Part shown: positions 1-51,854 of the stretch, piece by piece
How positions within the stretch are numbered: the first letter of the stretch is position 1
Layout: every line of letters starts with the position of its first letter
Source: Bacillus rhizoplanae
Lineage (GTDB): Bacteria > Bacillota > Bacilli > Bacillales > Bacillaceae_G
DNA: 51,854 bases
Assembly (NCBI RefSeq): GCF_917563915.1
Contig: NZ_CAKJTI010000024.1
Span: 1 to 51,854 of the forward strand
Direction: 5' to 3'
Position numbers and translations under genes: made by a program
The notes under the pieces: model-generated
Seen by the model: only the letters and a program-made list of their open reading frames with translations
Told to the model about the DNA's origin: nothing
The model's database searches: none

Positions 1-406
1 ATCTAATGCATCTTTTTTATATGATGAGAGTATAGACCTTATAGAAAGTCTACATAAATACTATAGACTTTCTATAATTACCAATGGTCTTAAAGATGTC
101 CAAGATAATAGAATACGAAAATCTATTATAGCAAAATACTTTGAAGATATCGTAGTCTCTGAGGATGTTAAGGTATCAAAGCCAGATTCTAGAATATTTG
201 AACACGCATTAAACAATATAAAGCATACTGACAAGAGCAAGGTATTGATGTTAGGAGATAGCTTAACTTCTGATATACAAGGCGGGATCAATTTTGGTAT
301 AGATACGTGCTGGTTTAATCCTAATAAAATTGTAAATACATTAGGATTAAAACCTACTTATGAGATTTCAAATTTAATGGAGCTTAAAAGTATACTTAAA
401 AAATAA
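1..406 (+). CDS. HAD-family hydrolase, 5'-truncated by the window edge
   Basis: The reading frame is open from base 2 to a TAA at 404-406, so the N-terminal part with the first HAD Asp motif lies outside the window. The visible part has ITNG (motif II, Thr/Ser), a Lys in VSKPDSRIF (motif III) and LMLGDSLTSDIQGG (motif IV, the GDSxxxD magnesium ligands). This order is typical of haloacid-dehalogenase phosphatases. The KPDSRIFEHAL stretch and the C-terminal NP-K pattern look like the YjjG/YfnB pyrimidine nucleotidase branch. Substrate assignment is inference; the HAD fold is firm. Confidence 0.85.
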   Translation, partial: SNASFLYDESIDLIESLHKYYRLSIITNGLKDVQDNRIRKSIIAKYFEDIVVSEDVKVSKPDSRIFEHALNNIKHTDKSKVLMLGDSLTSDIQGGINFGIDTCWFNPNKIVNTLGLKPTYEISNLMELKSILKK

Positions 407-410
407 ATAA

Positions 411-453
411 AAAAGAGAAAGAAATTGATAAACACTCAATTCCCTTCTCTTTT
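411..453. terminator. Bidirectional terminator between HAD gene and argS
   Basis: An AAAAGAGA-AG-AATTGA arm pairs with TCAATT-CCTTCTCTTTT, with an A-tract on one side and a T-tract on the other. It lies between two convergent genes and can serve both. Confidence 0.75.
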
Positions 454-460
454 ACATCTT

Positions 461-2149
461 CTACATCTCCTCAGGCGCTTTCATCCCAAGCAAACGTAAA
501 CCTTCTTTTAATACAATTTCCACCGCATATACGAGCGCAAGTCTACTTTCTTTTTCTGCATTTTCTTCTAAAATACGAACGTTACCATAATATTTATTAA
601 ACGCCTGCGCCACGTCTAGTAAATATTTTGCAATATGAGATGGCTCGCATTTTACAAAAGCTGTTTCAATTACTTGCGGAAAGCGATTTAACAATTTTAT
701 CACTGTCCAGCTTATATCATCAGTTAACTGTAATTTTTGTTTTTCAATATCGATATCGCTTTTTTTCAATAATGAACAAGTACGTGCATGTGTGTATTGT
801 ACGTATGGTCCTGTTTCTCCTTCAAATTTCAACATATTTTCAAGTGAAAATTCAATGTTATGCATGCGTTCGTTTTTCAAATCGTGGAAAATAATTGCGC
901 CAACACCGACTTGCCTTGCTACTTCATCTTTCTTTTTCAAATTCGGATTTTTCTCTTCAATATTTTGTTTCGCTAGCATAATTGCTTCTTCTAGCACTTC
1001 TTCTAATAAAACAACTCTTCCTTTACGAGTAGACATTTTCTTACCATCTTTTAAAATAAGTCCGAACGGAACGTGAGCCATACCTTCTACCCACTCAAAT
1101 CCTAGTTTCTTTAATACAGTGAAGAATTGTGAAAAATGCAAGCTTTGTTCTTCCCCAACAACATATAATGCTTTATCAAATTCATACGTATTTTGGCGAT
1201 ATAATGCAGCTGTTAAATCACGCGTTGCATAAAGAGTGGCACCATCTGACTTTTTAATTAAATATGGCGGCATTCCTTCTGCCTCTAAATTTACAACTTG
1301 TGCCCCGTCAGATTCTTCTAATAAGTGATGTTCTTCTAGAAGCGAAACAAGATCATCCATTTTATCATTATAGAATGCCTCGCCTTGGAAATTTGAGAAT
1401 TCTACGCCAAGCAGTTCGTAAATACGAGAAAACTCTTTTAAAGATTCGTGACGGAACCAGTTCCATAAATATACCGCTTCTTTATTACCATCTTCTAACT
1501 TTTTAAACCAAGCACGTCCTTCTTCTTCTAACTCTGGATGCTTTTTTACTTCCTCATGAAAACGTACGTATAACTTAAATAGCTCACGAATTGTGTCTTC
1601 TCTTACAAGCTCTTCATTGCCCCATTTTTTATAAGCAGTGATTAGTTTTCCAAACTGCGTTCCCCAGTCACCAACGTAGTTAATACCGACAACTTCGTAC
1701 CCACATTTTTCACATATATACTTTAATGCATTTCCAATCATTGTAGAACGTAAATGCCCCATCGAAAATGGTTTAGCGATATTAGGAGAAGAATAGTCAA
1801 TCACAACTGTTTTTTCTTGCCCAAAGTACAGACGTCCGTACTCTTCCTTTTCATCCATAATTTTACATAATACTTCATTACTTACATCTTGACGATCAAA
1901 GAACACATTTACATATGGTCCAACCGCTTCCACTTTTGTAAAAAATGGGTGAGATAATTTGTCTGCTAATTCCTTTGCAATAACTGCCGGTGCTTTTTTG
2001 TATTGTTTTGCTAATGTGAAACAAGGAAAAGCGGCATCTCCAAACTCATCTTGCTTTGGCGTTTCAATTAAAGCAGCGATTTGTTGTAATGATAAACTTG
2101 GTTCTAATACTTCGAATACACGATTTGCAAACTTCATTTTATATTCCAT
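461..2149 (-). CDS. argS: Arginyl-tRNA synthetase
   Basis: This class I synthetase charges tRNA-Arg in the cytoplasm. The 562-residue protein has an N-terminal Add-1-like domain, the ArgRS HIGH-type signature SPNIAKPFSMGH at about 121-132, a KMSK-like KKMSTRKGR loop near 370, and the C-terminal anticodon-binding DALR domain ending in LLGMKAPEEM. The start is the ATG at 2149, nine bases after AGGAGG. The frame stays open further upstream, but that extension runs through the T-box terminator and is not coding. The gene is monocistronic and controlled by the T-box leader upstream. The product is one of the ArgRS forms known in the B. cereus group. Confidence 0.96.
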   Translation of the reverse strand: MEYKMKFANRVFEVLEPSLSLQQIAALIETPKQDEFGDAAFPCFTLAKQYKKAPAVIAKELADKLSHPFFTKVEAVGPYVNVFFDRQDVSNEVLCKIMDEKEEYGRLYFGQEKTVVIDYSSPNIAKPFSMGHLRSTMIGNALKYICEKCGYEVVGINYVGDWGTQFGKLITAYKKWGNEELVREDTIRELFKLYVRFHEEVKKHPELEEEGRAWFKKLEDGNKEAVYLWNWFRHESLKEFSRIYELLGVEFSNFQGEAFYNDKMDDLVSLLEEHHLLEESDGAQVVNLEAEGMPPYLIKKSDGATLYATRDLTAALYRQNTYEFDKALYVVGEEQSLHFSQFFTVLKKLGFEWVEGMAHVPFGLILKDGKKMSTRKGRVVLLEEVLEEAIMLAKQNIEEKNPNLKKKDEVARQVGVGAIIFHDLKNERMHNIEFSLENMLKFEGETGPYVQYTHARTCSLLKKSDIDIEKQKLQLTDDISWTVIKLLNRFPQVIETAFVKCEPSHIAKYLLDVAQAFNKYYGNVRILEENAEKESRLALVYAVEIVLKEGLRLLGMKAPEEM

Positions 2150-2174
2150 CAGTTTCTTCCTCCTTTTTTGTTCA

Positions 2175-2430
2175 TAAAAAAACTCGCCTCTTTTCGAAAA
2201 AAGAGACGAGTTTACACCCGTGGTACCACCCTTGTTGTTCATACTGAACCACTTTCCCGTTTATAACGAGGTTAGGGACCCCCGGCTTACTCTACTATAC
2301 CGTTCAAGCAGCATCTCCGAAGTGCGCTTCATTATTTTCTCTGCACTAGGCTTTCACCGTCCCTAGCTCGCTATTGCTTCTGAAAATAATTACTCTCTTC
2401 ATCTAAGATTTTCTATGCAATTTATTATAG
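2175..2430 (-). promoter_or_regulatory. T-box riboswitch (Arg specifier) of argS
   Basis: Read on the minus strand, the leader ends with the T-box motif AAGGGTGGTACCACGGG (about 2216-2232). A terminator follows, in which AAACTCGTCTCTTTT pairs with AAAAGAGGCGAGTTT and runs into T residues (2175-2213). Upstream, the Stem I region contains GAAGCGCACTTCGGAG (about 2316-2331), where CGC followed by A is in the right context for an arginine specifier codon. Uncharged tRNA-Arg would stabilise the antiterminator and let transcription reach argS. Motifs are seen; the exact specifier assignment is inferred. Confidence 0.93.
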
Positions 2431-2433
2431 ACT

Positions 2434-2461
2434 ATTATACATATTGTCTAATAATTAGCAA
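2434..2461 (-). promoter_or_regulatory. Probable sigma-A promoter of the argS T-box leader
   Basis: On the minus strand TTGCTA (2456-2461) is followed after 16 bases by TATAAT (2434-2439), just ahead of the T-box leader. It overlaps the last codons of the upstream methyltransferase gene. Confidence 0.55.
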
Positions 2462-3231
2462 GTTTCAATTACACCAAAATGAAATTTAGAGCTTTTTCGT
2501 TTATATACAAAGAAGTTATGTTTTTCAAAGCGCGTACTACGAAAATGATCCTTTAACACAACACGTTTTCTTGCTACACGCTTAGCCTGTTCAATTGTTT
2601 CATCCGTAATATCGTTATACAGAGCAAAATGTTTTAAACCACGAATACCGTCTGATTCTATTACCGTTTCTTCAAACATCGGATCTAAATATACTACATC
2701 ATAGCTTTGATCTTCACATTGTTGTAAAAAAGAGAAATGCTCCGTATGCTTTACTGTAATTCGCTGCATTGCTTCGTTAATTTCTATTACACCTGCATTC
2801 CATTGCTGTAGACCTTTTTCAATTAAATATGCCATATAGCGATTACCTTCTAATCCAGTAACTTGTCCCGCTTCTCCTACAGCATAACTTGCCACAATGC
2901 TATCAGATGCCATACCAAGTGTGCAATCTAATACTGTCATCCCTTCTTCTAACTGAGCAGCTTGCAGAAATGGATCATGTTCACCGCGCATTAATCGCTT
3001 CACGCGAAACATTGCTGAATTTGGATGGAAAAAGAACGATTCTTTCGTCCCTTGCGGAAAAATGGCTAAACGATTTTTCCCAGCAACAAGTACATCTTGT
3101 TTATATTGATCATGTAATTCATAAATAGGATGGTCATTTCTCGTAAAAAAAGAACATTGTAAATCTGCTGCTATTTTTTCAGCATATGCTGTCATCTCTT
3201 TACTTGTTCGCCCTGCTGTCGTTACAATCAT
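2455..3231 (-). CDS. RsmJ-like class I SAM-dependent methyltransferase
   Basis: The 258-residue protein has VLDCTLGMASDSIVAS at about 98-113, matching the SAM-binding motif I of the RsmJ group. It also has YLDPMF at about 180-185, matching the catalytic D-P-M of that family. RsmJ methylates G1516 of 16S rRNA in enterobacteria; the Bacillus relative (YpiP type) may act on rRNA too, but that is inference. The ATG has a GAGGTGG site six bases upstream. It follows brxA on the same strand but is separated from it by a terminator. Confidence 0.85.
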   Translation of the reverse strand: MIVTTAGRTSKEMTAYAEKIAADLQCSFFTRNDHPIYELHDQYKQDVLVAGKNRLAIFPQGTKESFFFHPNSAMFRVKRLMRGEHDPFLQAAQLEEGMTVLDCTLGMASDSIVASYAVGEAGQVTGLEGNRYMAYLIEKGLQQWNAGVIEINEAMQRITVKHTEHFSFLQQCEDQSYDVVYLDPMFEETVIESDGIRGLKHFALYNDITDETIEQAKRVARKRVVLKDHFRSTRFEKHNFFVYKRKSSKFHFGVIETC

Positions 3232-3251
3232 TCTGCCACCTCATTACAAAG

Positions 3252-3278
3252 AAAAAGGGAGAAAATCTCTCCCTTTTT
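3252..3278 (-). terminator. Terminator after brxA
   Basis: AAAAAGGGAGA and TCTCCCTTTTT form a short-loop hairpin that ends in T residues, overlapping the brxA stop codon region. Confidence 0.8.
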
Positions 3279-3711
3279 AGCAATGCTTTTCAAAAGCTTG
3301 TTCTAAGTTATTAATAATTTCTTCCATTGTTGCACCTTCAATTTCATGACGGTGAATAAAGTGAACTACTTCTTTACCTTTTAATAGTGCCATAGATGGT
3401 GAAGATGGCGGGATCTCATCAAAGTAAGAACGCATCATCGCTGTCGCTTCTTTATCTTGACCTGCAAATACAGTTACAAGATTGTCAGGTTGCTTCTCAG
3501 AACGTACAACCGCTTGACCAGCTGATGGACGCGCTAAGCCTGCCGCACAACCACAAACAGAGTTAACAACAACTAATGTTGTCCCCTCCGCATTTTCCAT
3601 ATATTCTTGCACATTTTCTGCTGTTGTTAATTCTTTAAATCCCGCGCGTACTAATTCTTGACGCATTGGGATTACCATTTGGCGCATATATTCTTCGTAT
3701 GCATTTGTCAT
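3277..3711 (-). CDS. brxA: Bacilliredoxin BrxA (YphP/YqiW family)
   Basis: The protein removes bacillithiol from S-bacillithiolated proteins after oxidative stress. The 144-residue product has the family's CGC active site at C53-G54-C55 within NSVCGCAAGLARP, plus the conserved TVFAGQDKEATA and SSPSMALLKGKEVVHFI segments. The sequence is closer to YphP than to YqiW as I remember them. The start chosen is the ATG after GGGGAG with a nine-base gap; the frame is open nine codons further but without a ribosome site. It lies downstream of the ypgR homologue, as in B. subtilis. Confidence 0.95.
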   Translation of the reverse strand: MTNAYEEYMRQMVIPMRQELVRAGFKELTTAENVQEYMENAEGTTLVVVNSVCGCAAGLARPSAGQAVVRSEKQPDNLVTVFAGQDKEATAMMRSYFDEIPPSSPSMALLKGKEVVHFIHRHEIEGATMEEIINNLEQAFEKHC

Positions 3712-3795
3712 ATTACCAATCTCCCCTTCAACTTTCATTCCAGATTCATCATATCACGCTCTCATAATAGACGCAAAAGAAACATCATGACTCTC

Positions 3796-4179
3796 TTATT
3801 TTTCCCTCGGAAGTTCGCAAACCCCATTTTTACAATGCCCAACGGGGACAATTTCCCTTTTTGTCGCAATATAATCATATAAGAAATGACCAAATCCAAA
3901 AAGAATCGATAATTTAATAAAAGGTACGATTGCCCAGTATGCAGGAATCGCTTTCGCTAAAACATCTACACTTCTAATGCCTTTATACCAACGACTATCT
4001 TTATAAATATACAGCTGTTTCTCCATATTTTGCTGCATCTCTTCTGATAAGCAATATTGCTGAACAATCTCTTCTTCGCGAAAAGAGACAAATTTGATTT
4101 TCCCCTTTTTATCTAGTTCTTTCGTTCGATTTGCAACCTTTGTACACATCGGGCACCAGCTATCATAAAAAACAAGCAT
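3796..4179 (-). CDS. DCC-family thiol-disulfide oxidoreductase (DUF393)
   Basis: The 127-residue protein begins MLVFYDSWCPMC, the D-x-x-C-x-x-C signature (D6, C9, C12) of DCC-family proteins, a thioredoxin-like group. A hydrophobic stretch FIKLSILFGFGHFLYDYI lies in the C-terminal half and there is a further Cys pair near the end (HCKNGVCEL). The ATG at 4179 has GGAG ten bases upstream and lies five bases after the ypgR stop, so the two are probably co-transcribed. Redox role is inferred from the motif; the partner is unknown. Confidence 0.85.
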   Translation of the reverse strand: MLVFYDSWCPMCTKVANRTKELDKKGKIKFVSFREEEIVQQYCLSEEMQQNMEKQLYIYKDSRWYKGIRSVDVLAKAIPAYWAIVPFIKLSILFGFGHFLYDYIATKREIVPVGHCKNGVCELPREK

Positions 4180-4184
4180 GGCTA

Positions 4185-5312
4185 TTATTCTCCTTTTCGA
4201 TACTCCGTCATTTGCTTCCAAACAGAACCTTTCGCTTCTTCTCCGCCTTCAATACGTTCAAGTGCTAAGCGAGCTTGCATCGCTACCTCAAATTCTCGAT
4301 CTTCCTGTGCTACGCGAAGTGCCGGAACTGCACTTTCATCACCAATTTCAAATAAGAACATTGCCGCACGCCAGCGTACAAGTTTACTTGGATCTTTTAA
4401 CGCTTTAATCATCACAAACATTGCTGCTGGGTCACCGATATCTGATAGGCAGTCACCTGCTGTACGACGTACGCTTACTGATTTATCAAGTAATGCTTTA
4501 TATAGTAAAGGTAATACGGCATCACCTTTTACCATTCCTAAATAAGCTGTTGCTAAGCGGCGAATTGATACTTTTTCATCTTCTAACGCTTTCTTCAGTA
4601 CAGGAATATCTTCTTCTGCTGGATCCATTTGTTCAAGTGCCGCATAACGTTTTGTCCAATCAGAATCATTCATCATTTCCTCTGTTACTTTATATGGCTG
4701 ACGTTTTGTAATCGTTACTTCTTTTGCTCCTGCTTGCTGTAATAATTCTTGTACAATCGCATCTACACGATCAGCTGGATATGCCGCAACAATCTCTTCC
4801 ACAACTTCTTTCCCGATGTCTTCAAAGTCACCGTAGCGTGTACTTTGCTCAACCCACTTACGTTCTTTTACAACATTTGGCGCTGACATTTGCACTTTCA
4901 TAATCGCTTCTTTAAAGCGATCTGGCAATCCTACGCGTTCCTCAGTTGTACCATCTGTTAGTTTCACTTGCATTGGGATTGTAAAGAACATTTGAATGAA
5001 CACTTTCACTTCTCCAAAATGGGCATTTTGTTCTTGCTCGCTCTCTGCTGCGACTTCTTCCCCAAATACTGCACGAACTTGCTGTAAAATATGTTTCCAG
5101 TCATATTTCGCATTACGCTCTACCGCCAAAAAATCCGCTACATGATATACACCTTTTACACCTTCAATGTGTAAAATTTGCTGCACTCTCTCTGGAGCGT
5201 CTATTATATTATCACGTGTGTAATTATTACGTGCCCCTGCTGGTAATACTTCGTTTAAAATAACCTTCATTGTATTTGGACTTGGTGTCGGTTCAATTCC
5301 TTTAATCTTCAC
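4185..5312 (-). CDS. ypgR: YpgR/CvfC-like protein: Nfu N-terminal domain plus HEAT repeats
   Basis: The 375-residue protein starts with MKIKGIEPTPSPNTMKV, the N-terminal Nfu-like (scaffold-associated) domain. From about residue 215 it continues with HEAT-like repeats (RYAALEQMDPAEEDIPVLKKAL, VRRTAGDCLSDIGDPAA, VRWRAAMFLFEIGDESA). This is the architecture of staphylococcal conserved virulence factor C. The start is GTG, with GGAG eleven bases upstream. It sits between ssbB and the DCC oxidoreductase. The biochemical role is not known. Confidence 0.9.
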   Translation of the reverse strand: MKIKGIEPTPSPNTMKVILNEVLPAGARNNYTRDNIIDAPERVQQILHIEGVKGVYHVADFLAVERNAKYDWKHILQQVRAVFGEEVAAESEQEQNAHFGEVKVFIQMFFTIPMQVKLTDGTTEERVGLPDRFKEAIMKVQMSAPNVVKERKWVEQSTRYGDFEDIGKEVVEEIVAAYPADRVDAIVQELLQQAGAKEVTITKRQPYKVTEEMMNDSDWTKRYAALEQMDPAEEDIPVLKKALEDEKVSIRRLATAYLGMVKGDAVLPLLYKALLDKSVSVRRTAGDCLSDIGDPAAMFVMIKALKDPSKLVRWRAAMFLFEIGDESAVPALRVAQEDREFEVAMQARLALERIEGGEEAKGSVWKQMTEYRKGE

Positions 5313-5375
5313 GAATATTGTCTCTCCTTTATTGCTGTTCTTAGCTGTATTGTAACATGTTCTGAAATGAGACTC

Positions 5376-5714
5376 CTACTGCGGTGCTTGCTCTTTTTTC
5401 TTCTCTAAAAAAGTAAGTCTTTCAATAACAACTTCTGTTCTATATATTCTTTTTCCGCTCTCATTATTGTATTGACTCGTATGAATATGTCCGATTATAC
5501 CAACAAGTGCTCCTTTTTTGCAGTACATCGTTACATTTTCCGCTGATTTTCGCCAAATCATACAGTTAATGAAATCTGCTTGCTGCTCCCCTAAACTGTT
5601 ACGAAATCCTCTATTTACCGCTACGCAAAGACGTGCATAAGCAATCCCTTGCTTTGTATAGTATAAGTCTGGATCTTTTGTTAACCTGCCAATTAACACA
5701 ACTCGATTCATCAT
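5376..5714 (-). CDS. ssbB: Competence-type single-stranded DNA-binding protein SsbB
   Basis: The 112-residue protein is an OB-fold SSB: MMNRVVLIGRLTKDPDL at the N-terminus and the family motif DFINCMIWRKSAENV. It lacks the long Gly/Gln-rich linker and acidic DDDIPF-type tip of the essential SSB, which fits SsbB (YwpH), the paralogue that protects incoming DNA during transformation. The first of two adjacent ATGs follows AGGTG by 11 bases. A good ComK box lies about 70 bases upstream and a 9-bp inverted repeat sits in the leader, so competence control is likely. Confidence 0.92.
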   Translation of the reverse strand: MMNRVVLIGRLTKDPDLYYTKQGIAYARLCVAVNRGFRNSLGEQQADFINCMIWRKSAENVTMYCKKGALVGIIGHIHTSQYNNESGKRIYRTEVVIERLTFLEKKKEQAPQ

Positions 5715-5733
5715 ACGATTTGTTTCACCTCTT

Positions 5734-5760
5734 CGTTTTTTCTTTATTGTAGAAAAAACG
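5734..5760. repeat. 9-bp inverted repeat in the ssbB leader
   Basis: CGTTTTTTC and GAAAAAACG are perfect complements separated by nine bases, between the ssbB start and its ComK box. It may be a leader hairpin or an operator. Confidence 0.5.
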
Positions 5761-5781
5761 AATCATATAGTAAAAAATGTA

Positions 5782-5815
5782 AAAAGATATTTTTGTATAA
5801 AAAAAACTCATCTTT
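5782..5815 (-). promoter_or_regulatory. ComK K-box upstream of ssbB
   Basis: On the minus strand the sequence reads AAAG-N5-TTTT, an eight-base spacer, then AAAA-N5-TTTT. This is the ComK consensus (two AAAA-N5-TTTT boxes spaced by 8, 18 or 31) with one mismatch. B. subtilis ssbB is a known ComK target. Confidence 0.75.
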
Positions 5816-5836
5816 ATCTCTATAAAATTGCAAAAA

Positions 5837-5868
5837 AAATCCTGCATGATACAAACATGCAGGATTTC
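5837..5868 (-). terminator. Terminator of the Bax-inhibitor-like gene
   Basis: AATCCTGCATG pairs with CATGCAGGATT across a short loop; on the minus strand an eight-T tract follows. Confidence 0.85.
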
Positions 5869-5874
5869 AGTACG

Positions 5875-6606
5875 TTAATCATTTTTTACAAAATAAGAAA
5901 CGAAGCGTAAAATTTCTAGGTATAACCAAACTAATGTCATCATTAATCCTAATGCGCCGTACCACTCCATATACTTCGGCGCACCGCCGCGCGCACCGCC
6001 TTCAATGAAATCAAAGTCTAGCATTAAGTTTAACGCGGCAACAACAATCACAACTGCACTAACGATCATGCCAATTGTTCCACCTTGATGTAAGAATGGT
6101 ACTGCCACGCCAAATAATTGTAGAACTAAAACGATTAAATACATAATCATAATCCCAAGCGTTGCTGCCATAACACCTGTACGGAACTTATCCGTTACTT
6201 TCACAGCACGCGTTGCATATAACACTAACATTGCTAGTAAAATAGAAATGGTTAGTAACACTGCATGTAAAATGATATAATCACCAAAACGTATTGTATA
6301 CATAGCAGAAATACTTCCTAATACAATCCCTTCCACAGCTGCATAAATCGGTGCTGTAATTGGTGAAATACGCGGTACGAATACCGAAGCAAGCGCTACA
6401 ATCGCCGCTATAATTAAAGCACCAATTAATACTGGTGGTTGCATCTTATTTTCTATCATCTGCGTGTATGCGTACACAGACGTTCCTAATAACAATATGA
6501 GCATAATAAACGTTTTACCAACTGTACCACCGATTGTCATCGCTGAAGTACTTACGCCCTCTTTCCGAAACGCCTCTTTCTTTAACATTGGATTAGATGT
6601 TCGCAT
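5875..6606 (-). CDS. Bax inhibitor-1/YccA-family membrane protein
   Basis: The 243-residue protein has seven hydrophobic segments between about 28 and 240 and the bacterial BaxI_1 pattern: N-terminal SNPMLKKEAF, a central PIYAAVEGIVLGSIS and the LNLMLDFDFIEGG loop. The usual length for this family is about 240 residues. It lies in the cytoplasmic membrane. Related proteins conduct Ca2+ or protect membrane proteases; no specific role can be read here. AGGAGGG lies just before the ATG. Confidence 0.9.
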   Translation of the reverse strand: MRTSNPMLKKEAFRKEGVSTSAMTIGGTVGKTFIMLILLLGTSVYAYTQMIENKMQPPVLIGALIIAAIVALASVFVPRISPITAPIYAAVEGIVLGSISAMYTIRFGDYIILHAVLLTISILLAMLVLYATRAVKVTDKFRTGVMAATLGIMIMYLIVLVLQLFGVAVPFLHQGGTIGMIVSAVVIVVAALNLMLDFDFIEGGARGGAPKYMEWYGALGLMMTLVWLYLEILRFVSYFVKND

Positions 6607-6681
6607 GATTTCCCTCCTAAAATATTTTCTACCAATAGTGTAAATATTTTTCCTTTATTTTTCAACATATGCAGCTTGTTC

Positions 6682-8574
6682 TTATTTTAACCCTTCTACA
6701 ATGTCAGATAGTTCACTCCAGCGCTCCATTGTTTGCTCTAATTCTCCTTCTGTTTGTTGCTGCTCTTCAGAAAGCTGCTGTGCTTTCGTATAATCAGCAC
6801 CAACTTTCTCTAATTCTGCTGCAATACTTTCAATTTTCGCTTCTAACTCTGCAATCTTATCTTCAATTGTTTCCCATTCACGCTGTTCATTATAGGAAAG
6901 TTTACGTTTCCTTTGCTGTTTTGGAGCCTCTTCTACTTTCTTTTCTTTCTGCACTTCTGCTTTTAACAGTGCTTCTTGTTCTTTTTTCTCATCTAAATAA
7001 TCGCTATAACTACCAAAGAAAACGCGAACGTGACCGTTACGTTCAAAAACAAAAAGTTCTTCTGCGATTTTATCAAGGAAGTATCGATCATGCGATACGG
7101 TAATCACAACACCAGGAAACTCTTCTAAATAATCTTCAAGCACTGTTAATGTTTGCGTATCTAAATCATTTGTCGGCTCATCTAGAAGCAGAACGTTCGG
7201 CTCTCCCATTAAAATGCGCAGTAAATACAATCTTCTTCTTTCACCGCCTGACAATTTATTAAGCGGTGTACCATGTGTGTGCGGTTCAAACAAGAAGCGC
7301 TCTAGCATTTGCGAAGCACTAATTGTTTTTCCATCTGTCGTATGAATGACTTCAGCTGCTTCTTTAATATATTCAATCATACGCTGATTTAAGTTCATAT
7401 CTTCATTTTCTTGCGTATAGTATGCGATTTTTACTGTTTGTCCTACTTCAATCTCACCACTGTCTGGTGTGATTTTACCAGCTAGCATATTTAATAGAGA
7501 AGATTTCCCGCTACCATTTGCACCGATAATACCGATACGATCCCCTGGTTTCACAATATATTGGAAATTATGAAGAACAGTTTTATTCCCGAATGTTTTT
7601 GTTACATCTTTTAATTCAAGTACTTTCTTTCCTAATCTACTACCGCCAAGTGCAATATCAACGTTTTGTTTTGCTGTTGGTCCTTCTTTCTTTTGCAGCT
7701 CTTCAAAACGCTGAATACGTGCTTTTTGCTTCGTAGAACGAGCCTTTGCACCGCGGCGAATCCATGCAAGTTCACGGCGATATAAGTTTTGACGCTTTGT
7801 CTCCTGTGCAATTTCTTGTTCTTCTCGAAGTGCTTTCGCTTCTAAAAAGGCACCGTAATTTCCTTCATAGCTATATAACTTACCATTGTCTAATTCAAAA
7901 ATACGGTTCGTTACACGATTTAAGAAATAACGATCATGCGTAACAAGTAAGACGGAACCTGTGTAACGTGATAAATATTCTTCTAGCCATTCTACTGTTT
8001 CATGATCGAGATGGTTCGTCGGCTCATCTAAAATTAATAAATCTGGTGTTTGAATAAAACATTGCGCCATCGCAACACGTTTTTTCTGTCCGCCTGATAA
8101 ATTTCCTACTGCCGCAGAAAAATCAGTAATACCAAGCTTTGTTAACAACGATTTTGCATTTGCATTTGCTTCCCAAGCATTCATTGCATCCATACGCTGC
8201 TGCACTGCAAATAATGCTTCCTGCGCTTTTTCATTTGTTGGATTTTTTTCTAAGTTCAATAATGTTTGCTCATACTCACGAAGAAGACGAATTAACGGTG
8301 TATCGCCATGGAACACTTGCTCAAGTACAGTTAAATTTTCTTTAAAATCCGGTTGCTGTGATAAATAACTAATCGTATAACCACGCGTATGTGTCATTTC
8401 TCCTGTATCTGGAATTTCTACACCTGCAATAATTTTTAATAATGTTGATTTACCAGTTCCATTTACACCGATGATACCAGCACGCTGCCCTTCAGCAATA
8501 CTAAAAGATAGACCATTAAATAACGGTTTCTCTCCATATGATTTGGATACATTTTCGACTGTTAACATTCTCAT
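6682..8574 (-). CDS. yfmR: ABC-F ATPase, Uup/YfmR type
   Basis: This is a soluble protein of 630 residues with two ATP-binding cassettes and no membrane part. Walker A motifs are GVNGTGKST and GANGSGKSS, signatures LSGGQKKR and LSGGERRR, and Walker B LLILDEPTNHLD and VLLLDEPTNDLD. The C-terminal ~100 residues are a charged coiled coil (KRKLSYNEQREWE onwards) like the DNA/ribosome-binding arm of Uup and YfmR. ABC-F proteins bind the ribosomal E site and relieve stalling. The ATG overlaps the ypgQ stop as ATGA, so translation is coupled. The yfmR label rests on the C-terminal arm and is less certain than the family. Confidence 0.93.
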   Translation of the reverse strand: MRMLTVENVSKSYGEKPLFNGLSFSIAEGQRAGIIGVNGTGKSTLLKIIAGVEIPDTGEMTHTRGYTISYLSQQPDFKENLTVLEQVFHGDTPLIRLLREYEQTLLNLEKNPTNEKAQEALFAVQQRMDAMNAWEANANAKSLLTKLGITDFSAAVGNLSGGQKKRVAMAQCFIQTPDLLILDEPTNHLDHETVEWLEEYLSRYTGSVLLVTHDRYFLNRVTNRIFELDNGKLYSYEGNYGAFLEAKALREEQEIAQETKRQNLYRRELAWIRRGAKARSTKQKARIQRFEELQKKEGPTAKQNVDIALGGSRLGKKVLELKDVTKTFGNKTVLHNFQYIVKPGDRIGIIGANGSGKSSLLNMLAGKITPDSGEIEVGQTVKIAYYTQENEDMNLNQRMIEYIKEAAEVIHTTDGKTISASQMLERFLFEPHTHGTPLNKLSGGERRRLYLLRILMGEPNVLLLDEPTNDLDTQTLTVLEDYLEEFPGVVITVSHDRYFLDKIAEELFVFERNGHVRVFFGSYSDYLDEKKEQEALLKAEVQKEKKVEEAPKQQRKRKLSYNEQREWETIEDKIAELEAKIESIAAELEKVGADYTKAQQLSEEQQQTEGELEQTMERWSELSDIVEGLK

Positions 8575-9218
8575 ATTTGTGCATTCCACTCTTTCATAAA
8601 TTGGTCAATAAATTGCTCCATATAGCGATGACGTTCTTCCGCCTCTTCTTTCGCTGCAGCTGTATTCATTAAATCTTTCAACTTTAACAGTTTTTCATAA
8701 AAATGATTTAACGATGGTTCATCACTTTTTCGATATTCTTCCTTCGTCATCACTTCACGCGGTGGAATTTTTGGATCATACATTAAACGTCCCTTTGCCC
8801 CTCCATAAGCAAATGTCCGGGCAATTCCAATTGCCCCAAGTGCATCAAGGCGATCAGCGTCTTGTACAATTTTTCCTTCTAACGTTGCCACAGTTCCGCC
8901 GTGTCCACCTTTATAAGACATATTGGCAATAATATGAACAATATGATCTACATCCTCTTGTATAATCTCTAATTGTTCAAGCCAATCTGTTACTTTCTTC
9001 ATACCAGCTTCTTCACTTTCATTTAACTTCTCATCTGCGACGTCGTGAAGCAAAGCTGCCATTTCAATAACAAAGCGCTGCCCGCCTTCCTTCTCAGATA
9101 ATGCAATCGCTAATTTATGTACACGCTCAATATGGTACCAGTCATGTCCGCTTGCATCTTTTTCTAGTATGTCTTTTACAAATGTAATCGTTTTTTCAAT
9201 TTGTTCTTGTTTTTTCAT
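8571..9218 (-). CDS. ypgQ: YpgQ-type HD-domain phosphohydrolase
   Basis: The 215-residue protein carries the HD-superfamily metal ligands: HDWYHIERVHKLA (H near 24 and 28), AALLHDVADEK (HD near 57-58) and VQDADRLDALGAIG (D near 118-122). YpgQ-type enzymes hydrolyse nucleoside triphosphates such as dATP. The ATG follows GGTGA by about seven bases; the longer open frame upstream has no ribosome site. It overlaps the ABC-F gene by four bases. Confidence 0.92.
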   Translation of the reverse strand: MKKQEQIEKTITFVKDILEKDASGHDWYHIERVHKLAIALSEKEGGQRFVIEMAALLHDVADEKLNESEEAGMKKVTDWLEQLEIIQEDVDHIVHIIANMSYKGGHGGTVATLEGKIVQDADRLDALGAIGIARTFAYGGAKGRLMYDPKIPPREVMTKEEYRKSDEPSLNHFYEKLLKLKDLMNTAAAKEEAEERHRYMEQFIDQFMKEWNAQI

Positions 9219-9266
9219 AATATCTTCACCCAATTTATTATTGTAACACGCCCTCATTTTTTCATC

Positions 9267-9294
9267 ACACATTTTCTCATCCGCCCATACTATA
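9267..9294 (+). promoter_or_regulatory. Possible sigma-K/sigma-E sporulation promoter
   Basis: CATACTATA (9286-9294) matches the CATAnnnTA -10 box of sigma-K, and AC lies 17 bases upstream (9267-9268) at the expected -35 position. It is 34 bases before the Q/Y/P-rich gene. Confidence 0.4.
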
Positions 9295-9327
9295 TGTTGT
9301 AACTAGTATCATGGAGGAGGAAAAAAA

Positions 9328-9687
9328 ATGTTTTATAACCCGCAACAGCCCTATCCACAGCAACCATACTATCAATCAAACTATGAGCAACAACCACACC
9401 AACAGTATTATTATGATTCACGTGTCCCTCAATCCAGCCCTGCAACGCCAACAGAACCAACACAACAACAAATCCAACAATATGTTTCACAATTTCAACA
9501 CTTAAAACAACCTGTATTAAGCCTTGTAAAACCTTGGGTAGACTACGGTGTAAATGAAGCAAAACATACTTCCGTAGCACACGCCATGACTGAAATTGCG
9601 GCGATCACGTACTTAATTGGCCGCGGTGTAAACCCGACAGTTGCTCATTATATCGTTGAATCTTGGGAAAAAAATGAACAGTTTTAA
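9328..9687 (+). CDS. Small Gln/Tyr/Pro-rich protein of unknown function
   Basis: I do not recognise this 119-residue protein. Residues 1-50 are rich in Gln, Pro and Tyr (MFYNPQQPYPQQPYYQ), like many spore coat proteins. Residues 60-119 form a different, ordered-looking part (PWVDYGVNEAKHTSVAHAMTE) with a helical, amphipathic pattern. There is no signal peptide or membrane segment. A strong GGAGGAGG precedes the ATG and a sigma-K-like box lies upstream. A spore-associated role is a guess from composition and promoter. Confidence 0.75.
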   Translation: MFYNPQQPYPQQPYYQSNYEQQPHQQYYYDSRVPQSSPATPTEPTQQQIQQYVSQFQHLKQPVLSLVKPWVDYGVNEAKHTSVAHAMTEIAAITYLIGRGVNPTVAHYIVESWEKNEQF

Positions 9688-9716
9688 AACTATTCATTTT
9701 GTAAAACATACAAACG

Positions 9717-9771
9717 ATGAAAGTGCCAAGTGACCTTGTATTACAGGGATTTTGGTGCTTTTTGTTTTTCT
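9717..9771 (+). terminator. Terminator after the Q/Y/P-rich gene
   Basis: AAGTGCCAA pairs with TTGGTGCTT (two G-T pairs), with a further inner stem CCTTG/CAGGG. The T-rich run TTTTTGTTTTT follows. Confidence 0.65.
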
Positions 9772-9952
9772 ATAATCTATTTTATCACAAAAATCTTTTT
9801 CACATTTTCTGCATATTTTTATATTGTTCATGAGCAAAATTTGATCCCAGAACCTAAAGAAAAAGCCTTTATATAGCGCTATTTAATATTAATAAAACTA
9901 GAACTTTAATTTTTTTCACATATTTTTAGAAAAAACTGTACACTCTATCCAT

Positions 9953-10063
9953 AAGCCGTTCGAACTAGCGGCTTCACTCTTCTTGCAATGAGTAAGCGAT
10001 TAGTTATAACAGCTTACTCATTGTACCAAATGACAGGCAATTCATTTTTTCCTGCCTCTTTTT
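9953..10063 (+). ncRNA. Candidate structured small RNA ending in a terminator
   Basis: Three hairpins lie in a row. AAGCCG/CGGCTT is at 9953-9974. A perfect 12-bp stem CAATGAGTAAGC/GCTTACTCATTG with a 14-base loop is at 9986-10023. A weaker AGGCA/TGCCT stem at 10035-10057 is followed by CTTTTT. No ORF runs through the region. The arrangement resembles a small RNA with an intrinsic terminator, but no clear promoter was found. Confidence 0.35.
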
Positions 10064-10298
10064 AGATAAGATAGAACAATTTTTTACATACTTCTAAAAA
10101 CTACTTGTATCGAAAATCTCAATACCTTTCTAACAAACTCTCCTCCGTTAACCAAACGCTGTTATAATCGACAAAATTTTAAGTTATCTGTTGTTTTTTG
10201 TATAATCCATTTCATTTTACCTACACTATCCAAGAGTCCTTTTAACAATATGAATCATTTGAGAATTACTTAACACTACTTGAATTATTTTCAATCTG

Positions 10299-10326
10299 AC
10301 AGGATAAGCAGAAATGCTTGTCCTGT
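10299..10326. repeat. 12-bp hairpin with GAAA tetraloop
   Basis: ACAGGATAAGCA (10299-10310) pairs with TGCTTGTCCTGT (10315-10326) over a GNRA-type GAAA loop, with one G-T pair. There is only a short T run after it, so it is a poor terminator. Confidence 0.6.
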
Positions 10327-10449
10327 TTACAGTTCATGTATTTCCTCTACTTTTATCCACCTGAAATTTTATTTAGTATTAAAAGCTAACTTTTGTACAT
10401 TATAAAAAATGTTCTTCACTACAATGTGAATACAAAAGGAGGACTAAAA

Positions 10450-11025
10450 ATGGACAAACGAACAGAAAAAAAGGTTGAGGCTATAGCACGTAAAGCAGCA
10501 GATTTAGAAGTAGCTGAAGAGTTAACTAATCTGAGAAATCAAATTCAGCATTTACAACAAGCTCTATCCCAAAGATCTCAAACACAACAACAAAGTCAAC
10601 AGCCACAACAAGGATTACAACAAGCTAATCAATTAATGCAACAGCTTCAACAATTTAGCCAACAGTCTCAACAACAGATGCAACAAGCTGATCAACAATT
10701 ACAGCAAACTATTCAACAAGCGATTCAAACTTTAAACCAAGGTCTGCAATACCTTCAATCTAATCAAACATTAGGTCAAATGAACCAAGCAATTTCTCAA
10801 GCTCAACAACAAATCAAACAAATGGGTGGTCAACAAGGCCAAATGAGTAACCAGCAAGGCCAGCAAATGGGCGGTCAACAAGGGCAAATGAGTAATCAGC
10901 CAGCTCAACAAATGGGCGGCCAACAAGGCCAAATGAGTAATCAGCCAGCTCAACAAATGGGCGGTCAACAAGGGCAAATGAATAATCAGCAAGACAATTA
11001 TTCAACCCAACAACAATTTCATTAA
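10450..11025 (+). CDS. Gln-rich protein with 15-residue tandem repeats
   Basis: The 191-residue product is not recognised. Residues 1-40 are a charged helix or coiled coil (MDKRTEKKVEAIARKAADLE). Residues 41-125 are extremely Gln-rich. From about 125 the unit MGGQQGQMSNQPAQQ repeats almost perfectly. There is no signal peptide. The ATG follows AAAGGAGG by seven bases; an upstream in-frame ATG has no ribosome site. Low-complexity glutamine proteins of this kind occur in spore coats, but nothing here proves that role. Confidence 0.75.
   Translation: MDKRTEKKVEAIARKAADLEVAEELTNLRNQIQHLQQALSQRSQTQQQSQQPQQGLQQANQLMQQLQQFSQQSQQQMQQADQQLQQTIQQAIQTLNQGLQYLQSNQTLGQMNQAISQAQQQIKQMGGQQGQMSNQQGQQMGGQQGQMSNQPAQQMGGQQGQMSNQPAQQMGGQQGQMNNQQDNYSTQQQFH
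10822..11001 (+). repeat. 45-bp tandem repeats, four copies
   Basis: Units begin with ATGGGYGG at 10822, 10867, 10912 and 10957, exactly 45 bases apart. They encode the 15-residue repeat of the Gln-rich protein. Copy number is likely to vary between strains. Confidence 0.9.
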
Positions 11026-11142
11026 ACATATCCCTAATCAAACAAGAACAAGCAAACTTTCTATCTCTTATAAGATAGTAGGAAAAATCCAATTTCTTTT
11101 TATTAGCTATAATTAACTCAAAAACATCAATGTATATTCTTG

Positions 11143-11174
11143 AAGGAGTACCTATCTATGGTACTCCTTTTTAT
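11143..11174 (+). terminator. Terminator after the Gln-rich gene
   Basis: AAGGAGTACC pairs perfectly with GGTACTCCTT over a seven-base loop and is followed by a T run. Confidence 0.85.
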
Positions 11175-11354
11175 GAATCTTCTATAGCCATACAAAATTT
11201 TTGTTGTATCTTCTTGTATTTTCATCTAGGACACGTATATATTATGTTGAACTCTTCTTTGCCCGCCTTCTTAAACAAGAGTACCAAGAGACCTTATTAT
11301 AGAAATGTTTTAGTCCTTTTATATTTCTGCGTAACATAGTAATAACATCTATAG

Positions 11355-11389
11355 CAAAAACCCGATGCCTTTTTCAGACACCGGGTTTT
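11355..11389 (-). terminator. Terminator of the LtaS-type gene
   Basis: AAAACCCGATGCC on the plus strand faces CACCGGGTTTT over a short loop. The minus strand runs into GGGTTTTTGC. Confidence 0.8.
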
Positions 11390-11391
11390 CA

Positions 11392-13314
11392 TTATTCTTT
11401 CTTATCATCTTTAATAGCTGTTTTGATTGTTCCTGATTTCACTTTATTCGCATCTGAGAAACGTAACAAGTCACCTTGAATAATACTATCGGACATTTTC
11501 AATTCTGTCTGTGCCCGATTAATAAGTGCTTTTGCCTCTTGTTCTGGTACTTGAACGACTTGACCACTTTTACGATCGTAGAATGTGTTATTGTAATAAA
11601 TATATTTGTCTGTAATAAAGCTTCCATCACGTTCTACAACGAACGGTTCTCGCTCTGGTGAAAATAAATCATGACCAAACTCAATATCCTTAGAAGTATC
11701 AACTCCTAATAAGTGAAGAATCGTCGGTTTCACGTCAACTTCACCAGCAGGAGCAGTCATTGTTTTTCCTTCTGTTTGACCTGGAACATGAATAAATAAT
11801 GGTGTACGTTGTAACTGCATGTGATCATATGGAGTAATTTCATTTTTCCCTAAGTATTGTGCCATCGCACGATTATGGTTGTCTGAAATACCATAGTGAT
11901 CACCGTAGAAAACGATAACTGAGTTGTCATATATTCCAGTGTCTTTTAAACGTTGAATAAATTCTTTTAAAGCTTCATCTTCATAGCGCGCTGTAACAAA
12001 ATAGTTATCTAATGTTTCGTCACCTGAATTAAATGGTTCAATCATTTTTATACTGTCATCATACGTAAATGGAAAATGGTTCGTTAATGTAAGAAAACGA
12101 GCATAGAACGGCTGTTCAATATTTTGTAATTTATCCACAGATTGATCAAAAAATTCTTTATCCTTCAATCCCCATCCTATTTTATTCTCTGGTGTAACGT
12201 TATAATCCAATTCATTATAGTAGCGATCATATCCTAAGGACGGATACATCACATTACGATTCCAGAACGTAGCATTATTCGCATGGAATACAGCTGTATA
12301 ATAGCCTTGTTGATGTAAAATTTCCGGAGTTGCCATATACTCATTTCCAGCATTCGTAAAGAATACAGAACCACGATCTAATGGATATAATGAATTATCA
12401 ATCATAAACTCTGCATCCGATGTTTTCCCTTGTCCTGTCTGATGATAAAAGTTTTCGAAATAATAACTTTCTTTTTTAAATTGATTTAAGAAAGGTGTAA
12501 CTTCTTGACCATTTACTTTAGAATCAATTAAAAAGGACTGCGTTGATTCTAAAGAAACAACAATGACGTTCTTTCCTTTTGCCATACCATACATATTTGG
12601 ATCAGGTTTTGTCTCCACTGTTTTCATATAATTCTCTGCTTCTTGAATTTTACTTCCATCAGCAAATACTTTTTGTGAGCTTGTCTTTACTTGTAATCCA
12701 AAATCATATAATTGATGAAAATATATCCCAAGATTTTTCACAATCATAACGCGGTCAAATGAACGAGTTAATAATTCCGGACGTTCCTTTTCTGCCAAAC
12801 CAAGGTTTACCATAAAAATAGCAATGCTGATTAAAAAGTATAGCGACTTCATAGAGCCAGAAATACGCTCTGTTTTTGCAAATTTAGGCTTCTTTTTAGC
12901 AAGGTAAAATAAAAAGATAACATCCGCGAACATTAATAAAAACTTAATGTCTAACAAAGCTTTTATACTAGATCCTAATCCGTCCATATTCGACGTTTGC
13001 GTTAACACTGGAAGTGTAACAAAATCATTATAAAAACCATAAAACATTACATTACCAATGAGGATAATGGTCATAATAATGTCGATAATGATAGCTATAT
13101 AATTCCTTTTTGGTCCCTTCGCAAATAATGCAAGCCCAATTAACACCAAAGAAGATGCTAACGGACTAATAAATAGAATGAATTCCTGCATAGGAGATTC
13201 TATCTTCAAATCAAAACTAAATCGCGTAACAATATATGTTTTTAACCATATCAAAATAGCGGTTAACAAAATAAAACGCATATTTTGAAATTGTTTTTTT
13301 AACGCTTCCTTCAT
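11392..13314 (-). CDS. LtaS-type glycerolphosphate transferase (lipoteichoic acid synthase family)
   Basis: LtaS enzymes polymerise glycerol phosphate from phosphatidylglycerol on the outer face of the membrane. This 640-residue protein has five membrane segments in residues 1-175 and a linker with VFADG near 217-221 resembling the usual cleavage site. The extracellular sulfatase-like domain follows: E256 in VVSLES and the nucleophile T298 in TGQGKTSDAEF, then the YGDHYG metal site near 475. All key residues are present. Several LtaS paralogues exist in the B. cereus group, so I do not assign which one. The ATG follows GGGAG. Confidence 0.93.
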   Translation of the reverse strand: MKEALKKQFQNMRFILLTAILIWLKTYIVTRFSFDLKIESPMQEFILFISPLASSLVLIGLALFAKGPKRNYIAIIIDIIMTIILIGNVMFYGFYNDFVTLPVLTQTSNMDGLGSSIKALLDIKFLLMFADVIFLFYLAKKKPKFAKTERISGSMKSLYFLISIAIFMVNLGLAEKERPELLTRSFDRVMIVKNLGIYFHQLYDFGLQVKTSSQKVFADGSKIQEAENYMKTVETKPDPNMYGMAKGKNVIVVSLESTQSFLIDSKVNGQEVTPFLNQFKKESYYFENFYHQTGQGKTSDAEFMIDNSLYPLDRGSVFFTNAGNEYMATPEILHQQGYYTAVFHANNATFWNRNVMYPSLGYDRYYNELDYNVTPENKIGWGLKDKEFFDQSVDKLQNIEQPFYARFLTLTNHFPFTYDDSIKMIEPFNSGDETLDNYFVTARYEDEALKEFIQRLKDTGIYDNSVIVFYGDHYGISDNHNRAMAQYLGKNEITPYDHMQLQRTPLFIHVPGQTEGKTMTAPAGEVDVKPTILHLLGVDTSKDIEFGHDLFSPEREPFVVERDGSFITDKYIYYNNTFYDRKSGQVVQVPEQEAKALINRAQTELKMSDSIIQGDLLRFSDANKVKSGTIKTAIKDDKKE

Positions 13315-13626
13315 CTCTCTCTCCCTTTCTGACTAGAACATTTGTTGAATGAACACATAGAATATCTCTTCATGTATTTATGGCTTCTTTCTCACCGAGA
13401 CATTGTATCGAATACTTTTGTATTTCGTGTGAACTTTTTCTTTTTTTTATTAAATTAATATACAAAAAAGAAGCCCTTCTATTAGAAGCCTCTATTTTAT
13501 CATAATTCCTTCAATTTGCCTTTCTAACTGTTAACATCATTATGAAAAATCACTATGAACATTTAAAACAAATGGTTAATCATTTTGTTTATTCTTTGTT
13601 TCTTGCGCCTTCGGTGTTTCTGCATG
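13315..13626. other. Spacer between ltaS-type gene and lipoprotein gene
   Basis: It contains AAACAAATG/CATTTTGTTT (about 13565-13590), a weak terminator for the lipoprotein gene, and a short run that continues the lipoprotein frame past its stop (13579-13626). No other feature was seen. Confidence 0.5.
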
Positions 13627-14154
13627 TCAGTTTTTCTTTGCTTCTATTTTTTCTTTTACTTTTTCAGCTTTATCTAAAGATTCTCCAATTTCCTTCTGTT
13701 TTTCTCTTACTTGATCAACACTATCTACCGCTTTAATTGCTTTATCAATACCTTTCTCCTCTACTGCCTTTCTTTTTTCATCTCTCGTTTCTTCTTTTTT
13801 CTCTATATCTTTTGCCTTCTGCAACATTTCTTCAGCATTGGACTTTACAGCTTTTTCAAGTGTAGCATCTTTTTTCATATATATTACTTGATTCGCATTT
13901 TCAATTGTTTGTTTATAATCCCCATCTTTTAATGCAGTAGAACCCTGTTCCATCCATTTTGCAACTTTCATATAAGTTTTTGTTTCAGCTGTAGACTTTT
14001 CTTGATTGGCTTTTTCAAACCACATAATTGCATCACTATACTTCTCATCTTTTAATGCTTTCATGCCCGCTTCAACGTGTGCATCATAATTACTCGTACT
14101 GCAACCAGCTAACATAATAAATAAACATCCTATAGTAAAAATAAATTTTCTCAA
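13627..14154 (-). CDS. Lipoprotein with TPR-like and charged coiled-coil regions
   Basis: The 175-residue protein has a lipoprotein signal peptide ending in the lipobox LAGC (C18), so it is anchored on the outside of the membrane. Residues 25-100 have TPR-like spacing (AGMKALKDEKYSDAIMWFEKA, GSTALKDGDYKQTIENA). Residues 100-175 are Lys/Glu-rich coiled coil. The start is TTG seven bases after GGGGG. After the TGA the frame stays open for 16 codons with similar composition, to a TAA inside the terminator, so the gene may be slightly truncated. Function unknown. Confidence 0.8.
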   Translation of the reverse strand: MRKFIFTIGCLFIMLAGCSTSNYDAHVEAGMKALKDEKYSDAIMWFEKANQEKSTAETKTYMKVAKWMEQGSTALKDGDYKQTIENANQVIYMKKDATLEKAVKSNAEEMLQKAKDIEKKEETRDEKRKAVEEKGIDKAIKAVDSVDQVREKQKEIGESLDKAEKVKEKIEAKKN

Positions 14155-14255
14155 ACTATTTCCCCCTACATCCTTATACTACTATATTATTTTCGAATGC
14201 TCCTATTATCAATGAAAATTCTTCTCTGCTATCTATGTTTTAAAAGGTAGCTAAC

Positions 14256-14288
14256 AAAAAAAGAGGCTCTTCTATATCGGCCTCTTTT
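14256..14288 (-). terminator. Terminator of the glutathione peroxidase gene
   Basis: AAGAGGC pairs with GCCTCTT; the minus strand ends in seven T residues. Confidence 0.8.
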
Positions 14289-14290
14289 CT

Positions 14291-14767
14291 CTATATTTCC
14301 TTTTCGATCTCCATTTCTAGCTGCTCTGGTTTCGTCTTAGGTGCAAAACGCTTCACTACCTCGCCGTCACGCCCCACTAAAAATTTCGTAAAATTCCACT
14401 TTACCGCTTTCATCCCTAATAGCCCTGGCGCTTGCTCCGTTAAATAGTGAAATAACGGATGCGTGTTATTCCCTTTTACATCTATTTTTGCGAACATCGG
14501 GAACGTCACACCATAATTTAGTTCACAAAAACTCGTAATTTCATCTTCTGTGCCTGGCTCTTGACCTCCAAATTGATTACATGGGAATCCGAGTATTTCA
14601 AAACCTTGCTCCTTATATTTTTCATACAAAGCTTGCAATCCTTTATATTGTGGTGTAAAACCACATTTACTGGCAACATTCACAATTAACACTACTTTTC
14701 CTTCATAATCACGTAATGACTTTTCTTCCCCTGTTATTGTTTTTGCAGAAAAATCATAAATTTTCAT
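14291..14767 (-). CDS. bsaA: Glutathione peroxidase-family thiol peroxidase BsaA
   Basis: The 158-residue protein has the peroxidatic cysteine C35 in [11 protein letters not shown], the [13 protein letters not shown] segment with the active-site Gln, and the Trp motif [10 protein letters not shown]. It uses Cys in place of selenocysteine, as bacterial Gpx enzymes do, and would reduce hydroperoxides in the cytoplasm with thioredoxin-type donors. Length is standard. In B. subtilis bsaA neighbours ypgQ, ypgR and yphP; here the same genes occur in the same order and strand but with other genes between. Confidence 0.94.
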
Positions 14768-14874
14768 GTCCTTTTCGCTCCTATCATGTAACTCTCACTT
14801 TCATCATAAGACGCTTTCTCTGTATTGTCTAATGTGAACGCCTTATTTTTGTTCAAAAATTTGTCACAACTAAC

Positions 14875-14903
14875 TAGACATTTTTCTTGGAAAGTTTTAC
14901 AAT
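14875..14903 (+). promoter_or_regulatory. Sigma-A-type promoter of the small membrane protein gene
   Basis: TAGACA (14875-14880) and TACAAT (14898-14903) are 17 bases apart. TGTGACA occurs twice downstream, at 14920-14926 and 14942-14948, and may be an operator. Confidence 0.55.
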
Positions 14904-14987
14904 AAAAGTGTGAACAAAATGTGACAGTTTATCTTCTGAATTGTGACATTTTCAATTCCATTATTACAAATAAGGATGGTGTTGATA

Positions 14988-15197
14988 ATGAAAACTGCAC
15001 AAAGTGAAAAGCTTTCTAATCGCGAATTTTATTTCGTACTATACATGATGATGTTACTTGTCTTAGGATGGTTTATGGATGTTAACGGTATTTTCTTAAG
15101 CAAATACTTTACACTAGCAGGAATGATTACTGTTCCAGCAATTGGTGGTCTTGTCGGATACTTTATTATGTCTCTTAACAAACAACAAAATAACTAA
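14988..15197 (+). CDS. Small two-helix membrane protein
   Basis: The 69-residue protein is not recognised. It has a short polar N-terminus (MKTAQSEKLSNREF), a membrane segment (about 15-34), a second one (about 43-62) and a polar tail (LNKQQNN). The start is the ATG after AAGGATGG; the frame is open 15 codons further with no ribosome site. It is monocistronic, with its own promoter and a very strong terminator. Confidence 0.75.
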   Translation: MKTAQSEKLSNREFYFVLYMMMLLVLGWFMDVNGIFLSKYFTLAGMITVPAIGGLVGYFIMSLNKQQNN

Positions 15198-15208
15198 ACA
15201 TATTACAT

Positions 15209-15250
15209 AAAGGCAGAAAACGATGTTTCGTTTTCTGCCTTTTCTTTTAT
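15209..15250 (+). terminator. Strong terminator
   Basis: AAAGGCAGAAAACGA pairs perfectly with TCGTTTTCTGCCTTT over a TGTT loop, followed by a T-rich tract. Confidence 0.92.
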
Positions 15251-15290
15251 AATAAAAGAAAAGAATAGTAAATTATAAGGAGTGATAAGT

Positions 15291-16262
15291 TTGAAAAAAG
15301 TAGAGAAAATATCTTCACGGTTATATATCATCGACGATTACGACTTACAGCATGAACAACGTACAGGTACATATGTCTTACTCGGTGATGAAATCACTAT
15401 AATTGAAACGTGCGCTGCACCTTCTCTTCCTTATCTTTTAGATGGATTACAACAATTAAATATACAGCTTGTCGATATTAAAAATATTATTGTCACACAC
15501 GTTCATCTTGACCATGCTGGTGCTGCTGGCCTAATGATGGAGAAATGCCCCAACGCAACGCTATTCGTTCATTCTCGAGGCGCTCGTCACATGATTGATC
15601 CGACTAAACTCATTCAAGGTGCAAAAGCTGTATACGGAGATTCATTTGATAAACTTTTTCACCCCATTTTGCCTATTCCAGAAGAACGTGTTCACATCGT
15701 GCAAGATGGTGAAACACTGAATATCGCAAAAGATCGAACGCTTACATTCTATGATACACCTGGCCATGCAAAGCATCACATTAGCATTCATGATTCCTTA
15801 ACAAATGGTATATTTACAGGTGATACGATTGGTATTTACTACCGTCAATTAGCTGAACTAGGTGTTGAGCTTTATTTACCAACAACATCACCTACACAGT
15901 TTCAACCAGAAGCTATGTTAGCTTCAAAAGACCTCATTCAAAATATGAATGTCGATTTCATTTATTTCGGTCATTATGGTGCCTCTTCTCATGTCTCGGA
16001 AATCGGCGCTCAGCTAGAACATTGGCTCCATATTTTTGTTGAAACTGGAAAGCAAGTATTTGAAAGAGAACAAAACTTTGAAAAAGCAAGCCATCAACTG
16101 TCCACTTTATTGCTGGAAAAAGTGTCATCGCACCTTACGAAAAAAGGCGTCCCAGCAACACATTCTATTTATGATTTGTTGAAACTTGATATGGAAATTA
16201 GTGCGATGGGAATTATTGATTATTTGATGAAACAGGAACAATCAGAAACAACTATAAAGTAA
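15291..16262 (+). CDS. MBL-fold metallo-hydrolase
   Basis: The 323-residue protein has the metallo-beta-lactamase metal motif THVHLDH (H70, H72, D74, H75), a downstream TPGHAKHH histidine, FTGDTIG (Asp ligand) and a late FGHYGAS histidine. This is a complete dinuclear zinc site of the glyoxalase II/RNase Z-like superfamily. The C-terminal ~90 residues are helical and have a DNA/RNA- or protein-binding look. The start is TTG at 15291, eight bases after GGAG; a GTG three codons upstream is too close to the ribosome site. Substrate unknown. Confidence 0.9.
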   Translation: MKKVEKISSRLYIIDDYDLQHEQRTGTYVLLGDEITIIETCAAPSLPYLLDGLQQLNIQLVDIKNIIVTHVHLDHAGAAGLMMEKCPNATLFVHSRGARHMIDPTKLIQGAKAVYGDSFDKLFHPILPIPEERVHIVQDGETLNIAKDRTLTFYDTPGHAKHHISIHDSLTNGIFTGDTIGIYYRQLAELGVELYLPTTSPTQFQPEAMLASKDLIQNMNVDFIYFGHYGASSHVSEIGAQLEHWLHIFVETGKQVFEREQNFEKASHQLSTLLLEKVSSHLTKKGVPATHSIYDLLKLDMEISAMGIIDYLMKQEQSETTIK

Positions 16263-16394
16263 AACTTTCATCATTATTTTTCATTTCCGCTGATGATTAC
16301 AATTTTAAAATTTTCATTAAAAGTGTCTTACATTGGCTTTTCAGTACAAAACCTCTTCCTAACCACTAACCAATCTACACCTAAATGATAATGA

Positions 16395-16436
16395 AAAAGA
16401 CGCGGCTACGTAATATTCGTAGCCGCGTCTTTTTTA
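16395..16436. terminator. Strong bidirectional terminator
   Basis: AAAGACGCGGCTACG and CGTAGCCGCGTCTTT pair perfectly over a seven-base loop between two convergent genes. Confidence 0.92.
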
Positions 16437-16437
16437 T

Positions 16438-17607
16438 TTATCTAGGCTTCTTCTTCCCATTAAATGCAGGTTTCTTTTTCTTTGGAGCTTTCGGTTTCGA
16501 TTCAACAAATGATCCTTTAAACATTTCTTGCTTGTTGAACTGAATACCTAACTTCTTCGCAAATTGAAGTAACTTCTTCTCTTCTTGCAGTGTTACAAGC
16601 GAAACGACTGTCCCTTCTTTACCCATACGTCCTGTACGTCCTGAACGATGAATATATTGATCGAGTGTATCTGGTAATTCTAAATGAATAACATGTGTTA
16701 AATCATCAATATCTAATCCGCGTGCCGCAATATCTGTCGCTAATAAGATTTCTACTTTTCCTTGACGGAATGCGCGCATCGTTGCTTCACGTTCTTGTTT
16801 GTTTGCTTCTGCATGAAGAGCTGCTGCTTTCATCTTACGGAATTTCAATTTTTCAGCAATTTCATCTAAACGGAATGGATCATTTAAAAAGGCAACTGCT
16901 TTTACATCGCCAGTATGCATAATTCTTCTAATATACTCGTTCTTTTCACGACGCTCGCAAACGATATACGTATGCTCAACAAGACTCTTCGTTTCCGTAC
17001 GTTTTACGCGAATCAATTGCGGTTCAACGGCAAAATCACGCGCTACTTCCTCTGCATCTTTTGTCATTGTTGCAGAGAAGAATACTACTTGACGATCACG
17101 CATTGTCGATTTAATTACATCGGACACAGCATCTATCATCTTTTGTTTTACGATTTGATCAAACTCATCAAATACAATTGTTTTCACTTCATGCATTTTC
17201 AATTTCTTCATGCGGATTAGTTCTAAAATACGTCCAGGTGATCCAACGATCACTCGTGGATGTTTCTTTAACTTCTCTACTTGACGCTTAATATCCGCGC
17301 CGCCAATTAAAGATGCACCTGAAATATCAGTTCCCGCCGTAAACTTTTGCACTTCTTCATGAATTTGCATCACAAGTTCACGCGTCGGTGCTAAAATGAC
17401 TACTTGAGGTTGTTTCACTTCAGGATTAATTTTATGTAAAAGTGGCAATAAATACGCTAATGTTTTACCTGTCCCAGTTGGGGATTCAGCAATAACATCT
17501 TGTCCTTCTAGAATAGTTGGAATAGCTTGCTTTTGGATTTCAGTAAACTCTTTAAAACCAGCCTTCTCCCAAGCTTGTTGCAAAAATGGTTGCATATCTT
17601 TTATCAT
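16438..17607 (-). CDS. yfmL: DEAD-box RNA helicase, YfmL type
   Basis: This 389-residue helicase has all core motifs: SPTGTGKT (42-49), APTRELV, GSPGR, motif II DEFD (147-150) in place of DEAD, SAT (178-180), ATDIAARGLDI and HRSGRTGRMG. A basic tail (KPKAPKKKKPAFNGKKKPR) probably binds RNA. YfmL in B. subtilis acts in ribosome assembly. It is 19 bases downstream of the next gene and probably in an operon with it. Motif II is altered at the third residue only, so activity is expected. Confidence 0.92.
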   Translation of the reverse strand: MIKDMQPFLQQAWEKAGFKEFTEIQKQAIPTILEGQDVIAESPTGTGKTLAYLLPLLHKINPEVKQPQVVILAPTRELVMQIHEEVQKFTAGTDISGASLIGGADIKRQVEKLKKHPRVIVGSPGRILELIRMKKLKMHEVKTIVFDEFDQIVKQKMIDAVSDVIKSTMRDRQVVFFSATMTKDAEEVARDFAVEPQLIRVKRTETKSLVEHTYIVCERREKNEYIRRIMHTGDVKAVAFLNDPFRLDEIAEKLKFRKMKAAALHAEANKQEREATMRAFRQGKVEILLATDIAARGLDIDDLTHVIHLELPDTLDQYIHRSGRTGRMGKEGTVVSLVTLQEEKKLLQFAKKLGIQFNKQEMFKGSFVESKPKAPKKKKPAFNGKKKPR

Positions 17608-17626
17608 TTCTTTTTCTCCTTTATCT

Positions 17627-18154
17627 CTATTTTTGAAGAAATTGTTGTATTATTCGCATCGTTTCTATCATATGAGAAATAACAGCTATTAAGTCATCAA
17701 CATGGTCTTCTGTAATCACTTTTTGAAATAAAATTTCTACCTTATTATGATATGAAATCGCTTGCTTATTATATTCATATGAAATTTGCTGCGTAATCAT
17801 TCGTTCTTTTCCCCATATGGATTGTAGCAACGCTTCAATTTCTTGACAATCTTTTTCTGGATGCTTCAAAGAAAATGCAAAGAAAAGCTTCATTTCACAG
17901 CCAGGCACAAAATACGGTACCTCTAATATCTCACCTGATAAATTTTCTGCATTAACTGATAATAAAAATGTTGCTTCTACTAGTGACTCTATATATTCTT
18001 TCAGTTGAAACGAAATGGTATATGTACGACTAAACGACGCTAGATCCATTATATCTTTTCGGTCAGTTACAATGATGTCACCATGCAAATCAAAATCATA
18101 TACAGCTCCTTCAACAATAACTTTTAAATTTTCAAAAGCAGTTGGATCAAACAT
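17627..18154 (-). CDS. Hypothetical protein upstream of the helicase gene
   Basis: I do not recognise this 175-residue soluble protein. It starts MFDPTAFENLKVIVEGAVYDFD, has a beta-rich N-terminal half and a helical C-terminal half (DDLIAVISHMIETMRIIQQFLQK). No catalytic motif is visible. The ATG is five bases after GGAGG. It is probably co-transcribed with yfmL. Confidence 0.8.
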   Translation of the reverse strand: MFDPTAFENLKVIVEGAVYDFDLHGDIIVTDRKDIMDLASFSRTYTISFQLKEYIESLVEATFLLSVNAENLSGEILEVPYFVPGCEMKLFFAFSLKHPEKDCQEIEALLQSIWGKERMITQQISYEYNKQAISYHNKVEILFQKVITEDHVDDLIAVISHMIETMRIIQQFLQK

Positions 18155-18169
18155 ATATTCCTCCAAAAA

Positions 18170-18196
18170 ACAAGCGCCTTTCCATCGAAAGGCGCC
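18170..18196 (-). terminator. Terminator of fhs
   Basis: GCGCCTTTC pairs with GAAAGGCGC over a four-base loop. On the minus strand it is followed by TTGTTTTTT, just before the ribosome site of the next gene. Confidence 0.85.
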
Positions 18197-18244
18197 TCGT
18201 GATGTACGTATAGTTTACCGATAAAAGAGAAGAAATACAACCTT

Positions 18245-19933
18245 TTAGAATAAACCTACTGCTTTTCCATCTTCATTTACGTCCATTTGAAGAGCAGCTG
18301 GTTTCTTCGGAAGTCCTGGCATTGTTAGCATTGTTCCTGTTAACGCTACGATAAATCCAGCACCAATAGATGGTTTTAACTCACGAATTGTTACAACAAA
18401 ATCAGATGGACGTCCTAATTTTGTCGCATCGTCAGAAAGAGAGTACTGTGTTTTTGCCATACAAATTGGCAAGTTGCCCCATCCTTCTCCCGCAAATTGC
18501 GTTAATTGCTTGCGAGCTTTTGGTGCAAATTCAATATCTTTTGCACCGTATACTTTTTGAGCAATTGTACGAATTTTTTCTTCTAATGGAAGTTCTAAAT
18601 CATATAAAGGTGCGTATTTATTTTCACCTTTTTCAATTACTTTTAATACCTTCTCTGCTAGGTCAACACCGCCTTGACCACCTTTTTCCCATACTTCTGT
18701 TAATGATACTTCGTAACCGCGCTCACCGCACCAATTTTGTAAGTACTCTACTTCAGCATCTGTATCTGTAATAAATTTGTTGATTGCAATAACAAACGGA
18801 ACACCAAATTCTTGAATGGTTTCAACGTGTTTTTGTAAGTTTTCCATACCTTTTGCTAACGCATCAACATTTTCTTCTTTTAACTCATCTTTCGCTACGC
18901 CGCCATGCATTTTAAGAGCACGAATTGTCGCAACAATGACAACTGCTTCTGGTTTAATACCTGCTGCACGCGCTTTAATGTCTAAGAATTTTTCAGCACC
19001 TAAATCTGCACCAAAACCAGATTCCGTAATCACATAATCACCCAGTTTAGCTGCCATTGTCGTTGCAATTACGCTGTTACAACCGTGTGCGATGTTGGCA
19101 AATGGTCCACCGTGAATAATTGCCGGTGTATTTTCTAACGTTTGTACTAAGTTTGGCTTTAATGCATCTTTTAATAGAAGTGTTAATGCACCTTCTACAC
19201 CTAAATCTTTTACTGTTACAGGCTCATTATCCATATTGTAGGCTACAACAATACGAGCTAAACGTACTTTTAAGTCTTGTACATCTGTCGCTAGACAGAA
19301 TACAGCCATAATTTCAGATGCAACTGTAATATCAAAACCATCTTCACGCGGTACACCTTGTACTGGTCCACCTAGACCAATTACAACATTGCGAAGCGCA
19401 CGGTCATTTAAATCTACACAGCGCTTCCATACAATTTTACGTGTATCGATGCGAAGGTCATTTCCTTGTTGAATATGGTTATCGATAAATGCTGCAAGTG
19501 CGTTATTTGCAGTTGTAATCGCATGAATATCGCCTGTAAAGTGAAGGTTAATGTCTTCCATTGGTACGACTTGCGAGTAACCACCGCCCGCTGCACCGCC
19601 TTTTAATCCCATAGTTGGTCCAAGAGATGGTTCACGAAGTGCAATAACTGCTTTTTTACCAATTTTATTAAAAGCTTGCCCTAAACCAACTGTTACAGTT
19701 GATTTCCCTTCCCCTGCTGGAGTAGGGTTAATCGCTGTAACTAAAACAATTTTTCCATCTTCTTTTTCTTGTAAGCGCTTAAAAATATTAAGAGATAACT
19801 TCCCTTTATAATGGCCGTATGGCTCTAATTCTTCTTCTAAAATGTTTAATTCTGATGCAATCTCTTGGATTCTCTTCATGCTTGCTTCTTGTGCAATTTC
19901 AATATCAGATTTTACTGTAGTAGTTGCTGTCAT
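18245..19933 (-). CDS. fhs: Formate-tetrahydrofolate ligase
   Basis: The enzyme makes 10-formyltetrahydrofolate from formate, ATP and THF for one-carbon metabolism. The 562-residue protein has the nucleotide loop TPAGEGKST at about 71-79 and the conserved [23 protein letters not shown] and [11 protein letters not shown] regions. The start at 19933 gives the usual family length. A GTG 21 codons upstream also has a good GGAGG site, so an N-terminally longer form cannot be excluded. It lies 80 bases downstream of a methyltransferase gene on the same strand. Confidence 0.96.
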
Positions 19934-19994
19934 ATTCCCTAGTCCCCCTTTAATTGTTTCTGAAAATATTGTATCAGTTTTTTGTATTTTCTGC

Positions 19995-20015
19995 ACTTAT
20001 AATCCTCCTATAAGT
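19995..20015 (-). promoter_or_regulatory. Hairpin presenting a Shine-Dalgarno sequence before fhs
   Basis: ACTTATA and TATAAGT pair around GGAGGAT, which would serve a GTG at 19996 in frame with fhs. It may be a leader or an upstream start. Confidence 0.4.
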
Positions 20016-20695
20016 TACTTCTTTTGAAACATAAATACCCACATAAATGTTAAAGCTTGCTGCAATTCAAGCGGAAGTTGTCCAATCATCTTTTCGCTTA
20101 CGCCACGCTTATATACGCCCATTCCATCTATTAAATTGAACCCTTGTTCCTGTGCAAGCTTTTGAAATTCCCACGGCATCATCGTATTACAAATAACATC
20201 TTTTCCATATAGACGTGGATAGCTATTTTCACGTGGCTTTGCTGTTGGTCCTAAAATGGCAATACATGCAAAACCTTCTGGCGCTAATACTCGCTTTATT
20301 TCTTGCAATGCTTGAAGTGGCGCTTCCGTCCATTCTAATGAATTTACTGCTAAAACTGATGCAAACTCCTCATCTTGAAACGGTAATGAAGTAAGATCTC
20401 CTACTATAAACGATAAATTAGGACCCTCACCGCGCTCTTTTCCTTTTTCAATCATTTGCTCTGATAAATCAATACCACAGGCTTTGTAACCAGCTTTATT
20501 TAATTTGTATGTGCCATATCCATCTCCGCACCCTACATCAAGAACAGTTGCCCCGTTTTGTATGTATTTTTGGAAAAATGGAATAATTTCACTACGGCTG
20601 CCACTATCCCACATTTCTTGACTATTTTGATTCCAAAAATCAGCATTATTATCCCATTTCTGCTGCGCTGCTTCATGCCAATTAAATTTTGTCAT
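20015..20695 (-). CDS. Class I SAM-dependent methyltransferase
   Basis: The 226-residue protein has motif I VLDVGCGDGYGT (about 52-63), an acidic residue after strand 2 (CGIDLS), FIVGDLTSLPF and the motif IV-like region VLAVNSLEW. This is the Methyltransf_11/25 type (UbiE-like fold), acting on small molecules. The substrate is unknown. The ATG follows AAAGGTGGG. Confidence 0.88.
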   Translation of the reverse strand: MTKFNWHEAAQQKWDNNADFWNQNSQEMWDSGSRSEIIPFFQKYIQNGATVLDVGCGDGYGTYKLNKAGYKACGIDLSEQMIEKGKERGEGPNLSFIVGDLTSLPFQDEEFASVLAVNSLEWTEAPLQALQEIKRVLAPEGFACIAILGPTAKPRENSYPRLYGKDVICNTMMPWEFQKLAQEQGFNLIDGMGVYKRGVSEKMIGQLPLELQQALTFMWVFMFQKK

Positions 20696-20905
20696 TATTG
20701 TCCCACCTTTACATTTTACATCTATTTAAAAGTCATTCTACATCATTTTACATTATTCCTGTTTATTCTTAAGGAGAGATGGATAACATAGCAATGGACA
20801 ATCACTTTCTCCATTTTTTATTTGTTTGGATATAAATAACAGGCATGCTTTTTTTCTTTATAAAAAATACTAAACATACCCTAAATCGAAAGAGAGGGCT
20901 ATTCA

Positions 20906-21244
20906 TTGCCAAAGAAACGAACGCATCATTTAAAAAGCGGAGAAAAACAGGAAGAATATGCGGTAGAAATCACCCCTCAGCGCCTTCCAATTAGACGTCG
21001 TCGTAAAGAAATCGATAAAGAAGAAGACAGAACAGACATTGGTACAATTGTTGGGTACATCGCATTATTTCTCTCTTTATTTTCAATTGCTTTCTATCCT
21101 ATTACATTTGGATCTCTTTCCATCTTAATTGGGCTTCTCGCTGTTCGTTATGAAGCAAAAACACTTGGATATACAGCTATTGGCTTTGGAGGATTTTCTC
21201 TACTTTTCAGTTTATTATATCCTCTCTTCTTATCAGCCTTTTAA
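20906..21244 (+). CDS. Small two-helix membrane protein (DUF4190-like)
   Basis: The 112-residue protein has a basic, charged N-terminus (KKRTHHLKSGEKQEE ... RRRRKEIDKEEDRTDIG) and two membrane segments (about 48-80 and 88-110). The motif GxIALFLSLFSIAFYPITFG then GLLAVRYEAKTLGYTAI fits DUF4190-type proteins. The start is TTG seven bases after AGAGGG. Function unknown. Confidence 0.75.
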   Translation: MPKKRTHHLKSGEKQEEYAVEITPQRLPIRRRRKEIDKEEDRTDIGTIVGYIALFLSLFSIAFYPITFGSLSILIGLLAVRYEAKTLGYTAIGFGGFSLLFSLLYPLFLSAF

Positions 21245-21281
21245 AAGGCGCTTTCTTATAAAGAACTAAAACAAAAAATAT

Positions 21282-21333
21282 TTGCAAACTAAAAAAGGAG
21301 TGAATCTTCACTTCTTTTTTAGCTTGCAAATCT
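21282..21333 (+). terminator. Very long hairpin, probable terminator
   Basis: Twenty-five-base arms (21282-21306 and 21309-21333) are complementary apart from two unpaired positions and face each other over two bases. The stem itself contains the A and T tracts (CTAAAAAAG/CTTTTTTAG). Confidence 0.65.
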
Positions 21334-21454
21334 ATCACCTTCATTATTGCGTTTTATAACTGAGTAAATTATTCATTCTAAACTTAGAGGATTGTCCATT
21401 TCAGATGCCCTCAGGTTACATATAATTTATTAAAAAAGGAGTTGTTATAGCAGT

Positions 21455-21982
21455 TTGGAAAATAAACAAGTAGATGCCTCTGCTGAGTTAGACGGACAAA
21501 AAACTATCGTTGAACGGTCTATACATGAGAAGCTAAAAGTTGTAATTGTTATTAACAACCAATTCACTAATGCACCAAATACTACACAACTAGCAAGTGG
21601 CGCAGGTCGAAGCAGTGCTGAAGGAAAAGCAAAAAATGAAGGCATGGAAGGCACCCAGTACGAATCACATGAAAACCATAAAACATGCTGTGCAGAAGAA
21701 GAAATCATCATTATTATTAATAATCAGATTAATTATGCAGGAGAGAACGATTCTAATTCATCTGCTACTCAAGTAGCAAGCGGTGGTGGCACATACAGTA
21801 CAAGTGGTACAAATTCGGCAATTGAAAATTCCAATACGAAACAACAAATTTCAATTGGTTGCTCAAAAGATGCTATAGGATTAAACAAAGGAATGAATAG
21901 TGACCAGATAGGAGCACATTCCAAAGTTTTCAACTCAAAACAACAATTTTCTGATGATGGACCTAAACTTTTCATCCCTTAA
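21455..21982 (+). CDS. Unknown protein with an internal duplication
   Basis: The 175-residue product is not recognised. Two related units are visible: residues 28-54 (KVVIVINNQF, then TQLASGAGRSS) and 84-112 (IIIIINNQIN, then TQVASGGGTYS). Each has a short beta-strand-like core followed by a Gly/Ser-rich turn. The rest is polar and Asn/Ser/Gln-rich, with a CC pair near residue 78. There is no signal peptide. The start is TTG with AGGAG 13 bases upstream, which is long, so the start is uncertain. It lies next to the tnpB element, whose right end follows it by 26 bases. Confidence 0.65.
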   Translation: MENKQVDASAELDGQKTIVERSIHEKLKVVIVINNQFTNAPNTTQLASGAGRSSAEGKAKNEGMEGTQYESHENHKTCCAEEEIIIIINNQINYAGENDSNSSATQVASGGGTYSTSGTNSAIENSNTKQQISIGCSKDAIGLNKGMNSDQIGAHSKVFNSKQQFSDDGPKLFIP

Positions 21983-22017
21983 AGAATGAACTGCCCTTTA
22001 CGTATAGGATGAAAACT

Positions 22018-22053
22018 CCCGCCACTTATCTCCTTCGGATCTTGAAGTGGGGG
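22018..22053 (-). ncRNA. Right-end hairpin, probable 3' part of the omega RNA
   Basis: On the minus strand CCCCCACTT pairs with AAGTGGCGGG (one bulge) about 18 bases after the tnpB stop. In this family the RNA guide scaffold overlaps the 3' end of tnpB and the guide lies just outside the element, here 22008 down to about 21991. Confidence 0.55.
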
Positions 22054-22070
22054 TTTCTCGTGTATCACCT

Positions 22071-23525
22071 TCAAGAGATGCTTAACACGAGTGGAGTTGA
22101 CACAGCTGCCTGATGGCACAACCCCTCTATTCCATCGGCAAACGCCTTTGGAACTGCTTTTTTTAAGATGTTATAGGAAGCATTCACATCTGCGTTCAGT
22201 AGTTTGTTCTCTTTCGTACGATACAAGCCACGTGTAATCCGTTTTCCACTAAATATAGGAATGTCTTCCTCACCGTAAGTGGGAATCGCATCATTGTCTA
22301 GAAAGGATGCCTTGCTTGTATACGATTCTTCCACGACTGGTACCATTATTCCCTGTCGATTCGCCTTATAAGTGATCATTTCAATAAGTAGATTATGTGG
22401 AATATGGCAGAAGGATTGATTCTGTTTTTTCCCCATCTCACTGTTTTGTTTCCATGCTATATTTTTCCCAATCACAATCACAGAAATCTCCTGTTGAATC
22501 GCCAGCTGGACAATATGATAACTCATTTTGTGAAAGAGATCTTTTATCTTGAGAAACCGTTTCTCATGAAGCCTCTCTAAGCGGTTTGATGTATGTGGTC
22601 CTTCTTTTGGTTCTTTTCCATGACGAAGAATACCAAGTAAACGAGCCCTTTGCTTGTTGTAATATTGATTGATGCTTTTGATCACATTGCCCTTTACTAA
22701 CACAGGTATGGTTCCTGTATTCGTTACGATGGTTGCAATGTTATGAATCCCTAAATCAATACTCATATAGCGATTGTTATCTACATGCTCAGGCGCTGGC
22801 TCAGATTTTCCTGTCACGATTTCCACTTTAAACTTCCCGTAAGCAGGAGAAACACGTACCTCTTTTAGATTTTCGATATATCCGAACAATTTACCGATAT
22901 TTAATTTTATGTTTGTTTTTGGAAAACGAATGTATTTATCTTGGAGTTTACACACTTGATTCGTGAAAACAATTTCTTTCATAGATGATTTCATATATTT
23001 GGGAATGCGAGGTCTGCCAGTAAAAGTGGAAGGATGTTTCTGATATGCTTTCATAGAAGTGAAGAATGACTTCCAATTTTGATACAACTTCTTCATGACT
23101 GCTTGATTCATTTGAGCTGGTAAATTCATATAATCTTGTTGTTTCATTGTTTTAAACAAACAATCTAGAAAGTTATAGGATAGAAACGATTTCTCTTTTG
23201 TCGGTAATGTAAACAAGTTACATTTCATTTCTTTTTGTTCTTTAACAGGTTTTGCTTTCTGTTTTTGCACACGTTTTTGGTACGCACGAAGTTGATTTTC
23301 GTTCATGATTTCAATCTGTGTTTGTAATGTATGAAGGACTTCTTGCTGAAGGGGCTGTAATGGTTGATTCGTACGTAAGGCCGTATACACTTGGCGAATA
23401 TAGAAGTTTGTTGTATTGTAGAGATTTTTTGCGTTTTGACACATTTTTAGGAAGTAAGAGTATAATTTATGACCTTTCTTGATCCAAATTTGATAGGTTG
23501 CATATTCTTTTTCTTTTGTCATCAT
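22071..23525 (-). CDS. tnpB: TnpB RNA-guided nuclease
   Basis: The 484-residue protein is a TnpB of the IS605 group. The RuvC-I Asp is in MSIDLGIHNIATI (about 257) and the RuvC-III Asp in LLNADVNASYN (about 446). The normal RuvC-II position reads VIVIGKNIAW, with no Glu; an alternative Glu pair occurs in VVEESYTSK (about 399-400). The usual CxxC zinc-finger cysteines between RuvC-II and III are missing. This matches the subgroup with a rearranged catalytic site. ATGATG follows GGAGGTGAAC; the first ATG at 23525 was chosen. Full length, no frameshift. Confidence 0.92.
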   Translation of the reverse strand: MMTKEKEYATYQIWIKKGHKLYSYFLKMCQNAKNLYNTTNFYIRQVYTALRTNQPLQPLQQEVLHTLQTQIEIMNENQLRAYQKRVQKQKAKPVKEQKEMKCNLFTLPTKEKSFLSYNFLDCLFKTMKQQDYMNLPAQMNQAVMKKLYQNWKSFFTSMKAYQKHPSTFTGRPRIPKYMKSSMKEIVFTNQVCKLQDKYIRFPKTNIKLNIGKLFGYIENLKEVRVSPAYGKFKVEIVTGKSEPAPEHVDNNRYMSIDLGIHNIATIVTNTGTIPVLVKGNVIKSINQYYNKQRARLLGILRHGKEPKEGPHTSNRLERLHEKRFLKIKDLFHKMSYHIVQLAIQQEISVIVIGKNIAWKQNSEMGKKQNQSFCHIPHNLLIEMITYKANRQGIMVPVVEESYTSKASFLDNDAIPTYGEEDIPIFSGKRITRGLYRTKENKLLNADVNASYNILKKAVPKAFADGIEGLCHQAAVSTPLVLSIS

Positions 23526-23625
23526 GTTCACCTCCTTCTTTCCTTCATGATACTACAAAGTAGTCAAAAGGAACATATATTCGCCATGCTGCGAAAATAT
23601 TTTTACAAATGCGATGGCAATTCAT

Positions 23626-23670
23626 CTCCACCTTAAACTGGGCTATGCCCTACACGTTTTGAAGATGGAG
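23626..23670. repeat. Left-end hairpin of the tnpB element
   Basis: CTCCAYCTT pairs with AAGGTGGAG-type sequence and an inner GGGC-ATA-GCCC stem caps it. Subterminal hairpins like this are recognised by Y1 transposases. Confidence 0.6.
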
Positions 23671-23692
23671 TTTTCTTGCCAATTTTTCGATA

Positions 23693-23740
23693 AAATAAAT
23701 GCATCCACTCACAATTGTTGAATGGATGCATTTATTTTAT
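23693..23740 (-). terminator. Strong terminator beside the element's left end
   Basis: AAAATAAATGCATCCA and TGGATGCATTTATTTT are perfect complements. The first bases coincide with the element's TTTAT boundary. Confidence 0.85.
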
Positions 23741-23751
23741 CCCTTTGCTTA

Positions 23752-23961
23752 TTAACGAAATAACATCACATAACCGCAACCACTGCAATGATAAGCAGTA
23801 ATTTCTTGAAATACAGGATAGTTCTCCTCATCTCGCTGTTCAATAAATACTTTTTCAAAACGATACATATTCGGCGCATACGCCCAATCTTGTTTTGTAC
23901 GAGCATATAAGGTGGACGAAAAAAATTCTTCTCCTCCGCAAACCATACAAGTCTTTTTCAA
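23752..23961 (-). CDS. Small zinc-ribbon protein
   Basis: The 69-residue protein has two CxxC pairs, C5-MV-C8 and a C-terminal HCSGCGYVML, enough to hold one zinc ion in a ribbon. Between them are conserved-looking aromatic and charged residues. It probably binds nucleic acid or a protein partner, which is inference. The start is TTG after GGAGGAG. Confidence 0.8.
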   Translation of the reverse strand: MKKTCMVCGGEEFFSSTLYARTKQDWAYAPNMYRFEKVFIEQRDEENYPVFQEITAYHCSGCGYVMLFR

Positions 23962-24011
23962 AATACTCTCCTCCCCAAGCCTGTCTTACCATAACTATAT
24001 GAGGGAGAGTA

Positions 24012-24047
24012 TAAAAAAAAGACCTTCTAAATATTAGAAAGTCTTTT
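24012..24047 (-). terminator. Terminator overlapping the 3' end of the single-TM gene
   Basis: AAAGACTTTC and GAAGGTCTTT pair around TAATATTTA, followed by eight T residues on the minus strand. The stem contains the gene's last codons. Confidence 0.8.
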
Positions 24048-24354
24048 CGGAGGAAAAGAGGAACATCCCCAATATTCCAATGGCACTATACGTCTTCTTT
24101 TTTCCTGTTTCTGTTTGAAAGGTTTGTTCTATTTTCATAAAGAATACGCCGTTTCGAACATCACTACTAACAAACTCTAGTTTCTCTTCTTTATTATCTT
24201 TTTGCTGCGTACAATTAAAACTCATTTCACTACACACAATTGAATATTCATCTGCTAAATGTTTTTGAAAGTCTGCTTCTTTCGGACAAGTTAATAATAA
24301 AATTGCTACAAATATAATACTACTAATACCTATTATTGTGAAAGTCTTCCCCAT
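24034..24354 (-). CDS. Membrane-anchored small protein of unknown function
   Basis: The 106-residue protein begins MGKTFTIIGISSIIFVAILLLT, one membrane helix or signal anchor, followed by a soluble domain with CSEMSFNC. The later part (NGVFFMKIEQTFQT ... AIGILGMFLF) looks beta-rich. It resembles DUF4359-type proteins, but weakly. The start at 24354 follows AAAGGAG. Confidence 0.65.
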   Translation of the reverse strand: MGKTFTIIGISSIIFVAILLLTCPKEADFQKHLADEYSIVCSEMSFNCTQQKDNKEEKLEFVSSDVRNGVFFMKIEQTFQTETGKKKTYSAIGILGMFLFSSEKTF

Positions 24355-24371
24355 TTTATCTCCTTTCAAAA

Positions 24372-24403
24372 AAGAAAGAAAACTTGACTCCTATCGTCAA
24401 GTT
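24372..24403 (-). terminator. Terminator of the following hypothetical gene
   Basis: AACTTGAC and GTCAAGTT pair over seven bases; the minus strand then reads TTCTTTCTTTTTT. Confidence 0.75.
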
Positions 24404-24406
24404 CCC

Positions 24407-25153
24407 TTAGTCCATTATCCACTGCCACTCTTGTTCTTTCTTATCAAAGATAAGCCATCCCGTTTTAGAAGCTTCACTTTTCAAATCTTCTAAACCATCT
24501 AGAACTTCATTTGTACTTTCATATGAGCCGATGACATAAACAGGAATCTCTAAACCACGCCTTGATTCTATTTTTCCTGCTAAGTCCAGGTATAAACCAT
24601 CTTCCATAAATGGCAAAAGTTCGAGAATAACCTCTTTTGAAATTGCCGGATAAATTTTCGATTTTTGAAAGAATGTGAATCGTTTTTTTCCAAATGAGCC
24701 AAGTTTATACGGAATTACCTTAGTAAGCATTCCAACAAAGTCCGGCATTCTTCGGTAATATACCTTATTGTACCAGCCATCATCATGAGAAAGATAAACG
24801 AATCTATTTTTCAAAAGTGGGAAAAAGGCCTTCCCAAGCGGTTCCTTTTTGTGTGCCAAATAGAGTAATTCTGCAATTTCTTTTGGCTCCAATTCATCCA
24901 AGTCATTTACATCATCAAAATCAACCCAGCAAAATTCTTCAAACTTCTCAACATCTGCTGCAATTAATTTATGTATACTCTCTTCCTCTGCATATTCAAA
25001 TAAAGTATGATAATGAAAATCCGCCCATTCAAAACTATGCTTTAAAAGCAGAACTTGATGAAGCGGCGAAGGAATATTGCTTGCAAATTCCTCAAACGTA
25101 ATTCCAGATGTGATAAAACAATGATTGCGACGATTACCATTAATATAAATCAT
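24407..25153 (-). CDS. Hypothetical soluble protein
   Basis: I do not recognise this 248-residue protein. It is rich in aromatic residues (FEWADFHYHTLFEYAEEES, FVYLSHDDGWYNKVYYRRMPDF) and has no membrane segment or signal peptide. The C-terminus (TGWLIFDKKEQEWQWIMD) looks like a closing beta strand. The start is unsure: ATG 25153 has GGAGG 19 bases upstream, too far, while the frame is open for 34 more codons. No neighbour suggests a role. Confidence 0.65.
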   Translation of the reverse strand: MIYINGNRRNHCFITSGITFEEFASNIPSPLHQVLLLKHSFEWADFHYHTLFEYAEEESIHKLIAADVEKFEEFCWVDFDDVNDLDELEPKEIAELLYLAHKKEPLGKAFFPLLKNRFVYLSHDDGWYNKVYYRRMPDFVGMLTKVIPYKLGSFGKKRFTFFQKSKIYPAISKEVILELLPFMEDGLYLDLAGKIESRRGLEIPVYVIGSYESTNEVLDGLEDLKSEASKTGWLIFDKKEQEWQWIMD

Positions 25154-25314
25154 ATTTTTGATTTGGTCAGATCCTCCAGACAAAGCACCTAGCCACCTTC
25201 GTTTTATATGTTTCAATACTATAGGATATTTTATCACGAAAATTTTTAGAAACATAGAAAAAACTATAAAAACTATTTACATTTTTATGAGTTTTATTAC
25301 ATCACCGTTACAAG

Positions 25315-25346
25315 AAAAAATGCCTGCTTATAAACAGGCATTTTTT
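25315..25346. terminator. Terminator of gerW
   Basis: AAAAAATGCCTG and CAGGCATTTTTT are perfect complements over a short loop. Confidence 0.85.
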
Positions 25347-25770
25347 ATGCAATTTCATCTGGATTTTGTGGATAATGCGAACTATCCTGTTTTTTATTAT
25401 TTTGAAAGATCGACTGAATCTTATCAATTGTTTGCGGTGCAAGTTCGATTACTTTCTCTGCCAAGTGCGTTGCATTTTGCAAATGAAGAATATTTACACC
25501 ATCCTTATTCACAACAAGAAAGGCAACCGGTGTAATAGAAACCCCACCAGCACTACCACCGCCAAATGCGGGATGACCTTGTGCCTTTTGTACGTCATTT
25601 GTGGAAAAATCTGATCCACCTGCACCAAAACCAAATGCTACTTTTGAAACAGTTAAAACAACACCGCCATCTGCTGTTTGAACAGGCTCACCGACAATTG
25701 TATTCACGTCAACCATTTCTTTTAAATTTTCCATAGCTGCTTTCATCAGCCCTTGAATTGGATGATCCAC
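25345..25770 (-). CDS. gerW: GerW-family sporulation protein (YtfJ)
   Basis: The 141-residue protein has the family features: HPIQGLMKAAMENLKEMVDVNTIVG, the Gly-rich GFGAGGSDF and FGGGSAGGVSITPVAFLVV. YtfJ is made in the forespore and GerW is needed for germination through certain receptors. The start is GTG nine bases after GGAGG. No other sporulation gene is adjacent. Confidence 0.93.
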   Translation of the reverse strand: MDHPIQGLMKAAMENLKEMVDVNTIVGEPVQTADGGVVLTVSKVAFGFGAGGSDFSTNDVQKAQGHPAFGGGSAGGVSITPVAFLVVNKDGVNILHLQNATHLAEKVIELAPQTIDKIQSIFQNNKKQDSSHYPQNPDEIA

Positions 25771-25905
25771 CGTTCATAACCTCCTTTTTCATATCCTTCC
25801 TAGTTTTTCCTAAACATTGTGAACTAAACATAAAATTTTTTATTGATTTCCAAAATTATAAGTACTAATATTTAGAAAATACAAATAAAAGGAGATTCAG
25901 CAAAA

Positions 25906-26691
25906 ATGATTCGAAAACTAACCGAACAAGACCATGAACAAGTACTTTCTTTTTTAAAGAAAGAAGCTGCATTCAACCTATTCTTAATTGGTGATATTGA
26001 GGCATTTGGATATGATCAGGATTTTCAAGAACTATGGGGACAGTTTACGATAGAAAATGAATTACAAGCTGTTCTATTGAGATTCCATGATTCCTTTATT
26101 GCCTATGCTGAGGCTTCATTCCAGCCAGAAGCGTTTATTGACCAATTTACTAACCATGACTACATTAAACTCTCTGGAAAATCAGAGGTCGTAGAACAGT
26201 TTGAAAATCTCGATAACCTAAACCTTGGTAAAAAACTGCAGACATACTTTTGTGAATGTACAACCGAGAAACAATTAGTAAAAGATATAAACAAAGAAAA
26301 CATAAAAATGGCAACGGTTGAAGATGTGGATCGTATTATACATTTACGAAAACAAATTACAGAATTTAAGATAGCAGACAGTGCAGGTAAACTCCTTCGC
26401 CAAGCAATTGAAACAAACACCGGACGGACATATTATATAGAAGAAAACGAAGAAATTATTGCGTGCGCGTCCACATCTGCAGAAAATTCATTATCTGCTA
26501 TGGTTATCGGTGTATGCACACATCCAAATCACCGCGGAAAAGGGTATGCTTCTCAAATCATAAGTAAAATGATTCAAGATTTTATCGCTGAAAGAAGAAC
26601 ACTTTGTTTATTTTACAGCAACCCTGCTGCTGGACGGATTTATAAACGTTTAGGATTTGAAGATATTGGAACTTGGACAATGTATCGCTAA
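25906..26691 (+). CDS. GNAT acetyltransferase with an N-terminal domain
   Basis: The 261-residue protein has a C-terminal GNAT domain with the acetyl-CoA loop CTHPNHRGKGYAS (about 205-217) and the closing YSNPAAGRIYKRLGFEDIG. The N-terminal 120 residues look like a degenerate second GNAT fold. This two-part layout is typical of Bacillus GNATs of unknown substrate. GGAG lies ten bases before the ATG. Confidence 0.88.
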   Translation: MIRKLTEQDHEQVLSFLKKEAAFNLFLIGDIEAFGYDQDFQELWGQFTIENELQAVLLRFHDSFIAYAEASFQPEAFIDQFTNHDYIKLSGKSEVVEQFENLDNLNLGKKLQTYFCECTTEKQLVKDINKENIKMATVEDVDRIIHLRKQITEFKIADSAGKLLRQAIETNTGRTYYIEENEEIIACASTSAENSLSAMVIGVCTHPNHRGKGYASQIISKMIQDFIAERRTLCLFYSNPAAGRIYKRLGFEDIGTWTMYR

Positions 26692-26694
26692 AGT

Positions 26695-26744
26695 GAAACT
26701 GCCATCAACATAGAACATTTCCATTTCCTATTGATGGCAGTTTC
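26695..26744. terminator. Bidirectional terminator
   Basis: GAAACTGCCATCAA pairs perfectly with TTGATGGCAGTTTC between convergent genes. Confidence 0.8.
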
Positions 26745-26757
26745 ATTTCATTAATAA

Positions 26758-27069
26758 TTAATCCTTCTTCTTATCCAATTCCACGTATTGAAAATGCTCT
26801 ACTGTCGGAAACGGCTCGTAAAAATGATGCAATCGTTTTTTCCATTCTTCATACTCACTTGATTTTCGAAACCCTTCCGTGTGATCTTCTAACGTCTCCC
26901 AGTTCACTAACAAAAGATATTTCCCTTTGGTTTCTATACATTTATGAAGCGTATGACCTTGGTAACCTTTCATAGAAGAAATAATGCTAGAAGCCTCTTG
27001 GAAGGCATTTTCAAATTCATTTTCCATTCCAAGCTTCACTTGGAGCATTGCTGCCTCTAATATCATCAT
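26758..27069 (-). CDS. Antibiotic biosynthesis monooxygenase (ABM) domain protein
   Basis: The 103-residue protein has the dimeric alpha-beta barrel pattern of ABM proteins: EAAMLQVKLGMENEFENAFQEA, then GYQGHTLHKCIETKGKYLLLVNWETLEDHTEGFRKS. It is the last gene of a run on the minus strand. ATGATG follows GGAG. The substrate is unknown; such proteins often oxidise aromatics or bind haem, but the haem-degrading Asn/Trp pattern cannot be confirmed. Confidence 0.85.
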   Translation of the reverse strand: MMILEAAMLQVKLGMENEFENAFQEASSIISSMKGYQGHTLHKCIETKGKYLLLVNWETLEDHTEGFRKSSEYEEWKKRLHHFYEPFPTVEHFQYVELDKKKD

Positions 27070-27077
27070 CTCATCTC

Positions 27078-27629
27078 CTAACTTATTATTACATCTCGAA
27101 CCCATTCTTCTCGTAATAAGCCCATTATCACTGTATCGTAGTATTTTCCATTTACATATACATCTTCACGGAGAACACCCTCCACTTGAAACCCGCACTT
27201 TTCATATGAACGAATTGCCCTTTCATTTCCACTCCATGTATCAAGTTGAATTTTTCTCATATTTAAGTTTAAAAATAAATATTTTACAAGTGTTTGTATA
27301 GCGTCTGTTCCAAACCCTTTTCCCCAATATTCTTTATCTCCTATCGTTAAGCCAATTACCGCCTTATGTGTCACCGCATCTATATCTCTATAGTCTGCTA
27401 TTCCGATATATTTTCCCTCTAACGTGTAAACAGCAAACACACATTCATCTTTTTTATTTAAGTTCCATACTTGTTCAAAAAAATGGTCTAACTGTTCCAT
27501 TGAAACATTTGTATAAAATGGTGAATTTCCTGTCGCCCAGTAACTTACTTCATCATCATTGCGCCATTTATAAAGAGAGTTCATGTTTTCTTTTGTAATA
27601 GCTCGTAATTCTACTAAATTCCCCTTCAA
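27078..27629 (-). CDS. GNAT acetyltransferase, RimJ/RimL type
   Basis: The 183-residue protein has the RimJ/RimL layout: LVELRAITKENMNSLYKWRND at the start, the acetyl-CoA loop KEYWGKGFGTDA and DTWSGNERAIRSYEKCGFQVEG. These enzymes acetylate protein N-termini or small molecules. The start is TTG nine bases after GGAGG; an ATG in between is out of frame. It ends nine bases before the ABM gene start. Confidence 0.9.
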   Translation of the reverse strand: MKGNLVELRAITKENMNSLYKWRNDDEVSYWATGNSPFYTNVSMEQLDHFFEQVWNLNKKDECVFAVYTLEGKYIGIADYRDIDAVTHKAVIGLTIGDKEYWGKGFGTDAIQTLVKYLFLNLNMRKIQLDTWSGNERAIRSYEKCGFQVEGVLREDVYVNGKYYDTVIMGLLREEWVRDVIIS

Positions 27630-27728
27630 TACATATATCCTCCTCAAATATAATCCTTTATCCCCATTCAAATGCTTTCCCATCATTATTTTTAGATTTA
27701 AAAGTATGATTCCATGTTTCTTTCAAAA

Positions 27729-28172
27729 TTACATACTCTCACGTTTTAAACTCATAACACTTTGCCTCTCAACGAATCCCATTTCTTTATACAACTCTTT
27801 CGCAAAATTCCCTGCAAATACGTTCAAACGAATTTCTGAGTAGCCTAGCTTATAGAGTTCATCAACTGCTGCTCTCATAAGCTGGCGTGAAAGACCTTGT
27901 CCACGATAAGAAGGAAACACATACAACTCATAAATAAAACCTATTTCTTCTCCAGAAAAATAGTCCTTATTGCTTCCAATCAATATCCATCCATTCAATA
28001 TATCATCATGTTTTATAACAAGATAGAATGCTCCTTTTTTTAAAAGAGGGACTGTAAGCTCTAGTACTTTCTCTTGGCTAAATTGACTCGTTTTCATGGT
28101 CCCTTCATATAAAGATTCGGCCGCATGAGCTAAAATTTTTTCCGTATCGCTTTCAGTTGCTCTTTGGATCAT
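27729..28172 (-). CDS. GNAT acetyltransferase
   Basis: The 147-residue protein has the acetyl-CoA loop PSYRGQGLSRQLM and LNVFAGNFAKELYKEMGFVE. It belongs to the common single-domain GNAT type. AAAGAGG lies eight bases before the ATG. It follows the next GNAT gene by 22 bases, so the two are co-transcribed. Confidence 0.9.
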   Translation of the reverse strand: MIQRATESDTEKILAHAAESLYEGTMKTSQFSQEKVLELTVPLLKKGAFYLVIKHDDILNGWILIGSNKDYFSGEEIGFIYELYVFPSYRGQGLSRQLMRAAVDELYKLGYSEIRLNVFAGNFAKELYKEMGFVERQSVMSLKRESM

Positions 28173-28194
28173 AAGAACCTCTTTCCCCCTCCTA

Positions 28195-28680
28195 TTAAAC
28201 ATGTAATACCATTCTTAATGTTTTCAGCATATATCCATCAAAGTCTTCTTCAAACGCATCTACCACTGCAAATCCTTTTGCAGTATAAAATGCTTTTCCG
28301 GTTTTATTCTCTGATTCTACGTTAATATATATCTTCTTGACACCTTCTAATGTTGTAATTCCTTTATGTAATAACGCTGTTCCCATACCACTTCCTTGGT
28401 ATTCAGGCAATAAGTAAATCGCCCCTAACTCCGTTTCACATTGATACTTTATCGGTGAAAAATTTGCAAATCCAACAACTTTTCCGTCTACTTCTCCTAT
28501 AAATAAATGTGAATGTTGTAAACGATGCTTCATCATGTCATGAGAATAAGCATGTTCTAAAAATTTTTCTTGCACTGGTATCGGAATAAGATCTTTATAT
28601 GTATCGTTCCAAGAAGTCTTGGCCACATATTGTACAGATGAGATATCTTCTTCTTTCATTTCACGGATGACAAAATTCAT
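28195..28680 (-). CDS. GNAT acetyltransferase
   Basis: The 161-residue protein has the acetyl-CoA loop PEYQGSGMGTALL and NVESENKTGKAFYTAKGFAVVD. WNDTYKDLIP near the N-terminus is frequent in the RimI-like GNAT group. Its ATG overlaps the stop of the 2H phosphoesterase gene as ATGA, with GGGGGAG upstream. Confidence 0.9.
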   Translation of the reverse strand: MNFVIREMKEEDISSVQYVAKTSWNDTYKDLIPIPVQEKFLEHAYSHDMMKHRLQHSHLFIGEVDGKVVGFANFSPIKYQCETELGAIYLLPEYQGSGMGTALLHKGITTLEGVKKIYINVESENKTGKAFYTAKGFAVVDAFEEDFDGYMLKTLRMVLHV

Positions 28681-29234
28681 AAAGACTCCCCCAACTTATA
28701 TTCTGCTAATGTGTTACACTTCACACACATTCCATCTTCATATACGACTTGGATTAATTTAATACAATCTACTGCCGCTCTCATCGCTTCAAAGCTCTCA
28801 CATACATGTTGAAAAATTTGTCCTAATTGTATTTTCGTTAGTCTACTTGCTACTGTACAATGTGGAACCCATTTATCTGGTACATAATAGGAATCTGCAT
28901 TATCTTGAAAAGGACTAAAATATTTATGATAGTTTGTATGAAACTGTTTCAGATTTTCTGTTATCGTTGGAGCATAAAACACCGTTCCATTTGCCGGGAA
29001 ACTCCCTACATGAGAAAATTCAATTTCAATAATATTCGTACGCTTTGAAAACTGACGCAGCTCTTGCTTGAATATTTTTACATCCAGCTGTTTATAATCT
29101 GCTAATGTAACATGTGGTTCCATTCCTTCAATGTTGTTTATATAAGATGACAAATCACTTTCATCCCACTTCTTTTTTATATATGTTCCAAATAGTTCAT
29201 CAAACGTAACAATTGCTGCGTACAAACTGCTCAT
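28677..29234 (-). CDS. 2H phosphoesterase (2'-5' RNA ligase family)
   Basis: The 185-residue protein has the two H-x-T motifs of the superfamily: PHVTLAD (about 39-45) and PHCTVAS (about 131-137). These enzymes open cyclic phosphodiesters or 2'-5' bonds in RNA or nucleotides. The ATG overlaps the upstream GNAT stop as ATGA and its own stop overlaps the next GNAT start in the same way. A TTG four codons later would have a better-spaced GGAG. Its place between two GNAT genes suggests a shared substrate, as inference. Confidence 0.88.
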   Translation of the reverse strand: MSSLYAAIVTFDELFGTYIKKKWDESDLSSYINNIEGMEPHVTLADYKQLDVKIFKQELRQFSKRTNIIEIEFSHVGSFPANGTVFYAPTITENLKQFHTNYHKYFSPFQDNADSYYVPDKWVPHCTVASRLTKIQLGQIFQHVCESFEAMRAAVDCIKLIQVVYEDGMCVKCNTLAEYKLGESL

Positions 29235-29797
29235 CTCCTCACTGCCTTCATTTCTTCCCATTCTTCACGGATCATCCCCATCCGAATCGAATCATAATAT
29301 TCTCCATTATAATAACGGCATTTTCTCATTCTTCCTTCTAATTGCATGCCAAGCTTCTCAGCAACTTTCATCATGCGGCTATTTCCTGACCATGTTGTCA
29401 AACCGACCCTTCCAATCGTCATATGTTGGAATAGAAAGTCAATGTACATACGTAAAGCTTCTGTACCATAACCTCCATTCCAATATGTTGGATTGTAAAT
29501 GGTAATTCCAATCTCTAACCAACGTGAAGGCTCATGCTCCCAGTAATACGTTACGATCCCTATGATTTCACCATCTTTTTCAATAAGAAATCTTGAATAT
29601 GGATCTTTCATTAATTTAGAACATAGACCTTCTTGAAAAGCAGTAAACTCTTGTCTAACAAATGGAAAATACGGTGCATCCCATTTTTTCCACTCTGGAT
29701 TTTCTTCTTTATAAACTTCTTGCCATAGCAGGTACAGATCCGCTTTTTCTATCGTTCGAATAACTACTTTTTCGCCTTTTAAATATGTTTGTTCCAT
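29231..29797 (-). CDS. GNAT acetyltransferase, RimJ/RimL type
   Basis: The 188-residue protein has KVVIRTIEKADLYLLWQEV, the acetyl-CoA loop TYWNGGYGTEALR and TTWSGNSRMMKVAEKLGMQLEG. It is related to the GNAT at 27078-27629. GGAGG stands five bases before the ATG. It is the first gene of the coupled run that continues to the ABM gene. Confidence 0.9.
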   Translation of the reverse strand: MEQTYLKGEKVVIRTIEKADLYLLWQEVYKEENPEWKKWDAPYFPFVRQEFTAFQEGLCSKLMKDPYSRFLIEKDGEIIGIVTYYWEHEPSRWLEIGITIYNPTYWNGGYGTEALRMYIDFLFQHMTIGRVGLTTWSGNSRMMKVAEKLGMQLEGRMRKCRYYNGEYYDSIRMGMIREEWEEMKAVRR

Positions 29798-30026
29798 AGA
29801 ATCCTCCTATATATGCTTTCTTATCTTTCAATTACTATGTAGCAATACACTATAAGTTTTACTAGCAAAGATAGTACGAAATTACTCTTCTCTATTTCTA
29901 AATGAACTAGAGAAATATTATATTTATTTACTAGTTTTATTTATTATAATGTTTTTTCTGAAAAATCAAAACAAACAATCGATTATTTTGTATAATATTG
30001 TAAAAATGTTTTTTGGGAGGGATTTT

Positions 30027-30929
30027 ATGCTAAGGAAGCTATGGAAATTCTCTATACAACTACTAGCTGTTATCATTACGTTACTTGTTCTATTAAACAT
30101 TCCAGCCCTATTTATAAACGAAAGCGGAAACATTTCATTTCAGCCAAACAAATTCATAAATACAATCATCGATACAGTAAAACACGCTTTTTCTTTACAT
30201 TCCCTTACTTTTCAAATACCTGCACCTACAGGTGGAGGTAAAACAGTATCCTTATTTCCCACTGTATTAGAACCATATATATATTCATTTACAATTTTAT
30301 TTACTGCCTTTTTTCTTTCTACCTTCGTTGCAACAAGTATTGCTTACCTCTATTTTTTATCAGCAAAGTTGGTCCAAACTATCATACAGCGCACCGTTTT
30401 TGTATTGGAAGCTGTCCCTGACGTAATGATTATGATCTGTATACAAATGTTTTTTATGTGGTATTTTCGGCAAACAGGTGAATTGCCAGTACACATTATG
30501 ACATTCAATGAAAACAAAGCGTATATACTACCTATTATTTGTTTATCTATACTCCCAACAATTCAAATGTTCCGAATGATGATATTGTACATAGAGGAAG
30601 AACGTATAAAACCATATGTCGAAGTTGCTTATGGAAAAGGCCTTTCTTCAAGCTATATTATCCGTATACATTTATTTAAAAATATTTTTATTCACCTATT
30701 TCATCATTTAAAAATGATTTTTGTCTTTTTACTTTCCAATTTATTTGTACTAGAATGCGTGTTTCACATGTCAGGCATTATTCAATTCCTTATTTTCACA
30801 ACCCACTTTTCGACATCAATTACATTCGTTGTGCTTATTATGATTGTGATTCCATTTTACCTTTTATTTCAAATTTCTTCTTATTTTATAAAAAAATGGG
30901 AAAATCAAATGAACGGAGGAATTATATGA
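30027..30929 (+). CDS. ABC transporter permease, oligopeptide (DppB) type
   Basis: The 300-residue membrane protein has about six membrane helices and an external loop after the first (residues 25-85), as in DppB/OppB proteins. A degenerate EAA loop YVEVAYGKGLSSSYIIRIHLFKN (about 195-217) would contact the ATPase. GGGAGGG precedes the ATG at 30027. There is no binding-protein or ATPase gene nearby. The stop overlaps the next gene as ATGA. Confidence 0.82.
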   Translation: MLRKLWKFSIQLLAVIITLLVLLNIPALFINESGNISFQPNKFINTIIDTVKHAFSLHSLTFQIPAPTGGGKTVSLFPTVLEPYIYSFTILFTAFFLSTFVATSIAYLYFLSAKLVQTIIQRTVFVLEAVPDVMIMICIQMFFMWYFRQTGELPVHIMTFNENKAYILPIICLSILPTIQMFRMMILYIEEERIKPYVEVAYGKGLSSSYIIRIHLFKNIFIHLFHHLKMIFVFLLSNLFVLECVFHMSGIIQFLIFTTHFSTSITFVVLIMIVIPFYLLFQISSYFIKKWENQMNGGII

Positions 30930-31972
30930 AAGCTATTTGGAAATCAAAACGTTTTTTAATCGGATTGACATATATTGTCATACTTGTCATCGCTAGTTTT
31001 ATTTACGGCTTCTACTTCAAAGAAGATACTTTAAAGCCAATGAGACTGTTATACGATGAGAATGGAGATTTAATTGCCGCTTCACCATTCTCACCAAAGC
31101 AAATGCCACCTCTTGGTTCTGATCGCTTTGGAGAATCGATTTCCTTCCAAATATTAGATGGTGCAAAATTTACAATTTTATTCGCAATTGGAATCAGTTT
31201 ATTACGTGTTTTACTTGGTACAATATTCGGTGTGTTATTAAGCTTATATGTAACACGATTAAAAAACTTTGTAAAAACATGTACAGAAGTATTTTATTAT
31301 TTAGCAACCGTTTTCGTTGCATACATATTAATGCAGCCTATGAACAAAATGGTCTTTTCAAATCTAGATAGTAAACTCGAAGTGAATTTGCCTCTTGTAT
31401 CATATCAAGCTATCGTTCTCGTTCTTGTTGTTTTACCTACTGTAACAATATATATTTCTTCTGAAATTGATGAATTTATGAAACAAGAATATATTTTAAG
31501 TTCACAAATAATGGGAGCAAGTCGTTTACACATTGTTCGTACACATTTACGTGTATTACTAAAAGATCGCCTCTTCTTATTATTTATGCAGCATATTGTA
31601 CAAACACTTCTTTTAGTTACTCATCTTGCATTGGTAAGTCAATTTATCGGAGGTGTACAAAGGAAAAGTGCAGACTTAGGCGAAGATAAATTTATTTCGC
31701 TTTCTAACGACTGGGCAGGACTTATTGGTCTCAACTATTTCGAACTAAATGTATCAATGTGGATTGTTTTTAGTACGCTTGTTGCTCTATTTTTGACTAT
31801 TCTCATACTGAAATTCATGACAACAGGAATACAAGATGCTTTAGCAAGGCAAGAATATTCTATTAAAAAAATTGAAAGAAAAAAAGAAACGTCTCCATAC
31901 ATACAAGACAAACACTCCTTCACCTTCGCTAACAAAAAAGAACATTCTTATCATTCTTCTGCCAATATGTAG
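30926..31972 (+). CDS. ABC transporter permease, DppC type
   Basis: The 348-residue protein has an N-terminal helix, an external loop (FKEDTLKPMRLLYDENGDLIAAS ... PPLGSDRFGES, the GTDxxGRD region of DppC proteins) and a permease domain with the degenerate EAA loop EYILSSQIMGASRLHIVRTHL. The C-terminal 40 residues are charged and Lys/His-rich. It is translationally coupled to the previous permease, and the two would form one channel. Confidence 0.82.
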   Translation: MKAIWKSKRFLIGLTYIVILVIASFIYGFYFKEDTLKPMRLLYDENGDLIAASPFSPKQMPPLGSDRFGESISFQILDGAKFTILFAIGISLLRVLLGTIFGVLLSLYVTRLKNFVKTCTEVFYYLATVFVAYILMQPMNKMVFSNLDSKLEVNLPLVSYQAIVLVLVVLPTVTIYISSEIDEFMKQEYILSSQIMGASRLHIVRTHLRVLLKDRLFLLFMQHIVQTLLLVTHLALVSQFIGGVQRKSADLGEDKFISLSNDWAGLIGLNYFELNVSMWIVFSTLVALFLTILILKFMTTGIQDALARQEYSIKKIERKKETSPYIQDKHSFTFANKKEHSYHSSANM

Positions 31973-31987
31973 TAAGAAAGGATTATT

Positions 31988-32608
31988 ATGAAAAATAAAT
32001 TCGGCTTAATTATGCTATGTACGATTATTACTACAAACATCATTCTATACTTTTTCTTGCCGCCTGAAGTTGTAACAAAGTGGGATTTTAACGGAAATCC
32101 CACTTCTACTATGACAAAAGGAACACATGTAACAATCGCTATTCTTCTGTCATGCTTTATCGCTTTTCTATTTGAAGGCTTATCACACACGATAGAAGAC
32201 GCACGTTTTTTCAAATGGATTGGAAATGCAGTGTTACTTTTCCTTTTCTTTACTGACACTACTCTTTCCCTACTTGCGCTTGGATATAATCTTCCTCATG
32301 AACAACTCATTCTCTCAGCTGTTGGGTTACTTTTCATTATTATTGGATATTTCATCATGAAAGTTGACGCGAAAAATTCTACCATATCCTATCAGTGGAA
32401 TAGCAAAAGGCTGGAGAAAAAGGCACAAAAGATATGTGGTATTTCTATTATACTAGCAGGTGTATGCATCGTAATTTCACCATTTGTGTTTCCTTCTTCT
32501 CTCATGCATTATGCTGCATTTGGAACAATTGTTATTATGACAGTTGTAGTCATTGGCAGTACGATATATTTATTTATAAAGGATCAAAAGCAGTCTTCTT
32601 CATTATAA
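31988..32608 (+). CDS. SdpI/DUF1648-family membrane protein
   Basis: The 206-residue protein has six membrane helices. It begins with the DUF1648 signature (FFLPPEVVTKWDFNGNPTSTMTKG), the region seen in SdpI, the immunity protein against the SdpC toxin of B. subtilis. It starts 16 bases after the permease gene, so it is in the same operon. A role in resistance or sensing of a membrane-active peptide is inference. Confidence 0.82.
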   Translation: MKNKFGLIMLCTIITTNIILYFFLPPEVVTKWDFNGNPTSTMTKGTHVTIAILLSCFIAFLFEGLSHTIEDARFFKWIGNAVLLFLFFTDTTLSLLALGYNLPHEQLILSAVGLLFIIIGYFIMKVDAKNSTISYQWNSKRLEKKAQKICGISIILAGVCIVISPFVFPSSLMHYAAFGTIVIMTVVVIGSTIYLFIKDQKQSSSL

Positions 32609-32627
32609 AACAAACTCTTTGTATAAA

Positions 32628-32668
32628 TTGAACTACCCCCACCTACCGCTTCGCGCTTGAGGTGGGGG
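32628..32668 (-). repeat. Orphan IS605/omega-RNA-like right-end hairpin
   Basis: CCCCCACCT (32636-32644) and AGGTGGGGG (32660-32668) pair perfectly around a CGC/GCG inner stem. Read on the minus strand it resembles the tnpB right end and is followed by TTCAA (32628-32632). No tnpB or left end is present, so it is a remnant or a stand-alone guide-RNA-like element. It could also end transcription of the SdpI-like gene. Confidence 0.5.
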
Positions 32669-32688
32669 TCTTCTCGCCAGATATGATA

Positions 32689-32712
32689 AAGCAGAAGAAT
32701 ATCCTGCTTTAT
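32689..32712 (-). terminator. Terminator of the GNAT gene
   Basis: AAAGCAG and CTGCTTT pair over about nine bases at the gene's 3' end; a T-rich run follows on the plus strand. Confidence 0.5.
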
Positions 32713-33140
32713 TTTATTTCTTTCCAAAACGAATAGCTCACCTTTTCATACCCTTCTCGTTCATAAAAACGATGTGCATCTATTCTTGGAAACGCTGAAG
32801 TTAATACGACACAAGTACAATCATTTTCTTTGCCCCACCCCTCAATATACGACAGCAGTGTCTCTCCATATCCTTTTGAACGATGTGCTTCTGCTGTAAC
32901 AAGATCATATATAAAGACATGTTTCTTATTATAAAAATTTGTACAAATTGCTGTTCCTGCTAAACTCACTACTTCTCCTTCACTATTATACAAAGCAAAT
33001 AGGCGATAATTTTCTTCGTTCATTCTTTCCAAAAGAGACTGTGCTTCTTCTTGAGAAAGTGTAGGCCGCAACTGCTGTAATACTGGTAACACCTTACAAA
33101 ATTCTTGCTCTGTTTTTACCTCTTGCACACATGTATTCAT
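32709..33140 (-). CDS. GNAT acetyltransferase
   Basis: The 143-residue protein has the acetyl-CoA loop AEAHRSKGYGETLL and RIDAHRFYEREGYEKVS, a standard GNAT end. It is divergent from the MocR regulator, and the 129-base gap must hold both promoters. GGAGGG lies before the ATG. A target of MocR is possible. Confidence 0.9.
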   Translation of the reverse strand: MNTCVQEVKTEQEFCKVLPVLQQLRPTLSQEEAQSLLERMNEENYRLFALYNSEGEVVSLAGTAICTNFYNKKHVFIYDLVTAEAHRSKGYGETLLSYIEGWGKENDCTCVVLTSAFPRIDAHRFYEREGYEKVSYSFWKEIK

Positions 33141-33269
33141 ATTCTTTCCCTCCAATTATTTATAAAAAATTCAAAATGTTTTATGATTGTTATTATAAAA
33201 AGCGCGTGCCCCTTTTGTAAGTGGCAGTTTTATTCTTTTTTATAGGGACAGTTCGAAAGGAAGATGACA

Positions 33270-34664
33270 ATGGAACTTATCATCCCATTAGATTCAGAAA
33301 GTAAGATACCACTTTACATACAAATTTATAACTATATAAAACAAGAAATCTTACAAGGAAGTATTGAGGTTGGCAGTCGTCTGCCATCTCACCGCAATTT
33401 GTCTTTGCAGCTTGGTGTAAGCCGCAATACAGTTGAATATGCATATCAGCAATTAATAGCTGAAGGGTATGTAGAAAGTAAACAAAAAAGAGGTTTATTT
33501 GTTGCTGATGCAGCTTACGATATGATCCAGACAACAAACAATAAAAATATTGCATATAAAGAGAAACCTGTTCAGGAAAATTTACGTTATGATTTCAGTC
33601 ATGGGAGCATTGATATAGACTCCTTCCCGTTGTCTACTTGGAGAAAGATAACGAATAATTGTCTCCTAGAATATGAGAATGACTTATTTACAAAAGAAGA
33701 CTCACAAGGTGAATGGCAGCTTCGCTATGAAATCTCTCGCTATCTCTATCAAGCGCGTGGTGTCCACTCTACTCCAGAACAAATTATCATCGGAGCAGGT
33801 ACACAGCCTCTTCTTTGGTTACTTTTGCAATTGCTTGGGAATGAGTATAGATATGCAATGGAAAATCTGGGTTTTCACCGAGTAAGAGCTATAATACAAA
33901 GCTGCGGATTACATATACACCCCATTTCTCTAGATGAAAAAGGTATTCGTATTTCCTCTTTACATAAAAGTGGGGCTAATGTTGTATACATAACACCTTC
34001 TCATCAATTTCCATACGGAATGATTATGCCACTTTCTCGCCGAATGGAGCTGCTAAAATGGGCAAGTGAAAATGATGGCTATATTATAGAAGATGATTAT
34101 GACGGCGAATTTCGTTATACCGGAAAACCTATTCCTTCCTTACAAGGATTAGATACAAATGGACGTGTCATTTATATGGGAACATTTTCGAAATCATTTT
34201 TGCCTTCAATCCGAATGAGTTATATGGTTCTTCCACAAGCCCTGCTAAAAACTTACCAACATGATGGTACCATCTTCAAGCAAACTGTCTCAAAAATACA
34301 ACAACTCACGTTTGCGACGTTTATGAGAGAAGGTTATTGGAATCGACACTTGAATCGAATCCGCACTGTATATAAAAAGAAACATCAATTATTAGTACAT
34401 ACAATTCAACAAGAAATGGGAACATCTGTCGATATCATAGGTTCTCAGTCAGGACTTCATATTGTATTACATGTTCATAACGGAATGAATGAACATGAGC
34501 TTATCGATAAGGCAGCTGAAAATCGTGTCAAAGTATATCCTCTTTCTCTATATGATGCAGTAAATGCTTTACAGAAGGAATCTTACGTATTGATGGGGTT
34601 TGGAGGGTTATCAGCAAACGACATTCTCTGTGCTATACAATTATTAAAGAAAGCTTGGTTTTAG
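33270..34664 (+). CDS. MocR/GabR-type transcription regulator
   Basis: The 464-residue protein joins a GntR-type winged helix (LYIQIYNYIKQEILQGSI ... GVSRNTVEYAYQQLIAEGYVES, about 15-75) to a class I aminotransferase-like domain. The PLP region is intact: EDDYDGEFRY and MGTFSKSFLPSIRM with the Schiff-base lysine. Proteins of this type sense an amino compound through PLP. The ATG at 33270, six bases after GGAAG, is preferred over one two codons earlier. It may control itself and the divergent GNAT gene. Confidence 0.92.
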   Translation: MELIIPLDSESKIPLYIQIYNYIKQEILQGSIEVGSRLPSHRNLSLQLGVSRNTVEYAYQQLIAEGYVESKQKRGLFVADAAYDMIQTTNNKNIAYKEKPVQENLRYDFSHGSIDIDSFPLSTWRKITNNCLLEYENDLFTKEDSQGEWQLRYEISRYLYQARGVHSTPEQIIIGAGTQPLLWLLLQLLGNEYRYAMENLGFHRVRAIIQSCGLHIHPISLDEKGIRISSLHKSGANVVYITPSHQFPYGMIMPLSRRMELLKWASENDGYIIEDDYDGEFRYTGKPIPSLQGLDTNGRVIYMGTFSKSFLPSIRMSYMVLPQALLKTYQHDGTIFKQTVSKIQQLTFATFMREGYWNRHLNRIRTVYKKKHQLLVHTIQQEMGTSVDIIGSQSGLHIVLHVHNGMNEHELIDKAAENRVKVYPLSLYDAVNALQKESYVLMGFGGLSANDILCAIQLLKKAWF

Positions 34665-35032
34665 TGTTGCTTTAGAATAAAGTTTGATCAAATTGATACT
34701 AATAACTTTAATAAATGAACAAAAGGAAAGAGCGTGTTTTGAAAAAAGATTGATCAAAACATGCTCTTAATATATCCCGGTAAATCAATCTTTTATAAAA
34801 AAGATTGATCATTTCTGTTATCCTTATTCAATTAAAGCGCTCGATTGTGGAAGATCTTAATTACTATGTCTTATTGAACAAACCTACCTCTTTACTTTAC
34901 AAAAAGTGAGCATTTACTTTTTATAAGAACATATGTTCGCGCATGAAAGTTAGCTGTTATAATGATGTCTGGGTAATAATAAGTAAGTTACCGTTGCTTA
35001 TTAAAAAAGCAAGGCACGATTGGCCCCGCTTG
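34665..35032. other. Spacer with repeated TTGATCA motifs and hairpins
   Basis: AAGAGC-TGTTTTG arms at about 34728-34768 form a terminator-like hairpin for the MocR gene. AAAAAAGATTGATCA occurs twice (near 34743 and 34799) and TTTGATCA once more at 34683. A second hairpin AATCAATCTTTT/AAAAGATTGAT spans about 34782-34810. No ORF with a ribosome site was found. Confidence 0.5.
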
Positions 35033-35036
35033 TTAT
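35008..35036 (-). terminator. Terminator of the cupredoxin gene
   Basis: AAGC-GGGGC pairs with GCC-TTGCTT around CAATCGT, followed by six T residues on the minus strand. Confidence 0.65.
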
Positions 35037-35422
35037 TTGACTATCACTTTTCCATCCATTCCTTTCTGGAAATGGTACCGACATATCAGTTCATATGTAC
35101 CGGGCTTTTTAGGTTTCACGGTTATGTTTTTTTCTTTTCCCGGCTGGACTTCGGCGTCAATTCCGAGCTTTTCCACTGTGAAGGTGTGCTCTTTATTACC
35201 TTGGTTTTTCAATATCAACGTTGTCGTTCTTCCAATCGGAATAGTGATGACGTTCGGATTAAAGTAATCATCGTTCAACTCGACCTCAATCACTTTCACT
35301 GACTCAATAGGCTGTGTTACGACGCCGGGTTCGGCAAATACACTGAGTGAGCCTGGAGTTGTCACAACCACAATCATCGCAAGCAAAACGACCAATCCAG
35401 TTAACCACTTTTTCACAGACAT
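35033..35422 (-). CDS. Secreted or membrane-tethered cupredoxin-like protein
   Basis: The 129-residue protein has a signal peptide (KKWLTGLVVLLAMIVVVTTPG) with a likely cut after SVFA. The mature part is a cupredoxin fold with possible copper ligands His in NKEHTF and Cys-His-Met in LICRYHFQKGM. It would carry electrons or bind copper outside the cell. Local GC is higher than around it (28 of 60 bases in 35101-35160), which suggests acquisition from elsewhere. ATG 35422 is seven bases after GGAAGG. Confidence 0.85.
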   Translation of the reverse strand: MSVKKWLTGLVVLLAMIVVVTTPGSLSVFAEPGVVTQPIESVKVIEVELNDDYFNPNVITIPIGRTTTLILKNQGNKEHTFTVEKLGIDAEVQPGKEKNITVKPKKPGTYELICRYHFQKGMDGKVIVK

Positions 35423-35599
35423 TCGCAATCCTTCCTTTCCTAAGCACTATTGTTTTCCAATTCATAAAATATTATCACTATAAATGGGGTTCCAACGTGC
35501 TTCAAATAGTAACTCTTTATCTGAAACAGTGACAAAGAAAAAAGATCGACTCTATTTACGATCTTCTGAAATCCATTCTTCTTCAATTAATCTGCACCA

Positions 35600-35710
35600 T
35601 TAGTTTAAGTGTAATACTTCACATTCAAACAAAATATTTTCATCATCTTCAAGTTGATCTTCCACAATCTGGCCCTTTAATTGAACAATACAACTGGGGT
35701 TTAAGGGTCA
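35600..35710 (-). pseudogene. Fragment of an unknown coding sequence
   Basis: An open stretch without a start codon encodes about 37 residues, including IVQLKGQIVEDQLEDDENI, ending in HLN and a stop. The acidic, protein-like composition suggests the 3' remnant of a lost gene. It is too short to name. Confidence 0.3.
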
Positions 35711-35740
35711 AAAGAAAAACCCTAAATTAATACAGAGTTT

Positions 35741-35800
35741 TATCAAATTTTTTTATAAATTATCGAACTTTTTTACAAATTATCAAACCTTATTTTAAAT
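35741..35800. repeat. Three 20-bp imperfect tandem repeats
   Basis: Units start with TATC and end with AAAT at 35741, 35761 and 35781. They share TATCRAAYYTT and differ in the AT-rich middle. Confidence 0.6.
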
Positions 35801-35824
35801 CAACATTTAGGTAACATAAGCAAC

Positions 35825-35872
35825 AAAAAAAGTGCTGTAAACGATGTATTTTATCTGTTTACAGCACTTTTT
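35825..35872 (-). terminator. Terminator of the sulP operon, repeated at 38742
   Basis: AAAAAGTGCTGTAAAC pairs perfectly with GTTTACAGCACTTTTT over a 14-base loop. A near-identical copy lies at 38742-38790 on the other side of the operon. Confidence 0.85.
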
Positions 35873-35956
35873 CATTTCTTATTTAAGATAAGGGCTTTAT
35901 TGTCCTATAGGATAAAAAGGGCACCTTGTTTTCTTGCATATCCTGACAGATCTTTT

Positions 35957-37699
35957 TTAATAATCTAATGCACTCACTGGTTGAGGTTGATGAGAAAGTT
36001 GGGTGCATTCACGAAAAGCAAAATGTTTACACTCTATACATTTTTTCGTATCCAACTGTTCTAGAGCATAAGTAATAGCTTCTCCTGTGTGATCAAAAAA
36101 GTTCTTTTCTCCGATTTCATCATACAATCCATTTTTATCTAAAGTTGCTTTTAACTCTGATTGAATTCCTGAAACAAGAAGTACGCCACCTTGTTTTTTA
36201 AAATGATGAACAATATTCCTAAAATAGGATTCTCCTGTTGTATCAATAAAAGGAACCTTTCCCATACGTAAAATTAATACTTTTGGTTTATAATGAATAG
36301 TTGCTAAAATGTTTTGTTCAAACGTTTGAGCAGCTCCAAAGAATAACGGACCTTCTATTGTATAAATACTAATTTGTGGACAATCATGCGTTTTATTCAC
36401 CACATGTGGCAGCAATTTTTCGTTCTTTCTTGTATGATCAGGAAGCACTTTAGATATAACAAGCATGTTACTCATACGTTTTGTAAATAAAATAATAGCT
36501 AGAATAAGACCGATTTCTACAGCTGTTGTCAAACTAGTAAATACAGTAAACAAAAATGTTACAAGTAATACAAGAGAATCTCCTGTTTTCATTTTAAGGA
36601 TGTGAGCAAAATGTTTTTGTTCACTCATATTCCAAGCTACTACCATTAAAACGGGGGCCATACTAGCAAGCGGAATATGTGAAGCAGATGGAGCTAGCAG
36701 TAGAAGCGTTAATAAAACAAGCACCCCATGAATAATACCTGACATCGGAGAAGTAGCTCCACTCCTAATATTAGTTGCTGTTCGGGCAATCGCTCCAGTT
36801 GCCGGAATTCCTCCGAATAAAGGTGTAACAATATTAGCAATTCCTTGACCGATAAGCTCTTTGTTACTGTTGTGCTTACTATTTGTCATACCATCTGCCA
36901 CGACAGCCGATAAAAGAGATTCAATACTACCCAACATGGCAATAACAAATGCAGGACCAATTAACTGTTTTATACGCTCCAATGTGATTTCTGGAATATG
37001 GAACTGAGGAAGTGTATTCGGAATCGCACCATATGCTGTACCGATAGTAGGTACATGACCCGAGAAAAATACCGTTGCAATTACAGTTGAAATAACAATA
37101 CCTACTAATGAACCAGGAACTTTTGGTAAAATTTTTGGTGTTATCAATATAACAAAAAGGCAAATCAAAGCAGTTATAATACTATAAAAATTGATGGTAT
37201 CAATATGGATAAAGATTTCCTTCAAATTTGCTATAAATTCCTCATGCTTTTTTATACCTGTCAGCCCCAAAAAGCCAGCAATTTGTCCCGTAAAAATAGT
37301 AACAGCAATACCTGATGTAAAACCAACTGTTACAGGACGTGGAATAAACTTAATTAAAGATCCCAGTTTAAAAATCCCCATAAGGCATAAGAGAATTCCA
37401 GCTAATAAACCCGCCAGTAATAAATTTTCATATCCATAAGTAATTACAATGCCTAAAAGAATCGGAACAAAAGCACCTGTCGGTCCTCCAATTTGATACT
37501 TCGAACCACCAAATAGCGAAGTGAGGATCCCAGCAATACATGTTGTATAAATCCCGTATTCTGGTTTAACCCCAGAAGCTATAGCAAAAGACATAGCAAG
37601 TGGAATCGCAACAACTGCGACAATTGTTCCTGAAAGAAGATCCTTTTGAAGATGTCCCAATGAGTATCCTTCAAATCTTCCTGTATATAACCCTTTCAT
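35957..37699 (-). CDS. SulP-family anion transporter with STAS domain
   Basis: The 580-residue protein has 10-12 membrane helices. It has the SulP signature regions DLLSGTIVAVVAIPLAMSFAIASGV and QIGGPTGAFVPI (about 18-80) and GGIPATGAIARTATNIRSGATSP (about 300). A C-terminal STAS domain lies at about 440-550. It imports sulfate, bicarbonate or a similar anion. The tail has an unusual CIECKHFAFREC cysteine group that could bind metal or sense redox. It is the last gene of an operon with arsR and a Cys-rich gene. Confidence 0.93.
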   Translation of the reverse strand: MKGLYTGRFEGYSLGHLQKDLLSGTIVAVVAIPLAMSFAIASGVKPEYGIYTTCIAGILTSLFGGSKYQIGGPTGAFVPILLGIVITYGYENLLLAGLLAGILLCLMGIFKLGSLIKFIPRPVTVGFTSGIAVTIFTGQIAGFLGLTGIKKHEEFIANLKEIFIHIDTINFYSIITALICLFVILITPKILPKVPGSLVGIVISTVIATVFFSGHVPTIGTAYGAIPNTLPQFHIPEITLERIKQLIGPAFVIAMLGSIESLLSAVVADGMTNSKHNSNKELIGQGIANIVTPLFGGIPATGAIARTATNIRSGATSPMSGIIHGVLVLLTLLLLAPSASHIPLASMAPVLMVVAWNMSEQKHFAHILKMKTGDSLVLLVTFLFTVFTSLTTAVEIGLILAIILFTKRMSNMLVISKVLPDHTRKNEKLLPHVVNKTHDCPQISIYTIEGPLFFGAAQTFEQNILATIHYKPKVLILRMGKVPFIDTTGESYFRNIVHHFKKQGGVLLVSGIQSELKATLDKNGLYDEIGEKNFFDHTGEAITYALEQLDTKKCIECKHFAFRECTQLSHQPQPVSALDY

Positions 37700-37808
37700 A
37701 TAAACCCTTCTTTTCTATTCTTAATAAATTTTGCTTTTTCTGAAAGAATAACTATTTTTTAATAAATTCAAATTGCAAATTTTAACTTTTTCTAAAGAGA
37801 ACGTGAAC

Positions 37809-38249
37809 CTAATATTTACTATACGTTTTGTTCAAACGACATTCTAATTTACCTATATCTCCGCCTTCTTGTACGTAGGTTTTCAACCTTTCTGCTAGAA
37901 GTTCTCCACCGTGACTATCTAGCTTCTGCGTATCTATAAATGATGTAATCGATACCTTCTTTGGCGTACTATCTCTACGAAACATCTGACCCGGAATTTC
38001 GCTCCAAAAACGATTCCATTCATCCAGTAATCCTATTTGATCAAATAAAAAACTTTGAATCCCACATAACCAAGCTGTACAAGCTGTATTCCTTTCTTGA
38101 CATCCAACTCCATCTTGTAAATGTTGGCATGAAAAACAACAAGAATTCCCACTTTTAATACAAACATTGCAAACGTGATGAGCTCCTATTGAGCGAAGTA
38201 TTTCAATTCCGTGTTGGATAATAACTTCTTTCTTAACCTCAATATTCAA
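37809..38249 (-). CDS. Cysteine-rich protein of unknown function
   Basis: The 146-residue protein is not recognised. Residues 27-62 hold nine cysteines (CNVC, SCCFSC, GCQ, ACTAWLC), a pattern suited to zinc or iron-sulfur binding. The rest is soluble, with WNRFWSEIPG and a C-terminal helix. The start is TTG six bases after GGAGG, overlapping the arsR stop by 11 bases, so expression is coupled to the regulator. Confidence 0.8.
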   Translation of the reverse strand: MNIEVKKEVIIQHGIEILRSIGAHHVCNVCIKSGNSCCFSCQHLQDGVGCQERNTACTAWLCGIQSFLFDQIGLLDEWNRFWSEIPGQMFRRDSTPKKVSITSFIDTQKLDSHGGELLAERLKTYVQEGGDIGKLECRLNKTYSKY

Positions 38250-38604
38250 CCCGTACCTCCTTGGCTATCGTTTCACCGTCTGTTTCATCTAGTTCTTCTA
38301 ACATTGAAATCGTATCAATCAAATGGTTATTAAAAATTTTCCGTGCAACTTCCAATAAATTCATAATCATAGGATCTCGAAGAGAATATAAAACTCGTTT
38401 TCCATCTTTGGTACCAACAACAATATTTTTTGCACGTAACACACTTAACTGTTGAGAAACCGCAGAACCTTCCTTATTAAGAATGCTTTGAATTTCATTT
38501 ACACTTTTTTCCCCCTCTGACAGCAATTCGAGAATACGAATTCGCAAGGGATGTGATAAAGCTTTAAAAAAATCAGCCTTAAATTGTTGCATTTCCCCTC
38601 CCAT
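38239..38604 (-). CDS. ArsR-family transcription repressor
   Basis: The 121-residue protein is a winged-helix ArsR/SmtB type: FFKALSHPLRIRILELLSEGEKSVNEIQ, then the recognition helix GSAVSQQLSVLRAKNIV and the wing GTKDGKRVLYSL. It has no cysteine at all, so it cannot use the usual ArsR or SqrR thiol sites; a His/Asp metal site or another ligand is needed. ATG 38604 is seven bases after GGAGG. A 24-bp perfect palindrome 40 bases upstream is the likely operator. Confidence 0.9.
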   Translation of the reverse strand: MGGEMQQFKADFFKALSHPLRIRILELLSEGEKSVNEIQSILNKEGSAVSQQLSVLRAKNIVVGTKDGKRVLYSLRDPMIMNLLEVARKIFNNHLIDTISMLEELDETDGETIAKEVRVEY

Positions 38605-38644
38605 TAAAACACCTCCATTACTTATTGTTAATTTTAAATAACCC

Positions 38645-38694
38645 AGAAGTATCATATACATCTTCAAATGTTTGAAGATGTATATGATACTTCT
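38645..38694 (-). promoter_or_regulatory. 50-bp palindrome, probable ArsR operator
   Basis: Arms 38645-38668 and 38671-38694 are perfect 24-base complements over a TG spacer. The centre reads TTCAAATGTTTGAA, close to the 12-2-12 operators of ArsR/SmtB proteins such as CadC. Confidence 0.65.
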
Positions 38695-38741
38695 AGAGTT
38701 TACAATTTTCAATACAAATCTTGAAACGTTAACAAAAACTC

Positions 38742-38790
38742 AAAAAAGTGCTGTAAACGATGTATTTCATCTGTTTACAACACCTTTTTT
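38742..38790 (+). terminator. Hairpin copy on the far side of the sulP operon
   Basis: The sequence is the same as 35825-35872 except for about three bases in the central 42. AAAAAAGTG-TGTAAAC pairs with GTTTACA-CACCTTTTTT, ending in T residues. No obvious plus-strand gene precedes it. Confidence 0.6.
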
Positions 38791-38860
38791 GATTCTGTGC
38801 CATCACTTATCCGCCTAAAATATCCCTATTTTACCTATAAATATTATATAATAATTTCGA

Positions 38861-39034
38861 GTGAATTTTCCGAAAAAAGAGTCCGTATACGATATGATGC
38901 TACAAACGATGTTTTCTTCCCCTATTTTACACATAGAAGAATTACATCCTGGCTACGAAGACCATGCAAGCAATGCAGATAACCATATCGATACTTATAT
39001 CATTTACTGTCTGTCCAAGGAAGTGTGGACCTAG
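38861..39034 (+). CDS. Short coding-like frame, possible gene remnant
   Basis: An open frame from a GTG to TAG would encode 57 residues with a natural-looking sequence (LHIEELHPGYEDHASNADNH ... YIIYCLSKEVWT). There is no clear ribosome site. It may be a decayed gene or a small protein. I do not recognise it. Confidence 0.3.
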   Translation: MNFPKKESVYDMMLQTMFSSPILHIEELHPGYEDHASNADNHIDTYIIYCLSKEVWT

Positions 39035-39102
39035 ACGAGTGGATGGAACACCCATCTTTCTTTTAATTATCAAACAACACAATATAAAAAGGAGAATACA
39101 AT

Positions 39103-39525
39103 ATGCAACTTCAAAACAAATGGATTCAAAAGGACAGCGATTATATTAGAAAACAATTAATCGCATTCAATCATTCACAAGTTTCAGGTAGTGAGAAATC
39201 ACTTGTTAAAGATGTCTGTTTAACACTAAAAAATGATAATGAAGAACTAGTGGCTGGTTTAATAGGGAATATATTTTGGCAATGCTTACACGTCAATATT
39301 TTATGGGTCAGTGATAGTCTGCGCCATCAAGGTTATGGCAGTAAACTTCTATTTGAAGCCGAACGAATAGCGAAAGAAAACCATTGTAATCTTATTAAAC
39401 TTGATACATTTAGCTTTCAAGCACCGGAATTTTATAAAAAACATGGCTATGAAGTATATGGTATTATAGAAGATTTTCCGAAAGGACATACACACTATTA
39501 CTTACAGAAAAGATTACTAGTATGA
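39103..39525 (+). CDS. GNAT acetyltransferase
   Basis: The 140-residue protein has the acetyl-CoA loop DSLRHQGYGSKLL and DTFSFQAPEFYKKHGYEVYG. This is the small single-domain GNAT group often annotated as histone acetyltransferase HPA2-like. AAAGGAG lies nine bases before the ATG. It is followed after 16 bases by another GNAT gene. Confidence 0.9.
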   Translation: MQLQNKWIQKDSDYIRKQLIAFNHSQVSGSEKSLVKDVCLTLKNDNEELVAGLIGNIFWQCLHVNILWVSDSLRHQGYGSKLLFEAERIAKENHCNLIKLDTFSFQAPEFYKKHGYEVYGIIEDFPKGHTHYYLQKRLLV

Positions 39526-39541
39526 AATGGAGAGTGATTCT

Positions 39542-40414
39542 TTGAAGATTAAAAAAAAGAATATATTAACCTCAGAAGACATACAACAAATAATCGATTT
39601 AGCAACATACTGTGAACGTAACGATGGACTGGAGTATAAACCTTCTTTATATGTAGATGTGCTCCAAACAAGAAATGAAGATCAGGTGAATGATTTTCTT
39701 TATTACCAAGACGACAAATTAGTTGGTTTTGTAAGTATGTACGAATTTGAAAGACCTACTAAACTTGAGTTAATAGGAATGGTTCATCCTTCATTTCGAA
39801 GGCAAAAAATATGTAGTAACCTTCTAGATGCAGCTTTTGACGAAATAAAAAAGCGCAACATCAATGAACTATTATTCATCGTAAATGCTGCTTCTACAAG
39901 TGGAAACGCCTTTGCTAAATCTTTTGGATTACAAATTTCGTTTAGTGAATACTCTATGCAATTTAAACGAGATTCAACATCTTTGATAGAAATGAAAGAT
40001 ACCCTTCAACTTGTACCAGCTTCAACTGAGAACTTAACGACTATCTCCAAGATTGCAAGCGAAGCCTTTGGCGATTCTTTACAGGATAATATAACATGGT
40101 TACATAAGACAATATCATCCACTAATCGATATCTCTATATTGCTCTTTTCAATCGCGAAGCAGTAGGAACGATAACCGTTTCTCACGAAGAAGAGGTCAC
40201 ATCGATCTCCGGATTTGCTGTAGATCCTTCTTATCAAGGAAGAGGAATTGGAAAAAACGTGTTACAAACTACTGTACAGCGATTATTACAAGAAGGAAAA
40301 AGAAACATTACACTAGAGGTAGAAACAGAAAATGAGAATGCTTTGCAACTTTATAAACAATGTGGTTTTGAAATTACTACAAGCTATCATTACTATGATT
40401 TGATCAACAAATAG
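39542..40414 (+). CDS. Tandem two-domain GNAT acetyltransferase
   Basis: The 290-residue protein has two GNAT domains, each with an acetyl-CoA loop: MVHPSFRRQKICSNLL (about 81-96) and VDPSYQGRGIGKNVL (about 232-246). Both look intact, although the first loop has Q-K-I-C in place of G-x-G. The start is TTG nine bases after GGAG; an ATG five codons earlier has no ribosome site. It forms an operon with the preceding GNAT gene. Confidence 0.9.
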   Translation: MKIKKKNILTSEDIQQIIDLATYCERNDGLEYKPSLYVDVLQTRNEDQVNDFLYYQDDKLVGFVSMYEFERPTKLELIGMVHPSFRRQKICSNLLDAAFDEIKKRNINELLFIVNAASTSGNAFAKSFGLQISFSEYSMQFKRDSTSLIEMKDTLQLVPASTENLTTISKIASEAFGDSLQDNITWLHKTISSTNRYLYIALFNREAVGTITVSHEEEVTSISGFAVDPSYQGRGIGKNVLQTTVQRLLQEGKRNITLEVETENENALQLYKQCGFEITTSYHYYDLINK

Positions 40415-40440
40415 CCCGATAGTAACCGCTTTCATTTATA

Positions 40441-40475
40441 TAAAAAAGAAGAATGCATAACATTCTTCTTTTTTA
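40441..40475. terminator. Bidirectional terminator before alr
   Basis: AAAAAAGAAGAATG and CATTCTTCTTTTTT pair perfectly over CATAA between convergent genes. Confidence 0.9.
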
Positions 40476-41648
40476 CTTTCTTCTTAATGGATTTACAACT
40501 CCAACGATTTTACCATCTTCTTTGTATACACGTGGAATTCTTCGATCTAACATGCACGTTACTTCATAATTAATTGTCCCTAACGTATCAGCAATCTCTT
40601 CTACTGTAATCTCTTCATTACCTTGCTTACCATAGAAGACAACCTCATCCCCAACATGTACAGGCATCGCTTTTGTTACATCAAGCATAAGTTGATCCAT
40701 ACAAACACGGCCGATAATAGGTACTCTCACGCCATTAATTAACGCATATCCTTTACTTGATAATTGACGGCTAAATCCATCTGCATATCCGATTGGAATC
40801 GTAGCAATCCACTCATCACCTGTTGTAACATACGTATTTCCATAACTTACGCCTCTTCCTTTTTTCGCGTGTTTCACATGAGATACTTTTGACTTTAACG
40901 TTAAAATTGATTGAAGTGAAACTGCTTTATGGTCCACTTCTTTTGAAGGATACATTCCATATACCCCTATCCCAACACGAACCATGTTTTGAAATTCGTT
41001 ATCTAATTCCATAGTTCCTGCGCTATTGGAACTATGAATAAGCGGCAAATGAATCTCCATATCCTTTGCAGCATTTACAGCTTTCTTAAATAAATCTTTT
41101 TGCATCAACGTATATGTTTTATCTACTTCATCAGCAGTCGAGTAATGTGTAAACATTCCTTCTACTTTCACATGTTTCATTTCTTTCAATTCTTGTAGAA
41201 ATGTTGTCACTTCTTCTTCTTGTAAGCCAATTCTACTCATACCTGTATCAATTTTAATTTGAATACAGGCCTTCTTTTGCATACGTTCTGCTATATGATT
41301 GATATCTCTTAAATCTTCAATTCTATATACAGTCATCATAATATCGTATTCAATTGCATCTGCTACAGCTTCTTCCGGCGTATAACCTAAAATTAAAATT
41401 GGTACAGTAATTCCTGCTTCACGCAGTTCAATTCCTTCATCTACAAAAGCAACTGCAAAATGACTTACTCCAGCTTCAATCGCTACTTTTGCAATTTCAA
41501 TCGCACCATGACCATATCCATTTGCCTTTACCGCTGCCATCATTGCAATATTTTCATCGTTTACACGTTTTTTAAATTCTCTTACATTATGTTTTACAGT
41601 ATCTAAATTAATTTCAACAATTGTATTTCTTCCATATCTTGAAATCAT
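40473..41648 (-). CDS. alr: Alanine racemase
   Basis: The PLP enzyme makes D-alanine for the cell wall. The 391-residue protein has the cofactor lysine K41 in MAAVKANGYGHGA and the catalytic Tyr Y269 in GVSYGNTY, plus the C-terminal beta domain with GRVCMDQLMLDVT. Length is normal. AGGAG is about ten bases before the ATG. The B. cereus group has more than one alanine racemase; which one this is cannot be settled here. Confidence 0.95.
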   Translation of the reverse strand: MISRYGRNTIVEINLDTVKHNVREFKKRVNDENIAMMAAVKANGYGHGAIEIAKVAIEAGVSHFAVAFVDEGIELREAGITVPILILGYTPEEAVADAIEYDIMMTVYRIEDLRDINHIAERMQKKACIQIKIDTGMSRIGLQEEEVTTFLQELKEMKHVKVEGMFTHYSTADEVDKTYTLMQKDLFKKAVNAAKDMEIHLPLIHSSNSAGTMELDNEFQNMVRVGIGVYGMYPSKEVDHKAVSLQSILTLKSKVSHVKHAKKGRGVSYGNTYVTTGDEWIATIPIGYADGFSRQLSSKGYALINGVRVPIIGRVCMDQLMLDVTKAMPVHVGDEVVFYGKQGNEEITVEEIADTLGTINYEVTCMLDRRIPRVYKEDGKIVGVVNPLRRK

Positions 41649-41814
41649 TATTCTAACTCCTAACTCAATAATTCCATTCTATTTATCGTTCAATAGGACC
41701 TTTAACAATATAATACTTTTCATTTTTTTCGTCAAACTACAAGAATCTTCAGAATTTTGAATATGATAAAATACTCTTAAGACACTATTATAAACGGATG
41801 TGAGGAGAAACACA

Positions 41815-42276
41815 ATGTTTGTTCAAGCCACGCTGCACCAATTAAAATTTGGGATTGATTCTACAATACAGATGTTAGAACAATTTACTTACGATGAATT
41901 ACAACATCGCCCTATCAAAAACAAGCGATCCCTCTTTGAAATTTATACACATTTATCTCTTATTTGTTATGCCGATCTTCTTATTTTAAATGAAGCATCA
42001 AAAGAAGAACTAAATAAATTTTATTCACAACATACACCTCATACACTTGCAGAAGTTCAACAGACAATGAAAGAAGGTTTTCAACTTCTTGCTAAAACAT
42101 TTCAAGCATACTCCATAGCAGAGCTTGAAGAAACCACACATTCCTACTGGGGTGCTTCTTATTCTCGTTTTGAATGGTTACTTGAAATTGTTGCTCATTT
42201 TTATCATCATCGCGGGCAGCTACATACTTTATTGACAGAACATGTGAAAGACCCATTAATTCCTTTATTCGAATAA
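41815..42276 (+). CDS. DinB-family putative metal-dependent enzyme
   Basis: The 153-residue protein is a four-helix DinB fold with histidines placed as metal ligands: IYTHLSL (about 47) and the C-terminal VAHFYHHRGQL (about 132-140). DinB proteins include bacillithiol-dependent transferases. GAGGAG precedes the ATG at 41815. The function here is open. Confidence 0.85.
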   Translation: MFVQATLHQLKFGIDSTIQMLEQFTYDELQHRPIKNKRSLFEIYTHLSLICYADLLILNEASKEELNKFYSQHTPHTLAEVQQTMKEGFQLLAKTFQAYSIAELEETTHSYWGASYSRFEWLLEIVAHFYHHRGQLHTLLTEHVKDPLIPLFE

Positions 42277-42308
42277 AAACAAACTGCATATGCATTTCAA
42301 CAAAAAAC

Positions 42309-42343
42309 AGCAGCCAATCATGTTCATACAAGTGGCTGCTGTT
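42309..42343 (+). terminator. Terminator-like hairpin interrupted by a repeat
   Basis: AACAGCAGCCA and TGGCTGCTGTT pair perfectly, but the expected T tract is replaced by the boundary of the bcr1-like repeat at 42345. Confidence 0.6.
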
Positions 42344-42344
42344 G

Positions 42345-42434
42345 ATAAAGTGAAACTTCTATCAGTGTTTTTTTCATCCCCCACCTATCTTCTTCGCTTC
42401 TATCTCAATCTTGAGCTCCTTAATGCGGGATAAA
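42345..42434 (-). repeat. bcr1-like repeat, short form
   Basis: The element (42350-42429, 80 bp) lies between two TTTAT copies (ATAAA on the plus strand at 42345-42349 and 42430-42434). Read on the minus strand it starts CCCGC and ends GTTTCAC. The middle part of the full-length copy at 46914-47069 is missing, cut out between two GTGGGGGAT motifs. Confidence 0.75.
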
Positions 42435-42461
42435 GTACAACTTTCATTTGTCTTCAAGAAA

Positions 42462-42488
42462 TAGAAAAGGAACGGTTTTCCGTCCCTT
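42462..42488 (-). terminator. Terminator of the first spoIIP-like gene
   Basis: AAAGG-ACGG and CCGT-CCTTT pair around TTTT; the minus strand continues TTTTCTATTTC. Confidence 0.65.
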
Positions 42489-42508
42489 TCTATTGCTCTT
42501 ATTTTTCA

Positions 42509-43654
42509 TTAATAATTCACTTTCTCCGCATCCCAATAATACTTGCTAAACGCTTCTGCTAGTACATCAATAGAGTTATACAATTCTTCTAGCGTATTAT
42601 CAACACCACCAACTTCTACAAGTAGAGCATTGGAAGATAAATCTTGATTATATGTACCATCTCCTTTACTTTTGTCCTTTTTGAAAATCCCTCGGCTGAG
42701 TCCATAATAATGTTTATCCAAATATGAATTAATTTCGTTTGCGATTTTCATATTTTCTTCTCGTCCTTCATTTTCCATCCCGATAATGAAATAAAGTTTT
42801 GCGTATGACTTTCCATTAATCACTTTTGTTGTAACATTCTTACGCTGATCATCTCGGTGAATATCAATCGGAAATACGATTTGCTTATTTTGAGCTAACG
42901 CTTCTTTTACATATCCATGCGATGCTTTATAAGCTTGATACCACTTCATCTTTTTCTGCGCTAATAAGTCTCCCATGTTTGTCTTGTCATGTACAGCTGG
43001 AATTCCTTGTCCTTCTAATTGCTGTTTTAATCTTGTACCAAGGAGTGAAACATTTACATCTGGACTTGATGCTTCATCTGGAATTTTTGCTCCAGGTAAT
43101 AACGGTAAAAACGATTCCCAACTATGCGTATGATAAATAAATACGGCATTTTTCCCCTCTATAGCATTTCCTTTCTTTTGAACAGGATTATTCTTTTCTG
43201 CTTCCTGAACTTTTTCTTTAGCCACTTCGCGCTCTTTCGTAATTTCTTCTATCGGTACACTTGATTCATTTGGTATATTTGTATAATCGGTTCCTTCTCC
43301 AGCTACAAGAATGTCAGAATAATAGTTTGCCATTCCTGGGATTTCTTTTCCCATAAATGTTCGAATATCTTGCAAACGCATATCTGTTGTTAATGAAAAC
43401 AATAACGCTCCTACTGATTCTCGTTTCTTTGTTTGAAAATATTCAAAAGAAAAGTAATAATTTTCCATTTCAATCATTTGCATAAATCCTTGTATGGAAA
43501 TTTTTCCAAACCATTGACTCACATAATATGATTTCATTGTATGTAACATCGTTGTGACCAAAGATGCAGCAACTAAAATAAAAAATGCATAAGAACACAG
43601 CAAAATAATAATCTTCTTCCCATGCGTCTGAGAATGTATAAAATACTTTTTCAT
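42509..43654 (-). CDS. SpoIIP-like peptidoglycan hydrolase (paralogue 1)
   Basis: SpoIIP cuts septal peptidoglycan during engulfment. The 381-residue protein has a signal anchor (about 13-38) and the SpoIIP catalytic motifs: HTHSWE (175-180), DIHRD (264-268) and VEVGGVDNTLEE (346-357). All the metal and catalytic residues are present. The start is the ATG after GGGTGG. It is related to the gene at 47172-48326; neither is next to gpr, so both are probably extra copies beside the usual gpr-spoIIP locus. Confidence 0.92.
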   Translation of the reverse strand: MKKYFIHSQTHGKKIIILLCSYAFFILVAASLVTTMLHTMKSYYVSQWFGKISIQGFMQMIEMENYYFSFEYFQTKKRESVGALLFSLTTDMRLQDIRTFMGKEIPGMANYYSDILVAGEGTDYTNIPNESSVPIEEITKEREVAKEKVQEAEKNNPVQKKGNAIEGKNAVFIYHTHSWESFLPLLPGAKIPDEASSPDVNVSLLGTRLKQQLEGQGIPAVHDKTNMGDLLAQKKMKWYQAYKASHGYVKEALAQNKQIVFPIDIHRDDQRKNVTTKVINGKSYAKLYFIIGMENEGREENMKIANEINSYLDKHYYGLSRGIFKKDKSKGDGTYNQDLSSNALLVEVGGVDNTLEELYNSIDVLAEAFSKYYWDAEKVNY

Positions 43655-43673
43655 GGTACCACCCTTTCTATAC

Positions 43674-43702
43674 ATGGGTATGTACAAGCTTTATACAATA
43701 TA
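43674..43702 (-). promoter_or_regulatory. Sigma-E-like promoter of spoIIP paralogue 1
   Basis: On the minus strand TATATT is followed after 14 bases by CATACCCAT, close to sigma-E (ATATT, 14, CATACAAT). The spacer ends AGCTTGTA, as before paralogue 2. Confidence 0.6.
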
Positions 43703-43718
43703 CATTCTGATTACACTA

Positions 43719-43740
43719 CTATGTCCTGCACGTTTTGAAG
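43719..43740 (+). repeat. Remnant matching the tnpB element's left end
   Basis: Twenty of 22 bases match 23643-23664 (CTATG-CCT-CACGTTTTGAAG) from the left-end hairpin of the tnpB element, in the same orientation. No other part of an element is nearby. Confidence 0.45.
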
Positions 43741-43835
43741 CTTGAATATATACACCTACTATTTAATTCGTATATATATTTTCAGCTTCATTTCATATAT
43801 CCACTCCTCACATCTTCAACTTCAAATATATCCTC

Positions 43836-43866
43836 AAAAAAAAGAGAAATGGCAACCATTTCTCTT
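43836..43866 (-). terminator. Terminator of the SPFH gene
   Basis: AGAGAAATGG and CCATTTCTCT pair over CAA; the minus strand ends in a T run. Confidence 0.85.
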
Positions 43867-43874
43867 CCTCGTTT

Positions 43875-44834
43875 CTATTGTTCTTTTTTCGTATCTATAG
43901 AAGGCAGCTGTTTCTCTTTAAACAGCTCTCCAATTGCTCCTAAGCTTCCTAATGTTTCAACGGCGTTTGTTGGAAGGAACACTTTGTTTGCTGGTCCTTT
44001 TGCAATCTCAGTTAATGATTCAAATGACTGGTATGCAAGAACACGCTCATCAAGTCCTGCTTGACGCAGCATTTGAATACGATTTTGTTCTGCTTTCGCA
44101 ATTTCTTCAATTGCTTTTGCTTCCCCTTGCGCTTCTAGTTCTTTCGCTTGTCGTAAGCCTTCTGCCTCTCGAATACGCGCTTCTTTATCACCTTCAGCCA
44201 TTAAGATTTTACTTTGTTTTTCCCCTTCCGCGCGAAGCACTTTATCTTGTTTTGCTGCTTCTGCTTCGAGAATAATTGCACGTTTATTTCGTTCTGCCTT
44301 CATTTGTTTTTCCATCGCTGCTTGTATGTCTTTGGGTGGATTAATATCTACAACTTCAACACGTTCAATACGAACGCCCCATTTTTCTGTCGCCTCATCA
44401 AGCGCTAAACGAATTTCTGTTGAAATTTTCTCACGACCAGATAACGTTTCATCAAGCTCCATTTTCCCAATGATTTGTCGCATTGTTGCAGATGTAATAT
44501 TACGAACCCCGAATTCATAATTTGAAATACCATATGTCGCAAGCTCTGGGTCAACAATTTGATAGAAAATAATCGTATCAATCTCAACTTGTACGTTATC
44601 TTTTGTAATTACTTTTTGCGGTGGTACATTTGTTTGTTGGATGCGCAAATCATGATAAAGGCGTACACGATCGATAACCGGGATAACCATATTTAAACCC
44701 GGGTGCATAACACGCTGGAATTTACCTAAACGCTCTACAACACCTACTCTCTGCTGCGGAATAATTTTAATTGTTAATGCGATAAATACAATAACAATCA
44801 ATGCTAAAATAATCGATAATGTTAAACCAACCAT
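43875..44834 (-). CDS. SPFH/band-7 membrane protein (stomatin/QmcA type)
   Basis: The 319-residue protein has an N-terminal membrane anchor (VGLTLSIILALIVIVFIAL), the SPFH start IIPQQRVGVVERLGKFQRVMHPGLN, the conserved LDEATEKWGVRIERVEVVDINPP and a long Ala/Glu/Lys coiled coil (about 195-265). Such proteins scaffold membrane microdomains. The start overlaps the NfeD stop as TAATG; SPFH/NfeD pairs are a standard two-gene unit. Confidence 0.94.
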   Translation of the reverse strand: MVGLTLSIILALIVIVFIALTIKIIPQQRVGVVERLGKFQRVMHPGLNMVIPVIDRVRLYHDLRIQQTNVPPQKVITKDNVQVEIDTIIFYQIVDPELATYGISNYEFGVRNITSATMRQIIGKMELDETLSGREKISTEIRLALDEATEKWGVRIERVEVVDINPPKDIQAAMEKQMKAERNKRAIILEAEAAKQDKVLRAEGEKQSKILMAEGDKEARIREAEGLRQAKELEAQGEAKAIEEIAKAEQNRIQMLRQAGLDERVLAYQSFESLTEIAKGPANKVFLPTNAVETLGSLGAIGELFKEKQLPSIDTKKEQ

Positions 44835-45265
44835 TATAGTTCACACTCCCTTTTCACATGCACAACTGTGCTGCTCCTCTTTACAACAATAACGCTTTCT
44901 CCATCTAAAATTGGTTCATCTGAAACAGCAGTCCACATATCTCCATCTATTTTCACAATGCCATTCGCTTCATTTGTAATCGTTTGCACTATTATACCTT
45001 TTTTACCAACAAGTTGATCAACTGCATCTGTATACCCTTTTGCCTCCCGAAAATTCTTGGAAATACGTTTTGTAAAGATTGTCAAAACAAGACTGACAAT
45101 AGATGCTATTACAACTTGAAGTAGCAAAGAATTTGGTACAAATAGCGCAATTAGACCTCCGACCACTGCCCCTATTCCAAGCCATAATAAGTAAAATGTA
45201 ACAGTCAGCATCTCTGCAATAAATAAAAATCCGGCAATGACAAACCAAATTACCCATCCTGCCAT
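44834..45265 (-). CDS. NfeD-family membrane protein
   Basis: The 143-residue protein has three or four N-terminal membrane helices and a C-terminal OB fold (QLVGKKGIIVQTITNEANGIVKIDGDMWTAVSDEPI) typical of short NfeD proteins. It partners the SPFH protein in the membrane. ATG 45265 is six bases after GAGGG. A truncated bcr1-like repeat begins about 55 bases upstream, close to the promoter. Confidence 0.92.
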   Translation of the reverse strand: MAGWVIWFVIAGFLFIAEMLTVTFYLLWLGIGAVVGGLIALFVPNSLLLQVVIASIVSLVLTIFTKRISKNFREAKGYTDAVDQLVGKKGIIVQTITNEANGIVKIDGDMWTAVSDEPILDGESVIVVKRSSTVVHVKRECEL

Positions 45266-45318
45266 GTGCAACCCTCGCTTCCATTCTATTTTTTATATGT
45301 ATATGAGAGAAAGAAAAC

Positions 45319-45430
45319 TTTATCCCGCATTAACGGGCAGTAAGCCCCCCACCTCAAGATTGAGGGCAGCGAAGAAGATAGGTGGGGGGCTTACTGCCCG
45401 TAAAAGTCCGATTGGTTCAACTAACCGCTA
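45319..45430 (+). repeat. bcr1-like repeat, 3'-truncated copy
   Basis: After TTTAT (45319-45323) the copy starts CCCGC and matches the long copy through GGTTCAACTAACC (near 45426). It then diverges; the last ~45 bases and the second TTTAT are missing. Its central stem of 21 bp (GGGCAGTAAG-CCCCCCACCT and complement) is perfect. Confidence 0.75.
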
Positions 45431-45726
45431 AAAAGCTGAGGCGCCCATCCACAAATAATAAAATCTTACTATCACTAGAAAGTATGTAGTATCAGATCTA
45501 TTAGATGAAGAATATACTAAAATGATATATTAATATATTCTTTATCGCGCATGACAAACCCTCTCAAAAAATGACAAAAAATATTTTCTCACAAATGAGA
45601 CCATGAAATAAATAACTTAGATAAGAAACAATTACATTATCTAAGCAAACATTTCCTACGTATTTAGCTAATTCGGTCATATATACGTCTCGATGTTGTT
45701 TACCACTTACGTATACGTAACAGTGA

Positions 45727-45767
45727 GAAAGCGATGTTTCTTAGATAGAAACATCGCTTTCTTGTTT
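45727..45767 (+). terminator. Strong hairpin with T-rich tail, no gene upstream
   Basis: GAAAGCGATGTTTC (45727-45740) and GAAACATCGCTTTC (45748-45761) pair perfectly over TTAGATA, then TTGTTT. It looks like a terminator, but no plus-strand gene ends here. It may end a small RNA. Confidence 0.55.
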
Positions 45768-45831
45768 ACGCATATACTTTTTTCTTAATATAACATCGGC
45801 ACTCCACCATTCTCCCCTTTATCATCATTAC

Positions 45832-45941
45832 TTTATTTTGCTACTTGTGAGCAGTAAAACTCCCACCTCAAGATTTTGAGAAAACAAAGAAGATAAGTGC
45901 ACGATGAAGAAAAAACCTCACTGATAGGAAGTTCACTTTAT
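45832..45941 (+). repeat. bcr1-like repeat, short diverged form
   Basis: TTTAT at 45832-45836 and 45937-45941 flank about 100 bp that keeps CCCACCTCAAGAT, AAGAAGATA, GATGAA and CACTGATAG-GAAGTTCAC. It lacks the same central part as the short copy at 42345. Its right end forms the stop codon of the vanY-type gene. Confidence 0.65.
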
Positions 45942-46673
45942 AACTTCTTCTAAAGTGAACTGATTTTCATATAAATATGTCGCATATGGATTTCCAACAT
46001 AGCGCACATGCCACGGTTCATACGTATATCCTGTTATCGCTTCTTTTTCTTTCTCATAACGGATAATAAAACCAAATTTATGAGCATTTTCAGCAAGCCA
46101 TTTTCCTTCCCTCGTGTCTCCAAATAAAGGTTCTAATTGAAAATTTGCAGATTGTGATGTAATGTCGATTGCTAATCCTGTTTGATGTTCACTTGTACCA
46201 GGAACTGCACTAGACATCGCTGTTTTTGCTTCCCCATCTTGTTTTTTATACATCGTATTTAATGCTTTTTGCCGTTCAAATGAACGAAATGCAGAAACAG
46301 CAAATAAAGAGATTTTTTCACTATTCGCTTGTTGAAACATGCGTTCTAATGCTGTAGCAGCTTCTTTACGCATTTTCTTTTTTTCATTATCGCCTTCATA
46401 TAGAAAACGAACTTTTGGTATTACTAAATCTTGTGGTTCATACAAATCTGGCAAACGCCTTTTCTTATTCACAAGGACAAGAGTTGAGTCTGGGTTGTTA
46501 ACAACCGCAAGCCCTCCTTCTATTTTTGCAATTGTTTCTTGTACCTTCGGAAAAACAACGTTTCCTTGCGCTTCTATCGCTTGTTTTTCCTTATGCTCTA
46601 TATATTGCAGCATTGCAATTGCAATCACTCCAATGACAATCGCTATACTAAACAACATCCATTTTCTCTTCAT
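45933..46673 (-). CDS. VanY/LdcB-type carboxypeptidase (peptidase M15)
   Basis: The enzyme trims the C-terminal D-Ala (or L,D bond) of cell-wall peptides outside the membrane. The 246-residue protein has a signal anchor (about 6-23) and the M15B zinc site: SEHQTGLAID with H163 and D170, and EPWHVRY with H222. VSAFRSFERQ fits the VanY family. It is complete. The last bases come from a bcr1-like repeat, which supplies TGA right after the final Lys codon. AAAGGA lies before the ATG. Confidence 0.92.
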   Translation of the reverse strand: MKRKWMLFSIAIVIGVIAIAMLQYIEHKEKQAIEAQGNVVFPKVQETIAKIEGGLAVVNNPDSTLVLVNKKRRLPDLYEPQDLVIPKVRFLYEGDNEKKKMRKEAATALERMFQQANSEKISLFAVSAFRSFERQKALNTMYKKQDGEAKTAMSSAVPGTSEHQTGLAIDITSQSANFQLEPLFGDTREGKWLAENAHKFGFIIRYEKEKEAITGYTYEPWHVRYVGNPYATYLYENQFTLEEVIK

Positions 46674-47171
46674 ATAACATCCTTTTATTCTAATAATTTT
46701 TCTATACAATACTCATCAACTTCCGTTACGCTCAATAACAGTTAATTCTAAACATCACATACCATATATTTTTTCCCATTCTCTCATCCATTTAAACAAT
46801 TTGCTCCAACTTATTTCAAAATTTTAGAGATGCGTTTGCTTCTTATACTGCAATTTACCTACTCATTACGGTTACATTGTTTACATAATAAAATTATTTA
46901 CAAGAGCCATTTTATAAAGTGAAACTTCCATCAGTGGGGTTTTTTCATCCCCCACTGATGGTTAGTTGAACCAATCGGGCTTTTACGGGCAGTTATCCCC
47001 CACCTATCTTCTTCGCTTTTCTCTGAATCTTGAGGTGGGGGTCTTACTGCCCACGAATAGCGGGATAAATGAACATTCGCTACTATTTTTCTAAATCCCT
47101 TTTCCTTTTTCATAAGATAAAGAGACAAATTTCGATACAAAGCAAATAGCGTAAGCAATGTTTGCTTACGC
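46674..47171. other. Spacer containing a full bcr1-like repeat
   Basis: 46674-46913 shows nothing beyond AT-rich sequence. The repeat occupies 46914-47069. AGCGTAAGCA/TGCTTACGCT (about 47147-47171) is the terminator of spoIIP paralogue 2. Confidence 0.6.
46914..47069 (-). repeat. bcr1 repeat, full-length copy
   Basis: The 146-bp element (46919-47064) lies between TTTAT copies. On the minus strand it starts CCCGC, has a hairpin GGGCAGT-A-CCCCCACCT against AGGTGGGGG-ACTGCCC, then GGTTCAACTAACC, then a terminal hairpin CCATCAGTGGGG/CCCCACTGATGG and GTTTCAC. Length near 155 bp and TTTAT flanks match the bcr1 repeat of the B. cereus group as I remember it. Confidence 0.85.
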
Positions 47172-48326
47172 TTAACCATTCACTTTCTCCGCTTGCCAAT
47201 AGTACTCACTAAACGCTTCTGCAAGCGCATCGATACTACGATTGAGTTCTTCTTCCGTATTATCAACACCACCTACTTCAATGAGAATCGCTTGACCAGA
47301 TAAATCCTGATTGTATACCCCATTTCCTGAACTAAAACCTTTTTGAACTACTCCTCGGCTCAATCCAGGATACTTTTCGTTTAATGATTCATGCAGCGCT
47401 GTTGCCAATTGTAGGTTTTTTGCATAATTTTTATTTCCTTTCCCAATAACAAATGCCAACTTTGCATATGATTTATCACCAATCTGTTTCGTCGTAACTT
47501 CTTTTCTTGCACTATCCCTATGCAAATCAAAAAAATATTGAAGCTCTCTATTGCTGGCCATAGCTTCTTGCACAATCCCACGAGACATTTTATAAGAGCT
47601 ATTACTGTTTAACCCTTTACTAATTAGTTTTTTACCCACATCCGTTATATCATTTACTGCTCCAATCCCATGACTTTCAAATTGTTCACGAAGTCTGTTT
47701 CCAAACAAAGAAATATTCGTTGTTGCACTCGTTGCTTTATTTGGATCCGGGTCATTCGTTAAATTTAATAATGGCAAATACGACTCCCAGCTATGTGTAT
47801 GATAAATAAACGCTACTTGCCGATTTCCCGTCGTTTGCGCTGGCTTCGGTTTCGCTTTATTTGACTCTGCCTTTTCAGGCTTTCCTTGTTCTCCCGTCCG
47901 CTCTTTTACAAGCTCTTCTAAAGGTACACTCGATTCAATAGGCAAATTTGTATAGTTTGTGCCTTCTCCAGCAATCACAATTTCCGTGTCATATTTCGAA
48001 AACCCTGGAAGTTCTGTTCCAACTAAACTACGAACGTCATCAAAGCGGATATTTGTCATTGCAGATAACAGAAAAGAAGAGATAGAAAAATCTGCATTTA
48101 AATGACGATATTCTTGTGTAAAGTAACGATTTTCTGACCCAATCACATACATATATCCATTCATAGAAATGTCATTTAACCATTTATATAAATACGTTGA
48201 CTTTGTCTCTTTTAACGATGTTACGATCATACTAACAAACAAAAAAGCAGCCATCATCCCCAAAAAAAGTAAAAAAATAAATTTTGGAATACTCGTTCGT
48301 TTCACATAAAAATAGCTTCGACTCAT
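47172..48326 (-). CDS. SpoIIP-like peptidoglycan hydrolase (paralogue 2)
   Basis: The 384-residue protein has a signal anchor (about 15-37) and the SpoIIP motifs HTHSWE (176-181), FDLHRDSARKEV and IEVGGVDNTEEE. It is related to the gene at 42509 over its whole length, with a different linker (Lys/Pro-rich, about 140-168). Catalytic residues are all present. GAGGGTG precedes the ATG. It is divergent from two small membrane-protein genes. Confidence 0.92.
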   Translation of the reverse strand: MSRSYFYVKRTSIPKFIFLLFLGMMAAFLFVSMIVTSLKETKSTYLYKWLNDISMNGYMYVIGSENRYFTQEYRHLNADFSISSFLLSAMTNIRFDDVRSLVGTELPGFSKYDTEIVIAGEGTNYTNLPIESSVPLEELVKERTGEQGKPEKAESNKAKPKPAQTTGNRQVAFIYHTHSWESYLPLLNLTNDPDPNKATSATTNISLFGNRLREQFESHGIGAVNDITDVGKKLISKGLNSNSSYKMSRGIVQEAMASNRELQYFFDLHRDSARKEVTTKQIGDKSYAKLAFVIGKGNKNYAKNLQLATALHESLNEKYPGLSRGVVQKGFSSGNGVYNQDLSGQAILIEVGGVDNTEEELNRSIDALAEAFSEYYWQAEKVNG

Positions 48327-48345
48327 TAGATCACCCTCTCCCTAT

Positions 48346-48374
48346 AAACATATGTACAAGCTATAGAGAATAGA
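48346..48374 (-). promoter_or_regulatory. Sigma-E-like promoter of spoIIP paralogue 2
   Basis: TCTATT and CATATGTTT are 14 bases apart on the minus strand and the spacer ends AGCTTGTA, the same as for paralogue 1. Confidence 0.5.
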
Positions 48375-48415
48375 CCGAATGCAATTTGGCAATATTGGCA
48401 TTGAGGTGAAAAGAA

Positions 48416-48706
48416 TTGAAACTGGTGATTGGATTATTTCCTATTATATTATCTTGTTTATTTGTTTTACTTGCGGTACATCCACGTATTCGCATTTGGT
48501 TAGATATATTTGCGTATGTTTGTTTATATGGATTTGGAACCATTATTGCATTTACTGTATACGATGTATTACTTCAACAGACTGTTTTTATGACAACCAT
48601 TCATCGTATATTATTAAACCCTTTATTTCTTCTTACTGGTGCGTATATCGGTATATATTTTTTATATCTAATACTGTATAAACTCATTTCAAGCATAAGA
48701 AATTAA
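48416..48706 (+). CDS. Small membrane protein
   Basis: The 96-residue protein has three membrane helices (about 3-20, 28-50, 66-90) and no known motif. The start is TTG seven bases after GAGGTG. It is divergent from spoIIP paralogue 2 and 14 bases before the next gene, with which it forms an operon. Not recognised. Confidence 0.7.
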   Translation: MKLVIGLFPIILSCLFVLLAVHPRIRIWLDIFAYVCLYGFGTIIAFTVYDVLLQQTVFMTTIHRILLNPLFLLTGAYIGIYFLYLILYKLISSIRN

Positions 48707-48720
48707 AGGAAGGTGCTATG

Positions 48721-49038
48721 ATGAAAAATTATATATGTTGCCATAAATGTAAAAAGTTTATTTATCGTAAACGTGATCTCGTTACAGTTGCTTTGTTTTT
48801 TCAAATCCTCACTTATCATGGTTGCTGTTTTGAACAAGAATTACACGAACTACGCTTTCCTTTGTCCAAATTCCTTCCCTTAAACACACTGTTTGGCAAA
48901 TTTTTTTCTTCTTATACACTTTGTATTGGTTTCATTTTACTTCTGACAGACCCTTCTGTATTTTGGCTTAGTATACTTTGCTTTCTTCCAATCTTTTACC
49001 GTTTCTGTTCTTATTGGTACATTGAACGTTACTTCTAA
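48721..49038 (+). CDS. Small Cys-rich membrane protein
   Basis: The 105-residue protein begins with a possible zinc-binding group, CCHKC at 6-10, with a further HGCC near 33-36. Two hydrophobic segments follow (about 60-75 and 78-97). The second of two adjacent ATGs is better spaced from GGAAGG. It is co-transcribed with the gene before it. Not recognised. Confidence 0.65.
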   Translation: MKNYICCHKCKKFIYRKRDLVTVALFFQILTYHGCCFEQELHELRFPLSKFLPLNTLFGKFFSSYTLCIGFILLLTDPSVFWLSILCFLPIFYRFCSYWYIERYF

Positions 49039-49097
49039 AGAAACTGATTAGATTTTCCTTTTGAAATACTTAAACATGTCCATTTTTTCTCATACTT

Positions 49098-49427
49098 TTA
49101 GCCAATCGCTGTTCCATTGAGAACTTCCATACCTGGCTCTAATAAAATAACATCACCTTTTTCAGGAACGCCACCAAGTACAAGTACTTCAGATTTAAAT
49201 CCGGCCACTCGTTTTGGCGGAAAATTAACAACTGCAACAACTTGCTTTCCAATAAGTTCTTCCGGCGTATATCGTTTCGTGATTTGCGCGCTTGAATGTT
49301 TCATTCCAAGTTCACCAAAATCAATCTCTAGCTTAATAGCGGGTACTCGAGCTTCAGGAAATACTTCTGCTCGATAAATCGTCCCAATACGAATATCTAA
49401 TTTCATAAAATCTTCAAAAGTAGCCAT
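49098..49427 (-). CDS. csaA: CsaA, tRNA-binding-domain chaperone
   Basis: The 109-residue protein is a stand-alone tRNA-binding (EMAP-II-like) OB domain: [32 protein letters not shown] and [24 protein letters not shown]. CsaA in B. subtilis binds preproteins and is about this length. ATGGCTACT is nine bases after GGAGG. Confidence 0.94.
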
Positions 49428-49480
49428 TTCTATATTCCTCCTTGCCATTTATATTAAATAGTTGCTTTTATTTCTCTTCC

Positions 49481-49514
49481 AAAAAAGAAAGATGCTTATG
49501 CACCTTTCTTTTTT
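49481..49514. terminator. Terminator overlapping the brnQ stop
   Basis: AAAAAAGAAAG-TGC and GCA-CTTTCTTTTTT pair over TTAT, the loop being part of the last codons of brnQ. Confidence 0.8.
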
Positions 49515-50833
49515 ACTTCCTGCAATTCTTTCGAGCTATGTAAGAAAAAGCCAATCGCTCCTCCAACAATCGCTGGTACGAGCCAGCCGATGCCTTCTTT
49601 ATATAATGGAAGCATTTGCAACGCTGCTGATAATGGGCCGAGAGAAATACCTATACTTTCTAAGCCATTACAGAAACTAACGAAAAACGCTCCGACAATT
49701 GCACCAATATATATATTATTTCGTTTTCCAATAAATTTATGGAAATATGACAACACAATCAATACAATTGCAACAGGATAAATAATGATAAGCACTGGTA
49801 AAGTAACAGCAATAAGCTGTGTTAGCCCTAAGTTTGAAACGAATAAACTAAATACACAAATAATTGTAACAATTGTTTTGTGCGCAACTTTTGGGAATAA
49901 ACTTGTGAAAAATTCCGCACAAGCAGAAGCTAATCCAACTGAAGTTGTTAAACAAGCAAATGTAATAACAAATGCCAGTAATACTTTTCCTGTTGTCCCA
50001 AATAACTGATTTACAACATTTGTTAAAATTAAGCCCCCATTATCAGAAACACCAAGGGATGTACTTGTAGAACCAAGATATGAAAGTGATAAATAAATAA
50101 GCGTCAGTCCAATAACAGCAATAACACCTGATATTATCGTTGTTTTCGCAATTTGGTTACTTTCCTTAATGCCCATTGAACGAATAACTCGCACTACAAC
50201 AATTCCAAATACAAGTGCACTAATAGCATCCATCGTTAAATATCCTTGAATGAATCCACCGAAAAAGGCATTTTCTTTGTATGCTTCCATCGGTGAAGCA
50301 GGTGCTCCGATTGGATCAATAATTGCCTTTCCAACAATTACAGCAACAATAATAACAAGAAGTGGCGTAATAATTTTTCCAAACCAATTGATAAGTTTTG
50401 ATGGATTTAATGATAAATACCATGTAATCCCAAAGAATACTACGGTATATAACAACATCATATACCATTCCGCCGCCATCGTTTCGGATAAAAATGGTTT
50501 CATGCCCATTTCAAACGAAACAGCACCTGTGCGAGGAATTGCAAAAAATGGACCAATTGCTAAATAGCTAATAAGCGGAAAAATAACAGCAAATACAGGA
50601 TGTACCCTAGAAGATAACGCTTTCAAATCTCCTTCTACAAATGCAACAGCTGTAACTGCTAATAGGGGTAGCCCTACTCCAGTAACAAGAAAACCTATCG
50701 TAGCAATCCAAACATTTTCACCGGCTTGCTGTCCTAATACAGGAGGAAAAATTAAATTTCCTGCTCCTAAAAATAATGCGAATAACATTAAACCAATGGC
50801 TAACGTGTCCCCTAACTTTAATTGCCTCTTCAT
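49496..50833 (-). CDS. brnQ: Branched-chain amino acid transporter BrnQ
   Basis: The 445-residue cytoplasmic-membrane protein is an LIVCS-family carrier with 12 helices. The N-terminal GLMLFALFLGAGNLIFPP and IPRTGAVSFE are family signatures. It imports Leu, Ile and Val with Na+ or H+. The ATG at 50833 overlaps the stop of a tiny upstream frame as ATGA and has only a weak ribosome site itself, so translation may depend on that frame. Confidence 0.94.
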   Translation of the reverse strand: MKRQLKLGDTLAIGLMLFALFLGAGNLIFPPVLGQQAGENVWIATIGFLVTGVGLPLLAVTAVAFVEGDLKALSSRVHPVFAVIFPLISYLAIGPFFAIPRTGAVSFEMGMKPFLSETMAAEWYMMLLYTVVFFGITWYLSLNPSKLINWFGKIITPLLVIIVAVIVGKAIIDPIGAPASPMEAYKENAFFGGFIQGYLTMDAISALVFGIVVVRVIRSMGIKESNQIAKTTIISGVIAVIGLTLIYLSLSYLGSTSTSLGVSDNGGLILTNVVNQLFGTTGKVLLAFVITFACLTTSVGLASACAEFFTSLFPKVAHKTIVTIICVFSLFVSNLGLTQLIAVTLPVLIIIYPVAIVLIVLSYFHKFIGKRNNIYIGAIVGAFFVSFCNGLESIGISLGPLSAALQMLPLYKEGIGWLVPAIVGGAIGFFLHSSKELQEVKKKGA

Positions 50834-50865
50834 CTGTAGTCCACATAACATAATTTCGTTCTCAT
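50830..50865 (-). CDS. Possible 11-codon leader peptide of brnQ
   Basis: MRTKLCYVDYR then TGA, whose last bases overlap the brnQ ATG. It follows another minimal frame, ATG GCA TAA (50866-50874), that sits five bases after a strong GGAGG. The chain suggests re-initiation; it may also be chance. Confidence 0.35.
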   Translation of the reverse strand: MRTKLCYVDYR

Positions 50866-50874
50866 TTATGCCAT

Positions 50875-51188
50875 GCGTACCTCCTCTCTACTCATGATAT
50901 AAATGTTTGACTTTTTAATAGACATAATTTTTCCTTGTCCGTTCTTCTTAATTCTTTGTACTCTTATATATTTTTAAATTTCCTAAATATTAAGAGTGGA
51001 TATAACAATAAAGATTATAAGATTATAATCTTTTATACTAATTTTCTTCAATATAGTAACATATTTAATTGAAAAATGGAAATTTATCCACTATATAGAA
51101 TTTTGAAAATAATAATGATACATATAAATATAAATTCAACACAACAACAAGAAAAATCCATCTCTACTTTCAGAGATGGATTTCCCTC
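50875..51188. other. Spacer upstream of brnQ
   Basis: It contains the strong GGAGG before the mini-frames, a 22-bp perfect palindrome AAGATTATAA-GA-TTATAATCTT at 51011-51032 that may be an operator, and the cbpA terminator at 51149-51185. Confidence 0.55.
51149..51185 (-). terminator. Terminator of cbpA
   Basis: AAATCCATCTCT and AGAGATGGATTT pair perfectly over a six-base loop. Confidence 0.85.
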
Positions 51189-51836
51189 TTACTCTACAAT
51201 TTCCACTTCACGTGAATTTTTCATTTCTTCTACATGTATAACGCGGAATCCATGATCTTCTAAGTCTTTTAAAAGCGGCTGTAATTCTTCTGCCGCAAAT
51301 CCTTCTCCTAATGTAAACATAATTCTACGTACATATAGTGCGTTGTTATCAAATGTCATTAGACTTTGAATTCCACTATATTTTTTCAATACAGTTGATA
51401 GTTTTTGAATAGCACCATTATAATCTTGCGTTCCGACCATAACTGAATACCTACTAGAATGAAGGCCCCATGCATCTTCTAGTAACTCAAATACTTTTTT
51501 ATGTGTTAAAATACCAAGAAAATCCTCATTATCATTCACAACAGCAATATATGGTAACTCTTTAATTGTAAAGAACACTTTAAAGAATGAAGAATCTTCT
51601 TTTACATACCCATCTTTATTGCGCAATAGCTCTTTCACATTATCATCTAAAGAACCTTTATATTCTAAAATATCTACTTTATAAATATTCCCTAAAAATG
51701 TTTCTTCTTTTTTATCTAGAACTGGAACACAGCGATATCCTGTTCTATTTAAATGATCTAGCGCTTCTTGTAACGTATATGTATCCTTGCAAAACAACAC
51801 TTCTTTTTTTGAAACATAGTTTCCTTTTACTCTCAT
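51189..51836 (-). CDS. cbpA: Cyclic di-AMP-binding CBS-ACT protein CbpA
   Basis: The 215-residue cytoplasmic protein has a CBS pair (about 10-60 and 70-125: LDHLNRTGYRCVPVLD, YIAVVNDNEDFLGILTHKKVFELL). An ACT-like domain follows (about 130-205: SSRYSVMVGTQDYNGAIQKLSTVLKKY). This is the architecture of the c-di-AMP-binding CbpA of Listeria. GGGGG is six bases before the ATG. The ligand is inferred from the family. Confidence 0.88.
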   Translation of the reverse strand: MRVKGNYVSKKEVLFCKDTYTLQEALDHLNRTGYRCVPVLDKKEETFLGNIYKVDILEYKGSLDDNVKELLRNKDGYVKEDSSFFKVFFTIKELPYIAVVNDNEDFLGILTHKKVFELLEDAWGLHSSRYSVMVGTQDYNGAIQKLSTVLKKYSGIQSLMTFDNNALYVRRIMFTLGEGFAAEELQPLLKDLEDHGFRVIHVEEMKNSREVEIVE

Positions 51837-51854
51837 AAAAATCCCCCTTATGTT

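What the first reader, a model, noticed from the sequence alone, without database searches (positions are those of the whole stretch)
22009..47069. bcr1 repeats and the tnpB element share one hairpin core
The tnpB right-end hairpin (22018-22053), the orphan hairpin (32636-32668) and the central hairpin of the bcr1-like copies (42345, 45319, 45832, 46914) align as CCCCCAC(C/T)TCAAG, a CGAAG-containing loop, then (A/G)GTGG-GGG. The tnpB element's left end and the bcr1 copies all abut TTTAT. I infer that bcr1 may be a miniature IS200/IS605 derivative carrying an omega-RNA-like fold, and that its flanking TTTAT pair could be Y1-transposase cleavage motifs (TAM outside, matching motif inside) and not a target duplication.
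Basis: partly seen in the sequence, partly recalled or inferred. Interest (0 to 1): 0.75.

Follow-up and report, generated by a model that had tools for sequence, protein, structure and literature searches.

The report
Hairpin-ended mini-transposons inserted beside TTTAT
The bcr1 repeats look like tiny, gene-less cousins of a family of jumping genes that move as single-stranded DNA; similar elements occur in many other bacilli, and the enzyme that moves them has not been identified.

Summary
The hairpins and most TTTAT flanks exist. No omega-RNA link was found. bcr1-like elements match in 127 of 193 genomes of the family of Bacillus sp. EB600. Anatomy is IS200/IS605-like: two covarying subterminal hairpins, TAA at each 5' foot, TTTAT outside the left end and as the last five bases of the right end. 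Empty sites argue against target duplication: one filled site reads GTTAT..TTTAT where two relatives hold a single GTTAT; a second agrees in one of four relatives. Orientation follows the replication fork: 25 of 26 sites in one genome, 10 of 10 beside a gene opposing the fork; 63 of 87 in another. That second genome has about 100 short copies, recent insertions and no detectable Y1 transposase. Best reading: PATE-like elements moved as single strands by an unidentified trans-acting enzyme.

The parts
46914..47064 (-). full-length bcr1 copy (left end at 47064, right end at 46914)
   Evidence: R1 92.8 bits over 46978-47069; R2 87.8 bits over 46914-46978
47065..47069 (-). TTTAT target pentamer outside the left end of that copy
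   Evidence: sequence; role inferred from empty sites of related elements in other genomes
46987..47052 (-). H1, left-end imperfect hairpin
   Evidence: R1 alignment; covariation on A3
46962..46979 (-). conserved central box CCCGATTGGTTCAACTAA, ending in the TAA before H2
   Evidence: alignment A3
46928..46961 (-). H2, right-end hairpin
   Evidence: R2 alignment; covariation on A3
46914..46918 (-). TTTAT, last five bases of the element (right-end motif)
45319..45428 (+). truncated bcr1 copy: TTTAT, H1 and central box, no H2
   Evidence: R1 92.1 bits over 45319-45408
45832..45941 (+). degenerate bcr1 copy with TTTAT at both ends
   Evidence: R1 24.4 bits
42345..42434 (-). bcr1 copy with deletions in both hairpins, TTTAT at both ends
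   Evidence: R1 20.1 bits
32623..32690 (-). orphan single-hairpin element between two TTTAT
   Evidence: R1 16.6 bits, E 0.038
22009..23689 (-). tnpB-only (IS1341-type) element; ends inferred from Gracilibacillus copies
   Evidence: Pfam OrfB_IS605 and Cas12f1-like_TNB
23690..23694 (-). TTTAT abutting the tnpB element's left end
23610..23689 (-). tnpB left end with hairpin, the part that matches the bcr1 left half
   Evidence: R1 32.3 bits, E 2.5e-6, model positions 1-92 of 92 including TTTAT
22071..23531 (-). tnpB coding sequence, 486 codons
22017..22053 (-). tnpB right-end hairpin named in the finding
   Evidence: R1 11.9 bits, E 0.7, not significant
22009..22013 (-). TTCAT, right-end motif of the tnpB element

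Best explanation
bcr1 is a PATE-like, non-autonomous element of the IS200/IS605 kind. Its left hairpin (H1) and right hairpin (H2), each with TAA just 5' of the foot, mark a strand for cutting after the TTTAT outside the left end and after the TTTAT that forms the last five bases of the right end. The element is inserted 3' of TTTAT (or a variant such as GTTAT) in single-stranded DNA of the lagging-strand template, so no target is duplicated and each copy supplies a fresh TTTAT for tandem insertion. The enzyme acts in trans. Shown by sequence: the ends, the covarying hairpins, an un-duplicated target, the fork orientation, the left-end match to the tnpB element. Inferred: the single-strand mechanism, the guide role of TAA, and a Y1/HUH-type enzyme, whose gene was not found.
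For: Anatomy: in A3 (22 copies) TAA before H1 and the terminal TTTAT are invariant, TAA before H2 holds in 21 of 22, and 11 of 32 predicted pairs show compensatory double changes. By a loose pattern TAA lies near the H1 foot in 119 and before H2 in 115 of 121 left/right pairings. No terminal inverted repeat in the one copy compared. Empty sites: L183 filled GTTAT|element..TTTAT|AGAG; clean empties read GTTATAGAG in G070 and G041, GTTCTAGAG in G061; L203 filled CTTAT|..TTTAT|, CTTAT in 1 of 4 relatives. 118 distinct copies: 94 TTTAT at both ends, 14 left variant only, 7 right variant only, 3 both. Fork orientation: 25 of 26 sites in 280 kb of G172, 10 of 10 where a flanking gene opposes the fork, 3 of 3 where both do; G042 61-63 of 87 for assumed termini 1.9-2.49 Mb, p 3.5e-5 at mid-chromosome; G037 28-29 of 40; a DnaA-like frame (recognised by eye) starts at base 1 of all three contigs. 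Left end resembles IS200/IS605 left ends: window tnpB 32.3 bits; a second tnpB element abutting TTTAT in G172 (L325, 19.1 bits, E 0.045 in 280 kb; TnpB by Pfam); IS605-type left ends L340 19.8, L342 15.2, L170 18.3 bits, assigned by eye and individually weak. Architecture as described in passages of PMC6006769 and PMC7290912.
Against: No Y1_Tnp (PF01797) at E<=1e-6 in 29 of 193 genomes, 18 of them with bcr1-like DNA; G042 has bcr1 at 7 of 8 tested sites that are empty in G070, and both lack Y1. Among 52 Y1 loci none encloses a Y1 gene between a lone left and a lone right end; in L158 separate bcr1-like units lie on both sides of a broken Y1 gene, and L171 has a left end without a right end in the locus, both unresolved. 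The bcr1 right end does not match the tnpB right end. Presumed guides differ between bcr1 (TAA) and the tnpB elements (by eye). L181's variant left pentamer arose after insertion and L192 is unclear. Two of the three copies with variants at both ends match (CTTAT/CTTAT: L077, L102), which a duplication would also give. Left-only versus right-only variants, 14 to 7, is no strong skew. The fork bias is partial in G042 and G037.
Confidence: 0.75

Rival explanations
1. bcr1 is a classical MITE moved by a DDE transposase, with TTTAT as a 5-bp target duplication.
For: TTTAT at both ends in 94 of 118 copies and two copies with CTTAT at both ends; earlier papers call bcr1 MITE-like (passages in PMC3446304, PMC3733652).
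Against: L183 and, more weakly, L203: variant target kept on the left, TTTAT on the right; no terminal inverted repeats in the copy compared; fork orientation.
Confidence: 0.05
2. bcr1 moves as a double-stranded circle by a tyrosine or serine recombinase crossing over in TTTAT.
For: [quoted passage not shown] no duplication at L183; tandem arrays; no association with Y1.
Against: Does not predict fork orientation independent of gene direction, the TAA-plus-hairpin ends, or the left-end match to an IS200/IS605 element. It predicts target variants at the right end as often as the left; not tested.
Confidence: 0.13
3. bcr1 is an omega-RNA-like or otherwise RNA-level element serving TnpB.
For: Conserved covarying hairpins; bcr1 copies are transcribed (PMC3446304, passage).
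Against: The tnpB right-end hairpin is the weak match (E 0.7); the right-end model misses it; no Rfam family reached its gathering score on the bcr1 or tnpB regions.
Confidence: 0.04
4. A version of the best explanation, not exclusive with it: a Y1 TnpA of an IS605-type element moves bcr1, and the Y1-free genomes merely lost it or the plasmid that carried it.
For: Left-end match to tnpB elements and weaker matches to IS605 left ends; 164 of 193 genomes carry Y1; of the 11 genomes that are also, five carry Y1.
Against: No association between Y1 and bcr1 presence (109 of 164 versus 18 of 29); insertions in G042 absent from G070, with no Y1 in either.
Confidence: 0.45

Closest known systems
PATEs (palindrome-associated elements related to IS605; Haloquadratum, PMC3119063, passages read)
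   Same: No terminal inverted repeats, near-terminal palindromes like those of IS605-type transposons, no coding capacity, strain-specific insertions; there too the authors found mobility hard to reconcile with disrupted IS200-type genes.
   Different: bcr1 has a conserved central box and internal modules, matches tnpB elements at the left end only, and shows fork orientation.
bcr1 / group A repeats of the B. cereus group (PMC6542083, PMC8725734; passages)
   Different: Similar elements occur outside that group in these data; the right TTTAT is element-borne; an IS200/IS605 architecture is proposed.
IS200/IS605 insertion sequences (PMC6006769, PMC7290912; passages)
   Same: Insertion 3' of a tetra- or pentanucleotide, no duplication, hairpin at each end with a short guide at the 5' foot, final right-end bases as cleavage site, lagging-strand preference.
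   Different: No transposase gene inside; none detectable in several host genomes.
REP elements with TnpAREP (PMC6006769, passages)
   Same: Many chromosomal copies, guide plus hairpin, trans-acting enzyme proposed.
   Different: bcr1 is a two-hairpin unit with fixed ends; four long Y1 genes inspected have their own, different flanking repeats (by eye).

Membership tests
PATE / IS200-IS605-type non-autonomous element | no terminal inverted repeats | tested here: met
   4 to 8 of 25 positions identical between ends; one copy examined
PATE / IS200-IS605-type non-autonomous element | no target-site duplication; insertion 3' of a fixed pentamer | tested here: met
   8 loci against relatives; decisive at L183, supportive at L203, uninformative or unclear at the other six
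PATE / IS200-IS605-type non-autonomous element | subterminal palindromes at both ends | tested here: met
   11 of 32 pairs with double compensatory change over 22 copies
PATE / IS200-IS605-type non-autonomous element | short guide immediately 5' of each hairpin foot | tested here: inconclusive
   TAA conserved in position; pairing with TTTAT not tested
PATE / IS200-IS605-type non-autonomous element | ends resemble those of an IS200/IS605 element | tested here: inconclusive
   left end met: 32.3 bits to the window tnpB left end, 19.1 to a second tnpB left end; right end not matched
PATE / IS200-IS605-type non-autonomous element | lagging-strand orientation bias | tested here: met
   25 of 26, 61-63 of 87, 28-29 of 40 sites
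PATE / IS200-IS605-type non-autonomous element | mobilised by a Y1 TnpA | tested here: inconclusive
   no association with Y1 presence; G042 and G070 lack it
omega-RNA of TnpB | homology to the tnpB right-end hairpin | tested here: not met
   E 0.7
omega-RNA of TnpB | binding by TnpB | not testable with these tools
   needs an experiment
DDE-type MITE | terminal inverted repeats and target duplication | tested here: not met

The most novel reading that the evidence does not exclude
bcr1-like elements are moved as single-stranded DNA at replication forks by a chromosomal enzyme outside the known Y1_Tnp family: IS200/IS605-type ends served by a different kind of nuclease, still unnamed, across much of a family of bacilli.
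Probability: 0.27. Interest if true: 0.85.

Novelty: new variant of a known kind. Interest (0 to 1): 0.66.

Why it matters
In the passages seen, bcr1 is a mobile-looking repeat of uncertain mechanism, specific to the B. cereus group. If this reading holds, its mechanism class is set, its range is far wider, and the open question becomes sharp and testable: which enzyme moves IS200/IS605-type ends in cells where no Y1 transposase can be found? It would also give a natural record of lagging-strand exposure in many genomes.

Tried and rejected
Bracketing: looked for a Y1 gene enclosed by bcr1 ends in 52 Y1 loci; none clear, with L158 and L171 unresolved. Autonomous copy in G042: from 105 right-end rows and 132 left-end rows I kept 98 left ends (34 rows dropped: antisense echoes and a few weak ones); 97 paired, each with its nearest right end within 470 bp, leaving 1 left and 8 right ends unpaired. 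Of these nine, seven show the other end within about 350 bp (six by model, L351 by eye); L352 and L353 show none in about 4 kb upstream. Only 150 candidates per model were scored, so weak copies may be missed. Viral contigs with two exact patterns, and phages with one element: no match; plasmids: 4 records, then 3 and 2 with other queries. Gene direction as cause of orientation: rejected for G172; not separable in the G042/G037 loci (3 versus 4). Terminator preference: slight (median upstream fold -4.7 at 109 sites versus -3.9 at 442 controls, p 0.0007).
Full report
What was asked.

Source. No whole genome is held for the window. That it is B. cereus-group-like is inference from bcr1. No B. 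cereus-group record appears among the 40 loci or the 4 plasmid records, so comparisons rest on other bacilli, many without names. Window 45000-47400 matched 22 bcr1-rich genomes; in the 150 or so rows listed (more were not) the matches are at the repeats, apart from one at 69% identity in G036, so those genomes do not look like close relatives of the window.

The observation. The hairpins and most TTTAT flanks are real, with the exceptions in the observation check. TnpB is confirmed by Pfam.

Range. The window's full copy found relatives in Bacillus sp. EB600 (25 matches), Gracilibacillus massiliensis (19), G. kekensis (8) and Anoxybacillus calidus (17), and none in 3 other genomes; one locus's genome was not held. 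In the family of EB600, 127 of 193 genomes match, with only four candidates scored per genome. Passages of PMC6542083 and PMC8725734 call bcr elements restricted or specific to the B. cereus group. The primary bcr1 papers of 2004 and 2011 are not held; the 2007 one was not looked up.

Anatomy. Consensus, left to right: TTTAT | CCCGC-ATTAA, H1, TAAAAG, CCCGATTGGTTCAACTAA, H2, AAGTTTCACTTTAT |. In 22 aligned copies 11 of 32 predicted pairs show compensatory double changes. Longer copies carry modules at one place inside the central box. Units of tandem arrays share single TTTAT junctions.

Relation to tnpB. Models were built from 21 left halves (R1) and 24 right halves (R2). In the window R1 hits the tnpB left end at 32.3 bits over all 92 positions, the orphan at 16.6 and the tnpB right end at 11.9 (E 0.7). 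In 280 kb of G172 two hits lay away from copies already known: L317 (21.8 bits), which reads as a degenerate bcr1, and L325 (19.1 bits), which is the left end of another tnpB element that abuts TTTAT; next came hits of about 12 bits and echoes overlapping known copies. In 40 tnpB loci the one non-bcr1 hit was the L005 right-end hairpin, 14.6 bits, E 0.69; the left ends of the other tnpB relatives were not hit. In 52 Y1 loci it was L170 (18.3 bits); L167 and L085 are bcr1-like by profile. In 20 IS605 tnpA loci it was L340 (19.8) and L342 (15.2). R2 lists no tnpB right end in the window and only bcr1-like L158 in 30 Y1/IS605 loci. So left ends are alike and right ends are not. Common origin and convergence on one enzyme both remain possible.

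No target duplication. Eight G042 sites were compared with relatives. L183: filled GTTAT..TTTAT; G070 and G041 read a single GTTAT, G061 GTTCT; G053 and G068 carry other DNA there. L203: filled CTTAT..TTTAT; G044 reads CTTAT, G070 CTTAA, the other two differ more. L181: relatives read TTTAT, TATAT or TCTAT, so its GTTAT arose later. L192: unclear. L177, L186, L196: empties consistent with one TTTAT-like copy, with G041 carrying other DNA or a related element at two of them. L201: filled in G041, G070 and G053, empty in three others. Seven of eight sites are empty in G070. Across 118 distinct copies, 94 have TTTAT at both ends, 14 a left variant only, 7 a right variant only, 3 both, two of these matching.

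Orientation. A DnaA-like frame, recognised by eye, starts the contigs of G037, G042, G155, G012 and G172, not of G026. In G172, 25 of 26 sites run left-to-right with the fork, including 10 of 10 with at least one flanking gene opposing the fork and 3 of 3 with both. G042: 61 to 63 of 87 depending on the assumed terminus. G037: 28 to 29 of 40. Passages of PMC6006769 and PMC7290912 describe lagging-strand preference for IS200/IS605; the latter also reports no strand preference for its own 22 copies.

The missing enzyme. PF01797 was found at E<=1e-6 in 164 of 193 genomes. Without it: 29, of which 18 carry bcr1-like DNA; with it: 109 of 164 (nine unlisted genomes were identified by elimination). 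Of the 17 genomes, eleven (G042 included) are in that set: six lack Y1 (G041, G042, G050, G053, G068, G070), five have it (G044, G051, G058, G061, G065); the other six (G200-G205) were not examined. G042 yields 105 right ends and 97 paired copies, none over about 470 bp; two solitary right ends remain unexplained. Completeness of these genomes is not told, though the G042 copies lie on one 4.98-Mb contig.

Judgement. A single-strand, IS200/IS605-like mechanism is well supported (0.75). Whether a Y1 enzyme does it is open. Literature: the listings, and passages read in six of the bcr1 papers listed, showed none linking bcr1 to IS200/IS605; the remaining listed papers were not opened and the main bcr1 papers could not be read.

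Noticed in passing
window 26688-26751: Palindrome scoring 20.1 bits with the bcr1 right-end model; ends AGTTTCACTTTA like bcr1 but has a different stem.
   Followed up: no
window 42509-43687 and 47172-48326: Two SpoIIP paralogues lie beside bcr1 copies 42345 and 46914.
   Followed up: no
L325 3529-4862: A tnpB element in G172 whose left end abuts TTTAT and matches the bcr1 left-end model.
   Followed up: partly
L092 and L096: Short Y1-like proteins in Bacillus sp. EB600 that by eye lack a recognisable HUH motif.
   Followed up: no
L086, L094, L095, L097: Long (254-286 aa open frame) Y1 genes flanked by their own GGGAC-type inverted repeats, unlike bcr1.
   Followed up: partly
L304, L305, L288, L293: Composite bcr1 elements with an extra internal module, in three of them carrying an inverted copy of the central box.
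   Followed up: partly
L352 4301-4359 and L353 3965-4023: Solitary bcr1-type right ends in G042 with no left end found in about 4 kb upstream.
   Followed up: partly
L158 (G073): Separate bcr1-like units on both sides of a broken Y1 gene.
   Followed up: no
L054 (CP079755.1): A Klebsiella-labelled plasmid record holds part of a bcr1-like element; possibly mislabelled or contaminated sequence.
   Followed up: no
L011, L014-L022, L025, L032, L035: TnpB relatives at about 40-45% identity in Lokiarchaeota and Helarchaeota contigs.
   Followed up: no
window 2199-2414 (-): T-box leader.
   Followed up: no
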